NCBI RefSeq assembly: GCF_011493005.1
Contig: NZ_CP049158.1
Location: forward strand, 1,612,001-1,676,000
Length of the DNA stretch: 64,000 nucleotides
Direction: 5' to 3'
Origin: Caballeronia sp. SBC1
GTDB lineage: Bacteria > Pseudomonadota > Gammaproteobacteria > Burkholderiales > Burkholderiaceae
The notes under the pieces were generated by a model that saw only the letters and a list, made by a program, of their open reading frames with translations, was not told the origin of the DNA and made no database searches. Made by a program: the position numbers and the translations under genes. Shown here one piece after another: positions 1 to 64,000 of the stretch. The stretch's first letter is position 1; every line of letters starts with the position of its first letter.

Positions 1-49
1 ATAGGGGCCGGGCAACATGTGTGTTGCCCTTACCCTTGTGATGATCCGC

Positions 50-1591
50 TCAGCTCTTGACCGACGCCTCGAGCGCATCGAACTTTTCTCGCACAAACAC
101 GGCCCGCTCCTCGCCCTTCAGCGTCTCGCTTTCCGTCAGAATCGCGACGATGCGCTTCGTCACATTGCGGCGGTTCGCCACCTCCTGTTCGACAGTCTCG
201 CCTTCCGGGATATCGAACACATTGCCAGAGCAATAACTATTCGGCGCGCCCGCGTTGGCACGGAACCATTGAGCAAAGTTATCCGCCGACGCCGCCGGGT
301 TCGTACCGCGTACCGCATCACGCAGCATCTTGCGGAACAGGAACAAGCCGGCGTCGAACTTCGTCGGATTCTCTAGCGCATGCACAGCGATCGGCCGCTG
401 ACTGATGATGGCTTCGTAATCGCCCGGCGCGTATTGAGCGTCCTTGTAGTTCTCCCGCTCGCGATGGTTCGGCGGGATGGGCGGCAAGTCCTCCAGCTTG
501 TATTTTCCGAAGCGCTCGGGACGACGCATGGCCACTTGTCCTTCAAGGAAGTCGATCGACTCGTACCCCACCAGCGATTTATCGCAGATGCCGCGCGTAT
601 CAATGCCCGGCCCCATCACGCGCCAGCCGATCATCTTGCTGTTTTCATCGTCAACAGGAACGGTCCAGCGAATGATGTGGAAGCGGCTGAACAGCTTCTT
701 CTTCGAACCGTCTTCCGAGGTATAAGCGTGCAGGCTCAGATTAGGCAGGACCTGATGCTGGACGCGCACGAACAGCCTGTCTTTATCGACCCGACGCGCC
801 CCCGCGCAGGCGAGACTGCGCCCTTGCTGCACGGGCACGAAATGCATGTCGGGTGCGACCTCCATGGACTTCGCGCCGACTTCGTCGAACGTCGTGCCCT
901 GGTACTTGCCGTTCACCACGTTCTTGCCTGCGTGAAGCGCGGTCGGATGGTAATTATCCGCGGCGTTGTCCTGGACTTGCAGCCAGTTGCAATGCTGGAA
1001 GTTGCTGTACGCCACGAGTTCATCACCGGGCGCGACGGTAAAGTCTCCCTCCCATTCCGGGAACGGCGGCTCCTTGTCGGGTGGCCCCATGTAAGCAAAC
1101 ACCAGGCCGTTACGCTCGACGGCCTTGTACGCGCCCTGCTGGATCGAACACGCGTATTTCTCGGCTTCCTTTTCTTCGCCATTTGGAAACGGCACGTGAA
1201 GGCAGGTACCGTCCACATCAAAAACCATACCGTGATAGCAGCACTTGATGCCGTGCTCCTGGATCGCACCATATTCCAGCGATGCCCCGCGATGAACGCA
1301 ATGCGCATGCAGCACGCCCACACGACCGCTGCCGTCGCGAAACGCGACCAGCTCTTCACACAGGATCTTCAGGTAACGCGGGGTATCGGTGAGTTCGATC
1401 GACATGCATACGGGATGCCAGAACGCCCGCATGTATTCACCCATCGGCGTGCCAGGACCTGTCTCGGTCAATTCCGGATCGTGACCCGGAACCTTGTTGG
1501 TGTAATAACCGCCAAACGGCACAAGTTTCTTCTGTACCACGCCGCCACCGCCGCTTTTCTGACCTTCTGCTTTGTCTGACTTGATGTTCAT
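50..1591 (-). CDS. Rieske non-heme iron aromatic ring-hydroxylating oxygenase, alpha subunit
   Basis: 513 aa. The terminal oxygenase of a ring-hydroxylating or O-demethylating system, which inserts oxygen into an aromatic substrate using electrons from a separate reductase. Seen: Rieske [2Fe-2S] ligands C98-x-H100 and C117-x2-H120, followed by the mononuclear iron site D208, D212, H215, H220. The length fits the phthalate dioxygenase/phenoxybenzoate-type alpha-only oxygenases. The ATG is preceded by an AGAGGAT ribosome site. A GntR gene is divergent from it and an MFS carrier lies beyond. No reductase or ferredoxin is visible here; it may lie left of the window. The aromatic substrate cannot be told from sequence. 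Confidence 0.9.
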   Translation of the reverse strand: MNIKSDKAEGQKSGGGGVVQKKLVPFGGYYTNKVPGHDPELTETGPGTPMGEYMRAFWHPVCMSIELTDTPRYLKILCEELVAFRDGSGRVGVLHAHCVHRGASLEYGAIQEHGIKCCYHGMVFDVDGTCLHVPFPNGEEKEAEKYACSIQQGAYKAVERNGLVFAYMGPPDKEPPFPEWEGDFTVAPGDELVAYSNFQHCNWLQVQDNAADNYHPTALHAGKNVVNGKYQGTTFDEVGAKSMEVAPDMHFVPVQQGRSLACAGARRVDKDRLFVRVQHQVLPNLSLHAYTSEDGSKKKLFSRFHIIRWTVPVDDENSKMIGWRVMGPGIDTRGICDKSLVGYESIDFLEGQVAMRRPERFGKYKLEDLPPIPPNHRERENYKDAQYAPGDYEAIISQRPIAVHALENPTKFDAGLFLFRKMLRDAVRGTNPAASADNFAQWFRANAGAPNSYCSGNVFDIPEGETVEQEVANRRNVTKRIVAILTESETLKGEERAVFVREKFDALEASVKS

Positions 1592-1682
1592 GGGGATCCT
1601 CTGCTGGGTTTATCCATCGTGCGGAGCCGGGTTGTCGTCCGCCTCTCTTATCTTCATGCTTTAGATTCTGAACTCCGAACTC

Positions 1683-1690
1683 TGTATACA
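1683..1690. promoter_or_regulatory. Candidate GntR operator TGTATACA
   Basis: A perfect 8-base palindrome in the divergent gap between the Rieske oxygenase and the GntR/FCD gene. FCD-type GntR regulators (VanR and relatives) commonly bind TGTATACA-like palindromes, so the adjacent GntR is the likely ligand. The assignment is inferred from position and consensus. Confidence 0.5.
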
Positions 1691-1835
1691 AAGATACGAT
1701 TCGAAGTACCGCGCTGTCTCTACAGGTAAACGCTTGGTGCCCTCCGTTTCACGCTATCCGGTCAATCCGTTTGACGCTGTCCAGCGCCAGCCTGTAACCT
1801 GTTGAACTCAGTATCCAAACTTACCGAGAGCCATC

Positions 1836-2528
1836 ATGGTCGCCAAACTTCTGAAGCTTCAGGCCCGTACAGACTATGTTGATGAAGTCTATAAAGTGCT
1901 GCTCGACGCCATCAGCGAAGGATCGCTCGCACCGGGAACCCGTATCACGCAGGAAGAAATTGCCGACCAGCTTGCTGTGTCCCGGTCGCCCGTTTTGCAG
2001 GCGCTGCGCCTGCTCAAGAAAGACGGGCTCGTACAGGACGCACCGGGACGCGGACTTCTTGTCACCCCGCTCGACCCCACCTGGATCGCCCATCTTTACG
2101 AGATCCGCGGCGCGCTCGATTCTCTCGCCGCGAGTCTTGCAGCGCAACGCGGCGCAAAGCTCGACAAAGCATTGATCACGCAAGGGCGCCGTGCGTCGAA
2201 GGGTGACGACGTTAAAGCCATGATCGACGCGGACTGGGCTTTTCATTCTGCCATCTACCTTGCATCGGGCAATCCGTTGATTGTGGAAACCGCGCATCTT
2301 CACTGGGTTCATCTGCGCCGTGTGATGGGCGCCGTGCTGCAATCGTCGGCTCAACGCAAATCCATCTGGGACGAACACGCAGCGATTGCCGAGGCTATCG
2401 CCGCGGGCGACGCGCGACGCGCAGCCGAGCTCACCGACTTGCACACCAGCCGCGCCCGCGAGAACCTGGTACGACGCCTGGGTGAAGTGCTGGGAGACGA
2501 ACGCGAAGACGCGGCGCACTTGCCTTGA
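1836..2528 (+). CDS. GntR family transcriptional regulator, FCD domain
   Basis: 230 aa. N-terminal winged helix (about residues 12-75, with the core ADQLAVSRSPVLQAL and the wing GRGLLV) followed by an all-helical FCD effector domain (about 90-220) carrying the usual D/H metal positions (DADWAFHSAIY, HLHWVHLRR). It is divergent from the Rieske oxygenase with a TGTATACA palindrome in between, and convergent with the MFS gene. It probably represses the oxygenase until an aromatic acid or its breakdown product binds. The ATG follows a GAGAG site. Confidence 0.9.
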   Translation: MVAKLLKLQARTDYVDEVYKVLLDAISEGSLAPGTRITQEEIADQLAVSRSPVLQALRLLKKDGLVQDAPGRGLLVTPLDPTWIAHLYEIRGALDSLAASLAAQRGAKLDKALITQGRRASKGDDVKAMIDADWAFHSAIYLASGNPLIVETAHLHWVHLRRVMGAVLQSSAQRKSIWDEHAAIAEAIAAGDARRAAELTDLHTSRARENLVRRLGEVLGDEREDAAHLP

Positions 2529-2550
2529 GCAACTTCTCTTATGTGCTGTA

Positions 2551-3912
2551 TCAAGCACGTGTCTGCACGCCGCTTTCCATTACGTGCTCAGTGCCCTTCA
2601 TCGCTTCACGCTTGCGGCTGTTCACGAGTTTGGCGGGCACCGTGAATACGAGCGCGCTGCCAATGATCAAGCTCACCGCAAGCCCGAGCACGCCGTTTCC
2701 TGTCGATCCCGTCGCGGTCTGGATCAACCCGATCACATAGGGGCTGACCACGCCCGAGATGCTGCCTACCGAGTTGGCAACAGCCAGCCCGGCCGCTGCG
2801 GCCGCACCGCCAAGAATAGCCGGGGGCAGAACCCAGAACTGTGAGATCGTGGTCATCACGCCCATCGTGCCGAAGGTCAACGCAATCATTGCAATCGGCG
2901 TGGAATGCGCATACGAAACGCTGAAGTACAGACCCACCGCGCCCACAATACCCGGCAACGCAAGATGCCAGCGCCGCTCGCCGCGAGCATCCGAACTATG
3001 GCTGACGAGCACCATGGTGACGGCCGCCGCAGCATAGGGAATCGCGCTCAGCAATCCAATATCCAGCGGATCGGCCACGCCACTCGCCTTGATCAGCGTA
3101 GGCAGCCAGAAGCTCACGCCGTACAGGCCCATCGTGAAGAAGAAATAGATAAGGCTGAGCAGCAAGACCTTCGGATGCATGAGACCGTCTTTCACGGAAT
3201 GCAGTACGTGAGCCGAACGTTCCTCGACCAATGCGCTTTCGAGGAAGGCTCGTTGAGGTGCGGAAAGCCACTTGGCGTCGCTGACTTTGTCGTCGAGATA
3301 GACCAGCGCGATCAGCCCGAGGATCGCGGTCGGAATGCCTTCGAGCACGAACAGCCATTGCCATCCGGCAAGCCCATGCGCGCCGCCCATGTGGTTCATG
3401 ATCCAGCCGGACAGCGGGCCGCCGACCACCCCCGACATGGGAATGCCTGTCATGAACAACGCGGTCACCTTGCTGCGCCGCGACGAAGGGAACCAGTACG
3501 TGAGATAGAACAGGATTGCAGGAATGAAACCCGCCTCCGCCACGCCGAGCAGGAAGCGCATGATGTAGAAGCTCGTTGGCGTTGTGACGAACATCATGCC
3601 GGCGGAAATGATGCCCCACGTGATCATGATCCGTGCGATCCAGCGCCGCGCACCCACCTTCAACAACAGCAAGTTGCTGGGCACTTCGAACAGAAGATAG
3701 CCAACGAAAAACACGCCCGCACCAGCGCCATACACGGCATCGCTGAAATCAAGGTCCTTGAGCATTTGGAGCTTTGCAAATGCCACGTTGATGCGGTCCA
3801 GATAAGCGCACAAATAACATAGGAACAGGAACGGCAATAGTCGCCACGTGATCTTGGAAAACGTGGATGCTTCGTCGCGTTTGCTCAATGCGGCCGGACT
3901 AGCGGGATTCAT
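2551..3912 (-). CDS. MFS transporter, anion:cation symporter (ACS) type
   Basis: 453 aa, twelve predicted membrane segments. The N-terminal half carries the LDRINVAFA motif and an RWIARIMITWG stretch typical of the ACS branch (phthalate, tartrate, 4-hydroxyphenylacetate and hexuronate carriers). It probably imports the organic acid used by the neighbouring oxygenase or aldolase. The start is supported by AGGAGA eight bases upstream. A short sequence, CTTTTATCCGACCCC, lies directly before that ribosome site and recurs upstream of the porin at 12.7 kb. The class II aldolase upstream has the same orientation but is separated by about 120 bases, so co-transcription is possible. Confidence 0.9.
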   Translation of the reverse strand: MNPASPAALSKRDEASTFSKITWRLLPFLFLCYLCAYLDRINVAFAKLQMLKDLDFSDAVYGAGAGVFFVGYLLFEVPSNLLLLKVGARRWIARIMITWGIISAGMMFVTTPTSFYIMRFLLGVAEAGFIPAILFYLTYWFPSSRRSKVTALFMTGIPMSGVVGGPLSGWIMNHMGGAHGLAGWQWLFVLEGIPTAILGLIALVYLDDKVSDAKWLSAPQRAFLESALVEERSAHVLHSVKDGLMHPKVLLLSLIYFFFTMGLYGVSFWLPTLIKASGVADPLDIGLLSAIPYAAAAVTMVLVSHSSDARGERRWHLALPGIVGAVGLYFSVSYAHSTPIAMIALTFGTMGVMTTISQFWVLPPAILGGAAAAAGLAVANSVGSISGVVSPYVIGLIQTATGSTGNGVLGLAVSLIIGSALVFTVPAKLVNSRKREAMKGTEHVMESGVQTRA

Positions 3913-3924
3913 GTATTGTCTCCT

Positions 3925-3939
3925 GGGGTCGGATAAAAG
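3925..3939 (-). repeat. Shared 15-base element before the MFS gene
   Basis: GGGGTCGGATAAAAG on the plus strand (CTTTTATCCGACCCC when read with the gene) abuts the ribosome site of the MFS gene. An identical 15-mer lies at 12764-12778 upstream of the porin, with similar flanks (GGGAC/TGCC/GGCC). Function unknown. Confidence 0.6.
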
Positions 3940-4030
3940 CGGGACGCCGCCCCGCTCGTGACGGTGGCCGTGTCGTCCCTGCTTAAAGCGAAATGCGTCT
4001 TGTGTGCGCAGCGTTCAACGCATGGCGTGA

Positions 4031-4882
4031 TCAGTCAAACATGTCGGGCTGCCTGGCAACGAGGTCATTCCAGATCGTCTGGAAATGCAGCCAGCCGATG
4101 TATTCGCTCCCCACATGCTCGCGGCTATATCGTGCGCGGTCCGGCGTGACGAGCTTCGGCACAATGCCGGTTGCGTCAATCAACAATTGCTGATGGCAGC
4201 AACGTTCCAGCGCGATAAACCAGAATGCTGCCGACTCTATGCTGTGACGGCTCGCCGTCAGCAAGCCGTGATTCTGGTGAATGGCAGCTTTCACGCCCTT
4301 GAACGCATTCGCGACTTTGTGGCCCGCCTTCACTTCCACCGCGACCTGTCCGGCTTCATCGCCGATCACTACATGGTCTTCGAAAAATGCGGCGGCATCC
4401 TGCGTGATCGGCTCGAGCTTTTTGCCGAGCGCCGCGAATGCCGTGCCGTATACCGTGTGCGCATGGCACATCGCCACAATGTCCTGATGCATTTCGTGAA
4501 CGGCTGCGTGCAACACAAAACCCGCCCGATTGATCGCATGATTGCCTTCGACCACACGGCCTTCATGATCCGCGCAAATCAGGTTGGACACCTTCACTTG
4601 CGAGAAGTGAATAGCCATCGGATTCGTCCAGTACAAGCCGGGGTTTTCCGGATCGCGCACGGTCAGGTGACCGGCAAAACCATAATCGAAGCCCTGTTGC
4701 GCGAACGCCCTGCACGCTCCGGCCAGGCGTTCCTTCAAGTGCTGCCGATGCGCCGCGGGGTTCGCGAACGTCGGCAATTCTGGAAAGATCAGCCCGTCTT
4801 GCTCCGGCTGATAAATCGATACCTTGCCATCCTTCACCAGCTTTACCGATGCGTCGGGACGCGCTTCCATGACAGCCGTCAT
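4031..4882 (-). CDS. Class II aldolase/adducin family protein
   Basis: 283 aa. A fuculose-1-phosphate aldolase/adducin fold enzyme. The zinc ligands are visible as the HAH pair in MCHAHTVYG (mid-protein) and the later histidine in IHQNHGLL. Family members cleave retro-aldol bonds or decarboxylate hydroxy acids. The Rieske oxygenase and MFS carrier nearby suggest it acts on a hydroxyacid from ring cleavage, but the substrate is open. It is divergent from a LysR gene across 147 bases that contain a perfect inverted repeat. AGGAGAT lies before the ATG. Confidence 0.88.
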   Translation of the reverse strand: MTAVMEARPDASVKLVKDGKVSIYQPEQDGLIFPELPTFANPAAHRQHLKERLAGACRAFAQQGFDYGFAGHLTVRDPENPGLYWTNPMAIHFSQVKVSNLICADHEGRVVEGNHAINRAGFVLHAAVHEMHQDIVAMCHAHTVYGTAFAALGKKLEPITQDAAAFFEDHVVIGDEAGQVAVEVKAGHKVANAFKGVKAAIHQNHGLLTASRHSIESAAFWFIALERCCHQQLLIDATGIVPKLVTPDRARYSREHVGSEYIGWLHFQTIWNDLVARQPDMFD

Positions 4883-4962
4883 TTGTTTATCTCCTGTAGA
4901 TCAAGTGGGATTGTTTCCAGGGCTTCATGGTCGTCCGCTTGACCCTCATTGACAAACGATGA

Positions 4963-4984
4963 CTGTTCATAGAAAGATGAACAG
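4963..4984. promoter_or_regulatory. Inverted repeat, likely LysR operator
   Basis: Perfect 8-base arms CTGTTCAT and ATGAACAG separated by six bases, in the divergent gap between the class II aldolase and the LysR gene. Size, symmetry and place fit a LysR recognition site controlling both genes. Inferred. Confidence 0.55.
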
Positions 4985-5029
4985 GATTCATGCATCGACA
5001 AAAAACATTCCAACGGAGACGGCAAGCGC

Positions 5030-5947
5030 ATGCGACGGATACCGAATTTCGTGCTGCTGCGCGCTTTCGAAGCGGCTGCGCGACTTGAAAGCTTCACGCT
5101 GGCCGCGGAGGAGTTGCATCTGTCGCAGTCCGCGATCAGTCATCAGGTCAAGGAACTGGAGGCCTATTTCGGCTTGCCTTTATTTCATCGACGCAACCGG
5201 CGCGTTGAGACCACGGCTGAAGGCAGAAGGCTTTTCGACAGCCTAGGGCGCGTATTCGACGTAATCGAGGCCGCATGCAGCGAGGTCGCTTTATCACCCC
5301 AGGCGCAGGTGCTGGCCGTTCATTGCGCACCGAGTCTTGCGGTGAAATGGCTGGGTCCGCGCCTGCCTAAATTCATGCAGGCACATCCCGACATCACGAT
5401 CCGGCTTTCATCGGGCGCAGAACCGATCGATCTTACGCGCATGCATGAAGTCGATATCGCCATCTCTTATGGCATGGCCGTCGAGCGTCCCGGCCTGCGT
5501 GTGTATCCGCTCGGCGCCGAGCGGATCGTGCCAATGTGCTCGCCCGGCATGTTGCGCGAAGGGGTTTCTCTCGAGCAGCAGATTGTCGACTTCACCCTGA
5601 TCGATTCGCAACTCAGCCGCGTGACATGGCGTGACTGGTTCACGCTGAATGGACTGGACTTTCCGAACAAGCCTCGTCCTTCGTTTGATCGCGGCGCGCT
5701 GGCCATATCCGCCGCGGTCGACGGCATGGGTATTGCGCTGGAAACCACGCGTCTGGCCGAACGCGAATTCGCGCGCGGCGAACTGGTCGAGTTCGGTGAA
5801 GGGCACTTCAAACCCTTCATGCGCGAGACCCACTTCCTGTCGTACCGGACGAACGAACGCAACCTCGACAAGGTGAAGTTGTTCAGGCTCTGGCTCGCCG
5901 ACATAGCGGGAATGACCGCAGAGTGGCAAGCCGACGCCGCGTTGTAA
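5030..5947 (+). CDS. LysR family transcriptional regulator, GcvA-like
   Basis: 305 aa. N-terminal winged helix (residues 4-63, with FTLAAEELHLSQSAISHQVKELE) and a C-terminal substrate-binding domain of the periplasmic-binding fold. The opening RRIPNFVLLRAFEAAARLESFT is typical of the GcvA/AmpR branch. It is divergent from the class II aldolase gene and the intergenic inverted repeat is the probable binding site. It likely activates the aldolase (and perhaps the MFS gene) in response to an acid intermediate. It is not an operon partner of the aconitase gene, which begins after an AT-rich palindrome. Confidence 0.9.
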   Translation: MRRIPNFVLLRAFEAAARLESFTLAAEELHLSQSAISHQVKELEAYFGLPLFHRRNRRVETTAEGRRLFDSLGRVFDVIEAACSEVALSPQAQVLAVHCAPSLAVKWLGPRLPKFMQAHPDITIRLSSGAEPIDLTRMHEVDIAISYGMAVERPGLRVYPLGAERIVPMCSPGMLREGVSLEQQIVDFTLIDSQLSRVTWRDWFTLNGLDFPNKPRPSFDRGALAISAAVDGMGIALETTRLAEREFARGELVEFGEGHFKPFMRETHFLSYRTNERNLDKVKLFRLWLADIAGMTAEWQADAAL

Positions 5948-5970
5948 ACACATCCCGCTACGAGTCAACA

Positions 5971-5996
5971 TTGCATTTTAAATTATAAAAATGCAA
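5971..5996. promoter_or_regulatory. AT-rich inverted repeat upstream of the aconitase gene
   Basis: Perfect 9-base arms TTGCATTTT and AAAATGCAA separated by eight AT-rich bases, ending ten bases before the aconitase start codon. It probably overlaps the promoter or transcript start. The likely binder is the GntR protein encoded at the end of this operon, giving autoregulation. Inferred. Confidence 0.5.
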
Positions 5997-6006
5997 AATA
6001 TGACGG

Positions 6007-8652
6007 ATGGAAAATACTCGCGATTTCAATTCCGAAGCGCGGCTGACGGTCGGCAATGCGTCGCTGCGGTTTGTCGACTTGCCGGGCATGTTCGGTGAAA
6101 CGCTCTACCGTCTGCCCGTCGTGCTGCGCCTGTTGCTCGAGAACGTGATTCGAAATACGGATGGCGACGAGCGCGGGCTTGCGGTCGAAGGCATCATCGA
6201 ATGGCTGGAACATGGCACCAGCGAAGTCGAAATCGCTTTCCAGCCGGACCGCGTGCTGATGCACGATACGACAAGTACGCCGGCGCTCGTTGACATTGCC
6301 GCCATGCGCGACGCGTTGGCCGAAGCCGGTGCGGACCCGGGCGCGCTCAACCCCGTTCTTCCAGTCGATGCATCGGTCGATCACTCCCTGGCAGTCGAGT
6401 ATTTCGGCCGGCCTGACGCCGCGCCAATGAATCTGCAGCAGGAACTTCGCCGAAACGCGGAGCGCTACCGCTTTCTTCGCTGGGCGTCGCGGGCATTGAC
6501 CGGAGTGCGCATCCATCCCCCCGGCACGGGGATCATGCACACCATCAACCTTGAGCAACTGGCGACCGTCGTATCGGTCCAGGAACGCGACGGCGAGCGT
6601 TGGGCTGTGCCAGACACCCTGATCGGCACGGACAGCCACACGCCCATGATTAACGGTATTGGCGTGCTGGGTTGGGGCGTGGGTGGCCTGGAAGCGCAGA
6701 CCGTGATGTTCGGCATGCCTGTCATGCAGCGCATCCCGGACGTGGTCGGCGTGCGCCTGACCGGTGCGCTCGAGCCCGGCGTGCTTGCCACCGACCTTGC
6801 GTTGACGGTGACGCAACGGTTGCGGGAGATTGGCGTTGCTGGCGAATTCGTCGAGTTCCTTGGTCCGGGCGTTGCCACGTTAACGGCGGGTGAACGCTCG
6901 GTGGTGGCGAACATGGCGCCGGAATACGGCGCTTCCACAGGCTTTTTCCCCGTCGACCACACCACTCTGGATTACTTGCGCACGACCAATCGCAACGCGG
7001 CTGCAATCGCGCTCGTCGAAGTGTTCAGCAAGCGGGCGGGCCTATGGTTCGATCCTGCAGCCGAGCCGGTTTTCACGCGCACCATCGAGATCGACCTGAG
7101 CGCGATACGCATGCATGTTGCCGGTCCGCGACGCCCTCAGGATCTGCTCGATTACTCGGCTACATCCGCGGCACTCGATACGCTTGCGTTCACACCGCAA
7201 GCACACGCGCCCGGCATGCCGAAGCACCCTGTCGCAATCGCGGCCATCACGAGTTGCACGAACACGTCGGACCCCGCCTTGCTGATCGCCGCCGGCCTCG
7301 TGGCCCGCAAAGCGCGCAAGCTGGGCTTGACGGTGCCGGGCTGGATCAAGACATCGCTTGGGCCCGGCTCGCCCGCAGCAGCGTTGTATCTGGAGCGTGC
7401 CGGGCTCATCGACGATCTGTCGGCGCTGGGTTTCGATATAGTGGGTTATGGCTGCACCACGTGCATTGGCAACTCCGGCCAGCTCACCGAACCCGTAAAA
7501 GCCGCACTAGCAGCCAAGGCAATTTATCCAGTCGCCATGTTGTCCGGGAACCGGAATTTTCCCGGCCGCATTCATCCCGACCTTGATCTCGGCTTCATCA
7601 TGTCGCCGCCGCTGGTCGTCGCATTTGCGCTGTCAGGCGATGCGCAAGCCGATCTGAAACACTACCCTGTGCAGATCGCGCCAGATGGCACACCGGTCTT
7701 CCTGAGCGATTTGTGGCCTACGCGAGAAGAGGTCGCCACGTTTCTTGAACAGGCGGCGGACCCGGCCGACTATCCGCGCGCGTTCGCGATCGCCAGCGAG
7801 AATCCCGCGTGGCATGGCATTGATGCACCTGCCGCCTCGCAGTTCCCGTGGGACTCACAGTCGAATGCGTTAAGACGTCCGCCGTTCGCGGCCGTGACCG
7901 AAGGTACGCAGCTGGGAACGTACAGCGCCTACCCATTGCTCGTACTCGGCGACGACATCACGACCGACCATATCTCGCCCGCCAGCGCCATACCGAAGGA
8001 CAGCTTCGTCGCGGACTTCCTTGTTGCCCGAGGCGATGACCGCGACGACCTGAACGTTTTCGCATCGCGTCGCGGCAACTGGGAAGTCATGATCCGCGCG
8101 GCGTTCTACAACAAGTCTCTCGTCAACCTCTTGCACCCTGGCGCGCCGGTCGCTCATACGCTGCACGTTCCGAGCGGTGACATCAAGCCGATTCACGAAG
8201 TCGCTGCGCAGTATCGCGCGCAAGGCGACGCTGTCGTGCTCATCGCAGGCGAACGGTATGGCACGGGTTCTTCTCGCGACTGGGCGGCAAAGGGCCAGCG
8301 CCTGCTTGGAATTCGCACCGTGCTGGCGGTAAGCTTTGAACGGATTCACCGGTCGAACCTGATCGGCATGGGCATCTTGCCGCTTCGATGGCCAACAGGC
8401 ATCAGCCCCGTTACGCTGAACATCCAGCCCGGTGACAAGGTGGAAGTGAACGCGCCGCCCGAGACGGTCACGCCGCGTTGCAAGGTCGACGTAAAGATTG
8501 TACGGGCGGACGCTCGCGTTGAATCATACGAGGCGACGGCAGCTGTTGAAACGCAACTGGAAATCGCGTTGCTGCGCTGTGGCGGCGTCATTCCGCTTAT
8601 TTTGCAGAAGACCCTGGCCGCTCAAGGTGAAAAAGAGAAGCATGAACGATAG
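6007..8652 (+). CDS. acnA: Aconitate hydratase, AcnA/IRP1 type
   Basis: 881 aa, full length for AcnA. Interconverts citrate and isocitrate, or hydrates a related tricarboxylate. The [4Fe-4S] ligands are C417 (ITSCTN), C483 and C486 (GYGCTTCIGN). The C-terminal swivel domain has the GTGSSRDWAAKG active-site loop. An in-frame TGA at 6001 fixes the start near ATG 6007, although the ribosome site is weak. It overlaps the GntR gene downstream by eleven bases. AcnD (2-methylcitrate dehydratase) is an alternative, but no prpC or prpF lies nearby. A specialised aconitase paralogue with its own regulator is more likely than the main TCA enzyme. Confidence 0.85.
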   Translation: MENTRDFNSEARLTVGNASLRFVDLPGMFGETLYRLPVVLRLLLENVIRNTDGDERGLAVEGIIEWLEHGTSEVEIAFQPDRVLMHDTTSTPALVDIAAMRDALAEAGADPGALNPVLPVDASVDHSLAVEYFGRPDAAPMNLQQELRRNAERYRFLRWASRALTGVRIHPPGTGIMHTINLEQLATVVSVQERDGERWAVPDTLIGTDSHTPMINGIGVLGWGVGGLEAQTVMFGMPVMQRIPDVVGVRLTGALEPGVLATDLALTVTQRLREIGVAGEFVEFLGPGVATLTAGERSVVANMAPEYGASTGFFPVDHTTLDYLRTTNRNAAAIALVEVFSKRAGLWFDPAAEPVFTRTIEIDLSAIRMHVAGPRRPQDLLDYSATSAALDTLAFTPQAHAPGMPKHPVAIAAITSCTNTSDPALLIAAGLVARKARKLGLTVPGWIKTSLGPGSPAAALYLERAGLIDDLSALGFDIVGYGCTTCIGNSGQLTEPVKAALAAKAIYPVAMLSGNRNFPGRIHPDLDLGFIMSPPLVVAFALSGDAQADLKHYPVQIAPDGTPVFLSDLWPTREEVATFLEQAADPADYPRAFAIASENPAWHGIDAPAASQFPWDSQSNALRRPPFAAVTEGTQLGTYSAYPLLVLGDDITTDHISPASAIPKDSFVADFLVARGDDRDDLNVFASRRGNWEVMIRAAFYNKSLVNLLHPGAPVAHTLHVPSGDIKPIHEVAAQYRAQGDAVVLIAGERYGTGSSRDWAAKGQRLLGIRTVLAVSFERIHRSNLIGMGILPLRWPTGISPVTLNIQPGDKVEVNAPPETVTPRCKVDVKIVRADARVESYEATAAVETQLEIALLRCGGVIPLILQKTLAAQGEKEKHER

Positions 8653-9535
8653 ATCGATAGCCGCTCAAATCGTCGAGTGGATCAGGACCGAAGAGATGGA
8701 GGTGGGCACTCATCTGCCCGCGCAAAAGATAGCGGACCTTCTTCGGCTGTCCCGCTCGCCGGTCAACGAAGCCCTCTCGCTGTTGCACGAAAAGGGCGTG
8801 TTGAGCCGCGAGCCCAATCGCGGATTTTTCGTGGCAAACCCTGCGATTGAATTAGCGACGGAAACCGCGATTTCGATTGGCTTGAGCGGCCCGGACGCGA
8901 TCACGAGCGCGTATTTCCGTATAGCAGATGATCGCCTGAAAAGTGCATTGCCCGACGAGGTGTCGGAGCAAATGCTGAAGACCCGTTACGGACTGACGGC
9001 GACGCAGCTAACAGCCGTTCTGGGGCGCATAGCGCAGGAAGGCTGGGCCGAACGCAAGCCGGGGTACGGGTGGCAATTCTCGGCCATGCTGACGACGCCT
9101 GACAGCTTGATGAAATCGTACCGCTTGCGTCTGGCGCTTGAACCGGCTGCGCTTCTTGAACCTGGATACCGGTTGGACCCGAAGGTGCTCGAGCGCTGCC
9201 GTGCGGCGGAACGACATCTGCTGGACGGCGGTATCGAGACCGACACGGCGGATCAGTTGCACGATCGCGGCGTTCGCTTTCACGAGTCATTAGTCGAGGC
9301 ATCCGGCAACGCGTTTTTCATCGATACGATCAAGCGCGTGAACCGCGTTCGCCGCCTGCTTTCGTACCGATCGATGCAGCACCGCGAGCGGTACAAGAAA
9401 CATTGTAAGCAGCATCTGCATATCCTGGCGCTGCTTGAGAAGGAACGTAACGAAGAAGCCTCCGCGGCGCTGCGCGAACATCTTCAACATACGCTCGATG
9501 CACTCTCGCGCATCAGCAACATCCTCAAACCATAG
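8642..9535 (+). CDS. GntR family regulator with an apparent second winged helix and a C-terminal FCD domain
   Basis: 297 aa from the ATG that overlaps the aconitase stop; a longer open frame upstream lies inside the aconitase gene. First winged helix at residues 3-70 (IADLLRLSRSPVNEALSLL, then the wing NRGFFV). A second segment at about 100-160 (YGLTATQLTAVLGRIAQEGW, ending in a wing-like KPGYGWQF) reads like another winged helix. An FCD-type helical domain follows (about 165-290). At about 300 aa it is longer than ordinary FCD regulators. It probably controls the aconitase operon through the 5971-5996 palindrome. The second helix-turn-helix is my reading by eye. Confidence 0.8.
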   Translation: MNDRSIAAQIVEWIRTEEMEVGTHLPAQKIADLLRLSRSPVNEALSLLHEKGVLSREPNRGFFVANPAIELATETAISIGLSGPDAITSAYFRIADDRLKSALPDEVSEQMLKTRYGLTATQLTAVLGRIAQEGWAERKPGYGWQFSAMLTTPDSLMKSYRLRLALEPAALLEPGYRLDPKVLERCRAAERHLLDGGIETDTADQLHDRGVRFHESLVEASGNAFFIDTIKRVNRVRRLLSYRSMQHRERYKKHCKQHLHILALLEKERNEEASAALREHLQHTLDALSRISNILKP

Positions 9536-9572
9536 GTTCGGTTTGCACCAACCTTCCATTGCTCAAGACACC

Positions 9573-10307
9573 ATGACGACCGACTCATCAGTGCTCTCCG
9601 CTTTCGCGCCCACCGGCACGCTGCGGGCGTCCATCAATCTGGGCAATCCGATTCTCGCTAACAAGGATCCCGCTACTGGCGAGCCGGTCGGTGTGTCTAT
9701 CGACCTCGCGAGGGAACTCGGCAGGCGTCTAGCTCTACCCATCGATCTCGTGATCTTCGATACCGCCGGAAAGTCCGTTGAAGCAGTCAGCGACGAACGC
9801 GCGGATATCGGCTTCTTCGCAATCGATCCAGCGCGAGGAGCAAGCATTGCGTTCACTGCGCCGTATGTGCTGATCGAAGGCTTTCATATGGTCCGCAACG
9901 ATTCTCCAATTCAGCACAACAGCGAGGTCGACCATGCGGACATGCGCGTCGCAGTCGGTAAAGGCAGCGCTTATGACCTGTTTTTATCGCGGGAACTCAA
10001 GCACGCACAGATCGTTCGCGCGCCTTCGTCGCCTACCGTGGTGCAGACGTTTCTCGAACAGGGGATCGAGGTCGCCGCAGGCGTGAAACAACAGCTTGAA
10101 AGCGATGCCGCGAAAACGCCGGGCCTTCGGTTGCTCGGCGAGCGCTTCATGGTGATCCAGCAAGCAATGGGATTGCCGAAGAGCCGCGGTAATGCAGCGG
10201 CTGAATACCTCCGGCGTTTCGTGGAAGAGATGAAAGCGTCGGGCTTCGTAACGGACTCATTGCAACGACACAAGATTGGCGGCGCATCGGTTGCGCCTGC
10301 GTCCTGA
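9573..10307 (+). CDS. Type 2 periplasmic-binding fold protein without signal peptide
   Basis: 244 aa. Similar to amino-acid-type (SBP_bac_3) binding proteins: TLRASINLGNPI opening strand, GVSIDLARELGRRL, ERADIGFFAIDPARG and IAFTAPYVLIEG are the usual family landmarks. The start at 9573 is followed directly by folded-domain sequence. There is no hydrophobic leader and none could be gained from an earlier start, since upstream codons run into the GntR gene. It lies 37 bases after the GntR stop, so it is probably the third gene of the aconitase operon. No permease or ATPase accompanies it. It may be a cytosolic ligand-binding or enzyme-like protein. Confidence 0.75.
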   Translation: MTTDSSVLSAFAPTGTLRASINLGNPILANKDPATGEPVGVSIDLARELGRRLALPIDLVIFDTAGKSVEAVSDERADIGFFAIDPARGASIAFTAPYVLIEGFHMVRNDSPIQHNSEVDHADMRVAVGKGSAYDLFLSRELKHAQIVRAPSSPTVVQTFLEQGIEVAAGVKQQLESDAAKTPGLRLLGERFMVIQQAMGLPKSRGNAAAEYLRRFVEEMKASGFVTDSLQRHKIGGASVAPAS

Positions 10308-10331
10308 GGGTTCGGATTCGAGTACGGCTGC

Positions 10332-11438
10332 CTAAGCATCACCGAGGCCAAGCACGCGAAGATAAAACGATTCAATCACGCGCATGCCGGCTACCGACGG
10401 GTGGATCAGCGAATCATCAAGCAACGGACGGGGTCCCGAGTACCTGTAGTCGCTGACATCGCCGAAAGCGGGTTGGCAATCGATATGGCACAGCCCCTGA
10501 TCGATTGCAAGTTGTCGAGCCTCGGCCATATACAAGCGCATGGGACGGCCGGGCCGTGGCGGGGTTATGTCGCCGCTTTCCGGTGACGTCCCCAGCGCGA
10601 TATCTACGTCCGGCGCCGCTGCTCTAAGCGAGCGCACCAGCCTTGCAAGACTTGAGCCGTGCTCTTGCGGCGTGATCCGCTTCTGGTCATTCGTGCCGAA
10701 GAACGTCAGTGCTGTTTGTAAATCAAGCGCCGCTATGGCTCTTTGCCATGTTGCTGGGTTGACGCTTGACCAATCCAGCGCAGTACTTCCCCCTGCACCG
10801 AGATTGTGAATGCGGACGCCCGGATTGTCGTTCCGGTGTTCGATCCCGGCGAGCTCCACCACGCCCGACGCTACCTTGATGTCCAGCGTCCATGCGCCCA
10901 CGCTCGGAAACCCCGTCAGCCTCGTGACATGGTCTGCTGTACGCAGATCAAACCGTATCCACGGCCCCTCGTTCCATCGATAATCAATCACGCCGCCCGG
11001 CAAGTAATGTAGCCTTACTTCACTCGTGGGTCCCGACATATTGGTGACGCGAATGGTATCGCCCGGTGTACTGCTCACGCTCGTACAAAGGTCCGCTACC
11101 GGACGGTCGTTCTTGCTTGTTGTCCAGTCACCGCTACCGGATTGATAAAGGCGGTCCGGGTTCGCCGAACCACCACGCCTGTCACTGGACGTTGCATATG
11201 AAAGCCCGCACCAGCCGCCGCCGGCGTCACCATAGAGCCGCTGAAGCGCGACCGTCAGGCCCGGCATGAAATAACGCGTGCGGCTGGCGTCGCCGAGTGC
11301 AGGCAAGCCTGAACCGCGAACCCAGCTATCGCCGATGAATCCCAGCACTAGCTGCGTGTTGTCGCCTTGCAGCAAGCCGCGGCTTCGCATCTGGAAGTTG
11401 CGCAGCCGCTGCGCAGCATGGACACCATCATGGTTCAT
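10332..11438 (-). CDS. SGNH/GDSL family esterase with inserted beta domain
   Basis: 368 aa. SGNH hydrolase blocks are visible: GDSW (Ser nucleophile, about residue 37), GAGGS (Gly), FGTND (Asn) and DDSLIHPS (catalytic Asp and His) near the C-terminus. About 140 residues between the first and second blocks look beta-rich, like the carbohydrate-binding insert in Ape1-type peptidoglycan or polysaccharide O-acetylesterases. No signal peptide is visible from this start. It begins 13 bases after the porin stop, so the two are probably co-transcribed. The substrate is unknown; a sugar O-acetyl ester is the best guess. Confidence 0.75.
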   Translation of the reverse strand: MNHDGVHAAQRLRNFQMRSRGLLQGDNTQLVLGFIGDSWVRGSGLPALGDASRTRYFMPGLTVALQRLYGDAGGGWCGLSYATSSDRRGGSANPDRLYQSGSGDWTTSKNDRPVADLCTSVSSTPGDTIRVTNMSGPTSEVRLHYLPGGVIDYRWNEGPWIRFDLRTADHVTRLTGFPSVGAWTLDIKVASGVVELAGIEHRNDNPGVRIHNLGAGGSTALDWSSVNPATWQRAIAALDLQTALTFFGTNDQKRITPQEHGSSLARLVRSLRAAAPDVDIALGTSPESGDITPPRPGRPMRLYMAEARQLAIDQGLCHIDCQPAFGDVSDYRYSGPRPLLDDSLIHPSVAGMRVIESFYLRVLGLGDA

Positions 11439-11451
11439 CGGCGCTTTCGTA

Positions 11452-12654
11452 TCAGAAGCGATGCCGGATACCGAGCGTTACCGCGGCCTGCTTGTTGTTA
11501 TTCGACGCCGTCAGATTTGCGATCGTCGCCACGGCCACCTTGCCGGTCGAATCATGCCCGCTTGCCAGTTGATAGATCCCGACCGCGTAGAGATCGGTCG
11601 TCTTCGACAAAGCATAGTCCGCGCCAATATCGGTCTGGTTATAGTGCGCGCCGGAGATGGTGCCGACTGAACTGCCGCGCGTGACGGCGAAGGCCGCGCC
11701 AAGCTGCAGGGCAGGCGTTGCACGATAGATCGCGTTGATTTCGCCTATATTGAACCGGGCCGTTCCCGAGAGTTTGCCGGGGTTGAGGCCGGTTCCCGAC
11801 TCCGTGCCAATGTTCTGGAACTGCACATTGCTATATTCCGTGCCCAGGCGAAATGCGCCGATCTGATAGCCGACACCGGCGGCAACAATTTGCAATGTGT
11901 GCGCCGAAGCGAAGCCGCTATAAACCGGGCTGCTCATATTGAGCGAACTAGTGGAGCTTGCGGTATTCGAATTTGAATTATCTCCGTACAGCGCGTAGTT
12001 GGGATCGCGCACGTTGTCGTAGGCCACACCCACGTCGAGCGGACCGCTCCTGTAGGATGTCGCAAAACTGTAGGTCTGGTTGCTCGTGAAGTTGCCCGCC
12101 GCATTGCCGAAGCTATAGAAAGCCTGCGCCTGCAGCCCGCGAAACGACTCGGTATCAATCTTGACGGAGTTGTTCGTGCGATTCGTGCCGCCGAGGTTAT
12201 CCATGTCACCGGGGTGGACGCCGTACACGCCGGCCCACGATGCAACCACCCCGTCCCCGCCTGCGCCGCCTGCCGTGTATCGCGCCATATAGGTGGTCAG
12301 CGCGTCATACTGGCGGCCTATCGTGACCACGCCATACTGATTCGACAAACCCACGTAAGCCCGTCGCCCGAACATGGCCCCGCCCTGACCCAGCGCCCCG
12401 CTGTTGATGTTGAAGCCATTTTCCAGCCGGAAGATCGCCTTGAGTCCGCCGCCAAGGTCTTCCGAGCCGATCAATCCCCAGCGATTGCCCTCCAGGTTGC
12501 CTGCCGCCATTTCATACTGGCGGGTTCCCTTGGCGTTCGAGTTGTAGACGAAACCGTCGTCGAGCAATCCGTAAAGGGTCACGCTGTTTTGCGCGTGCAC
12601 ACTGCCGACAAGGCCAAAGCCAAATGCGCCTAACGCGATGAGTTTTCTTTTCAT
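11452..12654 (-). CDS. Gram-negative porin, Burkholderia trimeric type
   Basis: 400 aa. Signal peptide MKRKLIALGAFGFGLVGSVHA, cleaved before QNSVTLYG, then a 16-strand barrel beginning LYGLLDDGF and ending in the C-terminal phenylalanine (HRF) required for outer membrane insertion. RWGLIGSEDLGGGLKAIFRLE is a family hallmark. It forms a diffusion pore for small hydrophilic solutes. The SGNH esterase follows at 13 bases, and a dipeptide-type ABC importer is transcribed divergently, so the pore may serve either. The upstream leader contains the 15-base element also found before the MFS gene. Confidence 0.95.
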   Translation of the reverse strand: MKRKLIALGAFGFGLVGSVHAQNSVTLYGLLDDGFVYNSNAKGTRQYEMAAGNLEGNRWGLIGSEDLGGGLKAIFRLENGFNINSGALGQGGAMFGRRAYVGLSNQYGVVTIGRQYDALTTYMARYTAGGAGGDGVVASWAGVYGVHPGDMDNLGGTNRTNNSVKIDTESFRGLQAQAFYSFGNAAGNFTSNQTYSFATSYRSGPLDVGVAYDNVRDPNYALYGDNSNSNTASSTSSLNMSSPVYSGFASAHTLQIVAAGVGYQIGAFRLGTEYSNVQFQNIGTESGTGLNPGKLSGTARFNIGEINAIYRATPALQLGAAFAVTRGSSVGTISGAHYNQTDIGADYALSKTTDLYAVGIYQLASGHDSTGKVAVATIANLTASNNNKQAAVTLGIRHRF

Positions 12655-13110
12655 GGGATATCGTGGTTTCAGTTGACGGTTAAAAGATGGGTTGATTTTT
12701 ATTTTGGTTTCCTAACTTCTCATTTAATGCCCTTCCCGGCTGGGCACGGCATCTGATGCGAACGGGGTCGGATAAAAGAGGGATGCGGCCTCAGGATCAA
12801 CCGGACATCAGGCACGCTGAAGCAATGCCGCAATCGTAGGTAGAAAAATTTTTGAAAGGAAGAACACTTCTGACGATCATGATCTGCACGCCCGATACCC
12901 AGTTTTCCCTTACTGCGCGATCACTCTCGCCCAAGGCCCCTTCACATCAATAACTGCGTGTCTAGTGCTGTTTTCCCGGGCGATCCGAATTTCGGCCACC
13001 GATCGGCAGGACTGCTCTTCCCAATGCGAATATGAGCTTCTACGATCGCTTCCTATCTATTCATCGCATGGTTATGGCGTTGTGCAATCCCCTTCCCGAA
13101 GGACGTTTTG
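12655..13110. other. Divergent intergenic region, porin/ABC importer
   Basis: 456 bases with no convincing gene. It must hold the porin promoter (minus) and the importer promoter (plus). The 15-mer shared with the MFS gene is at 12764-12778. A GAAGGA ribosome site for the binding protein lies at the right end. No other clear repeat or terminator was recognised. Confidence 0.6.
12764..12778 (-). repeat. Shared 15-base element upstream of the porin
   Basis: GGGGTCGGATAAAAG, identical to 3925-3939 and followed in both places by a GGGA-rich stretch. Here it lies about 110 bases before the porin start, in the same orientation relative to the gene. It could be a promoter or 5' UTR element. Confidence 0.6.
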
Positions 13111-14754
13111 ATGGTGACTCCCTTTGACGGTAATTCCCGATTTCCCGCGCCTCACCGACTTGCAGCGCGCCGCGTGGGAAACCGCTGGGTTCCGTCCATG
13201 AAGCGTGCGGCAATTGTGGCAACGCTGGCAGCCGCAGCCCTGCCCGCCCGCGCATGGGCGCAGCCGAGCGTCGCTGCACCGGCGCTTCCCGAAATCCGTT
13301 TTGCCATCAACACCGACACAACAACGTCCATGCCGGGCAACGTGTTACGCAATACATTTACGGACGAGATCCTCGCTAACGTGGTTGAGTCGCTGGTGGC
13401 GCTCAAGGGCGACTTGTCGGTCGCGCCCATGCTTGCCGACAGTTGGGACATCTCGCCGGACGGAAAGCAATACACATTTCACTTGCGTCATGGCGTGCTG
13501 TTCCACAACGGCACGCCATTCACCTCCGCCGATGTCAAATGGAGCTACGAGTACTTCATGAAGCCGCAGTCGGGCTACGTCTGCCGCGGCAACTATGACG
13601 GACACCGGGGTCCGAAGGTGCTGGCGGTGAACACACCCGATCCGCATACCGTGGTGTTCGAACTGGACCGGCCGTCCGCACTCTTTCTCACTCACATGAC
13701 GGAACCCCGCTGCCCGCTCGCCATCCTGAGTCCTGCAAGCCTCGACAAGAACGGGGCGTGGCTGAAGCCTGTGGGAACCGGTCCGTTCGTATTCAGCGAG
13801 TGGAAACAAGGGCAATACGTTCTGCTGAAACCCTTCACTCAATACCAGTCACGCACTGAGCCACCAAGCGGACTGGCAGGCGCCAAGCATCCGCAGGCGA
13901 ACGTGCGCTTCGTCGCCATTCCGGATGAAGCGGCACAACTCTCCGCGCTCATGTCCGGACAGATCGACGAGATGAATGTATCGGAGAACAACCTGCCGCC
14001 CGCCGATCCTCACTGGCATGTGATCGCAGGACCAGGGGCCGATCCTGCTGCCTTGTTGATGCAAACGCGTGATCCCTTGCTCGCCGACGTCCGCATCCGG
14101 CGCGCGATCGCGCTTGCGGTGGATCTGCCGGGCGTGGTGAACGCAGTCAGCGGTGGCCTGGCGCACTACAACTCATCGCTGACGCCGGATGCCGAAGCGT
14201 TCTATACCGCCGGCGACGCAGTGGGATATAAGCAAAACCTCCCCGAGGTGAAGCGTCTGCTCGCGGCAGCCGGTTATGCAGGCCAGACGCTGACGCTCGA
14301 AACCAACCGCCGTTACGCACACATGTACTCGACCGCGGTGTATCTGCAGTCACTGCTTTCGCAGGCGGGTATTAACGTGAAGTTGCAGGTGGTCGAATGG
14401 GGCACCCAGGTCAACGACTTCCGCTCGGGGCATTTCCAGCTGATGTCGTTTGGTTACTCGGCGCGCCTCGAGCCTGCGCTGATGTACGGCGATGTACTCG
14501 GCGACAAGTCCAAAAATCCCATGGTGCAGTGGGAGAACCCCAAGGCGCGCGCGCTGCTGCATAGCATCGACGGCGTGACCGACACCGCCGCCCGAAAGCG
14601 GGCCTTCGAACAGTTGCACCAGATGATGATGGATGACGTGCCCATGATCGTGCTGTACGACTCACCCGACCTGACGCTTGTGAGCAACCGGTTGCAGGGT
14701 GTGACAACCTGGCCCCTGCGCCTGAAGCGTTTTTCCAACGTGACGAAGAACTAG
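13111..14754 (+). CDS. ABC transporter substrate-binding protein, family 5 (peptide/opine type)
   Basis: 547 aa. Periplasmic SBP_bac_5 protein, as in dipeptide, oligopeptide and opine importers: APMLADSWDISPDGKQYTFHLRHGVLFHNG is the family signature region. Two starts compete. ATG 13111 has a good GAAGGA site seven bases away but puts about 29 extra residues before the leader. ATG 13198 (MKRAAIVATLAAAALPARAWA) gives a textbook signal peptide but has a poor ribosome site. Two permeases and a double ATPase follow directly, making a complete importer. Downstream deacylase and cyclodeaminase genes suggest an N-acylated amino acid as cargo. Confidence 0.9.
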   Translation: MVTPFDGNSRFPAPHRLAARRVGNRWVPSMKRAAIVATLAAAALPARAWAQPSVAAPALPEIRFAINTDTTTSMPGNVLRNTFTDEILANVVESLVALKGDLSVAPMLADSWDISPDGKQYTFHLRHGVLFHNGTPFTSADVKWSYEYFMKPQSGYVCRGNYDGHRGPKVLAVNTPDPHTVVFELDRPSALFLTHMTEPRCPLAILSPASLDKNGAWLKPVGTGPFVFSEWKQGQYVLLKPFTQYQSRTEPPSGLAGAKHPQANVRFVAIPDEAAQLSALMSGQIDEMNVSENNLPPADPHWHVIAGPGADPAALLMQTRDPLLADVRIRRAIALAVDLPGVVNAVSGGLAHYNSSLTPDAEAFYTAGDAVGYKQNLPEVKRLLAAAGYAGQTLTLETNRRYAHMYSTAVYLQSLLSQAGINVKLQVVEWGTQVNDFRSGHFQLMSFGYSARLEPALMYGDVLGDKSKNPMVQWENPKARALLHSIDGVTDTAARKRAFEQLHQMMMDDVPMIVLYDSPDLTLVSNRLQGVTTWPLRLKRFSNVTKN

Positions 14755-14762
14755 GCAAGCCA

Positions 14763-15704
14763 ATGCTCAGCTACATCATCAAGCGCATATCGATGGCGGT
14801 CCCGACGGTGTTCATCGTGACCCTGCTCGTGTTCGGCATGATCCGCGCCATTCCCGGTGACCCGGCTTCGCTCATGCTCGGCGACCTCAACGACCCGGTG
14901 CTGCTGCAACAAATGCGCCACTCGTTTGGTCTCGATCAGTCCATCCCCGCGCAATTCGCGATCTGGGTATCGCATCTGCTTTCGGGCGACTTCGGCATGT
15001 CGATCGTGCGGCATCAGCCGGTGCTGGAACTGATTCGCGAAACCTTTCCCGTGACCGCGGAGATCGTGCTCGCTGCGACTTTCCTGGCCTGCCTGATCGC
15101 CATTCCCGCCGGCTTGTTCGCTGCCTGGATGCAAAACCGCCGCGGCGATCTCGCAGTGGTCATGGGCAGCATCATGCTGGTATCCATACCGAGTTTCTGG
15201 GCCGGCATCCTGCTCATCTGGTTGTTCGGCGTGAAGCTGCACCTGCTTCCTACCTTCGGCTACCAGCCGTTTTCGCAAGCCGGCTGGGCATCGTTCAAAT
15301 ACCTTGTGCTGCCGGTCATAGCGGTCACGCTGGGAGAAATCGCGGTCGTGACACGCATGATGCGAGCGAGCAGCATCGAAGTCCTGCGGCTGGAATATAT
15401 CGCTCACGCACGTGCCAAAGGTTTGTCGGAACGGCGCGTGCTGCTGCGCCATACGCTGCCCAATGCGTTCGGTCCCACGCTCACCGTGATCGGTCTCGTG
15501 CTCGGTCACCTGCTCGCGGGAGGCGCCGTGATCGAGACCGTATTCACACTGCCGGGCATGGGCCGCCTGCTCGTGGAAAGTATCTATTCGCGCGATTATC
15601 CCGTCGTGCAGGGATGCCTTCTTGTGATCGCACTGCTGTATGTGCTGACCAATCTTGTTGTCGACCTGCTGTACCCGATCTTCGATCCACGCCTCAAGCT
15701 CTGA
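14763..15704 (+). CDS. ABC transporter permease, DppB type
   Basis: 313 aa inner membrane protein with about six membrane helices. The start MLSYIIKRISMAVPTVFIVTLLVFGMIRAIPGDPA is typical of DppB/OppB proteins, and the EAA-like cytoplasmic loop (EYIAHARAKGLSERRVLLRHTLPNA) contacts the ATPase. It starts eight bases after the binding protein stop. Forms the translocation channel with the next gene product. Confidence 0.93.
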   Translation: MLSYIIKRISMAVPTVFIVTLLVFGMIRAIPGDPASLMLGDLNDPVLLQQMRHSFGLDQSIPAQFAIWVSHLLSGDFGMSIVRHQPVLELIRETFPVTAEIVLAATFLACLIAIPAGLFAAWMQNRRGDLAVVMGSIMLVSIPSFWAGILLIWLFGVKLHLLPTFGYQPFSQAGWASFKYLVLPVIAVTLGEIAVVTRMMRASSIEVLRLEYIAHARAKGLSERRVLLRHTLPNAFGPTLTVIGLVLGHLLAGGAVIETVFTLPGMGRLLVESIYSRDYPVVQGCLLVIALLYVLTNLVVDLLYPIFDPRLKL

Positions 15705-15711
15705 CTCTCCC

Positions 15712-16545
15712 ATGCCCTCCTCTCCCAAGCGCGCCCGGCGCGCCAACCTCGTGATCGGAGCCGTGCTCGTCGGCCTCTTGCTGCTCATCGCGGTGGTCAA
15801 TCTCGTCTACACGCCCTACGGTCCCCTCGACGTCAATATTCACGCACGTTACGCGCCGCCTTCGCTGCATCACTGGTTCGGCACCGACGAATTCGGCCGC
15901 GACATCCTGTCCCGGATCATGTCGGGCGCCGGCGTCAGTACCACCGTCAGCGTCTGCTCCGTGCTGTTCGCGTTGCTCGCCGGAACGTCAATAGGCGCTG
16001 TCTGCGGTTACGCCGGCGGCTGGTTCGACCGGCTTGCGGCCATGCTGATCGATGCGCTGATGGCGTTCCCCGGCTTGCTGCTCGCGCTGGGCATCATGAC
16101 CGTCGTCGGGCCTTCGAAATGGGGAGTGGTGGTCGCGCTCGGCCTCGCTTATACGCCTTCAGTCAGCCGCATTGCGCGCGGCGCGGCGCTGTCGCTGCGC
16201 CAGCGCGACTTCGTGGTCGCTTCGCGAACCATGGGCAATAGCGGCGCATGGACCCTGCTTCGCCATGTCCTGCCACATTGCGTGGCACCACTGCTGGTGT
16301 TTTCGACTTCATTGTTTGGCTCGGCGCTGCTTGCCGAAAGCGCGCTCAGTTTTCTCGGGCTTGGCGTGCCCGCACCCGAACCTACCTGGGGCGGCATGCT
16401 TGCCGACGGGCGCACAGCAATCGATCAGGCAATCTGGGTCGTGCTTTTTCCCGGCGCAGCTATTTCGCTTGCGTTGTTCGGGATCAATCTGTTCGGCGAT
16501 GGGGTGCGCGATCTGCTCGACCCGCGCATGAAGGGGGGAATGTGA
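15712..16545 (+). CDS. ABC transporter permease, DppC type
   Basis: 277 aa from ATG 15712; an upstream in-frame stretch overlaps the DppB-type gene and is not needed. About six membrane helices, the HWFGTDEFGRDILSRIM motif near the N-terminus that marks DppC/OppC proteins, and an EAA loop (RDFVVASRTMGNSGAWTLLRHVLPH). Its stop shares one base with the ATPase start (TGATG), indicating translational coupling. Confidence 0.93.
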   Translation: MPSSPKRARRANLVIGAVLVGLLLLIAVVNLVYTPYGPLDVNIHARYAPPSLHHWFGTDEFGRDILSRIMSGAGVSTTVSVCSVLFALLAGTSIGAVCGYAGGWFDRLAAMLIDALMAFPGLLLALGIMTVVGPSKWGVVVALGLAYTPSVSRIARGAALSLRQRDFVVASRTMGNSGAWTLLRHVLPHCVAPLLVFSTSLFGSALLAESALSFLGLGVPAPEPTWGGMLADGRTAIDQAIWVVLFPGAAISLALFGINLFGDGVRDLLDPRMKGGM

Positions 16546-18356
16546 TGACGGCTCCTGTTCAACCCCCATTGCTGACGGTAAGCAACCTGACGATAGGTTT
16601 CCCCGACAAAACAGGCGCGATCAAACAGGTCACGCACGACGTGAATTTCACGTTGAACGCTGGCGAGTCGCTTGCACTCGTGGGCGAGTCCGGCAGCGGC
16701 AAGACCATGGTCGGCCGCGCATTGCTCGGCTTGCTGCCGGAGCGTGCGGAGATCGTCTCGGGAACCATCAGCTTCGAGGGTCGTGACGTCCTCGGCAATA
16801 CGCCCGCGCAATGGCTGGCTACGCGTGGCACGGGCATTGGCATGGTGTTTCAGGAACCGATGGTCTCGCTCAACCCGGCCATCCGCATTGGTGACCAGTT
16901 GACTGAGGCACTCATGCGGCGGCGTTCGATCGCTCGTGGCGCTGCTCGTTTGCAGGCTATAGCCATGCTTGAGCGAGTCCGTGTACGCGACCCGCTTGGC
17001 TGCATGAAGCGTTATCCGCACGAATTTTCCGGCGGCATGCGGCAACGCATCCTGCTCGCCGCGGTGATGTTGCTGCGCCCCAAGCTGCTGATCGCAGACG
17101 AGCCGACAACAGCACTCGATTGCGTGGTGCAGAAAGAAGTGCTCGACCTGATGATCGAACTCACGCGCGAGGAAGGCACCGCGCTGATCTTCATCAGCCA
17201 CAATCTTGCGCTGGTGACGGCTTACACGGAACAAGTGCTCGTGATGCGGCGCGGCTCGGTCGTGGAAACCGGCGCGGTGGCGACGGTACTGGCACGCCCC
17301 TCGCACGAATACACGCTGAAGCTGCTCGAAGCGCTGCCAAGACGCGCCGATAACGAGGACGCGTTGAGCCCACCCAGCTCATCGGCGCCGCCGGTCATCG
17401 AAGTGAAGGATGTGGCAATCGATTACCGGGTGCCCGGTTTGTGGTTCAGGAAGATTCTCGCACGGGCCGTGCATCCGACATCGTTCAGCGTGCAGGCGGG
17501 CGAGACAGTAGCAATAGTCGGTGAATCGGGCAGCGGGAAAACAAGTATCGCCAAGGCGATCCTCGGGCTCGCGCCCACCGCGCAAGGGCAGATCCTGCTC
17601 AACGGGCTGCCCTTCCTCAACGCCGGTCACGACGCAATGCAAGCCGCGCGCCGCTCGGTCCAGATGGTGTTCCAGGACCCCTACTCCTCACTCGATCCAC
17701 GCATGCGGGTCGACGCGCTGATTAGCGAAGCGCTGCGGCTCGACAAGACCTTGAGCCGCGCGCAACGCGCCCAGCGAGTGGCGGATGCGCTGGATGACGT
17801 GGGATTGGGTGAGTTCGCCGGCCGCCTCGTTCATCAGCTCTCCGGCGGTCAGCGCCAGCGTGTGGCGATTGCACGCGCGTTGGCAAGCAGACCTGCCGTG
17901 ATCATCGCGGACGAGCCCGTGTCCGCACTCGATGTCACCGTGCAGAAGCAGATTCTCGACATGCTCGTTTCGCTGCAGCAGCGCTACCGGTTTGCGTGCC
18001 TGCTGATCTCGCATGATCTCGGCGTGGTCGAGCAGATTGCCGACCGCGTGCTGGTGATGTTCCGGGGTCATATTGTTGAAGAGGGAACGCGCAACGCCGT
18101 CTTCGATAATCCGAGCCACCCTTACACCCGCCGACTCCTTCAAGCGGTGCCCGAGCTGCGGGGAAATCGCGATGACGGCTTCAAGGTCATCACGCGCACC
18201 GTGCCTGACGACATCGATCCGTCCCGCAAGTATTTCAACGCCGAGTTGGCGGGGCGCGACCTGCCTGTGCTGGTCGACGTTGTCGCGCGTACGCTCACGT
18301 CCACGCCGACTTTTATGGATCACCGCATCGCGCTTGAAGCGGTGCATTCATCGTGA
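16545..18356 (+). CDS. ABC transporter ATP-binding protein, fused DppD-DppF type
   Basis: 603 aa with two complete nucleotide-binding domains in one chain. Each has Walker A GESGSGKT, a signature ([31 protein letters not shown]) and Walker B/D-loop ([24 protein letters not shown]). The OppD/OppF C-terminal zone with [10 protein letters not shown] follows the second domain. It therefore supplies both ATPase sites, as in GsiA-like proteins. It starts at the TGATG overlap with the permease, and its last four bases (GTGA) contain the GTG start of the LysR gene, so the regulator is part of the operon. Confidence 0.93.
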
Positions 18357-19270
18357 CGCTGATCCAGCTCCGGGCATTTTGTTCGGTCGTCGAGCAAGGC
18401 AGTTTTCGCGCCGCGGCAAGAGCGCTCGACATTGCGCAAAGCACGCTGACCCAGGCGATCCAAAGCCTGGAGGCGGAGCTGGGCGTCATGCTGCTCAACC
18501 GGTCGCATCAGGGCATCAGCCTGACCGCCCTGGGCGAAACCTTCCTTGTCCGCGCCAACGCGATCATCCGTGATTGCGAGCGCGCCACGCAGGACATGAG
18601 GCCGTTATCGGAAGAACCGGAAGGACACATCGCACTGGGCGTGACCTCCGAGCCGCTCGCGGAATTCCTGCTGCCGGTACTCAAGCGTTTCATCGAACGG
18701 TTTCCGCGCGTGCGGGTGCATGTGACCAGCGGCTACGCGAAAATGCTGATCGAAAAGATCCGCGATGGCGCCCTCGACTTCGCGCTATGTCCCCTCGCGC
18801 CCCATGTAAGCGACGTCGATCTCAGCATCGAGCGGATGTACCGGTCGGACGCAGGTGTGATCGCGCGCAAGGGTCATCCCCAAGCGCGTGTCACGTCCGT
18901 GCGCGAACTGGTGGAGTGCGACTGGGTCAGCATCCGGCCCGCAGGCATTGCCGGAGGTGCCGAGAACCGGCTGCTCAGCCTCTTCAAGGCTGAAGCGCTC
19001 GGACCGCCGCGCATCGTCTTCACGGCGGAGTCGTTGCTGGAAACGCTGCACATTGTTTCCGAAACCGATTGCCTGACTATCGAGCCGGCGGTACTAGCCA
19101 ACTTCAAGCTCTTTTCGCCGTCGCTCGTCACCATCCCGATTCGAGAAGCATTCGATCCGCGTGATGTCTGCCTCATCAGGCGCCGCGCGTCGCCGTTGAC
19201 CACGGTCGCTCATGAACTGGTCAACATGCTCGTGTCTTACTCGCGCCTTCTGCGAGGCGTGAGCGCCTGA
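18353..19270 (+). CDS. LysR family regulator (copy 1)
   Basis: 305 aa from a GTG start that overlaps the ATPase stop. Winged helix at residues 1-60 (GSFRAAARALDIAQSTLTQAIQSLE), then a CysB-like effector domain. Nearly the same protein, gapless and about four-fifths identical by eye, is encoded at 21846-22763. It probably controls the importer and the deacylase/cyclodeaminase genes with a breakdown product as inducer. Placement at the end of the transporter operon implies autoregulation. Confidence 0.9.
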   Translation: MTLIQLRAFCSVVEQGSFRAAARALDIAQSTLTQAIQSLEAELGVMLLNRSHQGISLTALGETFLVRANAIIRDCERATQDMRPLSEEPEGHIALGVTSEPLAEFLLPVLKRFIERFPRVRVHVTSGYAKMLIEKIRDGALDFALCPLAPHVSDVDLSIERMYRSDAGVIARKGHPQARVTSVRELVECDWVSIRPAGIAGGAENRLLSLFKAEALGPPRIVFTAESLLETLHIVSETDCLTIEPAVLANFKLFSPSLVTIPIREAFDPRDVCLIRRRASPLTTVAHELVNMLVSYSRLLRGVSA

Positions 19271-19413
19271 TTCTGATGGTGACACAAACCCGACTTCAGG
19301 TTCGTGCGGCAGGCGATCTGCCAGGCTGATCCCGATCGGTCAGGCCGCCTTCTGCGCCGCCCGAACTCCCCGTAAGATGACCTTGCCGCTACTACGAGCC
19401 TCTTTTCCTTCTT

Positions 19414-20532
19414 ATGAACAGCACCTCCCATGCCTTGCCCCACGCAACCGCAGGCGCCGCGTACCATCTGACGAGTCACGAATTCGGTGCTAGTGGTGCT
19501 GGCAAAAAGGTGTACATCCAGGCCGGCCTGCACGCCGATGAAACGCCGGGTGTGATGGTTGCACTCACGCTGCTCGAACAGTTGCGCCGTCTTGAAGACG
19601 ACGGCAAGCTTCGTAGTGAAATCGTGCTGGTCTGCAACGCCAATCCGCTTGGACTGAGCCAGTGGTTGTTCGGCGCTCCCGTCGGCCGCTTCGAATTCGC
19701 CAGCGGCCGCAACTACAACCGCGACTTCCCCATGCTCGCCAGCAAGATTGCGGCGGCGCTCGCAGGCAAGCTCACGCAAGATGCCGACGAAAATCTCGTC
19801 ATCATTCGCCAAGCCTGGAAAGCAGCGCTGATTACGCAACAACCGGCCACCTTGTTCGACGGCTTGCAACGCCAGCTCATGCTGCTCGCGCACGACGCAG
19901 ACGTGGTGCTGGACCTGCATTGTTCACGCGAAGCCGCCATGCATATCTACACGGGCCAGGCGATCTGGACCGAAGCGGAACCACTCGCCCGGTACCTCGG
20001 CGCGGTGGCCTCGCTGCTGGCATACGACTCTGGAGCCAGCTCCTTCGATGAAGCGCAGAGCCTGACATGGTGGCAACTGAAGCAGCAATTCGGCGCGCAC
20101 TATCCGATTCCGACCGGCACGGTGGCCGTCACGGTCGAGCATCGCGGTCAGCGTGATGTGTCGTATGTCATGGCGCGGAAGGACGCGCAGGCGATCATCG
20201 ACTACCTCACGCATCAAGGCTTCATAGACGGCTTTGCGCCGCCGTTGCCGGAGCTTGCCGGCCCCGCCACCCCGCTTGCTGGCAGCGAGCAGTTTCTCGC
20301 GCCCGCAAGCGGCATCCTGGTGCATCGCGCGCAGCTTGGTGACGTGATCGAAGTAGGCCAGCCGCTCTTCGACGTGATCGATGCAACGAGCGGCGAGACC
20401 ACCACCATTTACAGCAAAACCCGCGGCGTGTTCTACATGCGCCGCGACGTGCGATACGTTAAGCATGGCGATCCGCTTGGCCGCGTCACTGGCGCGACGC
20501 CTCAACGCACCGGCAAGCTGCTCGGCGCCTGA
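19414..20532 (+). CDS. Succinylglutamate desuccinylase/aspartoacylase family deacylase
   Basis: 372 aa. Zinc carboxypeptidase-like fold hydrolysing N-acyl amino acids. Seen: Zn motif GLHADETPG (His and Glu, about residues 37-44), the following NPLG and NYNRDFP substrate-binding loops, and the third ligand in LDLHCSREAAMH. The C-terminal beta domain (about 280-372) is the usual barrel-sandwich appendage. Homologues include ectoine-pathway DoeB/EutE. Placed between an SBP_bac_5 importer and a cyclodeaminase, it probably frees an amino acid such as ornithine or diaminobutyrate from an N-acyl form. Confidence 0.88.
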   Translation: MNSTSHALPHATAGAAYHLTSHEFGASGAGKKVYIQAGLHADETPGVMVALTLLEQLRRLEDDGKLRSEIVLVCNANPLGLSQWLFGAPVGRFEFASGRNYNRDFPMLASKIAAALAGKLTQDADENLVIIRQAWKAALITQQPATLFDGLQRQLMLLAHDADVVLDLHCSREAAMHIYTGQAIWTEAEPLARYLGAVASLLAYDSGASSFDEAQSLTWWQLKQQFGAHYPIPTGTVAVTVEHRGQRDVSYVMARKDAQAIIDYLTHQGFIDGFAPPLPELAGPATPLAGSEQFLAPASGILVHRAQLGDVIEVGQPLFDVIDATSGETTTIYSKTRGVFYMRRDVRYVKHGDPLGRVTGATPQRTGKLLGA

Positions 20533-20623
20533 CTTCCACGCATCGGTTGCAAGCTTGCATAGCAACGCACATTGACACACCCATGTAGCCCCTCAAGTTC
20601 ATTTCATCGTCCAGGAACGCACC

Positions 20624-21691
20624 ATGACTCGATACATCGACGTCAACGACATCAGGCAACTGCTTCGCACCATCGGCCCGGAAACTTTCATTCACACCCT
20701 CGCCGACTACATCCGCGCCGACTACCTGCGCTGGCCCGAGTTCGACAAATCTCCCCGCACAGCGGCGCATTCGCCCGAGGGTGTCATTGAACTGATGCCC
20801 GTCGCCGATCACGCGTTGTACGGCTTTAAGTACGTCAATGGGCATCCCAACAATACCCGCACCAATATGCTGACCGTGATGGCCTTCGGCGTGCTCGCCG
20901 ACGTTGCCAACGGTTTCCCCTTGCTCCTCAGCGAGTTCACCATCATGACGGCACTGCGCACGGCGGCCACCTCCGCTCTCGCCGCAAGCGTCCAGGCGCG
21001 ACCGGGATCGAAGTCGATGGCGCTGATTGGCAACGGCGCGCAAAGCGAATTCCAGGCGCTGGCGTTCAAGAATATGCTTGGCATCGAGCATATTCGCGTG
21101 TTCGACACGGACCCCGCCGCCACCGAGAAACTCATCCGCAACCTGTCCGGCATCAAGGGGCTGACGCTCACGCGGGCGGCATCGATACGCGAGGCCGTAC
21201 AAGGCGCCGATATTGTCACCACCGTGACCGCCGATAAAACCAACGCAACCATTCTCACGCCCGACATGATTGAAGCGGGGATGCATGTCAACGCCGTGGG
21301 TGGTGATTGCCCCGGCAAGACCGAGTTGCATGCCGACGTGCTGAACGGTGCGCGCGTAATGGTGGAGTTCGAACCGCAGACGCGCATAGAAGGCGACATC
21401 CAGCAGCTTCCCGCCGACTCGCCCGTGATCGAGTTCTGGCGCGTGCTGGCCGGTGAGGTACAAGGCCGCGAATCAGATGCACAGGTGACGGTATTTGATT
21501 CAGTCGGGTTCGCTCTGGAAGACTTTTCGGCGCTGCGTTACCTTAACGATCTTGTGCGCACTGAGGGAATTGGCACGCAGATTGACCTGATCGCCCAACC
21601 GTCGAACTGCAAGGACCTCTACTCGCTCGTGGCATCGTCCGGCACCACCGAAAGCGACGAACGCGCACGAGGCCTCTTTCAGGCTGCATGA
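20624..21691 (+). CDS. Ornithine cyclodeaminase/mu-crystallin family protein
   Basis: 355 aa. NAD-dependent family that converts ornithine to proline with loss of ammonia, or acts as an imine reductase or dehydrogenase. Seen: substrate region (NGHPNNTRTNMLTVMAFG), Rossmann loop MALIGNGAQSEFQALAF at about residues 130-146, and the late GGDCPGKTELH loop of the longer bacterial forms. It lies about 90 bases after the deacylase and ends before LysR copy 2. The EutC protein of ectoine operons belongs to the same family, also beside a deacylase. The exact substrate is unproven. Confidence 0.88.
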   Translation: MTRYIDVNDIRQLLRTIGPETFIHTLADYIRADYLRWPEFDKSPRTAAHSPEGVIELMPVADHALYGFKYVNGHPNNTRTNMLTVMAFGVLADVANGFPLLLSEFTIMTALRTAATSALAASVQARPGSKSMALIGNGAQSEFQALAFKNMLGIEHIRVFDTDPAATEKLIRNLSGIKGLTLTRAASIREAVQGADIVTTVTADKTNATILTPDMIEAGMHVNAVGGDCPGKTELHADVLNGARVMVEFEPQTRIEGDIQQLPADSPVIEFWRVLAGEVQGRESDAQVTVFDSVGFALEDFSALRYLNDLVRTEGIGTQIDLIAQPSNCKDLYSLVASSGTTESDERARGLFQAA

Positions 21692-21845
21692 GGTATCGAT
21701 GCATTGAGGCATCGGGGCATCGGGATTCAGCGGTACACGTGGGCTTTCTGGAAGGCTATGCTTGGCACAAGCCGAACGCATCGCTCCCGCCGTCCGGCAT
21801 GGCATAGGATCGGGCGAGCGGTGCACTTATTCCAGAGGGTTTTTC

Positions 21846-22763
21846 ATGACGTTGATCCAGCTCCGGGTGTTCTGCGCGGTTGTGGAGCAAGGCAGCTTCC
21901 GTGCTGCGGCAAGGGCGCTCGACATTGGGCAAAGCACGCTGACGCAAGCAATCCAGAGCCTTGAGGCCGAGCTTGGCGTGACGCTGCTGAACCGCTCGCA
22001 TCAGGGTATCAGCGTGACCAGCCTGGGCGAGACCTTCCTCATTCGCGCGAACGCGATCATTCGCGATTGCCAACGCGCGATGCAGGACATGCAGCAGTCG
22101 TCGGGCGAACCCGAAGGGCAAATCGCGCTCGGCGTTACGTCCGAACCGCTGTCAGAATCCCTGCTGCCTGTACTCAAGCGCTTTATCGCCCGCTTTCCGC
22201 GCGTACACGTGCATGTGACCAGCGGCTATACGAAGATGCTGATCGAGAAGATCCGCGACGGCCGGCTCGACTTCGCGCTGTGTCCGCTCGCGCCGCAAGT
22301 CAGCGACGTCGATCTCGACATAGAACGCCTCTACCGGTCGGTGCCAGGCGTGATCGCGCGCAAGGGTCACCCCCAGGCGCGTGCCACGTCCGTTCGCGAT
22401 CTGAAGGATTGCGAGTGGGTCAGCATCCGGCCTGCGGGAATTGTTGGCGGGGCGGAGAACCGCCTGACCAGCCTCTTTCGTGCAGAGGAACTGGGGGAGC
22501 CCAGGATCGTTATCACGGCGGAGTCGCTGCTAGAGACGCTGCACATTGTGTGCGAATCCGATTACCTGACCATCGAGCCGCGCGTGCTGGTCGAGTTGAA
22601 GCTGTTCTCGAATTCGATCGTCAACATACCGATTCGTGAAGCATTCGATCCACGCGATGTCTGTCTCATCAGCCGACGGTCTTCGCCGTTGACCATGGTC
22701 GCACAGGAACTCGCAAGCATGCTGGTGTCCTATTCACGCCTGCTGCATGGCGCCGGATCGTGA
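21846..22763 (+). CDS. LysR family regulator (copy 2)
   Basis: 305 aa. Starts at ATG 21846 after AGAGGG; a longer upstream open frame is not needed. Same length as LysR copy 1 at 18353 with no gaps. The DNA-binding helix is almost unchanged (AAARALDIGQSTLTQAIQSLE against IAQSTLTQ), so both should read the same DNA sites, while differences concentrate in the effector domain. The pair probably arose by local duplication, and both flank the deacylase and cyclodeaminase genes. Confidence 0.9.
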   Translation: MTLIQLRVFCAVVEQGSFRAAARALDIGQSTLTQAIQSLEAELGVTLLNRSHQGISVTSLGETFLIRANAIIRDCQRAMQDMQQSSGEPEGQIALGVTSEPLSESLLPVLKRFIARFPRVHVHVTSGYTKMLIEKIRDGRLDFALCPLAPQVSDVDLDIERLYRSVPGVIARKGHPQARATSVRDLKDCEWVSIRPAGIVGGAENRLTSLFRAEELGEPRIVITAESLLETLHIVCESDYLTIEPRVLVELKLFSNSIVNIPIREAFDPRDVCLISRRSSPLTMVAQELASMLVSYSRLLHGAGS

Positions 22764-22811
22764 AGCGCGCCATGCATTTACGTTCCCCGTTGGTCTCTGA
22801 TTGGTCTCTGT

Positions 22812-24353
22812 CTAGCTTGCGAGTGAGTCGGCGAGTGACCCAGTTATGTCTTCATGACGCAGCTCACCGCCGTTGATGTTCACTTCGCGCTTGAACGTTA
22901 TCGTCTTGCCCGAGAATTCGCAGATCACGGTGTCCCGAAAAGCGGTCTCGGCGAAGATCCAGGTCATCTGCAGCCGCGTGTTATCCAGCCAGCAGGCACG
23001 GGCGACGACCGGACTGTTGTCGAGCTGGTAGCCATGGTGAAGATCGCTGCCGGGCATGTTGGCGCGGCTCTCCAGCCACCGGCCAAATCCGGCGGCAATG
23101 ACATGTTCGCCATGCGCATCGATAAGACGAAACACACAAGTCTCGTCGACGAATTCGAATTGCAATTCGCTCACGCCCTGGGCGTTGGGGTGCATCAGGA
23201 AGCGCTCCGTTTGTCCGGGTGCGCGTGCGCCATCCGTGAGCGCACCGGCCCGTTCGTAAGGCTCTTTCCACGGTGCCGGTGCATCCGGACTTTGCCACTC
23301 GGCAAGCCTTGCCTTGAGCCGCGCATCGGCGGCAGCCCCGTCTTCGATGTCATCGCGAATTTGATCTCGAAAGGCCGCCGGAAAATATCGGTCGATATAC
23401 GGGAACAGCTTCGCGCTGCCCTTTATCGCGCCGGTAACGGCGAGCGTCGCGCCATGCAACGGGAACACCGTTGTCATCTGGACGAACTTGCCGATGGCGC
23501 TATACGTGCCGTCAGGCCGCGTCCACCAGTGATAGCCATATTTGGCCGGCTCGCCGTGCGCCGTCGTTGCAGCAGCGACCCAGCTTTCGGGAAGCAGGCG
23601 TTTGCCCTCCCATATGCCGTTTTGTGCATGCAACACGCCTAGTTTCAGCAGATCGGCAGTTCGCGCGATGAGGCCATTGCCACCGGGGTTGATGCCGTCT
23701 GGACCTATATCCCAGGATTCGCCTTCAATGCCCATCGGCTCGAAAATTCGCGGCTTGAGGTACTCGTGCAGCGTTACCCCCGTCGCGCGGCTCAGTATGG
23801 CCGACAACATGTAGCTGGCAGCGCTCGTGTACATGAAGGCCGTTCCCGGCTCTTGCGCGAGTCTGATCTTGAAGAATTCCGCTATCCAGCTCGTGTTCAG
23901 CGATCGCCACTCTGCGCCTGACGTTTCGCTCGCATGACCCACGCGCATCGTCAGGAGGTCTTCTATGGACATCTCCGTCAGCCAACCCTGATCCGGTTCG
24001 ACAATAAGCTCGGGGAAAAACGAGACCACCTTGTCGTCGAGCTTGAAGAGACCTTCTTCGAGCGCGAGTCCGATCGCACACGCGGTGAAACTCTTGACGA
24101 CCGAGTGCAGGTTTCGCGGCCGGTCGGGCCGATACGGCCAACGCCAGCCCTCGGCAACCACTCGGCCGTTACGATGAAGCATGAAGGCGTGCAGGTCGAG
24201 GCCGGCTGCTTCGACGTCATTCAGGAATGCAACGATGGCGTCGGCGTCCACGCCGGCCATGGACGGATCGGTGCGGGGCAGACCATCGGCTTGCTGAGCC
24301 GCAATGAGGTCTTTGGCAGACGTAGCGCCGCATTCCATGAAAAGGTCTGGCAT
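22812..24353 (-). CDS. Serine hydrolase, class C beta-lactamase/esterase family
   Basis: 513 aa. Penicillin-binding/beta-lactamase fold: S-x-x-K as SVVK in LHSVVKSFTACAIG (nucleophile and general base, about residues 87-90), Y-x-S as YTSAASYM (about 177), and a C-terminal extension (about 380-513) absent from true AmpC. No signal peptide is visible. Members of this group are esterases, D-amino-acid amidases or peptidases rather than antibiotic resistance enzymes. The start has AGGAGAG upstream. Convergent with LysR copy 2; it may hydrolyse an amide or ester fed to the deacylase pathway, but that is inference. Confidence 0.82.
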   Translation of the reverse strand: MPDLFMECGATSAKDLIAAQQADGLPRTDPSMAGVDADAIVAFLNDVEAAGLDLHAFMLHRNGRVVAEGWRWPYRPDRPRNLHSVVKSFTACAIGLALEEGLFKLDDKVVSFFPELIVEPDQGWLTEMSIEDLLTMRVGHASETSGAEWRSLNTSWIAEFFKIRLAQEPGTAFMYTSAASYMLSAILSRATGVTLHEYLKPRIFEPMGIEGESWDIGPDGINPGGNGLIARTADLLKLGVLHAQNGIWEGKRLLPESWVAAATTAHGEPAKYGYHWWTRPDGTYSAIGKFVQMTTVFPLHGATLAVTGAIKGSAKLFPYIDRYFPAAFRDQIRDDIEDGAAADARLKARLAEWQSPDAPAPWKEPYERAGALTDGARAPGQTERFLMHPNAQGVSELQFEFVDETCVFRLIDAHGEHVIAAGFGRWLESRANMPGSDLHHGYQLDNSPVVARACWLDNTRLQMTWIFAETAFRDTVICEFSGKTITFKREVNINGGELRHEDITGSLADSLAS

Positions 24354-24566
24354 CGTCTCTCCTGCTGTTTGAAAAATGGGAGGTGGTTTTGGCTGACGGC
24401 CTGTCTTGCACTTTTAGACCAGCAGCATATTTTGGGCGCAAGGACATACAAGCACATCACGCGATGCTAGGCAAAACCCGGCGCTCAAGGAAGCCCGTTT
24501 CGACGATCACTCGCAGAAAATCAGATCACCGGACGGTTGTTTTCACTCACGCCGGCGGACGGAGTA

Positions 24567-24869
24567 CTACTCCTCAGACGGCGATTTTCGCCCCCCATCG
24601 GTCCGATCCATTACCGTGCGCCCGTTTCCGTCCGTCACCAATGCGAGCGGGCGCAACTCGGGAAACTGCGAAACGAGCGACATCAAGACCATTCCGCCTA
24701 TTGTTCGCGCGAGCTCATCATCTAGCGGGTTTTGATCATTCACAGGAACTTCTATCAGCGCCCGATTTTCCGCATTTTTTAAGCTATCGATTGCATCCGC
24801 TGATATCGAGAACTGGCGAAGTGTCTTGGTAGTCGGGTCGTAGCCGGTAAGCAGGTATCGCAAAGTCAT
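24567..24869 (-). CDS. Small protein of unknown function, second gene of a coupled pair
   Basis: 100 aa. Not recognised. Its ATG directly follows the TAA stop of the 277-aa gene upstream (TAA-ATG with no gap), so translation is almost certainly coupled. Soluble and acidic, with a short LARTIGGMVLMSLVSQFPEL helix. The size, order and tight coupling recall an immunity or chaperone partner of the upstream protein. No family assignment is offered. Confidence 0.55.
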   Translation of the reverse strand: MTLRYLLTGYDPTTKTLRQFSISADAIDSLKNAENRALIEVPVNDQNPLDDELARTIGGMVLMSLVSQFPELRPLALVTDGNGRTVMDRTDGGRKSPSEE

Positions 24870-25703
24870 TTAGTAACCTCGACAGAATTGGTAATTAGAA
24901 AACGCTTTCTGGCTACATAAGGCGTAGGTGCGTGGGTCTTTAAACATTGCACTTGCAAAATTGCATAGTTCCATTTCAAACTCATATGTTGCGTGGCAAT
25001 CTGCCTCTTGTGCTTCACCCACGCCGCGTGCCGCTATAGACAATACATCATCGCTGGTTGCGCTCTTGACGTACTCAAACGGCGCAGCTTTGCCTAGCGG
25101 GGTGGCCGTATCGTCTGCAACCTCACCAAAGCCCAACGCGGCTTTTTGCATTGCTTGGCGTCTGAGGTTTTCGCCACGTACCACCATGCCCACAACCGAT
25201 AGAAGAAAGGACATATCCAACGGCTTGATGTCTTCGAATGATGGGGTATTCAGCCGCCGTTCTCGCTCGATCCTCGCGTCGATAGCATCGTTGTATTCAC
25301 GCAGAGATGCCGAATTTTCAGCCACGCGCGCAGCGTAGTCGAACGGCGGCGGGTCTTGCCTCGCGGCTCGCGCGGGCGGGTCAAGCGTAAAGCCGCCGTT
25401 CTCGAAATGGTCGGTAGTCGCGCCGTTTTCCTGCAAGACAACAACAGCGCCATCACGCACATAAGCGAGCAACGTTTGAAGGGTCTCCCGTGCGCTCTTT
25501 GAGTTTCTCGAATACCACGAAAATTCTTTGAGCAGGAACGATTCGACGCGCGCCACAAGCGCGGGGTTCGATTCCCAAACGACCATATCCGCGTGCATCA
25601 ACATAGCGCGCCCAGCTTCGGTCCTCTCGACGTCATCAGTGACGCTTCGACCCTTGCGCAGCACGTACCGATAGCCGTTGTAGCGTGTTAATTCCGTTGT
25701 CAT
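24870..25703 (-). CDS. Hypothetical protein, possible effector-like
   Basis: 277 aa from ATG 25703 (AGAGGAG ten bases upstream); a longer frame upstream lacks support. No signal peptide. The first about 90 residues are a compact charged domain (YNGYRYVLRKGRSV, AMLMHADMVVWESN). A single hydrophobic segment (MSFLLSVVGMVVRG) lies mid-protein. The tail ends in CSQKAFSNYQFCRGY, rich in aromatic residues with paired cysteines. I do not recognise the family. The pairing with a 100-aa gene and isolation in a gene-poor stretch would fit a secreted toxin with its immunity gene, but no catalytic motif is visible. Confidence 0.6.
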   Translation of the reverse strand: MTTELTRYNGYRYVLRKGRSVTDDVERTEAGRAMLMHADMVVWESNPALVARVESFLLKEFSWYSRNSKSARETLQTLLAYVRDGAVVVLQENGATTDHFENGGFTLDPPARAARQDPPPFDYAARVAENSASLREYNDAIDARIERERRLNTPSFEDIKPLDMSFLLSVVGMVVRGENLRRQAMQKAALGFGEVADDTATPLGKAAPFEYVKSATSDDVLSIAARGVGEAQEADCHATYEFEMELCNFASAMFKDPRTYALCSQKAFSNYQFCRGY

Positions 25704-26343
25704 CCGGTTGCGTCTCCTCTGGTTGCAAGAGACCAACGCTAACGCACTTTTCCGCGCGTCCATCTCAATAAACAGACGGGCGCGCGGGTGGTGACTTGCA
25801 AGGGTTTTGCATCGGGGGCTTTGCAGAAAACGAGCGGATAGCATCGACGCGCCAGAAGACGGACCTAGCGACAGGTGGACGCCGGGCGGAAAACGCCCCC
25901 TCCGAACGCCGCGTCACCAGGTGGAATGGAAATCGGAACCAGCGTTAGCACTTACCCGACCGTGAGCAACTTATCGGGCGGCAAGTCTGCAAGGTATAGG
26001 ATCGCCGCCACGGGGTTGCCTAACTCATCGTGCGGCGGTGGTTGCGGCAAGATCACTGCAAGGGCTTGGGTGGGCTGTGGCCCAGTATCAAGCGGCGTTC
26101 TAGCGCTGCGTGACTTCGACAGCACAAGCACATGGACGTCTTGATCGGCACGCGACCGTTCAACAACAGCCGGAATAGCGCGCGAATTCGCGGTTCGGAC
26201 AGGCGACTGACCGTCGCGCTACAAAGCTTTGCCTCGGGCCGCGACGTGGCTTCGCATCATAGTGGCGAGGTTCAGTGATCCGCGTAACATTGATCACAGT
26301 TTTCTAGCGGCGGCCGAAGTGGCCACCGCCGTAAGCTACTCCA
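25704..26343. other. Gene-poor stretch of about 640 bases
   Basis: No convincing gene. Open frames exist, for example a minus-strand run at 25952-26218 that has no ATG and a plus-strand frame at 25875-26144, but neither has a ribosome site or recognisable product. A GC-rich imperfect hairpin at about 26309-26332 (CGGCGGCCGAAGTGGCCACCGCC) lies just past the lyase gene. It may be a decayed insertion, as the coding density is unusually low here. Confidence 0.5.
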
Positions 26344-27705
26344 TCAATAAGCTTTCCCTGCCGTCCCATTAGCCACTGAGCGCGCCATGTGAGCAGCAGC
26401 GCCGAGGTAATTCGCGGGCTCGGTCAGCGCTCGCAACTGAGCCTCGCCAAAGCTCTCGCGAATCTGCGCATTTTCAATCAGCACGTCATGCAACGTGCGA
26501 CCACTCTCAATCGCAATGCGACACGCGTCGTAGACCACATCGTGCGCGTGCTGTCGCCCGATTGCGGGCGCAAGTCCCATCATCACCGCCTCCGCCACGA
26601 TCAGTCCGCCCGTTAAATCCAGGTTCTTTCGCATTTTTTCGCGGTCGACCTGCAGCCCCCGCAACATGAAGTTCGCCTGGAAAAGCGCGCTGGCAGCAAG
26701 CAGGAAACTTTCCGGTACCGCACTCCATTCGAGATGCCACGGTCCTGTCGCACGCTCAAAGTCGTGCATCATGGCGTCGAGCATAAGCGCTGCCCGCTCA
26801 CGCAGCATCTTCGCCGCCGCGAACATCAGTTCACTGGAAATCGGATTGCGCTTCTGCGGCATGGTGGAGCTTGCGCCGCGCCCCGGGACGAACGGCTCCG
26901 CCACTTCGCCGAATTCCGAGGCAGCCATCATCATCACGTCGAGTCCAATCTTTCCGAGCGACGCGCCAATGCTTGCTAGCAACGATACAAGTTCGTTCAA
27001 CCCATCGCGGGCAACATGCCATGTGATTTCAGGGTTGCGCAAACCCAGTTCTTCCGCAAGCAGCCTGCGCGTTTCCAGCGCTCTTTCCGGGTCACCCAGC
27101 GAAGCAAGCGTCCCCGCCGCGCCACCGAACTCGACCATCAGCGCGCGCGCCTTTGCCTGCTGAAGACGCTCAGCGTGGCGGTTCAGCGCCGATAACCAGA
27201 CGGCCGCGCGAAATCCAAACGTCACCGGCAGCGCATGTTGCAAGTGAGTGCGCCCGGCCGTCACCGTATCGGCATGCTTGAGGGCCAGTTCGCGCAAAGC
27301 CTCACGCACATCGTCCAGTTGCTTCTCGATGATCGCCACGCCGCGCGCACACTGCAGCATGGTGGCCGTGTCCATGATGTCCTGCGTCGTCGCGCCCCAG
27401 TGCAGATATCGGCCAGCCTCGCCGCACATCTCGCTCACCTGCCTGACCAGCGGCAAGATAGGATAACCAACTATCTCCGTCTCGTGGCGCAACGCGTCCA
27501 AATCGAGCTTCGTAAAGTCAGCTCGCGCGGTGATCTCGCGCGCAGCCTGCTCGGGAATCAGGCCCGATTTCGCCTGCGCCCGTGCCAGCGCGGTCTCCGT
27601 ATCAATGCAGCGCTGGAGATACGCCTCGTCTGAGAACACCTCCCTCATCTCGGGCGTGCCGAACATGTCGCGGAAAAGTACCGAGTCGAAAACTGTAGTT
27701 GCCAT
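26344..27705 (-). CDS. Fumarase/adenylosuccinate lyase superfamily protein (PcaB-like)
   Basis: 453 aa, mainly helical. Superfamily signature GASSTMPQKRNPI at about residues 280-292 and the HWGATTQDIMDT and GRTHLQHALP loops are clear; these form the shared active site for beta-elimination. Closest by eye to 3-carboxy-cis,cis-muconate cycloisomerases, but no protocatechuate genes are near. It is the last gene of a probable dctA-tarD operon (14-base gap from tarD), so it probably handles a C4-dicarboxylate adduct. GAGGAATAGGCA precedes the ATG. Confidence 0.82.
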   Translation of the reverse strand: MATTVFDSVLFRDMFGTPEMREVFSDEAYLQRCIDTETALARAQAKSGLIPEQAAREITARADFTKLDLDALRHETEIVGYPILPLVRQVSEMCGEAGRYLHWGATTQDIMDTATMLQCARGVAIIEKQLDDVREALRELALKHADTVTAGRTHLQHALPVTFGFRAAVWLSALNRHAERLQQAKARALMVEFGGAAGTLASLGDPERALETRRLLAEELGLRNPEITWHVARDGLNELVSLLASIGASLGKIGLDVMMMAASEFGEVAEPFVPGRGASSTMPQKRNPISSELMFAAAKMLRERAALMLDAMMHDFERATGPWHLEWSAVPESFLLAASALFQANFMLRGLQVDREKMRKNLDLTGGLIVAEAVMMGLAPAIGRQHAHDVVYDACRIAIESGRTLHDVLIENAQIRESFGEAQLRALTEPANYLGAAAHMARSVANGTAGKAY

Positions 27706-27719
27706 TGCCTATTCCTCAA

Positions 27720-28886
27720 TCAGTTTGCAAGACGCGTAAGCCATGGGCGCAGCGCGTCTTTTTCTTCAAGTCCAAAGCCTGCTGCATCGGTTGGACGCAC
27801 GAGTCCACCGCCCACGCCGCACCCCGCCGGATATCCGCCGAAGGGCTGGAACACGCCCGGATACGCTTCGCATCCACCAAGCTCCAATCCAACAGCAATA
27901 TGCAGGTTGATGAGATGGCCGCCGTGCGGGTACGCCTGCGCGCGGCTGAAACCGCGACTCTCGATAAGGTCAATCATCCGCGCGTATTCAGTCAGCCCGT
28001 AGGCCAGGCCCGCGTCCATCTGAAAGATGTCCTTGCCCGGCCGCATGCCGCCAAACAGCGTGAGGTTATTTACGTCCGGCAAGGAGAAGAGGTTCTCGCC
28101 GGTGGCGATGCGGCCCGCGTAAGCCTGCGCGACCTGGCGATTCAAATCGAAGTCGAGCGGGTCGCCAATCTCTTCGTACCAGCGCAAGTCATACGGCGTG
28201 ATGGCCTCCGCGTAGCCGAGCGCGGTCTTCAGGTCGAAGCGGCCGTTTGCATCGACCGCCAGGCGCTGCCCTTCCCGCGCAACCGTCAACGCAGCTTCAA
28301 TGCGGGCAAGGTCCTTCTCAAGGCTCGCTCCGCCAATCTTCATCTTGAACGCGTCAAAGCCCAACTCGCGATAAGCATTGAATTCGTCGACCAGACGCTG
28401 CGTGCTTTCTTCAGGATAGTAGTAACCGCCCGCCGCATAGACGTTCACGCCTTCGGTCTTCCCCTGCCTGCCGTAGTGCCGCGCGATGGTGACATGCGCC
28501 GGTTCATCCAGCAGCTTTGCATTCAGGTCCCAGACGGCCAGCTCGATTGCACCAGCCGCTGCGGCACGGTCGCCGTGACCTCCAGGCTTCTCATTGCGCA
28601 TGATGGTCCGCAACACTTTCTCGGGGTCAAAACAGCGCCCCGACGCATCGAGCAGACCGCCGGGCTCCGCGGCCATGAGACGGGGAATCATCCGGTCACG
28701 CAGAATGCCGCCCTGAGCGTAGCGGCCGATGGAGTCGAACGCATAACCCGTGACCGGTTTGCCGTTACGCATCACGTCAGTTTCCAACGCGACGAGCGAT
28801 ACATCATGTTCGGCGAAACTCACGAGGGCGTTCGCCACGTTTCCTTCCAGCGGGACGGATATTTCCCTGACGGCAGTGATACGCAT
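27720..28886 (-). CDS. tarD: D(-)-tartrate dehydratase, enolase superfamily
   Basis: 388 aa. Dehydrates D-tartrate to oxaloacetate. The superfamily residues are visible: K-x-K base (K181/K183 in FKMKIGG), Mg ligands D212 (VDANG), E239 and E264 (GENL), and the second base H321 in YPHGGH. Positions match those of the characterised Bradyrhizobium TarD within one or two residues. It lies between the DctA carrier (24-base gap) and the PcaB-like lyase (14-base gap), on one transcript. Another enolase-superfamily sugar acid dehydratase is possible but less likely. Confidence 0.82.
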   Translation of the reverse strand: MRITAVREISVPLEGNVANALVSFAEHDVSLVALETDVMRNGKPVTGYAFDSIGRYAQGGILRDRMIPRLMAAEPGGLLDASGRCFDPEKVLRTIMRNEKPGGHGDRAAAAGAIELAVWDLNAKLLDEPAHVTIARHYGRQGKTEGVNVYAAGGYYYPEESTQRLVDEFNAYRELGFDAFKMKIGGASLEKDLARIEAALTVAREGQRLAVDANGRFDLKTALGYAEAITPYDLRWYEEIGDPLDFDLNRQVAQAYAGRIATGENLFSLPDVNNLTLFGGMRPGKDIFQMDAGLAYGLTEYARMIDLIESRGFSRAQAYPHGGHLINLHIAVGLELGGCEAYPGVFQPFGGYPAGCGVGGGLVRPTDAAGFGLEEKDALRPWLTRLAN

Positions 28887-28910
28887 GACTAATCCTTTAA
28901 TTCTCTGAAA

Positions 28911-30257
28911 TCAGATGACCTTTCCGGGAGCGGTGCCGAATACGCGCTGATACTCGCTACGCGCGGCGCTCTCATCGAACTCGCCGGTCGACTTGGCGAT
29001 CACAAGCGTTGCCACGCTATTGCCCATCGCGTTGCAGATGGAAACTGCCTGAGATGTGAATCGGTTGATGCCGAAAAGAATGGGCAGGCCTTCAATGGGC
29101 AACATGCCCGATGCCGTGACGGTGGCAGCGAAGACAATGAACGTACCGCCCGACACCGTAGCAGCGCCCTTGGACGTAATCAGCATGATGACAAGCAGTC
29201 CAAGCTGCTGATGCAAGTCGAGCGGCACGCCGTATGCATTGGCGATAAACATCACGCAAAGCGACATGTAGACCGCGGTGCCGTCGAGATTGAACGCATA
29301 GCCGGTGGGAAGAACCAGACCCGTCGCTTGCCGCGAACATCCAAGCCGCTCCAGCTTTTCGAACAGCCGGGGCAATGCGCTTTCTGACGAAGCGGTGGCG
29401 AACAGCAGGAAGATTTCGTCCTTGAAGTAACGCAAGAAGCGGAACACGTTGAAGCCGTATAAGCGCAGCACAATGCCGAGCACTACAACCACGAAGAACG
29501 CGAGCGACAGGTACATCACGATGAGCAGGTAGCCGAGGGAAATCACGGCATTCATGCCGCTGCTTCCAATCGCAAAAGCGATCGAGCCGAACGCGCCCAG
29601 CGGCGCAAATTTCATGATGACGTCGACGAACTTGAAGAAGCAGTCGGACATCCGCGAGAGCGCATGCTCGACGCTGCCGCGCTGGTCCTGATTCAGCATC
29701 AGGACTGCGGCACCAAAGCCGATCGAAATCACAAGGACCTGTAGCAGGGAGCCGTTGGCGAAGGCCCCAACGAAATTGTCCGGGAAGAGCGTCAGCAGGA
29801 AATGTTCGACCGAGACTGCTCCGGCTTTGCCGTATTGCGCGTGAGCAGCGGCCGCAGCCTCAGGACTCTGCGTAAGATGCATGCCCATCCCGACGCCGGA
29901 CAGGTTGGCGATCACCATGCTCAGTGCAAGCGCAATGGTAGACACGACCTCGAAGTAGATCAGCGCACGCAGCCCAATACGGCCGACGTTCTTCAGGTCG
30001 CCCGCGGCAACAATACCTAACACCACGTTCAGGAAAACGAGCGGCGCGACAATCATCTTGATGAGCCGCAGGAAGATGTCGCCGAGTACCTTCATGTCCA
30101 CCGCGAGCTTCGGGGCGACGAAGCCAAGCGTGATGCCAAGCACGATCCCCACCACAATCTGCACGCCGAGCCGGGCGTAGAAGGGCGTTTTCCTGCGGGC
30201 GGTTACCGGCTCCGCGTCAGGGCCGTGGTGAGGTGCGGTCTCCGTATGAACTGCCAT
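28911..30257 (-). CDS. dctA: C4-dicarboxylate:cation symporter, DctA family
   Basis: 448 aa, eight to nine membrane helices. DAACS family marks: TSKGAATVSGGTFIVFAAT hairpin, GYAFNLDGTAVYM, and FTSQAVSICNAMGNSVATLVIA. It imports succinate, malate, fumarate or similar acids with H+ or Na+. As the first gene of the operon with tarD and the lyase, it probably carries tartrate or a related hydroxy-dicarboxylate. GGAGAAGAGC lies before the ATG. The divergent GntR gene shares the promoter region and its candidate operators. Confidence 0.9.
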   Translation of the reverse strand: MAVHTETAPHHGPDAEPVTARRKTPFYARLGVQIVVGIVLGITLGFVAPKLAVDMKVLGDIFLRLIKMIVAPLVFLNVVLGIVAAGDLKNVGRIGLRALIYFEVVSTIALALSMVIANLSGVGMGMHLTQSPEAAAAAHAQYGKAGAVSVEHFLLTLFPDNFVGAFANGSLLQVLVISIGFGAAVLMLNQDQRGSVEHALSRMSDCFFKFVDVIMKFAPLGAFGSIAFAIGSSGMNAVISLGYLLIVMYLSLAFFVVVVLGIVLRLYGFNVFRFLRYFKDEIFLLFATASSESALPRLFEKLERLGCSRQATGLVLPTGYAFNLDGTAVYMSLCVMFIANAYGVPLDLHQQLGLLVIMLITSKGAATVSGGTFIVFAATVTASGMLPIEGLPILFGINRFTSQAVSICNAMGNSVATLVIAKSTGEFDESAARSEYQRVFGTAPGKVI

Positions 30258-30305
30258 GCTCTTCTCCAGGTTCAGCGGCTGCCCAAATATGGACCAGCTC
30301 GCTTA

Positions 30306-30341
30306 ATATGTCCGTACTTGTTTTATATGTCCGGACTATAT
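30306..30341. promoter_or_regulatory. Tandem GntR operator candidates
   Basis: Two copies of ATATGTCCGKAC at 30306-30317 and 30325-30336, spaced 19 bases; the second contains the perfect palindrome GTCCGGAC. They lie 49 bases upstream of dctA, in the divergent gap with the GntR/UTRA gene. Probably bound by that regulator. Inferred. Confidence 0.55.
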
Positions 30342-30498
30342 TGGTAATTACCGCAACGGGTCAATCTCGGGTTTACCTTGATGATCGTCCTTGTTTTCGT
30401 CTGCGCGGCCCGGGCGCTTGGCAATGCGCGTGCTGCGAGCTAGCATGAGCGCGCCGCAGCATTGCAGCGGCTTTAAAACCAGAAAAGGATTGAACCAG

Positions 30499-31224
30499 AT
30501 GAAACCCCGTTACGCCGAATTGGCAGAGCAGCTCATCCAGGCTATCGGCGACGGAACGTTCGAAGTCGGCTCCGCGCTGCCTACCGAGCTGGACCTGTCC
30601 GCCCAGTACGGTGTCAGCCGTGCGACGGTGCGTTCAGCGTTGGAGCGGGTGCAGGAACTTGGGCTGATATCGCGGCGCAAGCGGGCTGGCATACGCGTAG
30701 AAGCGACAAAACCGCGTGTAGCGTTCGACCAGTCGCTCTCAAGCGTCGAAGACCTGATTCAGTTCGCGGTCGTCACCGAGCGTCATGTGCAATCGGTCAC
30801 TGAAGTGTCGGCAAGCCCGTCGCTGGCCGCGCAATTGGGAGTGGTGACCGGCTCGCGCTGGCTCAGGACCGAAATGCTGCGTGTGGATCCCGCCAAGCCA
30901 GACACGCCCATCTGCTGGACCGACGTGTACCTCGAGCCCACGTTAGGCGCGGGTATCAAGCGGGAGTTGCGCAAAAGCACGGGCCTGATCTGTGAGATGG
31001 TCGAACAACGTTTCGGCCGCGTGGTCAAAGAGGTGCGACAGGAGATCCGCGCGATAGGCGTGCCGCCTCGCATCGCCAAGCAGCTTGTGACTGAACCGGA
31101 CGGGCATGCGCTTGAGATTACGCGGCACTATGTCGATGAAAACGGCATTGTCTTCGAGGCGACCGTCAGCGTTTTTCCCGCCGACCGTTTCACTTACTCA
31201 CTGCAGCTTCGACGGCACGATTGA
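30499..31224 (+). CDS. GntR family regulator, HutC/UTRA type
   Basis: 241 aa from ATG 30499 (AAAAGGA nine bases upstream); a longer frame upstream was rejected. Winged helix at residues 3-70 (DLSAQYGVSRATVRSALERVQELGL), then a UTRA effector domain (about 95-235) with the closing GIVFEATVSVFPADRFTYSLQL hallmark. Divergent from dctA-tarD-lyase, so probably a repressor released by tartrate or a related acid. Confidence 0.92.
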   Translation: MKPRYAELAEQLIQAIGDGTFEVGSALPTELDLSAQYGVSRATVRSALERVQELGLISRRKRAGIRVEATKPRVAFDQSLSSVEDLIQFAVVTERHVQSVTEVSASPSLAAQLGVVTGSRWLRTEMLRVDPAKPDTPICWTDVYLEPTLGAGIKRELRKSTGLICEMVEQRFGRVVKEVRQEIRAIGVPPRIAKQLVTEPDGHALEITRHYVDENGIVFEATVSVFPADRFTYSLQLRRHD

Positions 31225-31246
31225 CTGCCATGATGTTCGACAAATA

Positions 31247-31399
31247 TCAGATGCGAAAGCGCACAGCGGCTTCGCGAAGTATCTGTGCCTGCTCGGCGAG
31301 CGACACGGCCGCTGCCGTTGTCTCTTCAACCAGCGCGGCGTTTTGCGACGTAACGTCGTCCATTTGCGACACCGCGCGATTGATCTGTGCAATGCCGTC
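31247..31399 (-). pseudogene. Methyl-accepting chemotaxis protein, C-terminal fragment
   Basis: About 50 codons of the receptor tail: INRAVSQMDDVTSQNAALVEE and the following TTAAAVSLAEQAQILREAAVRF are the conserved end of Burkholderia MCPs, with a stop codon in the correct place. The sensor, membrane segments and signalling hairpin tip are absent, and the upstream sequence does not continue the family. It is a remnant of a receptor lost by deletion. Confidence 0.7.
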
Positions 31400-31452
31400 A
31401 AACGACCTGGCGAAACGTGGACTGCTGCCGCTATCGGAGCATTTACCTAAAT

Positions 31453-31830
31453 TTACGTAAACCACCCGCCGAGCATGACGTTAAGCAAGCGATGCGGGGT
31501 CACCACCGCAGCAATACCCGCTACCACGAGCCCGATGAACGATCCGCGCATGGCGGCTGCGTGGCCGCTGACGTTACCTTGGCGGATAGCCCAGATTGCA
31601 CGGGCAAGGCTAAGCGCGGTGAGCACCGCGAGGCTGTGAACCCACGAAAGATGACCGTGGTTCAACTCCCTGATGTCGAACGAACTCAGCACGGTGACGA
31701 ACATGACCGCCACCCATATGCGGCCCATCAACCTGTGGCGCGTTGTGCCTTTTCGGACCAGGAGTATTGATGCTCCAACCACGAGAGACAGGAGGGCTGC
31801 GGCTACATGGACCGCAATGACGGTAAGCAT
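31453..31830 (-). CDS. DUF2306-type small membrane protein
   Basis: 125 aa from ATG 31830 (GGGGAG upstream). Four hydrophobic segments (VIAVHVAAALLSLVVGASIL; IWVAVMFVTVLSSF; VHSLAVLTALSLARAIWAI; SFIGLVVAGIAAVV). The HRLMGRIWV and NHGHLSWVHSL loops fit DUF2306 or related predicted membrane proteins of unknown role. An in-frame upstream extension of about 97 codons has no family resemblance. It lies downstream of fliD with about 290 non-coding bases between, and next to the chemoreceptor fragment. Confidence 0.7.
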   Translation of the reverse strand: MLTVIAVHVAAALLSLVVGASILLVRKGTTRHRLMGRIWVAVMFVTVLSSFDIRELNHGHLSWVHSLAVLTALSLARAIWAIRQGNVSGHAAAMRGSFIGLVVAGIAAVVTPHRLLNVMLGGWFT

Positions 31831-32117
31831 GCTGGACTCCCCGGCAAGACGCGCGAGCGCTATGCCTGGAGTCTGTGCGGCAGCTTGGTTTTTTTCGATC
31901 GGCTTGCGACGAAGCCTGCGAATCCTGTCGCCAAGAGTTGATAAATGGGCGCGAGACGTGTGGGCCGGGTCTTTTTCGTTAGCACAATTCTCACGGCGCT
32001 CGCTTAATCTGCTCAAGGATGACAACCAGCGCCGCGAGCGCACATTCGCCAACGTTGCCGCCGTCAAAAGCGTTCGTGCTGCCGCTGTACACGCCGCTAC
32101 CGCCACCGCCTCGTCAA

Positions 32118-33698
32118 TCAACCGCCCTTGTTTTTCGCCATCGCGCCATCGCTGTTGGCGCCGCCGAACAGTTGCGTCAGGTACTGCGAATTCTTGTTCA
32201 TCGTCGCCATGACTGTGTTCAGCGCCGTGAACTGCGCCTGGTACTGGTGAGTAAGCTGGGCCGTGTAGTTAGCCAGGGTGTCTTGCTGCGTGCTGATGCC
32301 CTTGAGGTTCGCGTTGAGCGGGTCCTGGTTATTCGCAATCAGGCCGTGCTCGTCCAGGAATCCGTTCAGGCTCTTTGTCATCTTCGCGGCCACGCCGGTC
32401 GTCGAGTTGAAAAGGGTTGCCACCCCCTCCGGATTGCTCGTCAGCTCGTTATTGATCTTCGCGGGGTCGGCTGTGAGCGTCCCGTCCTTGTTCAGGGCTA
32501 TGCCGATAGCGCCGAGCGAAATGTTGGAACTGCCATTCTTGACGCCACTGCTGACAATATTCGCGAGCGTGCTCTTGATCGTGTTGAACATCGCGTTGCC
32601 GAGCAACGGGCCGCCTTGCGCGCCCTTGGCTCTGGAACTGTCGAAACCGGCAACCTGGTCATAGGTAGTGACCAGGGTGTTATAGAGGCTGACGAAGTTG
32701 TTGATGGCGCTCGATGCCGAGGTGGTGTCCTGTGCCACGGTCAGCGTCTGCGGCGTACCGGCCGGCACGCCAATGGCCGCCGCGCTCAGGTTCAGCGTAA
32801 CGCCCTGGATCGCAGTAGCCACCGTGTTGCCTGGACTCGTGCCGGCCGTACCGTCGATGGTGAACATGGCGTCTTGGGCTGATTCGGTCTGCGTCCACGG
32901 GCTCGTGGCGGACACCGACGCAATGGTCGACGGGTCCGCGGCGCTGGCGCCGGCCGTGGACGTTACGCCGAGGCTGGACAGGCCGGCATCGTCGGTTACC
33001 GTGCCCACTGAAACATCAATCGCGTTCGATGCACCCGTGTGTGACGAGCGCAAGATCAAGTGCGCACCGTCCGTGCCCGTTACGACGGTTGCCGTGACAC
33101 CGGGATTGCTTGACGACCCGTTGATCGCACTCGCAATGCCGCTCACGGTGTTGTTCGCCGGCGTGATGTCAACGCTCATCGCGTTGTCTCCAACCGAGAC
33201 GTTCATCGTGCCGGTGCCCAGTGCGGTTGTTGCGCCGAACGCTGCCGACGAGAGCGTCTGCGCGCTGGCGACCTGCGTCACCGCAACGGAATAGCTGCCC
33301 GTCGCCGCGCCGCTGCTGCCGCTTGCCGTCAACCCCGTGCCGTCCGCAGTCACGGTGAACTGCCCAAGAGCAGTCCCGTTCGACAGCGGCGCAATGCCGG
33401 CCTGCAACGCCGACAACCCTGCCTGCAAAGCACCGATTGCCGAGAGCTTGGTGTTGTCGTTTCTCTGCTGGGCGATCAGCGAGCCGGTCTGGCCCGCCAC
33501 CTTCGCGTTGACGAGGCTCGTGACCAGCGACGAGACGTCCAGTGACGCGTTGCCCGTCGAGCCGCTGATGACGGACTGAGCGGCGGCCGCCCTGGCCGAA
33601 TTCGCGGCGGCCGTCGTGTCGGCTGCGGTCGAGATGGCGTTGGCCGAGGTCGCGCTGGCCGAGGTGGGCACGCTGGACCCGCTGGAAATCGTCGACAT
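32118..33698 (-). CDS. fliD: Flagellar filament capping protein FliD
   Basis: 526 aa. Builds the cap under which flagellin folds. FliD_N at about residues 45-145 (DVSSLVTSLVNAKV), Ser/Thr/Ala/Gly-rich variable domains, then FliD_C ending in coiled coil (QQDTLANYTAQLTHQYQAQFTALNTVMATMNKNSQYL). No signal peptide, as expected for a flagellar type III substrate. GGAG lies before the ATG. No flagellin, fliS or other flagellar gene is in the window, which is unusual; the gene normally follows fliC. Confidence 0.93.
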   Translation of the reverse strand: MSTISSGSSVPTSASATSANAISTAADTTAAANSARAAAAQSVISGSTGNASLDVSSLVTSLVNAKVAGQTGSLIAQQRNDNTKLSAIGALQAGLSALQAGIAPLSNGTALGQFTVTADGTGLTASGSSGAATGSYSVAVTQVASAQTLSSAAFGATTALGTGTMNVSVGDNAMSVDITPANNTVSGIASAINGSSSNPGVTATVVTGTDGAHLILRSSHTGASNAIDVSVGTVTDDAGLSSLGVTSTAGASAADPSTIASVSATSPWTQTESAQDAMFTIDGTAGTSPGNTVATAIQGVTLNLSAAAIGVPAGTPQTLTVAQDTTSASSAINNFVSLYNTLVTTYDQVAGFDSSRAKGAQGGPLLGNAMFNTIKSTLANIVSSGVKNGSSNISLGAIGIALNKDGTLTADPAKINNELTSNPEGVATLFNSTTGVAAKMTKSLNGFLDEHGLIANNQDPLNANLKGISTQQDTLANYTAQLTHQYQAQFTALNTVMATMNKNSQYLTQLFGGANSDGAMAKNKGG

Positions 33699-34209
33699 TA
33701 AAATGCTCCGTGCGTCAGGTTTGCTTTTGAGCCTGGATGGAAATCGCCCCCTAAAGGCAAGCCTCTGGGCCCTCAGCGGACACTAAGCGATGCGATGCGA
33801 CAGCCGCGCGTTGCTTAGGCCAGGGGACATCTATTCACGCCCTCATGGTTGCGCACTTCCGCCAAGGGTGAAACGGCGAGCAACACGCGCCTCCCGGAGG
33901 TCCTTTCCAAATCTTCAAAAAGATTTCCAGGCGTTAAAATTGCGGCTTTAAGGGCCGCAGCCCTTGGCGGACAATCTTCTGAAATGCAAACGCTCATGCG
34001 GGAATCGAAGACAGGAAAACCGGCGCGTTGCCGTTTCGGCTGCCGTGTCCGGCCCTCGACCGCCCCGCACGGCCCGGTAAAACGGTCGACTGCTATTGGT
34101 TTGTTTTCGAAGCTGATCCGCCAATCCAGTACACTTATTGAATCGAAGGCAATGGCCCAGACCAGAGATCCCTGGTCCGGTGTTTGATAGTTATGAAGGA
34201 GAAACGTAC
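33699..34209. other. Intergenic region between fliD and the aldolase gene
   Basis: 511 bases between divergent genes. Two overlapping open frames (33815-34216 minus, 33849-34187 plus) have no family resemblance or ribosome site and were not called. It contains a short perfect hairpin AAGGGC-CGCA-GCCCTT at about 33948-33964 and an AAGGAG site for the aldolase at 34196-34201. No clear sigma-28 promoter for fliD was recognised. Confidence 0.5.
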
Positions 34210-35106
34210 GTGGCAAATGACAAGATGCTGGCGCAAATGAGCAACAAACCCGGGTTTATCGCGGCCCTCGACCAGAGTGGCGGATCCACCCCTGGCGCCC
34301 TGCGGGCGTATGGAATTCCGGAGAGTGACTACAGCGGCGACGCCGAGATGTTCAAGCTGATGCACGAGATGCGGGTACGCATCATGACCGCGCCCGCCTT
34401 CACCGGTGACAAGGTCATCGGCGCCATTCTCTTCGAAGCCACCATGGACGGACAGGCTGAAGGCAAGTCTGTTCCGGCCTTCCTGTGGGAAGACCGCGGC
34501 GTGGTTCCTTTCCTGAAAGTGGACAAGGGGCTCGAGGCAGAAACGAACGGCGTGCGTCTGATGAAACCGATCCCCGGGCTGGACGCGCTGCTTGAGCGGG
34601 CGGTCAAGCTAGGCGTATTCGGTACGAAGATGCGCTCGGTTATCGACCATGCGTCGCAGGAAGGGATCGCGGCCATCGTCAAGCAACAGTACGAAGTCGC
34701 GGCGCAAATCCAGGCGCACGGTCTCGTGCCAATCCTGGAACCCGAAGTGTCGATCAACAGCCCGGACAAGGCGGCAGCGGAAACCATCCTGCTGGCTGAG
34801 CTGCTCAAGGGCCTCGATGCGTTGCCCGATGGCAGCCAGGTCATGATCAAGCTGACTATCCCGGACGTCGCGGATCTTTATCGTCCGCTGATCGAGCACC
34901 CGGCTGTGGTACGCGTGGTGGCGCTCTCGGGCGGCTACGCTCGGACCGACGCGTGCAATCGCCTCGCGAAGAATCACGGGATGATCGCCAGCTTCTCCCG
35001 CGCGCTGATCAACGAGCTCAAGAAGTCAATGAGCGACAGCGAGTTCGACGCAACGCTTGCAACGTCTGTCGATGAGATCTATCAGGCCTCGGTGGTAAAG
35101 GTCTGA
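34210..35106 (+). CDS. fda: Class I fructose-bisphosphate aldolase, bacterial FdaB type
   Basis: 298 aa from GTG 34210, chosen because AAGGAG lies eight bases upstream and the protein then matches the 296-298 aa family length. Cleaves fructose 1,6-bisphosphate by a Schiff-base lysine without metal. Landmarks: GFIAALDQSGGSTPGAL, VVPFLKVDKGL, LMKPI, FGTKMRS, VPILEPEVSI, MIKLTIP and VVALSGGYART. It strongly resembles the Staphylococcus enzyme. Monocistronic, ending at a stem-loop terminator. Confidence 0.92.
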   Translation: MANDKMLAQMSNKPGFIAALDQSGGSTPGALRAYGIPESDYSGDAEMFKLMHEMRVRIMTAPAFTGDKVIGAILFEATMDGQAEGKSVPAFLWEDRGVVPFLKVDKGLEAETNGVRLMKPIPGLDALLERAVKLGVFGTKMRSVIDHASQEGIAAIVKQQYEVAAQIQAHGLVPILEPEVSINSPDKAAAETILLAELLKGLDALPDGSQVMIKLTIPDVADLYRPLIEHPAVVRVVALSGGYARTDACNRLAKNHGMIASFSRALINELKKSMSDSEFDATLATSVDEIYQASVVKV

Positions 35107-35168
35107 TTATTAAATCGCAATAGGTCGCAAGGCAGGTTGCAACGCAGGTTTCGAAGCAAGGTTTGATG

Positions 35169-35203
35169 CAGGCCGCACTTGAGGCATGAGTGCGGCCTGT
35201 TTG
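35169..35203 (+). terminator. Rho-independent terminator after the aldolase gene
   Basis: Perfect 11-base stem CAGGCCGCACT (35169-35179) and AGTGCGGCCTG (35189-35199) with a nine-base loop, followed by TTTGT. It abuts the stop of the convergent acetyltransferase gene, so it may act in both directions. Confidence 0.85.
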
Positions 35204-35839
35204 TCATGCCGCGCGAGCAACGCTCGCTTGCGGAAGTTCAAGACGGCGCGACCACGCGGCAAGGTGGCGGAAAGCGACGGGCGGTTTGCACAGAATCGCG
35301 CTGTCGTACTGCTTGCCCGCGAACCTGACGAAGTCGTCGATCCGGAAGCCCTGGCCACGGTAAAAAGCAATCAAATGTGCAGCGGGTTGCGGTGTATCCA
35401 GCGCAAGCTCAGCGTAACCGCGAATGGCGGCCCAGTGATCCGCGTAGGCCAACAACGACTTCCCGATCCCCCTGCTCTGATAGGCGGGATCAACGCCGAA
35501 CTGGCGAACGCTCGCAACATCATTGCGCCGATAAAGCGCACATGACGACTCGCCATCCTGTGCGTAAAGCGTCATGGTTCCAACCAGTCGTCCGTTGCAT
35601 ACCGCGACATAACAGTCGCCGCGCATGGCACGCGCGCGGGTGATAAGCGCCGACTGGTCAATGCATGTGCAATTAAGGCCCATCCGCCCAAGCCGCGCAA
35701 ACGACCGGTGCAGCATCTGGGTGAGCTCATCGAATGAATCGCACGCTGCATCAAAGCGCCTCAGTACGACGCTGCCTACGCCACGATGAACGTAGCTGAT
35801 ACGCGTGTGATTCTTCTTTGCTGTGCGTTGCTTCGACAT
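35204..35839 (-). CDS. GNAT family N-acetyltransferase
   Basis: 211 aa from ATG 35839 (GGGGGT upstream). GNAT core at about residues 20-180: motif A is VRQFGVDPAYQSRGIGKSLLAYADHWA (acetyl-CoA pyrophosphate loop) and motif B is YRGQGFRIDDF. The acceptor is unknown. Convergent with the fructose-bisphosphate aldolase. Its upstream region holds a perfect 10-base inverted repeat and further TTTACGG copies, so it may be specifically regulated. Confidence 0.88.
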   Translation of the reverse strand: MSKQRTAKKNHTRISYVHRGVGSVVLRRFDAACDSFDELTQMLHRSFARLGRMGLNCTCIDQSALITRARAMRGDCYVAVCNGRLVGTMTLYAQDGESSCALYRRNDVASVRQFGVDPAYQSRGIGKSLLAYADHWAAIRGYAELALDTPQPAAHLIAFYRGQGFRIDDFVRFAGKQYDSAILCKPPVAFRHLAAWSRRLELPQASVARAA

Positions 35840-35902
35840 GACACCCCCGGCCTCATCAGTTGCCTGAAGTGTAGGATTCCTCGCCGGTTCATGAAAGAAA
35901 AA

Positions 35903-35932
35903 ATGCCGTAAATATTTCATTTTTTACGGCAT
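35903..35932. promoter_or_regulatory. Perfect inverted repeat upstream of the acetyltransferase
   Basis: Arms ATGCCGTAAA (35903-35912) and TTTACGGCAT (35923-35932) separated by ten AT-rich bases. Two further TTTACGG copies follow at about 35948-35961. It is 64 bases upstream of the acetyltransferase start. It may be an operator; the binding protein is unknown. Confidence 0.5.
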
Positions 35933-36032
35933 ATATACGCAAGCCTTTTACGGCTTTACGGTATTTTTATTCGCGATCGTGGAGGTCTGCGTGGTGCTCG
36001 CCTGGACGACAACTGATGCACCCTGCCCGCAC

Positions 36033-36407
36033 TCAGGAAACGCGTACGCTTTGCGCGTTCATTTTTTCGACAGTGAGATTGACCGATCGCGAGGTCAAAG
36101 GGCTGGTGCGATGCCTGACCCCGGCCGGAACCGTCAACATCTCGCCCGGTTTCAACTCGTATCGCGCCGTTTCCAGCTCGACAAGCAAGACGCCCTCGAG
36201 AACGATGAACACTTCGTCCGAGTCAGGATGGAAATGCCAGAAAAATGGCGAATCCATCACACTAAGGTGAACCGCGTGATCGTTCACCGTCGCCAGGATC
36301 TGATTGCAATATCCCGCTTTAGTCTGCTCTGCCACTGAGCTTAGGTTGACCAATTCAGGGTCCAAGATCGTCCCCTCCGGATGCATGCGGTGAAACGTGC
36401 GAGCCAC
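36033..36407 (-). CDS. Cupin domain protein
   Basis: 124 aa single-domain cupin. Metal-site motif 1 is FWHFHPDSDEVFIVLEG (His, His, Glu) and motif 2 is PGEMLTVPAGVRHRTS (His). Small cupins serve as isomerases, dioxygenases or ligand sensors. The start is uncertain: GTG at 36407 or ATG at 36386, neither with a clear ribosome site. It lies about 290 bases downstream of a DAO-type oxidase on the same strand and may belong to that catabolic region. Confidence 0.78.
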   Translation of the reverse strand: MARTFHRMHPEGTILDPELVNLSSVAEQTKAGYCNQILATVNDHAVHLSVMDSPFFWHFHPDSDEVFIVLEGVLLVELETARYELKPGEMLTVPAGVRHRTSPLTSRSVNLTVEKMNAQSVRVS

Positions 36408-36694
36408 CGCTAAGGACTGCGCACACTAGCGGGGTAAGCCGCTAGTCACAAGCCTAACCATCCGGAACCATCGAGCAAAGCGAATAATTTTCGCCACGAG
36501 GCGAGGCAAATTCACAAGCGGTCAACGCCTCGGTCCCAACCGGAATCAAGAGACGAAGGGATGAAGACATTCCCTTCCATGAGCCGACGCGCCGTCCGCT
36601 CATGATCGCCTTGGTGACGACCCACGTACTGTCGCGCGCGTTCGCATCACACGCATGCCATGCAGGCACGATTCAACCAGGTCAACAAAAACCG

Positions 36695-37975
36695 TCAGAA
36701 CAAAATATCCTGCAGCCGATAGTACGCACCAACCAAAGGCAACGTCCACGTGCGGCCGGCATGCCCGGGCACAGGAGGCCAGGGCAGCGAACGCCACGGG
36801 TTGGCCTGCTCGGACCCTGACAAGATCACGTCGGCCATCATGCGTCCCATATGCGTTGACATCTGCACGCCGTGGCCGCTGTATCCCATCGAATAGTAGA
36901 GCCCTTCGTGCTGTCCCGCACGAGGAAGCCGGTCCACGGTGATGTCAATAAGGCCACCCCAGCAGTAGTCGATCCGCGTGTTGGCAAGCTCCGGAAAGTA
37001 CTTCGCAAGTCCCTTGCGCAGCACGTTGCCGCTCTTTTCATCGGACTGAGGATTGGACATCGCAAAACGCGCGCGGCCGCCCCACAGCAACCGGTTATCG
37101 GGCGTCACCCGAAAATAATTGCCGATGTTAAGCGACGTTACATAGCTGCGCCTGTGAGGGAAAAACGCGTCGAGTTGCTGCGTGGAAAGCGGCTCCGTCA
37201 CCACGATAAAACTGCCCACTGGCGCCATGCGCTGCTGGAACCACTGCAACGGCCCCACGCGCGACGCACCCGTGGCCACCAGCACCCGGTCCGCCCTGAT
37301 GACGCCACGCGCCGAGGTGAGCTCGTAGCGCTCGCCGTCGATGTGTTTCAGTTGCGTCACCGCAGCGTCCTCGAAGATACGCGCGCCGTGCCGTGTAGCA
37401 GCCTGCGCCAGCCCGACGCCGAACTTCCCCATGTGCATCTGCACGCCGTTGCGCTGCAACAGGCCGCCATGAAAACCATCCGAGCCGATCTCGCTGCGCA
37501 TGCGATCAGCCGGAATCAACTCGACGTCCGGATCGACTTCGCGACGCAACACCTCGTAGGTGCGCGCCAGTTTTTCGAAGTGCCTGGGCTTGGCCGCCAG
37601 CTTGAGCTTCCCCGTGCGGACAAGGTCGCAATCGATCTGATGACGAGAGACGATTGACTCCACGCTCGCCACCGCACTTTCATACGCGCGATAAAACCCC
37701 CGGGCCTGCTCCAGTCCGACTCTCGCGGCAAGCGAAGCGAAGTCCTGCGCGACGCCGGTGTTGCACTGGCCGCCATTGCGCCCCGACGCCTCGCTCGCTA
37801 TGCGCCCTGCTTCGAGCACGGTGACCGACACACCACGCGTAGCGAGTTCGAGCGCAGCCGACAAACCCGTGAATCCGCCACCGATCACGACCACATCGGC
37901 GCGGCCTTCCACGGGACCCTGTGCACCTTCGCTGAATACGGGAGCGGTATCCAGCCAATACGAATCAAGCTTCAT
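36695..37975 (-). CDS. FAD-dependent amine/amino acid oxidase (DAO, PuuB-like), copy 1
   Basis: 426 aa. Oxidises a C-N bond, as in gamma-glutamylputrescine, sarcosine or D-amino acids. FAD Rossmann motif VVVIGGGFTGLSAALELATRG at about residues 29-49, then ASGRNGGQCNTG, and the C-terminal GYSGHGVQMSTHMGR loop. No signal peptide. The N-terminal SYWLDTAP is typical of PuuB-like enzymes. A paralogue lies at 47975-49309. It is preceded by the Tat-dependent binding protein (100-base gap). The substrate is not known. Confidence 0.88.
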   Translation of the reverse strand: MKLDSYWLDTAPVFSEGAQGPVEGRADVVVIGGGFTGLSAALELATRGVSVTVLEAGRIASEASGRNGGQCNTGVAQDFASLAARVGLEQARGFYRAYESAVASVESIVSRHQIDCDLVRTGKLKLAAKPRHFEKLARTYEVLRREVDPDVELIPADRMRSEIGSDGFHGGLLQRNGVQMHMGKFGVGLAQAATRHGARIFEDAAVTQLKHIDGERYELTSARGVIRADRVLVATGASRVGPLQWFQQRMAPVGSFIVVTEPLSTQQLDAFFPHRRSYVTSLNIGNYFRVTPDNRLLWGGRARFAMSNPQSDEKSGNVLRKGLAKYFPELANTRIDYCWGGLIDITVDRLPRAGQHEGLYYSMGYSGHGVQMSTHMGRMMADVILSGSEQANPWRSLPWPPVPGHAGRTWTLPLVGAYYRLQDILF

Positions 37976-38075
37976 TGATTTTTCAATTGAATGTGGCGCA
38001 GCAAGTGTGCTTCTGAGTCATGATGCTTCGCGCGCCACAACAGCCGCTTGGCGCTGCTTCAGTGGCGCGCCTGGG

Positions 38076-39650
38076 TCAGGCAGTCCACCAGACATGTTCG
38101 GCAAACGAGAAGCCCATCATGCCACCAGTCGGGATCGAGCCCAGCCCTTTCAAGCGCTTGTCATTGGCGTCGAGCAGGCTGATGAATGACGGGATACCAA
38201 TGCCGCCCTGATCCGCCACCAGCACCTGCATCTCGCCATACATCGCCTTGCGCTTGGCTTCGTCGGTCTCGGCCCGTGCGCTCAGCAGCAACTGGTCGAA
38301 GCGAGGATCCTTCCAACCCGACTCGTTCCAGGGCGCATCAGACTTGAAGAACTGCGTGAACAATACGTCCGCGCTGGGACGAGGGTTGATGCTGCCGAAA
38401 CCGAGCGGATGTTTCATCCAGTGATTCGACCAATACCCGTCGCCGGGAACCCGGTTCACGACGAGGTTCACACCAATCTTCGCTGCCGTCTGCTGCATCA
38501 GCTCCGCCATTTCGATAGAACCGTTCGCGTCGGTCGTGGCGTAGATCGGCGGCAAGGCCGGGCCCACCGCGCCGGCCTTCTGCATGTAGAACTTGGCCTT
38601 GTCGAGATCGAACTTGCGCTGCGGCAACGAAGCGTTGAAGTAGCGGTGACCGGGAGGAATCGGCTGGTCATTGCCGGTCACTGCGTAACCCCGGAACACG
38701 GCCGTGCGGATCTGCTCGCGGTCAAACAGGTTCTTCATGCCCATCACAAAGTTGGGGTTGCCCGTGAGCGTATTGTCACGACGCATGATCAGGTCGGTGT
38801 AAAGACCGGATTTGGTTTCCTTGACCGCATAACCAGGCGTCGACGCAATGCGCTGCGTCGAGCGCGGATCGACGGAGTTGATCAGATGCACGTCGCCTGC
38901 GAGTAGCGCATTCACGCGTGCCGCGTTGTCGCTGATGCTCACCAGTTCGATCTGATCCAGGTACGGTTGTCCTGCCTTCCAATAGTTGTCATTGCGCACG
39001 CCGATTGTGCTGACGCCCGGCTTGAAACTCTTGACCTTGTACGGTCCGGTCCCAATCGCCGAGCTGAAGTTCGTCGTGCCGTCCTTGATGATCACGAATT
39101 GCGGCGTAGCAAGAATCACCGGCAGATCGGCGTTCGGCACATCGAGCGTCATGGTCACTTCGTTCGGGCCGCTCGCCTTGATTTCGGCGAACTGGTCGGC
39201 GAGGGTCTTCACCTTCGATGCCGTCTGCGGATTCTTGTGACGCATCAGTGAATAGACCACATCGGCAGGCGCGAGCGGCTTGCCGTCGTGGAAAGTCACA
39301 CCGTTGCGCAACTTGATGATCCACGTTTTCGCGTCGGAACTTGATACGGACTCCGCTATATTCATTTGCGGCGTCAGGCTCTCGTCGAGCTGCGTCAGGC
39401 CGCTATAAAACATGAAGAAGCGGATGTAGTCGCTACCCGTCGAACCGACGGCGGGGTCGAGGGTGTCCGAGACCGAACCCGCGTCGTACGCCACCCGGAT
39501 ACTGCCGCCTTTCTTGGGGGTATCGGCGGCAAGCGCAGACGCCGATACCGACAGCAGGCCGCCGCCGGTGAGCGCCATCATGCCGGTTCCGGCCAACACG
39601 CGCATCATGTCGCGACGGCTTACGCCAGCGCTTTTTGTATCATCTTTCAC
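38076..39650 (-). CDS. ABC transporter substrate-binding protein, family 5, Tat-exported
   Basis: 524 aa. Twin-arginine signal VSRRDMMRVLAG followed by a hydrophobic core (MMALTGGGLLSVSASALA) and a cleavage site before ADTPKKGG. SBP_bac_5 fold: AESVSSSDAKTWIIKLRNGVTFHDGKPL is the family signature region. Periplasmic receptor for peptides or other amines. No permease or ATPase of the Dpp type lies nearby, so it must work with a distant channel or be an orphan. It lies between the hydantoinase B gene and a DAO-type oxidase on the same strand. Confidence 0.9.
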   Translation of the reverse strand: MKDDTKSAGVSRRDMMRVLAGTGMMALTGGGLLSVSASALAADTPKKGGSIRVAYDAGSVSDTLDPAVGSTGSDYIRFFMFYSGLTQLDESLTPQMNIAESVSSSDAKTWIIKLRNGVTFHDGKPLAPADVVYSLMRHKNPQTASKVKTLADQFAEIKASGPNEVTMTLDVPNADLPVILATPQFVIIKDGTTNFSSAIGTGPYKVKSFKPGVSTIGVRNDNYWKAGQPYLDQIELVSISDNAARVNALLAGDVHLINSVDPRSTQRIASTPGYAVKETKSGLYTDLIMRRDNTLTGNPNFVMGMKNLFDREQIRTAVFRGYAVTGNDQPIPPGHRYFNASLPQRKFDLDKAKFYMQKAGAVGPALPPIYATTDANGSIEMAELMQQTAAKIGVNLVVNRVPGDGYWSNHWMKHPLGFGSINPRPSADVLFTQFFKSDAPWNESGWKDPRFDQLLLSARAETDEAKRKAMYGEMQVLVADQGGIGIPSFISLLDANDKRLKGLGSIPTGGMMGFSFAEHVWWTA

Positions 39651-39872
39651 TTGGTTTGACTCCGGACGGGTAAAGGATCTGAAAGAACGTTCGGGAAGCG
39701 GCGAGGGCTAGCCTTATCGCGTCCCTTCTGAAGGATCGTATGCCTGCAGAATTCGCGCGAAACGCCGACAAAAACCGCGAAACAGCATAAATCGCTTGTT
39801 ATCGCATCGCTAACGCGGTGCTTTGCATGGCCGTCAAGCAGGCGTCGAAAATATCCGCGTTTTCCCCATGTT

Positions 39873-41888
39873 TCAGGTAACTGCTGCCTGCTCGACGTCG
39901 AGCAATTGCGGGTATCGCCGCAGCACGTCGGCATACAGTTCGTCGATAATTCCGGCACCGGCCGTCAGCGTGCCGGCCGCTTCCCTCGCGTCGAGTGCAT
40001 CGAAGATCTTGTGCTTGAGGAAATGACGCCACACCACCGGCGCGCGAGCGAGGATGCCCGTCAACACGTCGTAGCGTTCGCGCGTCCACTTCGCCTCATA
40101 GGCGTTGCGCTCCGCGCCATAGTCGAAGTGGGTGACTGCAGTCTGGTCCGATATCCTCTTCGCCTCTTCGCGCAGTTGCACCGTCTTCACGGCGTCGATC
40201 ACCCCATCGACCAGCACGACGCCATACAACTCACGTGCCTGATCGACGCGAAGGTAACCGCGCCGCACGTCCTCGGCCACTTTCTGCGCGTCGCGCTCGT
40301 AAGGATGGCCGTAGCCGCCACCGCCGCAGCCTTCGAGGCGGATGACATCGCCGGGACCGCACATCACGAGGTCGGTCACGCCCAGGTCCTCCTCGTCCTC
40401 GCGGCCCGGATTGCGGGTAAAGCGCGAGACGGCGCCCGCCTTGCCCCCAAGCACGCCCCAGGAAGCGAAGCGCGAGCGGTCGCGATTACGCGCGGTCACC
40501 AGCGTGCCCGGCGAAAACACCCTGAACTCCATCACGGTTCCCAGCCCGCCTCGGTACTTGCCCGCGCCTGCGCTACCCGGCACGACGCCATACTTCGTGA
40601 TGCGGATCGGCACTTCGGCTTCGTTGATCTCGACCGGCGTATTGCGCAGGAACGCCACGTTCGCGCCGGACGCATCCGAGCCGTCGCCCGATATCATTCC
40701 GCCCGCACCACCGCCCACCGGACCGATGGAAGCGATCACCGCACGACCCCGGCGGTCCACGGTCTTGACGTTAAGGATCGACATGCCGCCGGCCGGACAC
40801 GCCGGCAGACGTTCCGGGCACACCATCGAGAACGCACCGAAGGTCACATACTGCGCGACCTTCGCGGTCAGGCTGCGCATTCCCACCGCCGCGGGCGGAA
40901 CGCAATTCATGATCGTGCCTTCAGGCATGATGCAGCGCGCCACTTTCAGCATGCCTGCGTTAAGCAGAAGATCGGGATTAAGCGAGTACAAGACATAGTT
41001 GAGACCCACGAGCGCGAGGACATGGCGCTCCTTGCCGCCCGTGGGCATGTTCAACGACGAATTCAGTTGAGGATCGCTGCCGGTGAAATCGAATATGAGC
41101 GAACCGTCCTTTACCGTCAGTGTCAGAGCAACACGCAGCGGTTTGCCGTTGACCGAGTCCTCGTCGGCATATTCAGCGAAGAAATATTCGCCGTCTGGCA
41201 TGCTCCTTACAATCGTGCGCGCCTGCTCTTCCGAGTACTCAAGCAGCGCATCCATTCCGGCGCGAAATTGCGCCAGCCCGAAGCGCTCGATGATCTCCAG
41301 CACGCGGCGCTCGCCGGTCATCAGCATCGCAATCTGCGCCTTCAGGTCGCCGCGATTCTGCTCGGGCGCGCGCACGTTGATCGCCATGTGTTCTAGCAGG
41401 ACTTCATCCAGCACGCCCGCGCGAACAATCTTGGTCGGCGCGAAGCGGATGCCTTCCTGGTAGATCTCGGTCAGCGTGCGCGACAGCGAAGCGGGCACCG
41501 CGCCGCCCATGTCCGTGTTGTGGATATGCCCACCGACATAGCAGACAATCTCTCCGTTGAAGAATACCGGCTTCCACATCATCACATCGGGCGTGTGGGT
41601 CGCTACGTAGCCGCTGTACGCGTCGTTGGTCATGCAGATATCGCCCGGTTCGTAGTGGTCGATCATGTCGATCACAGCACCGAAGTCGAGACCCGGATAC
41701 CACGTCGCGCCCAGCGTCTTCGGCGAGGCGAACGTGAGGCCGCGGGTGTTCATCAGCGTGCAGGAGAAGTCTTCGGTTTCCTTCACGAAAGCGGAATGCG
41801 CGGTGCGCACGAGCGTATAGGCCATGCTTTCCGCAGCCGCGACGCAGTAGTTCGCGAAAATCTGCAGGACGGATTTATCGAATGTCAT
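39873..41888 (-). CDS. hyuB: Hydantoinase/oxoprolinase family, B subunit
   Basis: 671 aa. Partner of the ATP-dependent A subunit in opening lactams, hydantoins or 5-oxoproline. Family landmarks: AHSAFVKETEDFSC near the N-terminus, DICMTNDAYSGYVATHTPDVM, GHIHNTDMGG, and GCGGGGYGHPYERD near residue 520. Longer than many B subunits: the last roughly 120 residues (from about 550) are an extra helical tail. Starts 23 bases after the A subunit stop. Acetone carboxylase-type chemistry is an alternative, but the third subunit is missing. Confidence 0.88.
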   Translation of the reverse strand: MTFDKSVLQIFANYCVAAAESMAYTLVRTAHSAFVKETEDFSCTLMNTRGLTFASPKTLGATWYPGLDFGAVIDMIDHYEPGDICMTNDAYSGYVATHTPDVMMWKPVFFNGEIVCYVGGHIHNTDMGGAVPASLSRTLTEIYQEGIRFAPTKIVRAGVLDEVLLEHMAINVRAPEQNRGDLKAQIAMLMTGERRVLEIIERFGLAQFRAGMDALLEYSEEQARTIVRSMPDGEYFFAEYADEDSVNGKPLRVALTLTVKDGSLIFDFTGSDPQLNSSLNMPTGGKERHVLALVGLNYVLYSLNPDLLLNAGMLKVARCIMPEGTIMNCVPPAAVGMRSLTAKVAQYVTFGAFSMVCPERLPACPAGGMSILNVKTVDRRGRAVIASIGPVGGGAGGMISGDGSDASGANVAFLRNTPVEINEAEVPIRITKYGVVPGSAGAGKYRGGLGTVMEFRVFSPGTLVTARNRDRSRFASWGVLGGKAGAVSRFTRNPGREDEEDLGVTDLVMCGPGDVIRLEGCGGGGYGHPYERDAQKVAEDVRRGYLRVDQARELYGVVLVDGVIDAVKTVQLREEAKRISDQTAVTHFDYGAERNAYEAKWTRERYDVLTGILARAPVVWRHFLKHKIFDALDAREAAGTLTAGAGIIDELYADVLRRYPQLLDVEQAAVT

Positions 41889-41911
41889 GTTGTGTTTCCA
41901 AAGTCAGCTAT

Positions 41912-43951
41912 TCAAACGGCTTCGAGAAAAAGATTGCCGTAGTCGTCTACGCGGGCGTTGAAACCCGGCAGCACGCAGGTGGTGGTGTCGTCCTGGGCGA
42001 CGATCGCGGGACCAGGGAATCGATGCCCCCCAAGCAGCGCCGTGCGCCGGTAGAGCGGAACGCGACGCCACGCGCCGTCGAGGTAGGCATCGATTTCAGA
42101 CTCAATCTTTGGGGTGCCTTCGCCCGCCGCTATCTTTGGCAACTCGGGCTTGGGCGTGTGCGCGGTGATGACGAGCCTGAGCGCGACTACTTGAATTGCG
42201 GACTTTTCGTCGCTATGACCAAAAAGGCGCTCATGCTCCCGATGAAACGCTTGCGCAATCCCTTCAATGTCACCGGCGGCAATAGCGTCGGCGGTCAGCG
42301 GCGTATCGATCTCAAACGATTGCCCGCGATAGCGCATATCGGCCGAGACCACGAGTTCGGCCGTTGCGTCTGTGCCCGTCTCGCGGATCACCCATGCGCG
42401 TGCATCGGCTTCCAGCAGCGCGAGGTCGTGGCCAAGCCGTTCGAGGGACGCACGGTCGAGCGGATAATACGTCGTGCGAACGAAATCGTTCTTGGTGTCC
42501 GCAATCAAACCGCCGAGCGCGCTGAGCACACCAGGGGTAGTCGGAACCAGCAGGTTCCGCACATTCAGCGCGCGGGCAAGGAAGCAGCCGAGCATCGGCC
42601 CTGCGCCGCCGAAAGGCATCAGCGAGAAGGTGCGCGGGTCAATGCCGAAGCGCGAGCTCAAGCGGCTCACGCCTGCATACATGCCGGAGATCGATACCTC
42701 AATGATCGCTGCTGCAGTCTTGTAGACGTCGAGTCCCAGTCGTTGCGCAAGCGGTTCGATCGCACGCAACGACGCATCGACATCCACCTTTACCGCGTTA
42801 TAGCCGAGCGCTGCGCTGCCGAGCACGCCGATCGCGGCGAATGCGTCGGTGATAGTCGGGCGCGTGCCGCCGCGACCGTAGCAAACCGGGCCCGGATTCG
42901 ACCCCGCGCTTTCCGGTCCGACCTTGAGCACGCCGAACTCGTCGACCCAGGCGATCGAGCCCCCGCCGTCACCAATCGACGAGACCGAGACCGACGGAAT
43001 ATGGATCTGGAATTCGCCGATATATTCGCCCGTCGCGTACTGCGGCTTGCCATCCACGATCAACGCAATATCAGCCGTCGTCCCGCCGATGTCGAGACTC
43101 ATGCAGTCCTTCACCTGGCAGAGCTTCGCGAGATACGCCGCGCCGATCACGCCGGACGCGGTGCCGGAGAGGATCATCTGCACGCAGTTCTGCTTGCCGT
43201 TCTCGGCACTCATCACGCCGCCGTTGGACTTGGTGACCTTCAGGTCCGCACCAATACCGCTTTCCGCCAGCGCCGCCTGCAATTTCGTGAGGTAATTCGA
43301 CACGCGCGGTTGCACATAACCACCAATGGTCGCCGTGACGGTGCGTTCGTACTCGCGGATAATTGGCCAGACTTCATGCGAGCATGAGACGAACATACCC
43401 GGCATTTCCCCCTGGATGATTGCCTTCACCTGCTGCTCGTGCGACGGATTGCGATACGAATGCAGCAGTGACACCACCACGCCCTCGCAGCCTGCCGCCT
43501 GCATGGCGTGCACGGCGTCGAGCACGCTGGCCTCATCGACGGCGGTTTCCTCCTCACCCTCCGCCGTCAGCCGTCCCACCACGCCAAATACCCGGTCGCG
43601 TGGAATCAGCGGCGCAGGACGGCTCGACATCAGGTGGTACATGTCGGGAATCTTCAGGCGCGCAATGTCCAGCACGTCCTCGAAGTTGCGCGTGGTGACA
43701 AGTCCGAGCTTCAGCCCCTTGCGTTGCACTACCGCGTTTACGCCGACGGTCGTGCCGTGCGTGAAATAAACCACGTCGCGCGGCTCGATACCGTAGCGCT
43801 CCCGCAGACCGTCCATTCCCGCAAGCACTTCGCTGCCGGGGCTGTCCGGCCTCGAAAATACCTTCAAGGTCCGTATTGTTCGCGTCGCTTCGTCGAGCAC
43901 TGCGAAGTCAGTGAACGATCCGCCAATATCCACTCCGATTCTCAAACCCAT
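41912..43951 (-). CDS. hyuA: Hydantoinase/oxoprolinase family, A subunit (ATP-binding)
   Basis: 679 aa from ATG 43951 (AAGGA upstream); a longer upstream frame was rejected. Actin-like ATPase fold: phosphate loop VDIGGSFTDFAV at about residue 6, FTHGTTVGVNAV, SLDIGGTTADIAL (second phosphate loop) and FGGAGPMLGCF. The usual C-terminal domain opens with DMRYRGQSFE. With HyuB it hydrolyses a cyclic amide at the cost of ATP. The caprolactamase CapAB and N-methylhydantoinase are family examples. It lies downstream of the PotABCD-type importer, probably on the same transcript. Confidence 0.9.
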   Translation of the reverse strand: MGLRIGVDIGGSFTDFAVLDEATRTIRTLKVFSRPDSPGSEVLAGMDGLRERYGIEPRDVVYFTHGTTVGVNAVVQRKGLKLGLVTTRNFEDVLDIARLKIPDMYHLMSSRPAPLIPRDRVFGVVGRLTAEGEEETAVDEASVLDAVHAMQAAGCEGVVVSLLHSYRNPSHEQQVKAIIQGEMPGMFVSCSHEVWPIIREYERTVTATIGGYVQPRVSNYLTKLQAALAESGIGADLKVTKSNGGVMSAENGKQNCVQMILSGTASGVIGAAYLAKLCQVKDCMSLDIGGTTADIALIVDGKPQYATGEYIGEFQIHIPSVSVSSIGDGGGSIAWVDEFGVLKVGPESAGSNPGPVCYGRGGTRPTITDAFAAIGVLGSAALGYNAVKVDVDASLRAIEPLAQRLGLDVYKTAAAIIEVSISGMYAGVSRLSSRFGIDPRTFSLMPFGGAGPMLGCFLARALNVRNLLVPTTPGVLSALGGLIADTKNDFVRTTYYPLDRASLERLGHDLALLEADARAWVIRETGTDATAELVVSADMRYRGQSFEIDTPLTADAIAAGDIEGIAQAFHREHERLFGHSDEKSAIQVVALRLVITAHTPKPELPKIAAGEGTPKIESEIDAYLDGAWRRVPLYRRTALLGGHRFPGPAIVAQDDTTTCVLPGFNARVDDYGNLFLEAV

Positions 43952-44030
43952 TGCGTTGTCCTTGCCTGTCGAAAATGATGAAACGTCTGGACGCGCGGGC
44001 AGTCTTGACAGCCTCGCGTCGCGGGGCCTG

Positions 44031-45062
44031 TCAGCGGCCGATCTGCTTGTTCCACTGTTCAATCCACTGGGGTGAATGCTCGGAGACCTGCTCGAACTCC
44101 ACCCAGATCGATTTCTCCCTGGTCGCGACCCGTGGTGCCACGCGCGTGTCGTACTTCACGTTGCGGTTCGACGCCGCGTATTGCATCGCGTTGACGAAAC
44201 AGCTCTGGCCGTCGGCGGACGCCAGTTCGTTCAGGAACTGCAAGCCGAGCGGCGAGCCGTTCCTGACCTTCTGCGCCATGTTCGGGAATGCCACTGAGCC
44301 CGGAGACGGACTGATGAAGCCAATATCAGGATTGTTCGCGTCGTGCTCAGCCCAGGCGCGGCCGTCGTAGTACATCGCGATATCGAGATCGCCGGAACGC
44401 ATGGACATAAGCGGCGTATTCGGGTCGCTGTAGAAGGTGGCGTTACCGCTTGCCGACATGCGCTTGATCTGGTCGAGCGCGGGCTGGATGTTGGTGCTTG
44501 AGCCGCCATAGACCTTCGTGAAAAGCGTGATCAGACCGGGCGGCGTCGCAACGTACGCAATGCCGGGCAGCGCCGCCTGCCACTTGCCAGCCACCGTTCC
44601 GTCCACGAATTCCTTCCACGTCTTCGGCGGGTTCTTCACGGTCTTCGTGTTGTACATCAGGCCGAAATCACCAAAGGTGATCGGGAAGCCGTAGCCCTTA
44701 CCGTATGCCACGAGGCGCGGATCGAGTTGCGCGACGTTCGGCACGTTGGCGGCCGTTACCGGATCCAGCAAATTCAACGATATCGCCTTGTATGCAGCCT
44801 CAGGTGTACTGACGATTACATCAATCGGTGGTTTTGTCGGATTCGCTGCGACCTGATTGACCCATTGCAGCGGATTGCCCAGAACAACATCGACCGACTT
44901 CCCGGTCGCTTTCTCGAACGGCTGCACGAAGCAGGTGCGGTACGCCTTTTCCCACGATCCACCGAATGCGGTAACGGTCAGGTCAGCGGCGCTCACCGTT
45001 AGCGGTAGCGCTGCGGTCAAAGTGAAAACAGCGCCTATGGCGAAAGGCGGGATCGATTTCAT
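44031..45062 (-). CDS. ABC transporter substrate-binding protein, PotD type
   Basis: 343 aa. Signal peptide MKSIPPFAIGAVFTLTAALP with cleavage after SAA or VSA, then an SBP_bac_8-like fold (LTVTAFGGSWEKAYRTCFVQPFEKATG). The WIEQWNKQIGR end is usual for polyamine-type binding proteins. Periplasmic receptor of the importer made by the three genes just upstream (ATPase, two permeases). GAGGCA precedes the ATG. The ligand could be a polyamine, amino acid derivative or lactam. Confidence 0.9.
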   Translation of the reverse strand: MKSIPPFAIGAVFTLTAALPLTVSAADLTVTAFGGSWEKAYRTCFVQPFEKATGKSVDVVLGNPLQWVNQVAANPTKPPIDVIVSTPEAAYKAISLNLLDPVTAANVPNVAQLDPRLVAYGKGYGFPITFGDFGLMYNTKTVKNPPKTWKEFVDGTVAGKWQAALPGIAYVATPPGLITLFTKVYGGSSTNIQPALDQIKRMSASGNATFYSDPNTPLMSMRSGDLDIAMYYDGRAWAEHDANNPDIGFISPSPGSVAFPNMAQKVRNGSPLGLQFLNELASADGQSCFVNAMQYAASNRNVKYDTRVAPRVATREKSIWVEFEQVSEHSPQWIEQWNKQIGR

Positions 45063-45098
45063 GCGTGCCTCGTGGCAATCAAATCAGTGAAGGGGAAG

Positions 45099-45905
45099 TC
45101 ATGCATTGAGTGCACGCAGTCCGTAGGTGCGCTCGACCAACAGCAGTAAGCCGATCGCAATCAGCATCTGCACGGTGCTGATTGCAGCTATGGCCGGGTC
45201 GAGCTGGTTCTGCAGGTACGACAGCATCACGACCGGCAGCGTGGTTACGTTCGCCGTCCCGAAGAAGTACGAGACCGGCAGGTTGTCGAGCGAGATCAGC
45301 ACCGCGAACAGCGCGCCTGCGAATACACCCGGGCTGATGAGCGGCAGCGTTACGAAATAGAAGCGCTGCAAACGGTTCGCACCGAGCACCGCAGCCGCTT
45401 CCTCGAAGTTGATGCCGACGTTGCGATAGACCGCAAGCACCGTACGCATCACATACGGCACGGAGATCACCGTGTGAGCGATCAGGAGCGCAACGAAGGA
45501 CACGCCAATGCCCAGGCTCGACAGAAAATAGAGCAAAGAGAAACCGATCACGAGGGCGGGAATCGCTACCGGCGCAAGCAGGAAGGTCGTTAGGGCCGCA
45601 GCGGCGGCGCTGCGGCTGCGGCCTAGCGCGATGGCAGCGGGGACAGCCAGCAGGATCGCGACGAATGCCGAACTGAGCGCGAGATAAACGCTCGTCATCA
45701 GCGAGTCAATGAACGGGCGATATTCAATCAGCCGCCGATACCAGCGCAACGACACCCCGTGATAAGGCACGGTGATCGCATTGCCCGCCGTGAACGACGC
45801 GGCCACGACCACGACGATCGGCGCAATGAGAAACGTGAAGAACAAGAGGTTATAGAGCGACAACGGCACGCGCGCAACGCCCGTCCTGCGCAGCAGCGCG
45901 ATCAT
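45099..45905 (-). CDS. ABC transporter permease, PotC type
   Basis: 268 aa, six membrane helices. The EAA loop is FEEAAAVLGANRLQRFYFVTLPLISPG. Its start codon overlaps the stop of the PotB-type permease by four bases (ATGA), so the two are translationally coupled. Second inner membrane channel subunit of the polyamine/opine-type importer. Confidence 0.93.
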   Translation of the reverse strand: MIALLRRTGVARVPLSLYNLLFFTFLIAPIVVVVAASFTAGNAITVPYHGVSLRWYRRLIEYRPFIDSLMTSVYLALSSAFVAILLAVPAAIALGRSRSAAAAALTTFLLAPVAIPALVIGFSLLYFLSSLGIGVSFVALLIAHTVISVPYVMRTVLAVYRNVGINFEEAAAVLGANRLQRFYFVTLPLISPGVFAGALFAVLISLDNLPVSYFFGTANVTTLPVVMLSYLQNQLDPAIAAISTVQMLIAIGLLLLVERTYGLRALNA

Positions 45906-46786
45906 GGCCGCACTCCCCGGCCGCTAGCGAACCGCTGCTGCAGGAAGAGGCAAACCAGCACGATGAAAAGCAGCAGGTTGCCCATTGCCGCGGCGAAGCC
46001 GATGTCCTGCGTCAGGCTGAACTGCTGGAAGATCAGCACGGGCAGCGTCACGACCTGGCCACCGCCGAGCAGCAGCATGGTCACGAAACTGCCATTGGTC
46101 AGCATGAACACGAGAATGCACCCGGTCACAATGCCTTCAATGCTCAACGGCAGCGTCACGTTGAGAAAGGTCCGTATCGCGCCGGCGCCAAGAATACGCG
46201 CAGATTCTTCGAGCCGCCGGTCGACACCTTGCAATACGGGCGTAATCGACAGCACCATGAACGGCACCATCACATGGACCAGCCCCATATACACCGAGCC
46301 CGCGCTGTTCAGCACGTTCAACGGCCGGTCGATCAGATGCAGCGCTTGCAAGGCTTCATTGACCATGCCGTGACGTGCAAACAGGATGCGCCAGCCGAAG
46401 GTGCGCATGATGATTGACGTCAGCAGCGGCGCGACGAGCAGAAACAGCAGCACCGGACCGAAGCGGCCCGCGCGCCGCACAAGAAAGTAGGCCACGGGGT
46501 AACCGACGACCGCACAGATCGCCGTGGTGACGAAGCTGACCTTCAGCGTGTTGAAGATTACACCCAGATAATAAGGATCGCTGATCAGCTTCGTATAAAA
46601 ACGAAAGCTTAAAACTGCCCCCTCACGGGAGGGCGCCACGCTGCGCAGTATGTTTTCAAGCAGCGGCGCGAGGAAAAACACACACAGGAAGATCACCGCG
46701 GGCAGGTAAAGCAGGCTCGGTCGCACACGCCGCTTCGTGACCTTCGTCTCAATCCGCTGAGTTGGGATGGCATCGAAAGTCTGCAT
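45902..46786 (-). CDS. ABC transporter permease, PotB type
   Basis: 294 aa, six membrane helices. EAA loop: LEESARILGAGAIRTFLNVTLPLSIEG. The N-terminal TKRRVRPSLLYLPAVIFLCVFFLAPLLENI is typical of PotB-like permeases. Its ATG directly abuts the ATPase stop (TAA-ATG), and its end overlaps the PotC-type gene by four bases. Confidence 0.93.
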   Translation of the reverse strand: MQTFDAIPTQRIETKVTKRRVRPSLLYLPAVIFLCVFFLAPLLENILRSVAPSREGAVLSFRFYTKLISDPYYLGVIFNTLKVSFVTTAICAVVGYPVAYFLVRRAGRFGPVLLFLLVAPLLTSIIMRTFGWRILFARHGMVNEALQALHLIDRPLNVLNSAGSVYMGLVHVMVPFMVLSITPVLQGVDRRLEESARILGAGAIRTFLNVTLPLSIEGIVTGCILVFMLTNGSFVTMLLLGGGQVVTLPVLIFQQFSLTQDIGFAAAMGNLLLFIVLVCLFLQQRFASGRGVRP

Positions 46787-47947
46787 TTACGCCGCCTTTG
46801 CCAGAGCGGGACCGCCATCGGTTTCCAGCAGCACGGCGCTTTCGGCGTCGAAGGAAACAACCACTTGCGCGCCTGCGGGACGCGCACCGCCGCCCGAGGA
46901 CGACGTCGCCATCTCATAGGCATAAACTGGCCGGCCGAGTGCCGCGACATCGACCCGGTAGGCGTGGTGGGCACCGCGAAACACATGCTGCACGATACGC
47001 CCGTCGAAGCGGACATGATGCGATTGCGGCGCGTCGAGCACGACCTTCTCGGGGCGGATTGCAAACTCGGCCTGATCGCCGGAGAGCCTGACATCGCGTA
47101 GCGGGACCACGACGTCCGCGCGGCTCCGGTGCGGCCGAAGCTTCACGGCCTGCGCATGTCGCGCGATCACATCGCACTCGATCACGTTTGCCGTGCCAAG
47201 AAACTCCGCTACGAAACGCGTGCGCGGCTGTTCGTAGACATCACGGGGACTGCCGGTCTGCAAGATCCGCCCGCGATCCATCACAACCACGCGGTCGCTC
47301 ATGGTCAGCGCTTCCTCCTGATCGTGCGTCACCATCACGCTTGTAATGCCCAGCTCGCTCTGTATCTGGCGAAGCTCGAACTGCATGCCTTCGCGCAAGT
47401 TCTTGTCGAGCGCGCCAAGCGGTTCGTCGAGAAGCAGCACAGACGGATTGGTGATCAAGGCACGTGCCAAGGCAATGCGCTGCTGCTGGCCGCCCGAGAG
47501 TTGCGCGATGTTGCGCGCCTCGATGCCAGGCAGTCGGATCGTCTCGAGCATCTTTTTCACGCGTGCGGCGATCTCGCTTTTCGGCGTGCCCGCCATGCGC
47601 AGTCCGAAGCCGATATTCGCGCCTACGCTCAAATGCGGAAACAGGCTGTAGTTCTGGAACACCATACCCAGGCCGCGTTTGTCCGGCGGCAGGCCCGTGA
47701 CATCGCGACCGCCAATACTCACGGTCCCGGTATCAGGTTGATCGAATCCGGCAATCAGTCTGAGCGTGGTGGTCTTGCCGCAACCCGAGGGTCCGAGCAG
47801 CGCAAGGAGCTCGCCCGGATGCACATCGAGTGTCATCGTCTCGAGCGCGGTGACCGCACCAAAACGCTTGCTGACGCCATCAAGAAGCAGACGCTGCGAG
47901 CGCTCGGCGCCGCTCGGCGAAGATGTTGCGACTGCTGTTGCCATCAT
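46787..47947 (-). CDS. ABC transporter ATP-binding protein, PotA type
   Basis: 386 aa. Walker A GPSGCGKT at about residues 53-60, Q-loop VFQNYSLFPHL, signature LSGGQQQRIALARAL, Walker B VLLLDEPLGALD and the H-loop in VTHDQEEAL. A C-terminal TOBE-like regulatory domain (about 285-375) is present. Energises the PotB/C-type permeases. It starts 27 bases after the flavin oxidase stop. A second ATG one codon in is equally possible as the start. Confidence 0.93.
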   Translation of the reverse strand: MMATAVATSSPSGAERSQRLLLDGVSKRFGAVTALETMTLDVHPGELLALLGPSGCGKTTTLRLIAGFDQPDTGTVSIGGRDVTGLPPDKRGLGMVFQNYSLFPHLSVGANIGFGLRMAGTPKSEIAARVKKMLETIRLPGIEARNIAQLSGGQQQRIALARALITNPSVLLLDEPLGALDKNLREGMQFELRQIQSELGITSVMVTHDQEEALTMSDRVVVMDRGRILQTGSPRDVYEQPRTRFVAEFLGTANVIECDVIARHAQAVKLRPHRSRADVVVPLRDVRLSGDQAEFAIRPEKVVLDAPQSHHVRFDGRIVQHVFRGAHHAYRVDVAALGRPVYAYEMATSSSGGGARPAGAQVVVSFDAESAVLLETDGGPALAKAA

Positions 47948-47974
47948 GGAGGGTCCCGGTTAAGAGCGTGCCGC

Positions 47975-49309
47975 TCAGGCGTGCTGCCTGCGTTTGTCGA
48001 TGACGTCGCGGATCTGGTAATAGCTCCCCAGCGCCGGCATGAACCACGGCTTGCCGCGATAAAGCGCGTGCGTGAGCATCGGCGTGCCATAGGCGCTGCT
48101 CTCGGGCGCTTGCCCTTCGAGAATCAGGCGTGCGACCTTGTAGCCGAGGTAGGTCATCATCACCACGCCGCTGCCGTTGCAACCGAGCGCGTAGTGGATA
48201 CCGTCGGCGGTGCGGCCCAGATGCGGCAGGAAGTCGAGTGTGAGCGCCACGGTGCCGCCCCAGCTATAAGCGACCTTTACGTCGGCCATCTGCGGGAAGC
48301 GCTCAACCATTTGCGCGTGCAGGATCGCACCCGACTGGCGCCGGTCGAGGTTATAGAAACGCGCGCGGCCGCCAAACAGGAAACGCTTGCCGTCGGGTGA
48401 ATAGCGGTAGTAATTGACCACGCGGCGCGTCTCCGAAATACCGCGGCGCTTCGGTATCAGCGACGCCTGCAGGTCGGCAGGAAGCTCCTCAGTGGCGATC
48501 TGATGCGACACGACCGGCACCACGCGGCGTTTCAGGTCCGGCACCGATTCGCCCGTATAACCGTTGGTGCAAATCACCACGTGCCGGCTCGCCAGCGTTC
48601 CCCGCGCGGTCTCTATGCGATACCCCGCCCCTGAGCGCGTAACGCTCTTCACCGGGGCCTTGCTGCACACCGTGACACCCGCGCCGCGAGCAGCAGCGAG
48701 CAGCCCGGCAAACATCATCGACGGGTGCACTTGTCCCGCGCGCTCGAGCAATACGCCGCCCGCGTAAATGTCACTCGCCAGTTCGCTGCGCAGTTCGTCG
48801 CGCGAGAGGATCCGTGCACCCGCCGACGCGTACGCGTTGAGGTTCACGATGCGCTTCTTCCACGCAGCCAGGTGCGCGTCGGTCCACATCGCGTTGATGC
48901 GGCCAGCCTTCAAATAAGCGCATTCGATTGCGTTGTCCCTGAGGATGCTTTCGAACACGCCGTAGGAAGCCGCGGCTTCGCGCAGGAGCGCTTGCTGGCG
49001 TTGTTCCGATACGGCGTTGTCCAGCTTCTTGCCTGAGGGCGCCTTGCCTACGTTCACGCCTCCCGACACTTGTCCGCCACTAAGCGTGCTCGCACCGATG
49101 CCGGGCACATCGGCTTCGAGAACGGCCACGCTCAAGCCGTGCTTCGCGAATTCGAGCGCGCACGACAACCCCGCGTAACCCGCGCCGACGATCGCCACGT
49201 CAACTTCGCGCGGCACTTCGGACATCAGGTCGTCGTGCGGACGCCAGTCTTTCCACCAGTACGGGGTGTCGGTGAAATCGGAGGAAAACACTTGGCTGCG
49301 CGTCGACAC
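47975..49309 (-). CDS. FAD-dependent amine/amino acid oxidase (DAO, PuuB-like), copy 2
   Basis: 444 aa from GTG 49309, chosen because AAGGA lies seven bases upstream; the frame extends 30 codons further but that part overlaps the operator block. FAD motif VAIVGAGYAGLSCALEFAKHG, then GASTLSGGQVSGGVNVG and the C-terminal GCNGSGVVMMTYLG loop. Paralogous to the oxidase at 36695. First gene of the PotABCD-HyuAB series, with an operator-like block 30 bases upstream, so probably the first catabolic step or the step after ring opening. Confidence 0.88.
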   Translation of the reverse strand: MSTRSQVFSSDFTDTPYWWKDWRPHDDLMSEVPREVDVAIVGAGYAGLSCALEFAKHGLSVAVLEADVPGIGASTLSGGQVSGGVNVGKAPSGKKLDNAVSEQRQQALLREAAASYGVFESILRDNAIECAYLKAGRINAMWTDAHLAAWKKRIVNLNAYASAGARILSRDELRSELASDIYAGGVLLERAGQVHPSMMFAGLLAAARGAGVTVCSKAPVKSVTRSGAGYRIETARGTLASRHVVICTNGYTGESVPDLKRRVVPVVSHQIATEELPADLQASLIPKRRGISETRRVVNYYRYSPDGKRFLFGGRARFYNLDRRQSGAILHAQMVERFPQMADVKVAYSWGGTVALTLDFLPHLGRTADGIHYALGCNGSGVVMMTYLGYKVARLILEGQAPESSAYGTPMLTHALYRGKPWFMPALGSYYQIRDVIDKRRQHA

Positions 49310-49338
49310 GGTGAGGTCCTTAATGGGTCTGCATTTCT

Positions 49339-49396
49339 CCGTGCCACATTGCGGCACGGCATTCCATAAACTCGTTGAGGTGCAAAGTATCACGCG
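49339..49396. promoter_or_regulatory. Operator block A, probable IclR site
   Basis: Contains the inverted repeat CCGTGCC-N7-GGCACGG (49339-49359), then TTCCATA and GCAAAGTATCACGCG. The same elements in the same order occur at 51918-51972 before the aldo-keto reductase gene. It lies 30 bases upstream of the flavin oxidase start. Probably bound by the IclR protein encoded at 52053. Confidence 0.7.
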
Positions 49397-49572
49397 CATT
49401 TATCGCGTGCAAGCGTTCAGAAAAACGGGGTGGGAGCGTCGTGCTTTATGCGGCGGGCGATCGGAAAACCAGCACGAAGCGCCGCCATCGCGACGATCGA
49501 CGGCGGTGAATGATAGGACTACGACACACTAAAAACCGATGGTTTCAGGGTGTGGTTCCGGGCAGTGACGCA

Positions 49573-51000
49573 TCAGCCGGACAAGGGCAAATCCTCGCTC
49601 GCCGCATGCAGCGCCTGCCGCGTAATGCCAATAATTTCGTCGATATCCGCTCGCGTGGCGACCAGCGGCGGCGCAAATCCGATGATGTCGTTAATGCCAA
49701 GCGGACGAACAATCAGGCCACGCGCAAGCGCTGCCTGCGCGACCCGGCTGCTGACCTTGAGAGAAGGCACAAACGGTGTGCGTTCGGTCTTGCCGGCCAT
49801 TAGCTCAAGAGCCGCCAGCATCCCCTCGCCTCGTACATTACCGACGAGCGGGTGATCATCGAATGCGGCGTGCATACTTTGCTGCATATAAGCGCCGACG
49901 TCGGCGGCATTGCGCGTCAGTTGCTCGCGCTCGAGGATGTCGAGGTTCGTCAACGCCGCAGCCGCGCACACCGGATGGCCCGAGTAAGTCCAACCGTGGC
50001 TCATTGCGCCTTGCTCGCGCGAGCCGCGTTCGATCACGTCCCACACCCGCTCGCCGACAATCACGCCGGACAGCGGCAAGTACCCGCTCGTGAGGCCCTT
50101 CGCGACCGAGATCAGATCCGGTTCGATACCGTAATGTTCGGAGCCGTTGCGCGAGCCGAGGCGCCCGAAACCGCACACGACTTCATCGGCGACGAACAAG
50201 ATGTCGTGCCGCTTCAGCACGGCCTGGATGGCTGGCCAGTAGCCGGCCGGCGGCGGCAGGATGCCGCCCGAGCCCATGACCGGTTCGCCAAAAAATGCAG
50301 CGATAGTGTCCGCCCCTTCGCTTTCTATCAACTGTTCAAGCTGTTCGACGCAATCCGCCACGAACGCACTTTCGCTGTCGCCTGGCCGGGCGTCGCGATA
50401 GAAGTCAGGACACGCCGTGTGCAGCACCTGCGGCATGGGCAAGTCAAAAGCCGTGTGAAACTTCGCTTGTCCCGTGAGGCTGCCGGTTGCAATACCCGAA
50501 CCGTGATAACTGCGATGCCTCGCGATGATCTTCTTCTTGCGCGAACGCCCGAGCACATTGTTGTAATACCAGACCAGCTTGATCTGTGTCTCGTTGGCGT
50601 CCGAGCCGGACATGCCATAGAACACCTTCTTCATTCCCGGTGGCGACCAGTCCTCGATCAGCCGTTGCGACAGTTCGACGGCGGGGTCGTTCGAGAAGCC
50701 TGCATACGTGTGATAGAACGACAGCTTGCGGCTCTGGGCTGCAATCGCCTCGGCCATCTCCTCGCGTCCATAGCCGATGTTCACGCAATACAGCCCGGCG
50801 AATGCATCAATGTAGGAACGGCCCGCGTGATCCTCCATGCGTATGCCCGACGCACGCCTCATCAGGCGCCCTTCCAGCTCGCCGGACGCATGGTCGGACG
50901 CATGCGTTCCGGGATGCATGAAGTGGCGCCGGTCTGTTGCCAAGATTGCTTCGCTATACGAATCAGTTACTGAGTTCATGATTGTGTCGATGGGGTTCAT
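49573..51000 (-). CDS. Class III aminotransferase (omega-amino acid:pyruvate type)
   Basis: 475 aa. PLP enzyme transferring a terminal or beta/gamma amino group to pyruvate or 2-oxoglutarate. Seen: GMSGSDANETQIKLVWYYNN, FVADEVVCGFGRLG (Asp to the pyridine N) and SVAKGLTSGYLPLSGVIV (Schiff-base Lys). ATG 51000 overlaps the aldo-keto reductase stop by four bases (ATGA), showing coupling; the longer frame starts inside that gene and was rejected. Family members act on beta-alanine, putrescine, 4-aminobutyrate or 6-aminohexanoate. Confidence 0.92.
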   Translation of the reverse strand: MNPIDTIMNSVTDSYSEAILATDRRHFMHPGTHASDHASGELEGRLMRRASGIRMEDHAGRSYIDAFAGLYCVNIGYGREEMAEAIAAQSRKLSFYHTYAGFSNDPAVELSQRLIEDWSPPGMKKVFYGMSGSDANETQIKLVWYYNNVLGRSRKKKIIARHRSYHGSGIATGSLTGQAKFHTAFDLPMPQVLHTACPDFYRDARPGDSESAFVADCVEQLEQLIESEGADTIAAFFGEPVMGSGGILPPPAGYWPAIQAVLKRHDILFVADEVVCGFGRLGSRNGSEHYGIEPDLISVAKGLTSGYLPLSGVIVGERVWDVIERGSREQGAMSHGWTYSGHPVCAAAALTNLDILEREQLTRNAADVGAYMQQSMHAAFDDHPLVGNVRGEGMLAALELMAGKTERTPFVPSLKVSSRVAQAALARGLIVRPLGINDIIGFAPPLVATRADIDEIIGITRQALHAASEDLPLSG

Positions 51001-51881
51001 GGCTGCATTGCGCATAAGGAGGTGTCCGCGATGTCCCATGCGGGATGCCACGCCGGCTTGCTCACGCGGCCATCGGCACGGGCGAGCAAGCGGATGCGCG
51101 CCATCGACGCGGCATCGAGTTCGAAATCGAATACCGCGAGGTTTTCCCCTATGCGCACCTGATTCGACGACTTCGGAATGGCCGCGACCCCGGGCTGCTG
51201 GATCAACCAGCGCAAGATGATCTGCGCGGGTTGCTTGTCATGCCGACGAGCAATGTCCGCGATCACCGGGTCCGCAAGCAGCTTGCCGCTGCCAAGCGGT
51301 GAGTGCGAGATCAGGGCCATGCCGTGTCGCGAACAGGCAGCGAGCAGCTTGGTCTGATCGAGATACGGATGGTATTCGCACTGGTTCGCGACCAGCGGCA
51401 ACGGCGAGAGCGCCACTGCACGATCGAGCAGCGCCACCGGAAAATTCGATACGCCGATATGACGCGTCAGGCCGCGGCGTTGTGCGTCGTTGAGCGCGCC
51501 GATTGTCTCTTCAAGCGGTACCTCGGGGTTGGGCCAGTGCACGAGCAGCAGGTCGACGTGATCGAGCCCCAGCCGCGCGACGCTCGCTTCTGCCGCGCGG
51601 CGGAAGTCGGCTGCGCGCAATTCGGTATGCCAGACTTTGGTGGTGACAAACACGTCGTTGCGCGGCACGCCGCACGCGGCGAGCGCCTGGCCGACCGCCT
51701 GCTCGTTCTCGTAGCGGGCAGCGGTGTCGATATGCCGGTACCCGGCGTCGAGGGCGGCCCGCACGGCACGGACACCTTCATCGTGGGTGGATTGCCACGT
51801 GCCCAGCCCCAGCCGGGGAATCAGGGCGCCGTTGGCGGCAACTACCTGCAAAGACGCAGGCGCATGAAGAGGAAATGTCAT
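50997..51881 (-). CDS. Aldo-keto reductase, 2,5-diketo-gluconate reductase type
   Basis: 294 aa NADPH-dependent TIM barrel. Catalytic Asp and Tyr in GYRHIDTAARYENEQAVGQAL, Lys in VFVTTKVW and His in LLVHWPNP; the cofactor region is AIPKSSNQVRIGENL. It is the first gene of a two-gene operon with the aminotransferase (four-base overlap), so it probably reduces the aldehyde made by transamination or a related carbonyl. The operator block lies about 37 bases before the start. The ribosome site is weak. Confidence 0.9.
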   Translation of the reverse strand: MTFPLHAPASLQVVAANGALIPRLGLGTWQSTHDEGVRAVRAALDAGYRHIDTAARYENEQAVGQALAACGVPRNDVFVTTKVWHTELRAADFRRAAEASVARLGLDHVDLLLVHWPNPEVPLEETIGALNDAQRRGLTRHIGVSNFPVALLDRAVALSPLPLVANQCEYHPYLDQTKLLAACSRHGMALISHSPLGSGKLLADPVIADIARRHDKQPAQIILRWLIQQPGVAAIPKSSNQVRIGENLAVFDFELDAASMARIRLLARADGRVSKPAWHPAWDIADTSLCAMQP

Positions 51882-51917
51882 CGCGAGAGTGTTTTCGGGA
51901 TTCCGAGATTTTTGTTA

Positions 51918-51972
51918 CCGTGCCATAATACGGCACGCCGTTCCATATTTTTACGATGCAAAGTAACACGCG
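51918..51972. promoter_or_regulatory. Operator block B, probable IclR site
   Basis: Inverted repeat CGTGCC-N7-GGCACG (51919-51937), then TTCCATA at the same distance as in block A, and GCAAAGTAACACGCG displaced by three bases. It lies in the divergent gap between the aldo-keto reductase and IclR genes, so it could control both. The match to 49339-49396 is direct. Confidence 0.7.
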
Positions 51973-52052
51973 ATTTTTCGCGACGCAAGGGAACAACAGC
52001 GTGCCGGGATGAGCGCGCTTGTCGCGCGGCCGCAAATCACTGGAGGGGGTGC

Positions 52053-52784
52053 ATGAACAGTTTGTTGAAGAGCCTGGAGATCCTGGAAGCGGTATCGCAG
52101 AACCAGCCAGTCAGCGTGGGTGTGCTGGCGCGTTTGCTGGACATGCCGAAATCCAGCGTCCAGCGCGTGCTGATGACCTTTCTCGAAGCCGGCTGGCTGC
52201 GCCAGACCGGCGGCGACCTGACGCGCTGGGAAGTGGGCGCGCGGATCCTCGGCGTGCGCCCTGCCGCGCTTCGCGGCGGCGCGCTGTATGCCGCCGCACG
52301 CGAGCCGATGCGCGAGCTACGGGAGCTCACCAACGAGACCGTCCACCTGTCGATCCCGGACAGCACCAAGTCAATGGTGCTCATCGATCGTGCGGATTGC
52401 ACGCAGACGGTCCGAACCTTCAGTCCTATTGGCGACCTCAGCCCGTTCCACGCGACGGCAACGGGCCTCGCCGTACTCGCGTACATGAGCGAGGCCGAGG
52501 TGGAAGAAATCCTGGGTCGCGACCTGCCAAAATTCAGCGACACCACGCCGTGCGACCCCGCCGAGATACGACTCGAACTCGAGCGCATCCGCAAGCGCGG
52601 ATATTCGATCAACCTGTCGCAGTATCGACGCGCGGTGTGCGCTATTGGTGCAGCAATCATCGATTCGGATGGTGCGCCGGTCGGCAGCATCTGCATCTCC
52701 ATGCCCGAATCCCGCTACGAGCCCAAACGTCTCGATGAGTGGGGAAAAGCTGTTGCGAAGGCGGCGGCGGCTATCAGCGTTTAG
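52053..52784 (+). CDS. IclR family transcriptional regulator
   Basis: 243 aa from ATG 52053, which has GGAGGGGG seven bases upstream; the frame is open for 250 codons before this, overlapping the aldo-keto reductase gene, and that part is not coding here. Winged helix at about residues 3-60 (LARLLDMPKSSVQRVLMTFLEAGWL) and the IclR effector domain (about 75-240, with SPFHATATGLAVLAYM and INLSQYRRAVCAIGAAI). Divergent from the aldo-keto reductase/aminotransferase operon and probably its regulator, as well as of the flavin oxidase-importer operon. Confidence 0.93.
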   Translation: MNSLLKSLEILEAVSQNQPVSVGVLARLLDMPKSSVQRVLMTFLEAGWLRQTGGDLTRWEVGARILGVRPAALRGGALYAAAREPMRELRELTNETVHLSIPDSTKSMVLIDRADCTQTVRTFSPIGDLSPFHATATGLAVLAYMSEAEVEEILGRDLPKFSDTTPCDPAEIRLELERIRKRGYSINLSQYRRAVCAIGAAIIDSDGAPVGSICISMPESRYEPKRLDEWGKAVAKAAAAISV

Positions 52785-52894
52785 GGCATTTATAGATGGC
52801 GTGCGACGCGCAAGCCACATCAGTGACAACATTCAGGCGTACGCTGTCATCACGCTCATGAAGTCGCCTGAACCTACTGCCAAAGGACCCCATC

Positions 52895-53569
52895 ATGCGA
52901 ATCGAAACATCATTCCTTTTCGACCTCGACGGGACGCTGGTCGACAGCGTGTATCAGCATGTTCTTGCATGGAAAGAAGCGCTCGATGCAGAAGGTATTG
53001 AGCTGTCGGTATGGCGCATCCATCGCAAGATCGGCATGAGCGGGGGCCTCTTCACGAACCAGTTGCTGCGCGAAACGCACGGGGAGATCAGTCCCGAGCG
53101 TGTAGAGCGTTTGCGCCGCACTCATGCGGAAGCGTATCAGCGGCTGCGTGCACAGGTTTGCCCGTTGCCCGGCGCACGCGAGTTGCTCGCCGCGCTCACG
53201 GACGCGGGTACGCGCTGGGCCATTGCGACCAGCGGCCGGATGGAAACGGCTGCTGTGAATCTGGAAGCGCTCGGGGTCGATCCGGCCAAGTCGGTGGTCG
53301 TCACGCGCGACGACGTGAAGTACGCCAAGCCGGACCCTGATCTCTTCATTGCAGCGGCGTCGCGTCTGGGCGTGTCGATCGAGCATTGCGTCGTGGTGGG
53401 TGACAGCATCTGGGACATGCTCGCTGCGCGGCGCTGCCGCTCGCTGGGCGTGGGGCTGCTGTCGGGCGGATACGGAATGGATGAACTTGAACGGGCCGGC
53501 GCATTGCGCGTGTATGAAGACCCCGCGGACTTGCTGTTGCATCTGGATGAAGTGGCTGCAAGACCTTAG
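52895..53569 (+). CDS. HAD superfamily hydrolase, phosphoglycolate phosphatase-like
   Basis: 224 aa. Catalytic loop FDLDGTLVDS (nucleophile D10 and acid D12), motif II near residue 110 (ATSGRM), Lys before PDPDLF (motif III) and GDSIWDMLAAR (motif IV). An alpha-helical C1 cap lies between motifs I and II (residues about 17-80). Dephosphorylates a small phosphorylated metabolite; which one is unknown. AAAGGA precedes the ATG. Not obviously part of the IclR regulon, from which it is separated by 110 bases. Confidence 0.88.
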   Translation: MRIETSFLFDLDGTLVDSVYQHVLAWKEALDAEGIELSVWRIHRKIGMSGGLFTNQLLRETHGEISPERVERLRRTHAEAYQRLRAQVCPLPGARELLAALTDAGTRWAIATSGRMETAAVNLEALGVDPAKSVVVTRDDVKYAKPDPDLFIAAASRLGVSIEHCVVVGDSIWDMLAARRCRSLGVGLLSGGYGMDELERAGALRVYEDPADLLLHLDEVAARP

Positions 53570-53661
53570 GCCTCGGGCCTTGAAGGCGAATCACTTCAGC
53601 GGCCATCGCAGCTGTGCTAGATTGCAGCCCAAAGACCTGTAACCCGCGACCAAAAATTAAA

Positions 53662-55239
53662 ATGAAAGCGTTGGCCAATAAAATTGACAGCTTTTTGCTG
53701 TTTGCATTCACCGGGGTACTACTTCTACTGCTCGCATCGTGCGCACCGGTCAGACCGGACGACCCTCATGCGGACAACCCGCCCGATCCATCGGCATTTG
53801 CCGACGCGCTCAGTCCACCAAGCGGCGTGCCCTGTCGCCTCGGGCGGCCGAAATACACCGCACTGCAACGGCAAATGGGCATACGCGGCAGCGTCCGGGT
53901 GACGTACGTGGTCAACACGGCGGGTCGAATCGACCTTGTCATTGTCGACAAGAGCAGCGGCAACCAGGAGCTCGACAACGCAGCCCGCGAAGCGATCGCA
54001 AAGGGCACGTGTGCCCCTTATGTTGTCGATGGTGTCGCGCACCGGGTTGTGCAGCACACGACCTTCAACTTCCAGCCCGCACCTCAAGCGCCGCCGCCGA
54101 GCCGGAGTGACGCTGCTGCAGGCATCAATCCATCGTCGGCCCCGGCAGCGCTTTACCGATCGCAACAGGCAGCCATCAATCCGGTTGCGCCGGCACAGGC
54201 TATACCGCCTGCGCCGCCGGCTAGCCCGCCGGTCCCCGCTTCATCAACGGGAAGCTTGTCGCTGGTCGAAGCAATCCAGGCCGCCAGCCTGCAAAAGCTG
54301 GGTATCGCACCCGACTCGCCCAAGGCTGCCACGGTCAAGCGCTGGAGCGAGCGCATGCGCACGGACCCCGACGTCAGCCGCTTCCTTGGGAACGGACCGA
54401 ACCATGCCAGCCTGCTCGCGCTCAACCCGGTGTTGCGCACGGAATTCTTCACCGAGGGCCTGCTCCGACTCTCGCCGGAAGAACGCAGCAAGCTGGCCGA
54501 ACTCGCATCGGACGCATTCGACAATGCGCCGCCCGATTGCGGCGGTATCAAGAGCGCACCGCTGGTGATGTCACGCTACATGTCGCTCGCGACCATGTCC
54601 AATGCCGATGTCGACACCTACTTCGGGATCACGTTCGCGATGCTGAAACAATCGGCATTGCAAACCCCGTTCGCTCAAGTGACGCAAGAACAGCGTGCGC
54701 AGGGGCAACTGGCTGTGGTGCACTCCTTGCAGGACCTGTTGAAGAATAATACCCAGGGCACACGCGACGTTGCCGCTGCGGTGGTCGATCCGACCGGCGT
54801 CACCGCCGAAGTCTGGTGCCGCAACGCTCGCGTCTATAACCGTGCGTTGCTCGCGACCCCGCAGCCCTTTCGCGACTGGTCGATTGTCGCTGCCAGCATT
54901 GATGCGAAGACCCGGTTAGCTTCAATTGCGCAGCCGCTCATGCCGGGCGCGAGCTCACCCGGCGCGCTACCTTCGAACGATTTTGTGACGCGGGTTCAAC
55001 AACGCATACGGCCCAACATTGTGTGGGCCGGTCCGACACTCGATCTGGAGACAGTCGTGAGCGTGCGATGCGCGCCGACCGGGACCTTGCTCTCCGTGGT
55101 CATTTCCCGTAGCAGCGGTAACGCGAGCTGGGATATGGCGGCTTTGCGGGCGATCCAGCGGTCTGATCCGATGCCGCTCGATACCGACGGGCGCACGCCG
55201 CCCATGTTTTCTATCACGTTGCGGCCAGCGGCCGGTTAG
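53662..55239 (+). CDS. Lipoprotein with two TonB C-terminal-like segments
   Basis: 525 aa from ATG 53662. Lipoprotein signal with lipobox LLLASC (Cys near residue 28), so membrane anchored. A TonB-C-like domain follows at about residues 65-140 (GIRGSVRVTYVVNTAGRIDLVIVDKSSGNQELDNAAREAI). Then comes a Pro/Ala-rich linker, a helical domain of unknown type (about 205-400), and a second TonB-C-like segment at the end (VVSVRCAPTGTLLSVVISRSSGN). No TonB membrane anchor or ExbB/D partner is present. It may bind peptidoglycan or another envelope protein; role unknown. Confidence 0.75.
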   Translation: MKALANKIDSFLLFAFTGVLLLLLASCAPVRPDDPHADNPPDPSAFADALSPPSGVPCRLGRPKYTALQRQMGIRGSVRVTYVVNTAGRIDLVIVDKSSGNQELDNAAREAIAKGTCAPYVVDGVAHRVVQHTTFNFQPAPQAPPPSRSDAAAGINPSSAPAALYRSQQAAINPVAPAQAIPPAPPASPPVPASSTGSLSLVEAIQAASLQKLGIAPDSPKAATVKRWSERMRTDPDVSRFLGNGPNHASLLALNPVLRTEFFTEGLLRLSPEERSKLAELASDAFDNAPPDCGGIKSAPLVMSRYMSLATMSNADVDTYFGITFAMLKQSALQTPFAQVTQEQRAQGQLAVVHSLQDLLKNNTQGTRDVAAAVVDPTGVTAEVWCRNARVYNRALLATPQPFRDWSIVAASIDAKTRLASIAQPLMPGASSPGALPSNDFVTRVQQRIRPNIVWAGPTLDLETVVSVRCAPTGTLLSVVISRSSGNASWDMAALRAIQRSDPMPLDTDGRTPPMFSITLRPAAG

Positions 55240-55475
55240 TTTTGGCGGCGATGAACGACTGCTGCCATGAGCTTATGCACGAGGTCAGGAGATCCCCGAC
55301 CTGCACTGGCAATACGTTATTGGCATCCAGTCAATCGTCGAGCCGCGTCTAAATAAAACTTCATGAATGCGCCGCCTTCGGGATAGGGCCGAGTCATTAA
55401 TCTGCATGAACCGGACAACAACGACGGTTCGTTGCCAGTCCGGTGACTCGCTAACCCTCGTTCCAGGAGAACACC

Positions 55476-55721
55476 ATGAAGACCTCAATGATCGCCCTCG
55501 CCTTTGCAGGATTGTTGGCCACCGGCTCCGCATTCGCGGCACAGAGCGCACCGCCGACGCAGACAGGCCAGACCAACATCCAGGTCGCCGGTCAATGGGT
55601 TCCGCCGTATGGACAAGCCGTCGCACCGAAGACACGTGCACAGGTCTATCAAGAGCTCGTACACGCAGAGCAGGATGGCCAGCTTGCGTATCTGAACTCC
55701 ACGCTTTATTCGCATGGCTAA
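55476..55721 (+). CDS. DUF4148 family small exported protein
   Basis: 81 aa. Signal peptide MKTSMIALAFAGLLATGSAFA, mature form beginning AQSAPPTQ. The conserved KTRAQVYQELVHAEQDGQLAYLNSTLY segment defines DUF4148, a family very common in Burkholderia and often present in many copies. Probably periplasmic; role unknown. A good AGGAG site lies seven bases before the ATG. Confidence 0.85.
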   Translation: MKTSMIALAFAGLLATGSAFAAQSAPPTQTGQTNIQVAGQWVPPYGQAVAPKTRAQVYQELVHAEQDGQLAYLNSTLYSHG

Positions 55722-55747
55722 GCAGATCTTCAACGCGCGCTGACCAA

Positions 55748-57151
55748 TCAAACGCTATAGGCGAGCCGCAATCCGCCCCAGTGACGGCCTGCGACCATGA
55801 TCGGTGCGGACACGTCTTTCATCAGCGCATATTCCCCGGCGCCCATATCGCGCCGATATGTCTGCAACAAGAACGGCTTGGTGTGTGACCCCGAAGCCAG
55901 GCCAGTGCGGTCATTGAAGATGCGCCGGTTGCGCGAATGGGCGGCGTTCCAGGCAGGATCGGAGCCTTGTGATTGCGAAAACTTCTTGTTGTGCGTGGGC
56001 AAGTAGCCCTTGGTATCGACGGCTGCACAGAACACCACGCGCTGATCCAGCGCCAGCAAGGGCTCCTGTATTTCCGGCAGGATGCGATCGGCAAGCTGGA
56101 TATAGCGGGTCGTGAATTGCTCGGGATTGGTACCGGCAATCGGGTTATATGCATGATCGAAAAGGTCAGCCGCCGTGATCTCGCCGCGCGAAATGGCCTG
56201 CTCGAACGCCCGCCCGATCTTCTGCGCGGCGGTCATGACCGCGTCTATAAACCGCGTATCGGGTGTCTCTATCCCCGCTTCCGCCGTCAGCTCGATCAAG
56301 GTTTCGGACACGCCCAACAGCTTGCTCAACTGATCGCGCGCCTTCGTGAAGCTGCCGCTTGACTGCTCGACGCCTGCGACCATCTCGGAGACTTGAGACG
56401 CAAGCCCGCTGCATTGCTGATCAATCGCTTCGGTTTGCGAAGCGATTTGCTCCGCTTCAACACTCAACTCAGTGATCGCTTTGCCCGTCGCCGACACAAC
56501 ATCGCCGATCGCATGCGTACCCTCTTTGACTCGCTGTGCACGCACCGCGCTCGCCGAACCTTCGGCCATCAGCAGGTCGGCCTGACCCGACAGCCTGGTG
56601 AGCGTTGTCCCGATCTCCGACGTGGCCTGCGCGGTCTTGGCGGACAACGCCTTCACTTCAGCAGCGACCACGGCAAAGCTCTTCCCGGACTCGCCCGCGC
56701 GGGCGGCTTCTATTGCAGCGTTCAAGGCCAGTAGATTAGTCTGGCGCGCAATGATCGAAATTTCTTCGGAGATCTTGCTGACGTCGCTCAATGACTCTCG
56801 CAAGGTCTCGATCTCCGCCGCCATCACCGAGACGCTGTCCACCAGACCATGGATGTCTGCCAGTGACACCCTGACCGTCTCCTGGGACTGGCTGACGTCG
56901 GACGCCGCCTGATCTGCCACGATACGCATCTGACGCGCTGCCGCGGCAATCCGCTGATTGCCTTCCATGGTCGACAATGCGGAACGCTGCAAGCCATGGC
57001 ACAAATCCGCCTGACGGGTAGCGCGGGCCGCCACCTCCTCGACGTGCCCCGATACATCGCATATCTCTATACCCAGCTTGCCCGCATGCTCGGCGATCTT
57101 GGCGACCACCGCCAGCGTGCGCCCACGTTGCCCGAATCCGAAACCCGTCAT
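55748..57151 (-). CDS. Cytosolic methyl-accepting chemotaxis protein with C-terminal sensor
   Basis: 467 aa from ATG 57151; a longer frame upstream was rejected. No membrane segments. The signalling hairpin with the conserved tip [42 protein letters not shown] lies at about residues 130-175. The C-terminal third (about 350-467: [29 protein letters not shown] and [22 protein letters not shown]) looks like a Cache-type ligand-binding domain. This is the reverse of the usual order. It probably senses an internal or redox-linked signal and feeds CheA. Confidence 0.88.
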
Positions 57152-57381
57152 CCCGTGCCCCCGGTGTTTTAATTTGCGTGGAACTCCCCGGTTGCGTCTC
57201 GACATGCCGGGGTTCGTCGAATTCCGCGTGACGTCCCTCGGTATATCGTCCGATTGAAGGAAAAACTAAAGGGGCGCGAGGCGACGGATGCGATACATCG
57301 GGTTTGCCCTGCGTCAGGCGCGGCATGCGGCCAGTGCGGATCACGTAAAAACGACCCGCAGGCCCCCCGGGGCTCCGGGAT

Positions 57382-58044
57382 TCAATCGCGATCGACAGGC
57401 GCACCCAACGGAAACAGCGGCCGATACGGCCGCGCCTCGTCAACCGCACGCGCGAATGACGGGCGCGCCAGCAGTCGTTGCCGGTACGCAATCACGTGCG
57501 GGAACGACGCGTCAATTCTATGCGTCCAGTCCGCATAAAACAGGAACGGCGCAGCGCCGCAATCGGCCAGGCTGAAGTGAGCGCCTGCTGCCCACTCACG
57601 CTCGGCCATGACGGCATCGAGCCAGCCGTAGGCGGTCTCGAGCATCGCGCGGGCATCGGCAACGCCTCGCGGGTCCCGTTCCGTTTGCGGCCGCAGGCTG
57701 TCGCCCACGATCTTCTGCTGCGGGGTCGAAATGTAATTGTCGAAGAAGCGATCCATGCTGCGCACTTCCATTGCGCTGCGAGCATCTTCAGGCAGCAGCG
57801 GCACGGGGCCCGGATGATACAACCCAAGGTGCTCGATGATGATGCTCGCCTCGACCACGGTGCGGCCGGCATCCACGAGCACGGGGAAGCGCTTCATTGG
57901 CCAGAGCGCCGTCAGCTCCTCCATCACCTGCGGGTTCTCATGCGACAACGCGCGCCACTCGAACGGCGTGTCGTTCTCGTACAGCGCGACCAGCACCTTC
58001 TGGCAGTACGACGAAAAAGGATGGGCGTAGAGTTTCAATGTCAT
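57382..58044 (-). CDS. Glutathione S-transferase family protein
   Basis: 220 aa from ATG 58044 (AGGTGA upstream). Thioredoxin-fold N-domain (residues 1-80) with YAHPFSSYCQKVLVALYEND and the glutathione-binding VVEASIIIEHL, then an all-helical C-domain (about 90-210). Conjugates or dehalogenates electrophiles, or acts as a glutathione-dependent isomerase. The substrate is unknown. No neighbouring gene suggests a pathway. Confidence 0.88.
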   Translation of the reverse strand: MTLKLYAHPFSSYCQKVLVALYENDTPFEWRALSHENPQVMEELTALWPMKRFPVLVDAGRTVVEASIIIEHLGLYHPGPVPLLPEDARSAMEVRSMDRFFDNYISTPQQKIVGDSLRPQTERDPRGVADARAMLETAYGWLDAVMAEREWAAGAHFSLADCGAAPFLFYADWTHRIDASFPHVIAYRQRLLARPSFARAVDEARPYRPLFPLGAPVDRD

Positions 58045-58190
58045 CGGATCACCTCGGGTTGAGAAAGACTGCTTTCCCTGACGACGAACGAGGCTGTCGA
58101 AAATCGACATCCATCCTCAAGCATTTCATAAACGCTGCCACGGTGAGCGTTTTCTTTACAAAACCGTTTCGGAAGCGGGCAATATTTGCT

Positions 58191-60341
58191 TCATCCTTGC
58201 GGCGAAGGAGCCCGGCTCGAGAATGCCGCGATGCACGCCAGCCGCACCCGCTCGACAGCCGTGGACCAGCTCTCATCGGCCGCTTGCCGGAACAGGCGCA
58301 GCGTCTGCGGATACCACGGAGAATCATCACGCTCGCGCATCCAGCGCCAGTCGATGTCCTCTCGCGGCAGCAACACCCAGCACGGCTTGCCCAGCGACGC
58401 AGCAATGTGCGCTGCGGCGGTGTCCACGCAGATCAACAGATCGAGCTCGCCGATGATGGCGGCGGTATCGGCGAAATCGCGCAGGTCTGTGCCGAGGTGC
58501 AGCAGCGGGAGACCTGCGGGCGGCGACTGCCCCTCTTCTTCTCCCTGCCCTTTTTGCAGGCTCACGAAGCTGACCCCGGACACGCTCCAGAGAGGCGCAA
58601 ACGTTGCAAGCGACGGCAGCGAACGGTTGGCATCGTTGTGATGTTTGGGATTGCCCTTCCAGACCAGGCCGACTTTGCGGCCCGGTGGAAGCGTCGCCAG
58701 CCGCGTGCGCCAGTGTTCGACGAGCAAGGGGTCGGGCGTCAGGCGGATGGGATCGGGAATGGTGTCCGGGGTCGTGCGCAGATGCAGCGGCGCGCTCATC
58801 GGACTCGCCCAATAATCGTACTCGTGCGCCCGGCCTTGCGCGGCCTCGTGGTCGAGGACCGCATCGACGCCTTCCACAGCCGCGAATAGCCGATGCAGCG
58901 CAGGGGCGCAGGCAAATGCGACATGGCTCGCGCCCTGTGCCTTGAGCTGAGGCAAGTAGCGGCCGAACTGGACCATGTCGCCAAGACCATCTTCCTGCCA
59001 GAGCAGAAGCGACTTGCCCGCAAGCGCTTCACCTCGCCAGCGTGGACACTTCAGCCACGACTGAGTCTGGTGATGAATAAATCCCAGCTGCTCATAACGG
59101 GAGTCGTAGAGCCGCCATCCCTCTTCGAATTCGCCCATGCTGAGCAGCAGCGTTGAAAGACTGACTTTTGCATCGTGATAGTCGGCGCGGATCGCCAGTG
59201 CTCGCCGGAAGGCTGCCTCTGCGTCGGTCAGATGGCCAAGCTCCTCCAGCACGTTGCCAAGGTTGTGGTGCCCCTCGGCGAGATCGGGTCGAAGAGCAAG
59301 CGCTCGCCGGTACGCCGCAACGGCGTCAGCCGGGCGATGCAGCGCCCACAGCACATTGCCCAGGTTGTTATGGGCTTCAACAATATCCGGTCGGATCAGC
59401 AACGCTTGGCCGTAAGCCGCCTCGGCCTCGGGCAGCCGGTCAAGCGCCTGCAGCACGATGCCCAGGTTGTAGTGGGCTTCCGCATAGTCGGGCCGGACTG
59501 CAAGCGCCTGCCGGTAAGACACTTCCGCTTCGGGAAGGCGCTTGAAGGCGACCATCAAGGCGCCCAGGTTAAGGTGAGCTTCAGCGAAATCCGGGCGGAT
59601 AGTCAGCGCCATCCGGCAAGCCAGCTCGGCCTCGGGCAGGCGGCCTAGTTCCTTAAGCACGTTTGCCAGGTTGTTGAGCGCATCGGCGTATTGAGGCCGG
59701 AGAACCAGCGCCTGCCGGTACGCCGCCTCGGCTTCCGGCAGGCGGGCGAGTTCCTTCAGCACGTTGCCCAGATTGTTGAAAGCCCCTGCATCGGGAGATA
59801 GAACCAATGCCTGCCGGTAGGCCCTCTCCGCTTCGTGCCAACGGCGCATGTCATAGAGCACGATGCCCAGGTTGTAATGCGCCTGCGCATAGTCCGCACG
59901 GATTGCAAGCGCTTGCCGGTACGCCGTCTCGGCGTCACGCAGGCGCCCGAGATCGTAGAGCACCGCGCCCAAATTGTTGCTGGCCTCTGCAAGGTCCGGG
60001 CGAATGCCCAGCAATTGCCGGTAGATAACCTCCGCCTCCACCAGAGAGCCCAGTCCCTTGAGCAACATGCCGAGATTGTTGTAAGCATCGATGAAATCGG
60101 GCTTGGCCTCGATAGCCTGCCGCCAATATGCTTGCGCGTCCGCCGGTTGGCCCAGGCCTAACGAACAGACCGCCGCTAAATTCAAGGCCTCCGCCAGCGC
60201 AGTTCCCGTCAAGGCCGGATGCGGTTCGAGCATCGGTTTGACGGTCGACAACGCTTGCGCATAGTGTCCGGCCAGGCATAGCGAAGCAGCCGACTGATGC
60301 CAGTCCGCAATGGGAGGCGCGATTGTTGGGACAGATGTCAT
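58191..60341 (-). CDS. TPR-repeat protein with glycosyltransferase-like C-domain
   Basis: 716 aa from ATG 60341; a GTG start 20 codons earlier is possible and the ribosome site is poor in either case. About ten tandem TPRs (residues about 66-395) of the form AEAAYRQALxxxPDYAEAHxNLGxVLxxLGRLPE. The C-terminal domain (about 400-710) has the KVGLVWKGNPKHHND, FVSLQKG and DLLICVDTAAAHIAASLGKPCWVLLP motifs of GT9/heptosyltransferase-like enzymes. Such proteins often glycosylate flagellin, pili or surface polymers. The acceptor is unknown. Confidence 0.85.
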   Translation of the reverse strand: MTSVPTIAPPIADWHQSAASLCLAGHYAQALSTVKPMLEPHPALTGTALAEALNLAAVCSLGLGQPADAQAYWRQAIEAKPDFIDAYNNLGMLLKGLGSLVEAEVIYRQLLGIRPDLAEASNNLGAVLYDLGRLRDAETAYRQALAIRADYAQAHYNLGIVLYDMRRWHEAERAYRQALVLSPDAGAFNNLGNVLKELARLPEAEAAYRQALVLRPQYADALNNLANVLKELGRLPEAELACRMALTIRPDFAEAHLNLGALMVAFKRLPEAEVSYRQALAVRPDYAEAHYNLGIVLQALDRLPEAEAAYGQALLIRPDIVEAHNNLGNVLWALHRPADAVAAYRRALALRPDLAEGHHNLGNVLEELGHLTDAEAAFRRALAIRADYHDAKVSLSTLLLSMGEFEEGWRLYDSRYEQLGFIHHQTQSWLKCPRWRGEALAGKSLLLWQEDGLGDMVQFGRYLPQLKAQGASHVAFACAPALHRLFAAVEGVDAVLDHEAAQGRAHEYDYWASPMSAPLHLRTTPDTIPDPIRLTPDPLLVEHWRTRLATLPPGRKVGLVWKGNPKHHNDANRSLPSLATFAPLWSVSGVSFVSLQKGQGEEEGQSPPAGLPLLHLGTDLRDFADTAAIIGELDLLICVDTAAAHIAASLGKPCWVLLPREDIDWRWMRERDDSPWYPQTLRLFRQAADESWSTAVERVRLACIAAFSSRAPSPQG
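59157..60146 (-). repeat. Tandem TPR coding repeats, unit about 102 bases
   Basis: About ten consecutive 34-codon units inside the glycosyltransferase gene, with strongly conserved bases at the GCCGCCTCGGCCTCGGGCAG-type segment and at the NNLGNVL codons. They explain internal sequence similarity here; not a mobile or CRISPR repeat. Confidence 0.85.
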
Positions 60342-60771
60342 GAATAGGTTTTCGAAGCTTGGATCAGCAGATTCTGGTCGGGTGCGATCACTCCGCGCCA
60401 CGTGGCATGAAACTGATGCGCCGTGGTTCGAACGTCTGCGCGAAAAGGGAAACGCGCATCACGAAGGTTACGATAGTTGTTATGGACGTGACGGCGGGAA
60501 ATGAGCGCATTGCCGCACGCTATTCGAAGGATGGGGACGCTAAAGAGCGTTTCGACAGCGTTGGCGATCTACCGCAATAGCGTCTGGTCAGCTGTAAAAA
60601 GGCTTGGTGAATCGCCACCGCTGTATTCAGCTTGGCTGAATCGAAGCTTACAAATAGGCCTGAGGATTCTTCAACACAGCCCAATGCACGCGATCTCGTT
60701 CGCCCTTCAAGAGCGGTGATCTACCCTTAAAGAGAACGCACTGGCATTGGGCCGCTCACTACACTTGTCGC
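60342..60771. other. Intergenic region with no recognised gene
   Basis: 430 bases between the TPR glycosyltransferase start and the SDR stop. Several short plus-strand frames exist (for example 60501-60719) without a ribosome site or family resemblance. It must contain the glycosyltransferase promoter. No clear terminator or repeat was seen. Confidence 0.5.
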
Positions 60772-61587
60772 TTAGCGCTGCGTACCGCTCGTTACGCCAT
60801 AACGTGCCGCGGGCAGCCGATGCGAAAGGTTAGGCGCCAATGCCTGGCGAGCGGCCTCGAACGCGTTCCAGTCGGCCGCTTCCGGTAGCGAGGGAATCGT
60901 TACCAACTCCCCTTGGTCGAGGCCCGCGAGCGCTGCGTCCACCATGTCCTCGGACGTCATCACAATCCCTTCGGGCAGATAGCTCACCGGCGTGCCCGCG
61001 ATGTCCCAGAACTCCGTGCTGGTTGCGCCGGGCAACACGGCCTGGACCCGCACTCCCTTCGCGCCGAGTTCGTGGTGCAGCGACTGGGTCAATGCGAGCA
61101 CATACGCCTTGCTGCCGCCGTACACACCGTTCAGCGTCTCCGGCGACACAGCGACAATCGATGCAATGTTCACGATCGTTCCGCCGCCACGTGCGACAAA
61201 ACCCGGTACGACCGCCTTCGTCAAATGCGTGAGCGCGATCACATTGAGCGTGATCATCGCGTCCATTTTGTCGATGTCCGAATCTACGAGCGACGCGGTC
61301 GCGCCCACGCCGGCATTGTTCACAAGCATCGTGATGCTGGAGTCATTACGCAGGACGTCTTCAACCTTTCGCACGCCTTGGGGCGTCCCCAAATCCGCGA
61401 CGACAACCTCGAAATTTCGTCCAGTGGACGTTGTCAGCTCCGTTGCCAGCGCGTTCAAACGGTCGCGATTGCGTGCCACCAGGATGACGTCATAACCCCG
61501 TTCGGCCAGCCGCTTCGCGTAGATCGCGCCAATGCCGGTTGAAGCGCCCGTCACGAGGGCCGTGCCTTTGTTCGCTACATTGCTCAT
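60772..61587 (-). CDS. Short-chain dehydrogenase/reductase (SDR)
   Basis: 271 aa from ATG 61587 (GGAGAACGGAA upstream). Classical SDR: TGASTGIG cofactor loop at about residues 13-20, NNAG at about 90, catalytic Ser in NIASIVAVS, and Y-x-x-x-K as YGGSKAY. NAD(P)H-dependent oxidoreductase for an unknown alcohol, ketone or fatty acyl substrate. Divergent from the GlxA-type regulator gene across about 146 bases containing an inverted repeat, so probably its target. Confidence 0.9.
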   Translation of the reverse strand: MSNVANKGTALVTGASTGIGAIYAKRLAERGYDVILVARNRDRLNALATELTTSTGRNFEVVVADLGTPQGVRKVEDVLRNDSSITMLVNNAGVGATASLVDSDIDKMDAMITLNVIALTHLTKAVVPGFVARGGGTIVNIASIVAVSPETLNGVYGGSKAYVLALTQSLHHELGAKGVRVQAVLPGATSTEFWDIAGTPVSYLPEGIVMTSEDMVDAALAGLDQGELVTIPSLPEAADWNAFEAARQALAPNLSHRLPAARYGVTSGTQR

Positions 61588-61661
61588 TTCCGTTCTCCAG
61601 TTTTTCAAGTGTTCCAGCAGATACGCCGGTGTGTGAACGGAATAGTAGAAGTGTGCGATCA

Positions 61662-61696
61662 TGTCCTCAATGACATATATGCAACTTTTTAGGACA
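61662..61696. promoter_or_regulatory. Possible operator in the SDR/GlxA gap
   Basis: Inverted hexamers TGTCCT (61662-61667) and AGGACA (61691-61696) 23 bases apart flank an AT-rich stretch between the divergent genes. Weak evidence; likely read by the AraC-type regulator if real. Confidence 0.3.
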
Positions 61697-61733
61697 TCGC
61701 CCGAGATCCCGTTCCCGACCCGCAGGAGGCCAT

Positions 61734-62675
61734 ATGAAAACGATCGGAATCATTGTTTATCCGGACTTTCAAGTGCTGGGGCTGGCGGTCTCGACCGTGT
61801 TCGAATTTGCCAACGCAACGGTGGAAGAACCCGCCTACGAGGTGCGGTTGTTATCGGAACACGGCGGCTCCGTGCGCTCTTCGCTAGGCTTCGGCATTGA
61901 GACCGCGAGTTTCAAGGGCAGCGAATTCCACACTCTGATCGTCACCGGCGACAACACGGGCACCCCGCATTCGGCCGGCGTGGCCGCATTTCTTCGCGAC
62001 GCGCTGAAGACATCCCAACGCATCGCAGCGACCTGCACCGGCGCGTTTGTGCTGGCCGAGGCGGGCTTGCTGGACGGCCGCCGCGCTACCACGCACTGGT
62101 ACTACGCGCGGGCCCTTCAGCGCGCGTATCCGCAGGTCAAGATGGAGGAGGACCGGATTTTCATTGTCGACGGCCCGATCTGGACGTCCGCCGGTGCAAG
62201 TGCCGGGATCGACCTTGCGCTGGCGCTCGTCGAGAAAGACCTGGGCCGCGAAACGGCGCGGCTCGTGGCGAAAAAACTGGTGGTCTATCATCGTCGCGCT
62301 GGCGGCCAGTCGCAGTACTCCGCGCTGCTCGAACTCGACGCGAAATCGGATCGGGTGCAGACCGCGCTGGCCTATGCAAAGTCCAACCTGACAGCGAAGC
62401 TGTCGATAGAAGAGCTGGCGGAGGTTGCCCACCTCAGCCCGCGCCAGTTCAGCCGGGTCTTCACCGACGAGACTGGACAGTCGCCCGCCCGGGCCATAGA
62501 AAATCTACGCGTGGAGGCTGCTCGCCTGATGATGGAAGCGGGACGGCATTCGGTCGATGTGGTCGCACGCGAGAGTGGTTTCGGCGATCGCGAACGGATG
62601 CGGCGCGCGTTCCTGCGTGCGTTTGGACAATCGCCGCAAGCAATGCGACGGATGACGGAGTCACAGTTGATTTGA
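61734..62675 (+). CDS. GlxA family transcriptional regulator (DJ-1/PfpI plus AraC HTH)
   Basis: 313 aa. N-terminal DJ-1/PfpI (GATase1-like) domain at about residues 1-190 with the nucleophile-elbow AATCTGAFVLAEAGLL, and two C-terminal AraC helix-turn-helices (about 215-310: SIEELAEVAHLSPRQFSRVF and VDVVARESGFGDRERMRRAFLRAFGQSP). The DJ-1 part is thought to sense ligand. CAGGAGG lies before the ATG. Divergent from the SDR gene, its probable target. Confidence 0.93.
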   Translation: MKTIGIIVYPDFQVLGLAVSTVFEFANATVEEPAYEVRLLSEHGGSVRSSLGFGIETASFKGSEFHTLIVTGDNTGTPHSAGVAAFLRDALKTSQRIAATCTGAFVLAEAGLLDGRRATTHWYYARALQRAYPQVKMEEDRIFIVDGPIWTSAGASAGIDLALALVEKDLGRETARLVAKKLVVYHRRAGGQSQYSALLELDAKSDRVQTALAYAKSNLTAKLSIEELAEVAHLSPRQFSRVFTDETGQSPARAIENLRVEAARLMMEAGRHSVDVVARESGFGDRERMRRAFLRAFGQSPQAMRRMTESQLI

Positions 62676-62783
62676 TGAACGGCCGGTTTTGCGCGGCAGG
62701 CGGTTCATGTCCGGGCTAAGTCCCCGTTAAACACGCTTGCTGAATCAACAAGGGCTGACCGCGTCTTTGTGCTCAGGCCGCAG

Positions 62784-63050
62784 CTATACCGCCGGCGCCA
62801 ACTGTGCGAGCACGATCGTCATGCTCATGACCTGCTGGTCACTATCTGAAATTCCCGCGTCGTAAGCAGCCTTGGCCAATTGAGCATTGGTTAGTCTGGC
62901 AAGGCCGTCAAAACTATCACGGACAATTGTCGCAGTCATCGCGGAACTGGTCCGAAGCTCCCAAGCCTTGTCTTCGACAAGCCGTCGAAGCAGATACTCG
63001 CGAGCAGCCGTTTTCGCGGCAAGAATGCCGCGTGCTTGTTCTTCTGTCAT
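62784..63050 (-). CDS. Small protein of unknown function
   Basis: 88 aa, predicted mostly helical and soluble (EEQARGILAAKTAAREYLLRRLVEDKAW; NAQLAKAAYDAGISDSDQQVMSMTIVLAQL). A strong GGGGAGAACACC site before the ATG supports it as real. No family is recognised. Between the GlxA-type regulator and a class V aminotransferase; no clear operon partner. Confidence 0.6.
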   Translation of the reverse strand: MTEEQARGILAAKTAAREYLLRRLVEDKAWELRTSSAMTATIVRDSFDGLARLTNAQLAKAAYDAGISDSDQQVMSMTIVLAQLAPAV

Positions 63051-63227
63051 GGTGTTCTCCCCGAGTTCGCCCTCGTTTTATAGCAACGCGGCGCACCCTT
63101 GGCGGTTCGGAAGAACACACTTGGATCAATTCTCTTCCGGGTGCATTCAGGAGCAGTAATCTTCTTCGGGTCACTAAACGTATTTCGGCTAACCCGAAGA
63201 ACATCTGCCGACTGCCTGCCCGGGTTT

Positions 63228-64000
63228 TCAGTCCAAAGCCAACCGTGCAATCGCACGCTCCACGCCACCGCGGCCGAACGGAACACCCTGCACGGTCATG
63301 GCGGCTTCGACGCCCCCGAGACATCCAAGGATCATTGCGGGGTTGATGTCGCCTAGATGCCCGATACGGAATGCGCGGCCCGCAAGTGGCCCGAGACCGC
63401 CGGCAATCGCGACTTCGAAGCGCTCGCGCGCAACGCTGCGGATTGCTTCCGGATCGATACCCTCGCTCACCTCTATGGTCGTCACCGACACCGAGCGCGC
63501 CGCCGGCACCTCGCAGAAAAAGCGCAACGCGCCCATCTCGCTCCAGCATTCCACCGCAGCATGCACCGCTTCCGCGATTCGCCGATGGCGTTCCAGCACC
63601 TCGGCCAAGCCTTCCCGAAAGATCAGCCCGAGCGACGCCTCCAGCCCGGCGATCAGGCTTTGCGGCGGCGTGCCGCAAAACTTGCGGTACGACAGCGGAC
63701 TTTTTCGCCGCTCCCAGTCCCAGTAGAAACGCGGCGTCAAGTTGCGGCGCGCGACCTCCATTGCCGCTGCGTCGACCGCGACGAACGCGAGTCCCGGTGG
63801 CACCATCAACGCCTTCTGACTCGCGCCGAGAACCACGTTAATGCGCGTTGCATCCATGTCGAACGGCGCGGCTGCAAGCGATGCAACCACGTCGACCACG
63901 AGCAGCGCCGGGTGATCGGCCCGGTCGATCGCCGTCCGCATGGCTGGCAGATCGTTGGTGATACCGCTTGCCGTGTCCGTGTGAACGATGAAGACCGCGA
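63228..64000 (-). CDS. Class V aminotransferase, alanine-glyoxylate/serine-pyruvate type (partial)
   Basis: 257 codons present; the 5' part runs off the window end, where the frame stays open (HTDTASG, the substrate loop of this family, is just inside 64000). PLP-dependent transamination, for example of alanine or serine to glyoxylate. The Schiff-base lysine is in GASQKALMVPPGLAFVAV, and the FRIGHLGD motif near the C-terminus confirms the family. Start and promoter are not visible. Confidence 0.88.
   Translation of the reverse strand, partial: AVFIVHTDTASGITNDLPAMRTAIDRADHPALLVVDVVASLAAAPFDMDATRINVVLGASQKALMVPPGLAFVAVDAAAMEVARRNLTPRFYWDWERRKSPLSYRKFCGTPPQSLIAGLEASLGLIFREGLAEVLERHRRIAEAVHAAVECWSEMGALRFFCEVPAARSVSVTTIEVSEGIDPEAIRSVARERFEVAIAGGLGPLAGRAFRIGHLGDINPAMILGCLGGVEAAMTVQGVPFGRGGVERAIARLALD

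Follow-up and report, generated by a model that had tools for sequence, protein, structure and literature searches.

Which compound is consumed by the products of a gene cluster that joins a HyuAB-type hydrolase with two flavin-dependent oxidases, a class III transaminase and an aldo/keto reductase, and do these genes serve one pathway at all? The question is raised by the soil bacterium Caballeronia sp. SBC1 (NZ_CP049158.1, GCF_011493005.1), where the cluster occupies positions 36033..52784 of the stretch analyzed, hereafter the window (64,000 nt, contig positions 1,612,001–1,676,000). To our knowledge, few substrates have so far been assigned to the ATP-dependent amide hydrolases of the HyuAB family, and no pathway with this gene set was found in the open PMC literature. 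Once one ring is identified, many clusters that are annotated and still unexplained could be assigned more easily. The reading preferred here, with a probability of about 0.6 and based on sequence comparison, is an accessory catabolic regulon under a divergent IclR-family regulator acting via GTGCC-N7-GGCAC, which would process an amino-acid-like cyclic amide.

The minus strand holds an AKR–TA3 operon and a DAO2–(ABC importer)–HyuA–HyuB–SBP5–DAO1 operon, and the IclR gene diverges from them on the plus strand:

52053..52784, plus: IclR-family regulator, 243 aa (PF01614, 125.7 bits; PF09339, 40.1 bits; ATG start at 52053 from the sequence)
51918..51946, minus: putative operator 1, between IclR and AKR, ATGGAACGGCGTGCCGTATTATGGCACGG
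50997..51881, minus: aldo/keto reductase AKR, 294 aa, DkgB-like (PF00248, 218.7 bits)
49573..51000, minus: class III omega-aminotransferase TA3 (PF00202, 279.8 bits; start revised, giving an ATGA overlap with AKR)
49339..49367, minus: putative operator 2, between TA3 and DAO2, ATGGAATGCCGTGCCGCAATGTGGCACGG
47975..49309, minus: DAO2, DAO-family FAD-dependent oxidase (PF01266, 200 bits; GTG start at 49309, downstream of operator 2)
46787..47947, minus: ABC importer ATPase (PF00005/PF08402; TIGR01187 potA)
45902..46786, minus: ABC permease B (PF00528)
45099..45905, minus: ABC permease C (PF00528)
44031..45062, minus: ABC binding protein SBP6 (PF13343/PF13416)
41912..43951, minus: HyuA, ATP-binding subunit, 679 aa (PF05378, PF01968, PF19278)
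39873..41888, minus: HyuB, 671 aa (PF02538, 472.7 bits)
38076..39650, minus: SBP5, Dpp/Nik-type (family-5) binding protein, between HyuB and DAO1 (PF00496, 238.4 bits)
36695..37975, minus: DAO1, DAO-family FAD-dependent oxidase (PF01266, 247.4 bits)
36033..36407, minus: small cupin (PF07883)

Pfam and NCBIfam scans recovered all gene families named in the original prediction at these positions, and the tight spacing it described agrees with the measured intergenic distances (0 nt between ATPase and permease, a 4-nt overlap of the two permeases, 23 nt between HyuA and HyuB, and the ATGA overlap of AKR and TA3). SBP5, a second importer-type binding protein, was absent from its list. Consensus promoters and terminators did not rise above shuffled sequence.

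Evidence for joint control comes from two near-identical 29-bp sites, one before each operon, with no occurrence in 100 shuffles of the window. Their core is a 17-bp palindrome whose exact form is present only twice in the whole 8.85-Mb genome. A pattern built from the two sites matched wherever a fetched locus holds an IclR orthologue of at least 45% identity (21 of 21, each with the exact core); among these are a Pantoea plasmid and Paraburkholderia loci with rearranged genes. It also matched the window itself and L038, on a contig that starts past IclR. No match was found in the other 53 sequences, which lack an IclR orthologue where checked (all but L094–L100); 0.002 matches were expected, and some of the stretches compared overlap. 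Between eight of the 15 sequences of group a (the close loci) and all seven loci of group b (genes scattered over several operons), the core is 99% identical, a value inflated because the loci were picked by the pattern itself; the 40-bp flanks are 35% and 30% identical. Operator 2 was not found in L035, L037, L044 or six Paraburkholderia loci of group a. The regulator combines HTH and effector domains, and the palindrome lies in the intergenic region it shares with the divergent operon. Judged by these features, the palindrome is very probably the operator of IclR, and both operons are probably switched by one regulator via a conserved site. The single regulon proposed earlier is thus better founded than could be seen at the time, the same putative operator standing before both operons and next to IclR. 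This putative regulator–operator pair is directly testable and would delimit the gene set of a catabolic pathway.

A search of other genomes, which had been suggested as a check, showed that the association does not reflect chance: IclR, AKR, TA3, DAO2, HyuA, HyuB, SBP5 and DAO1 are found together, at 79–99% identity, at 12 further loci fetched from Caballeronia and Paraburkholderia (L034–L037, L039–L044, L048, L061). L085 was left out of the count, being the same or a sister strain in view of its 100% identity. In group b, TA3 is retained in two and AKR in three of the seven loci. Two unrelated pathways might nevertheless have come under one regulator by proximity, AKR–TA3 serving GABA or β-alanine and DAO2–HyuAB another compound. 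Such a split would suit the frequency of TA3 paralogues, found at 66–70% identity in 27 of 37 same-genus genomes including this one (69%, elsewhere in the genome), and the case of Pantoea piersonii, which keeps IclR, the operator, a DAO2-like gene and HyuAB and has neither TA3 nor AKR within 12 kb. We consider it improbable, as the same operator sequence precedes both operons and TA3 and AKR stand near HyuAB in other arrangements as well (L047, L072, G036).

The nature of the ring is best approached through HyuAB. PF05378 and PF01968 in HyuA and PF02538 in HyuB exceed their cut-offs, HyuA carries the ATP motifs DIGGSFTD (8), DIGGT (287) and GSNPGP (350), and HyuB an Asp-His-Asp-His metal site (D40, H98, D101, H123). 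At positions where replacement by alanine reportedly reduces caprolactamase to traces of activity at most (PMC8453981), the window proteins keep the residue. These intact sites are consistent with the predicted ATP-dependent hydrolase. The nearest solved structure is N-methylhydantoinase (PDB 7hk5; 414 bits for HyuA, 240 bits for HyuB), which differs in being a single fused 1288-residue chain; moreover, the Pfam scan of the cluster proteins revealed no N-carbamoyl hydrolase family, a further difference from that system.

If the substrate were a simple lactam or an N-alkyl one, with deamination of the ring-opened ω-(alkyl)amino acid by TA3 or a DAO oxidase, the pathway would have two precedents. 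The caprolactam system comprises CapAB, an ω-aminotransferase and a semialdehyde dehydrogenase (PMC6061476), and the N-methylpyrrolidone system NmpAB, the amino-acid oxidase NmpC and the SSADH NmpF (PMC12866759); HyuAB with an ω-aminotransferase follows the former logic, HyuAB with an amino-acid oxidase the latter. The Pseudomonas jessenii caprolactam cluster (with 6-oxohexanoate dehydrogenase) indeed resembles the window in its ATP-dependent hydrolase, whose metal and ATP residues are identical, and in the nearby ω-aminotransferase. However, the window proteins reach only 483.7 and 224.0 bits with the CapA/CapB equivalogs NF050156/NF050157 (cut-off 1000 each), and the cluster has FAD oxidases and an IclR operator instead of a dehydrogenase. 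The hydrophobic pocket is also altered, with Ile62 replaced by Lys57, Tyr136 by Leu135 and the vicinal Cys410-Cys411 by Val411-Ala412; K57 was placed by homology at low identity, and CapB Ile60 has no aligned partner. Compared by gene content, nmpABCDEF of Alicycliphilus and Paracoccus shares the HyuAB-type hydrolase adjoining an amino-acid oxidase and differs in its SSADH; the window has ABC/SBP5 import, TA3 and AKR, and tblastn with two ALDH queries (E 1e-5) detected no ALDH/SSADH relative in its 64 kb, so the nmp combination of HyuAB, amino-acid oxidase and SSADH in one cluster does not occur here.

Because the CapAB cut-offs are missed by far and the hydrophobic Ile62 is Lys or Arg, simple lactams such as caprolactam, among the substrates originally considered, are unlikely; identity of HyuAB with caprolactamase was rejected on the cut-offs, and the simple-lactam pathway as a whole appears quite unlikely. 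The Ile62 position is Lys or Arg in 59 of 61 HyuBs of the clade, pointing to a charged, amino-acid-like ring if the alignment is taken at face value. K/R57 can serve as marker residue of this HyuAB clade, which occurs in alpha-, beta- and gammaproteobacteria, several hosts in this sampling being plant-associated.

Both oxidases remain below the cut-off of 600 for the L-pipecolate oxidase AmaA (NF050086; DAO1 200.9, DAO2 158.6), and since their matches to AmaA, glycine oxidase and sarcosine oxidase are distant, a secondary amine as substrate is a guess. Within 11 kb of HyuAB in 59 clade loci, some of which end at a contig edge, an FAD oxidase was found in 37 and a class III transaminase in 30; therefore, neither is obligatory. 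FAD oxidases being the somewhat commoner neighbors, a secondary-amine scheme as in NMP or opine breakdown is at least as good a fit as one modeled on caprolactam, and the caprolactam-style role first given to the transaminase loses weight.

Opine-type catabolism would start from a lactamized N-substituted amino acid, which HyuAB would convert to an opine whose secondary amine is split by an FAD oxidase. It is suggested by Ti plasmids, where HyuAB occurs beside FAD oxidases and ABC importers of the Pot type. The importer is shared with the window by pTiS4 and, by description, pTiEU6; pTiS4 further encodes an FAD oxidase, an SSADH and a binding protein of the Dpp type, and has an IclR gene in divergent orientation. 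Among the Ti-plasmid regions considered are also those of pTiEU6 and for rideopine (PMC6733357, PMC8554961, PMC10410297). Furthermore, a Ti-plasmid-like three-subunit FeS/FAD oxidase is encoded in the relatives L081, L092 and L093 and in a companion cluster located on C2, another replicon of the same genome, and two of its subunits (28–35%) in L041. The window HyuA is, however, only 36–37% identical to the two pTiS4 HyuAs and belongs to a different clade, on which grounds orthology was rejected; the one pTiS4 HyuB compared has Ile rather than Lys/Arg at position 57. The fetched pTiS4 stretches gave no match to the operator pattern. On balance, an opine lactam is unlikely.

The expected ω-amino-acid-type transaminase paired with a reductase is supported: TA3 passes NF005684/PRK07482 (737.4 versus 687), and its nearest solved chains, 5kr5 first (750 bits), are named 4-aminobutyrate transaminase. 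AKR carries what we take to be the catalytic-tetrad motifs and scores 247.4 bits with NCBIfam DkgB, under the cut-off of 327. It accompanies the transaminase in 13 of 13 transaminase-bearing group-a loci, just as GhrA does in 15 of 15 among the 38 loci outside groups a and b, and the two reductases never co-occur (0 of 59). Because sister-cluster transaminases come with GhrA, and several of these clusters additionally with ALDH/SSADH, AKR occupies the place of GhrA, which weakens the idea that it substitutes for an aldehyde dehydrogenase. The reported lack of such a dehydrogenase holds for the window with the two queries used and not for the genome, with at least two ALDHs in the companion cluster.

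The predicted PotABCD importer stands at class level, the ATPase barely exceeding the TIGR01187 potA cut-off (360.2 versus 355.6), and fails for the binding protein: SBP6 is PF13343/PF13416, its best NCBIfam match is PhnS (49.5 bits, cut-off 395.3), and no PotD-type model is among its four NCBIfam matches. This importer is missing from 10 of 14 group-a loci, with gene remnants in three of them, and was rejected as an obligatory part; it is dispensable. It also adjoins HyuAB in Bordetella, Paralcaligenes, Methylobacterium and Agrobacterium. No Dpp permease lies within 11 kb of SBP5 in the 14 group-a loci.

Taken together, the single regulon, an intact HyuAB and the transaminase/reductase pair are supported, and simple lactams, an essential importer and AKR in place of ALDH lose support or are not borne out. 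IclR would bind the sites before both operons, and the substrate could be a lactam or hydantoin that bears a carboxylate and is substituted at N or C. SBP5, served by a Dpp-type permease acting in trans, may take it up, as may the SBP6 importer in some strains. HyuAB would open the ring at the expense of ATP; DAO2, DAO1 or both may oxidize the exposed amine, or TA3 may transaminate it, and the carbonyl would be reduced by AKR or oxidized by dehydrogenases encoded in the C2 cluster. Besides the dehydrogenases and the FeS/FAD oxidase, the latter contains paralogues of SBP5 and DAO1 (63% each, DAO1 at C2:180669). It was rejected as a required partner because HAD-II and window-type HyuA occur apart: G008 has the HyuA (96%) and a HAD-II match of only 34%, and HAD-II at 84–88% occurs without this HyuA in 16 of 37 genomes of the genus.

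A bolder and highly improbable proposal sees the cluster as the lactam-opening arm of an as yet undescribed pathway, widespread in proteobacteria, that consumes plant metal chelators composed of 2-aminobutyrate units (nicotianamine/deoxymugineate class, or azetidine-2-carboxylate derivatives). Fuller versions would be those on replicon C2, in Paraburkholderia (L081, G036), in Paracoccus and in rhizobia, whose HAD has azetidine-2-carboxylate hydrolase among its nearest solved relatives. After uptake by a Dpp/Nik-type importer, secondary amines would be cleaved by DAO1 and opine-type oxidases, and the HAD would release 4-amino-2-hydroxybutyrate. Malate would arise through a class III transaminase and SSADH, and pyruvate through a tartrate/D-malate dehydrogenase, with HyuAB opening the γ-lactams derived from such γ-amino acids. 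If true, soil bacteria would own a dedicated route for consuming plant metal chelators.

At the cluster margins, the cupin, GNAT, HAD (52895), TonB-like and MCP neighbors were rejected as core members, being confined to Caballeronia loci; the cupin, near the cluster in three of 47 loci (L034–L080), all Caballeronia, probably lies outside the core set.

The cluster is genuine: an accessory catabolic regulon that is conserved and whose enzymes come from known families. The families named in the original prediction were all recovered, on the minus strand except for IclR on the plus strand; its list lacked a Dpp/Nik-type binding protein (SBP5). From right to left, the minus strand encodes an aldo/keto reductase (AKR), a class III omega-aminotransferase (TA3), the FAD oxidase DAO2, an importer's ATPase, two permeases and binding protein (SBP6), HyuA, HyuB, SBP5 and the FAD oxidase DAO1. 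Four start codons were reassigned from the sequence itself:

52053, plus strand: IclR, ATG
51000, minus strand: TA3, ATG, with an ATGA overlap with AKR
49309, minus strand: DAO2, GTG
43951, minus strand: HyuA, ATG

The window belongs to contig 3 in a genome of 8.85 Mb. Its HyuA shares 97% identity with the Caballeronia udeis protein and 100% with the copy on plasmid pSBC2-2 of Caballeronia sp. SBC2; given this complete identity, the latter locus (L085) comes from this strain or a sister strain and does not count as independent evidence. The stretch adjoining the cluster (52895-57205) encodes a HAD-like hydrolase, a protein bearing two TonB C-terminal domains and a chemoreceptor, neighbours found only in Caballeronia among the fetched loci. 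Apart from the cluster, 14775-15698 encodes a relative (31%) of a Dpp-type permease.

A predicted operator of this regulon is newly recognised. The same element, with the core palindrome GTGCC-N7-GGCAC, was read upstream of both AKR-TA3 and DAO2. Its 29-bp consensus matches twice in the window and never in 100 shuffles, and the whole genome has just two exact copies of the core GTGCCGNNNTNTGGCAC, both in the cluster. Allowing one mismatch at most raises the genome count to 18, equal to that of a backward control (18), so that the exact sites alone stand out. A pattern built solely from the window's two sites was run on 76 sequences (the window and L034-L108, 1.65 Mb in partly overlapping stretches), for which 0.002 matches are expected. 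Besides the window, it matched all 21 loci with an IclR orthologue (at least 45% identity) and L038, whose contig begins downstream of IclR; the remaining 53 sequences, including L094-L100, which were unchecked for IclR, gave no match.

Since many of the close Caballeronia/Paraburkholderia loci (group a; IclR 88-100%) are closely related, the independent lineages number only about three. The second comprises rearranged loci (group b; IclR 62-65%), in which the site precedes SBP6-HyuAB or HyuAB, and the third is a Pantoea piersonii plasmid (IclR 48.6% identical to the window's), in which it precedes a DAO2-like oxidase and HyuAB. When 8 of 15 group-a sequences are compared with all seven group-b loci, the 40-bp flanks are 35% and 30% identical and the core 99%, a figure inflated by the choice of loci by pattern, though every IclR-bearing locus passed it. 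The second site, in front of DAO2, recurs unaltered in the window/L085, L036, L038 and L039 and with a single change in L034. None was found in L035, L037, L044 or the six group-a Paraburkholderia loci, where the AKR promoter may serve DAO2 as well.

Ti-plasmid opine regions join HyuAB, Pot-type importers and FAD oxidases, with lactam opening proposed by the authors (PMC6733357, PMC8554961, PMC10410297); the NMP pathway combines the N-methylhydantoin amidohydrolase NmpAB with an amino-acid oxidase (PMC12866759), and the caprolactam pathway HyuAB with an omega-aminotransferase (PMC6061476). The window unites both kinds of amine remover, oxidase and aminotransferase, under one putative operator, a gene set for which no published description was found in the open PMC literature. 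As in the window, a divergent IclR lies beside the HyuAB region of pTiS4; the layout is similar, but the HyuA clade differs. This pTiS4 stretch (NC_011982, 105000-135000) holds HyuAB, two Pot-type importers, an N-formylglutamate amidohydrolase, MmgE/PrpD proteins, an SSADH and the divergent IclR.

HyuA and HyuB fall within the hydantoinase/oxoprolinase superfamily by profile score, both below the caprolactamase equivalog cut-offs; among solved chains, N-methylhydantoinase 7hk5 and caprolactamase 6yra come closest to them. A quick tree was built from 96 HyuA rows, 84 of them different and all retrieved by similarity to the window's; long branches outside the window's clade are unreliable in it. 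It places the window HyuA in a 70-row clade (support 100), separate from both pTiS4 HyuAs, from another HyuA of its own genome (L103) and from most other same-genus HyuAs. Caprolactamase activity requires the metal ligands Asp41, His99, Asp102 and His124 and two ATP-site aspartates (PMC8453981). All are kept in the window HyuAB, the aspartates as placed by motif. Of the pocket, Ala365 and Leu415 are retained, Tyr136 and the vicinal cysteines are lost, and Ile62 is replaced by Lys57 of HyuB; position 57 is Lys or Arg in 59/61 clade HyuBs (Met in two), versus Ile, Ile, Gly and Asp in four outgroup HyuBs. Because of these replacements, we read the pocket, by homology at low identity, as one that would fit a carboxylate-bearing ring. 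HyuA is apparently broken in symbiont genomes (L072, L076 and L014: Candidatus Burkholderia verschuerenii, a Paraburkholderia symbiont MAG and G015), as might be expected from genome reduction. Rhizobial loci L062, L063 and L078 carry two adjacent same-clade HyuAB pairs with an OYE-type NADH:flavin oxidoreductase in between; L062 has a third, distant pair.

The SBP6 importer also adjoins HyuAB in Bordetella, Paralcaligenes, Methylobacterium, Agrobacterium and other rhizobial loci, which argues that this link is old. Within group a it is present in only 4/14 loci (L038, L039, L044, L085). Remnants persist as the first ATPase bases in L034 and L036 and the last SBP6 bases in L034 and L035, and the gap junctions of L034-L037 all differ, pointing to loss by deletion, perhaps more than once; no importer-gene remnant was found in L037 or six Paraburkholderia group-a loci. 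SBP5 is retained in 14/14 group-a loci, and its permease must be encoded elsewhere. Dpp permeases accompany an SBP5 paralogue (63%) in a companion cluster on another replicon (C2).

TA3 is a PRK07482-type omega-aminotransferase by profile score, and its closest solved chains are named 4-aminobutyrate transaminase. Among 59 clade loci surveyed, AKR accompanies the class III transaminase in 13/13 transaminase-bearing group-a loci and GhrA does so in 15/15 such loci among the 38 that belong to neither group a nor group b, the transaminases of Pantoea/Enterobacter loci being just 27-31% identical to the queries. Both reductases together occur in 0/59. The transaminase thus goes with one or the other of them, AKR probably occupying the place of GhrA. 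Group b has the transaminase in 2/7 and AKR in 3/7 loci. ALDH/SSADH relatives lie near HyuAB in 21/59 clade loci, none in group a. A TA3 paralogue (69%) lies on C2 (1450793-1452139); as 66-70% matches occur in 27/37 same-genus genomes (own genome counted), TA3 may have been recruited as a duplicate of a widespread omega-aminotransferase.

The companion cluster (C2, about 172300-194500, within the fetched 163000-200000) is without HyuAB and encodes:

opine-oxidase-type FeS/FAD oxidase with three subunits
Dpp importer with SBP5'; DAO1' (63%)
HAD type II, ALDH, GNAT, GhrA and a PRK05965-type transaminase
tartrate dehydrogenase (TIGR02089, 550.8 versus cut-off 470.4)
SSADH-like enzyme (629.5, under the SSADH cut-off of 646.35)

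Tartrate dehydrogenase has D-malate activity. The companion HAD is found at 84-100% in 23/37 same-genus genomes, with two further genomes at 71%. Its closest solved chains (96.5-102.2 bits; next class 47) are named (S)-2-haloacid dehalogenase, one group also L-azetidine-2-carboxylate hydrolase, whose product is the GABA-like acid 2-hydroxy-4-aminobutyrate (PMC8016842). This acid would suit a class III transaminase, SSADH and malate/tartrate dehydrogenase. By a chain of steps from the companion HAD and its enzymes, HyuAB might thus serve a pathway for nicotianamine/deoxymugineate-class or azetidine-2-carboxylate compounds, a proposal that we consider improbable. Nothing on point was found in the literature on nicotianamine or mugineate catabolism, and genome G008 shows that a window-type cluster can exist without the companion HAD. 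Companion-type genes surround HyuAB in Paraburkholderia PREW-6R (L081) and in genome G036 (L106-L108). Contig 4 of G036 (20000-80000) packs three HAD-II/DAO1 modules, two SBP5 genes, HyuAB and TA3-AKR into about 40 kb, which suggests amplification of the cluster's chemistry.
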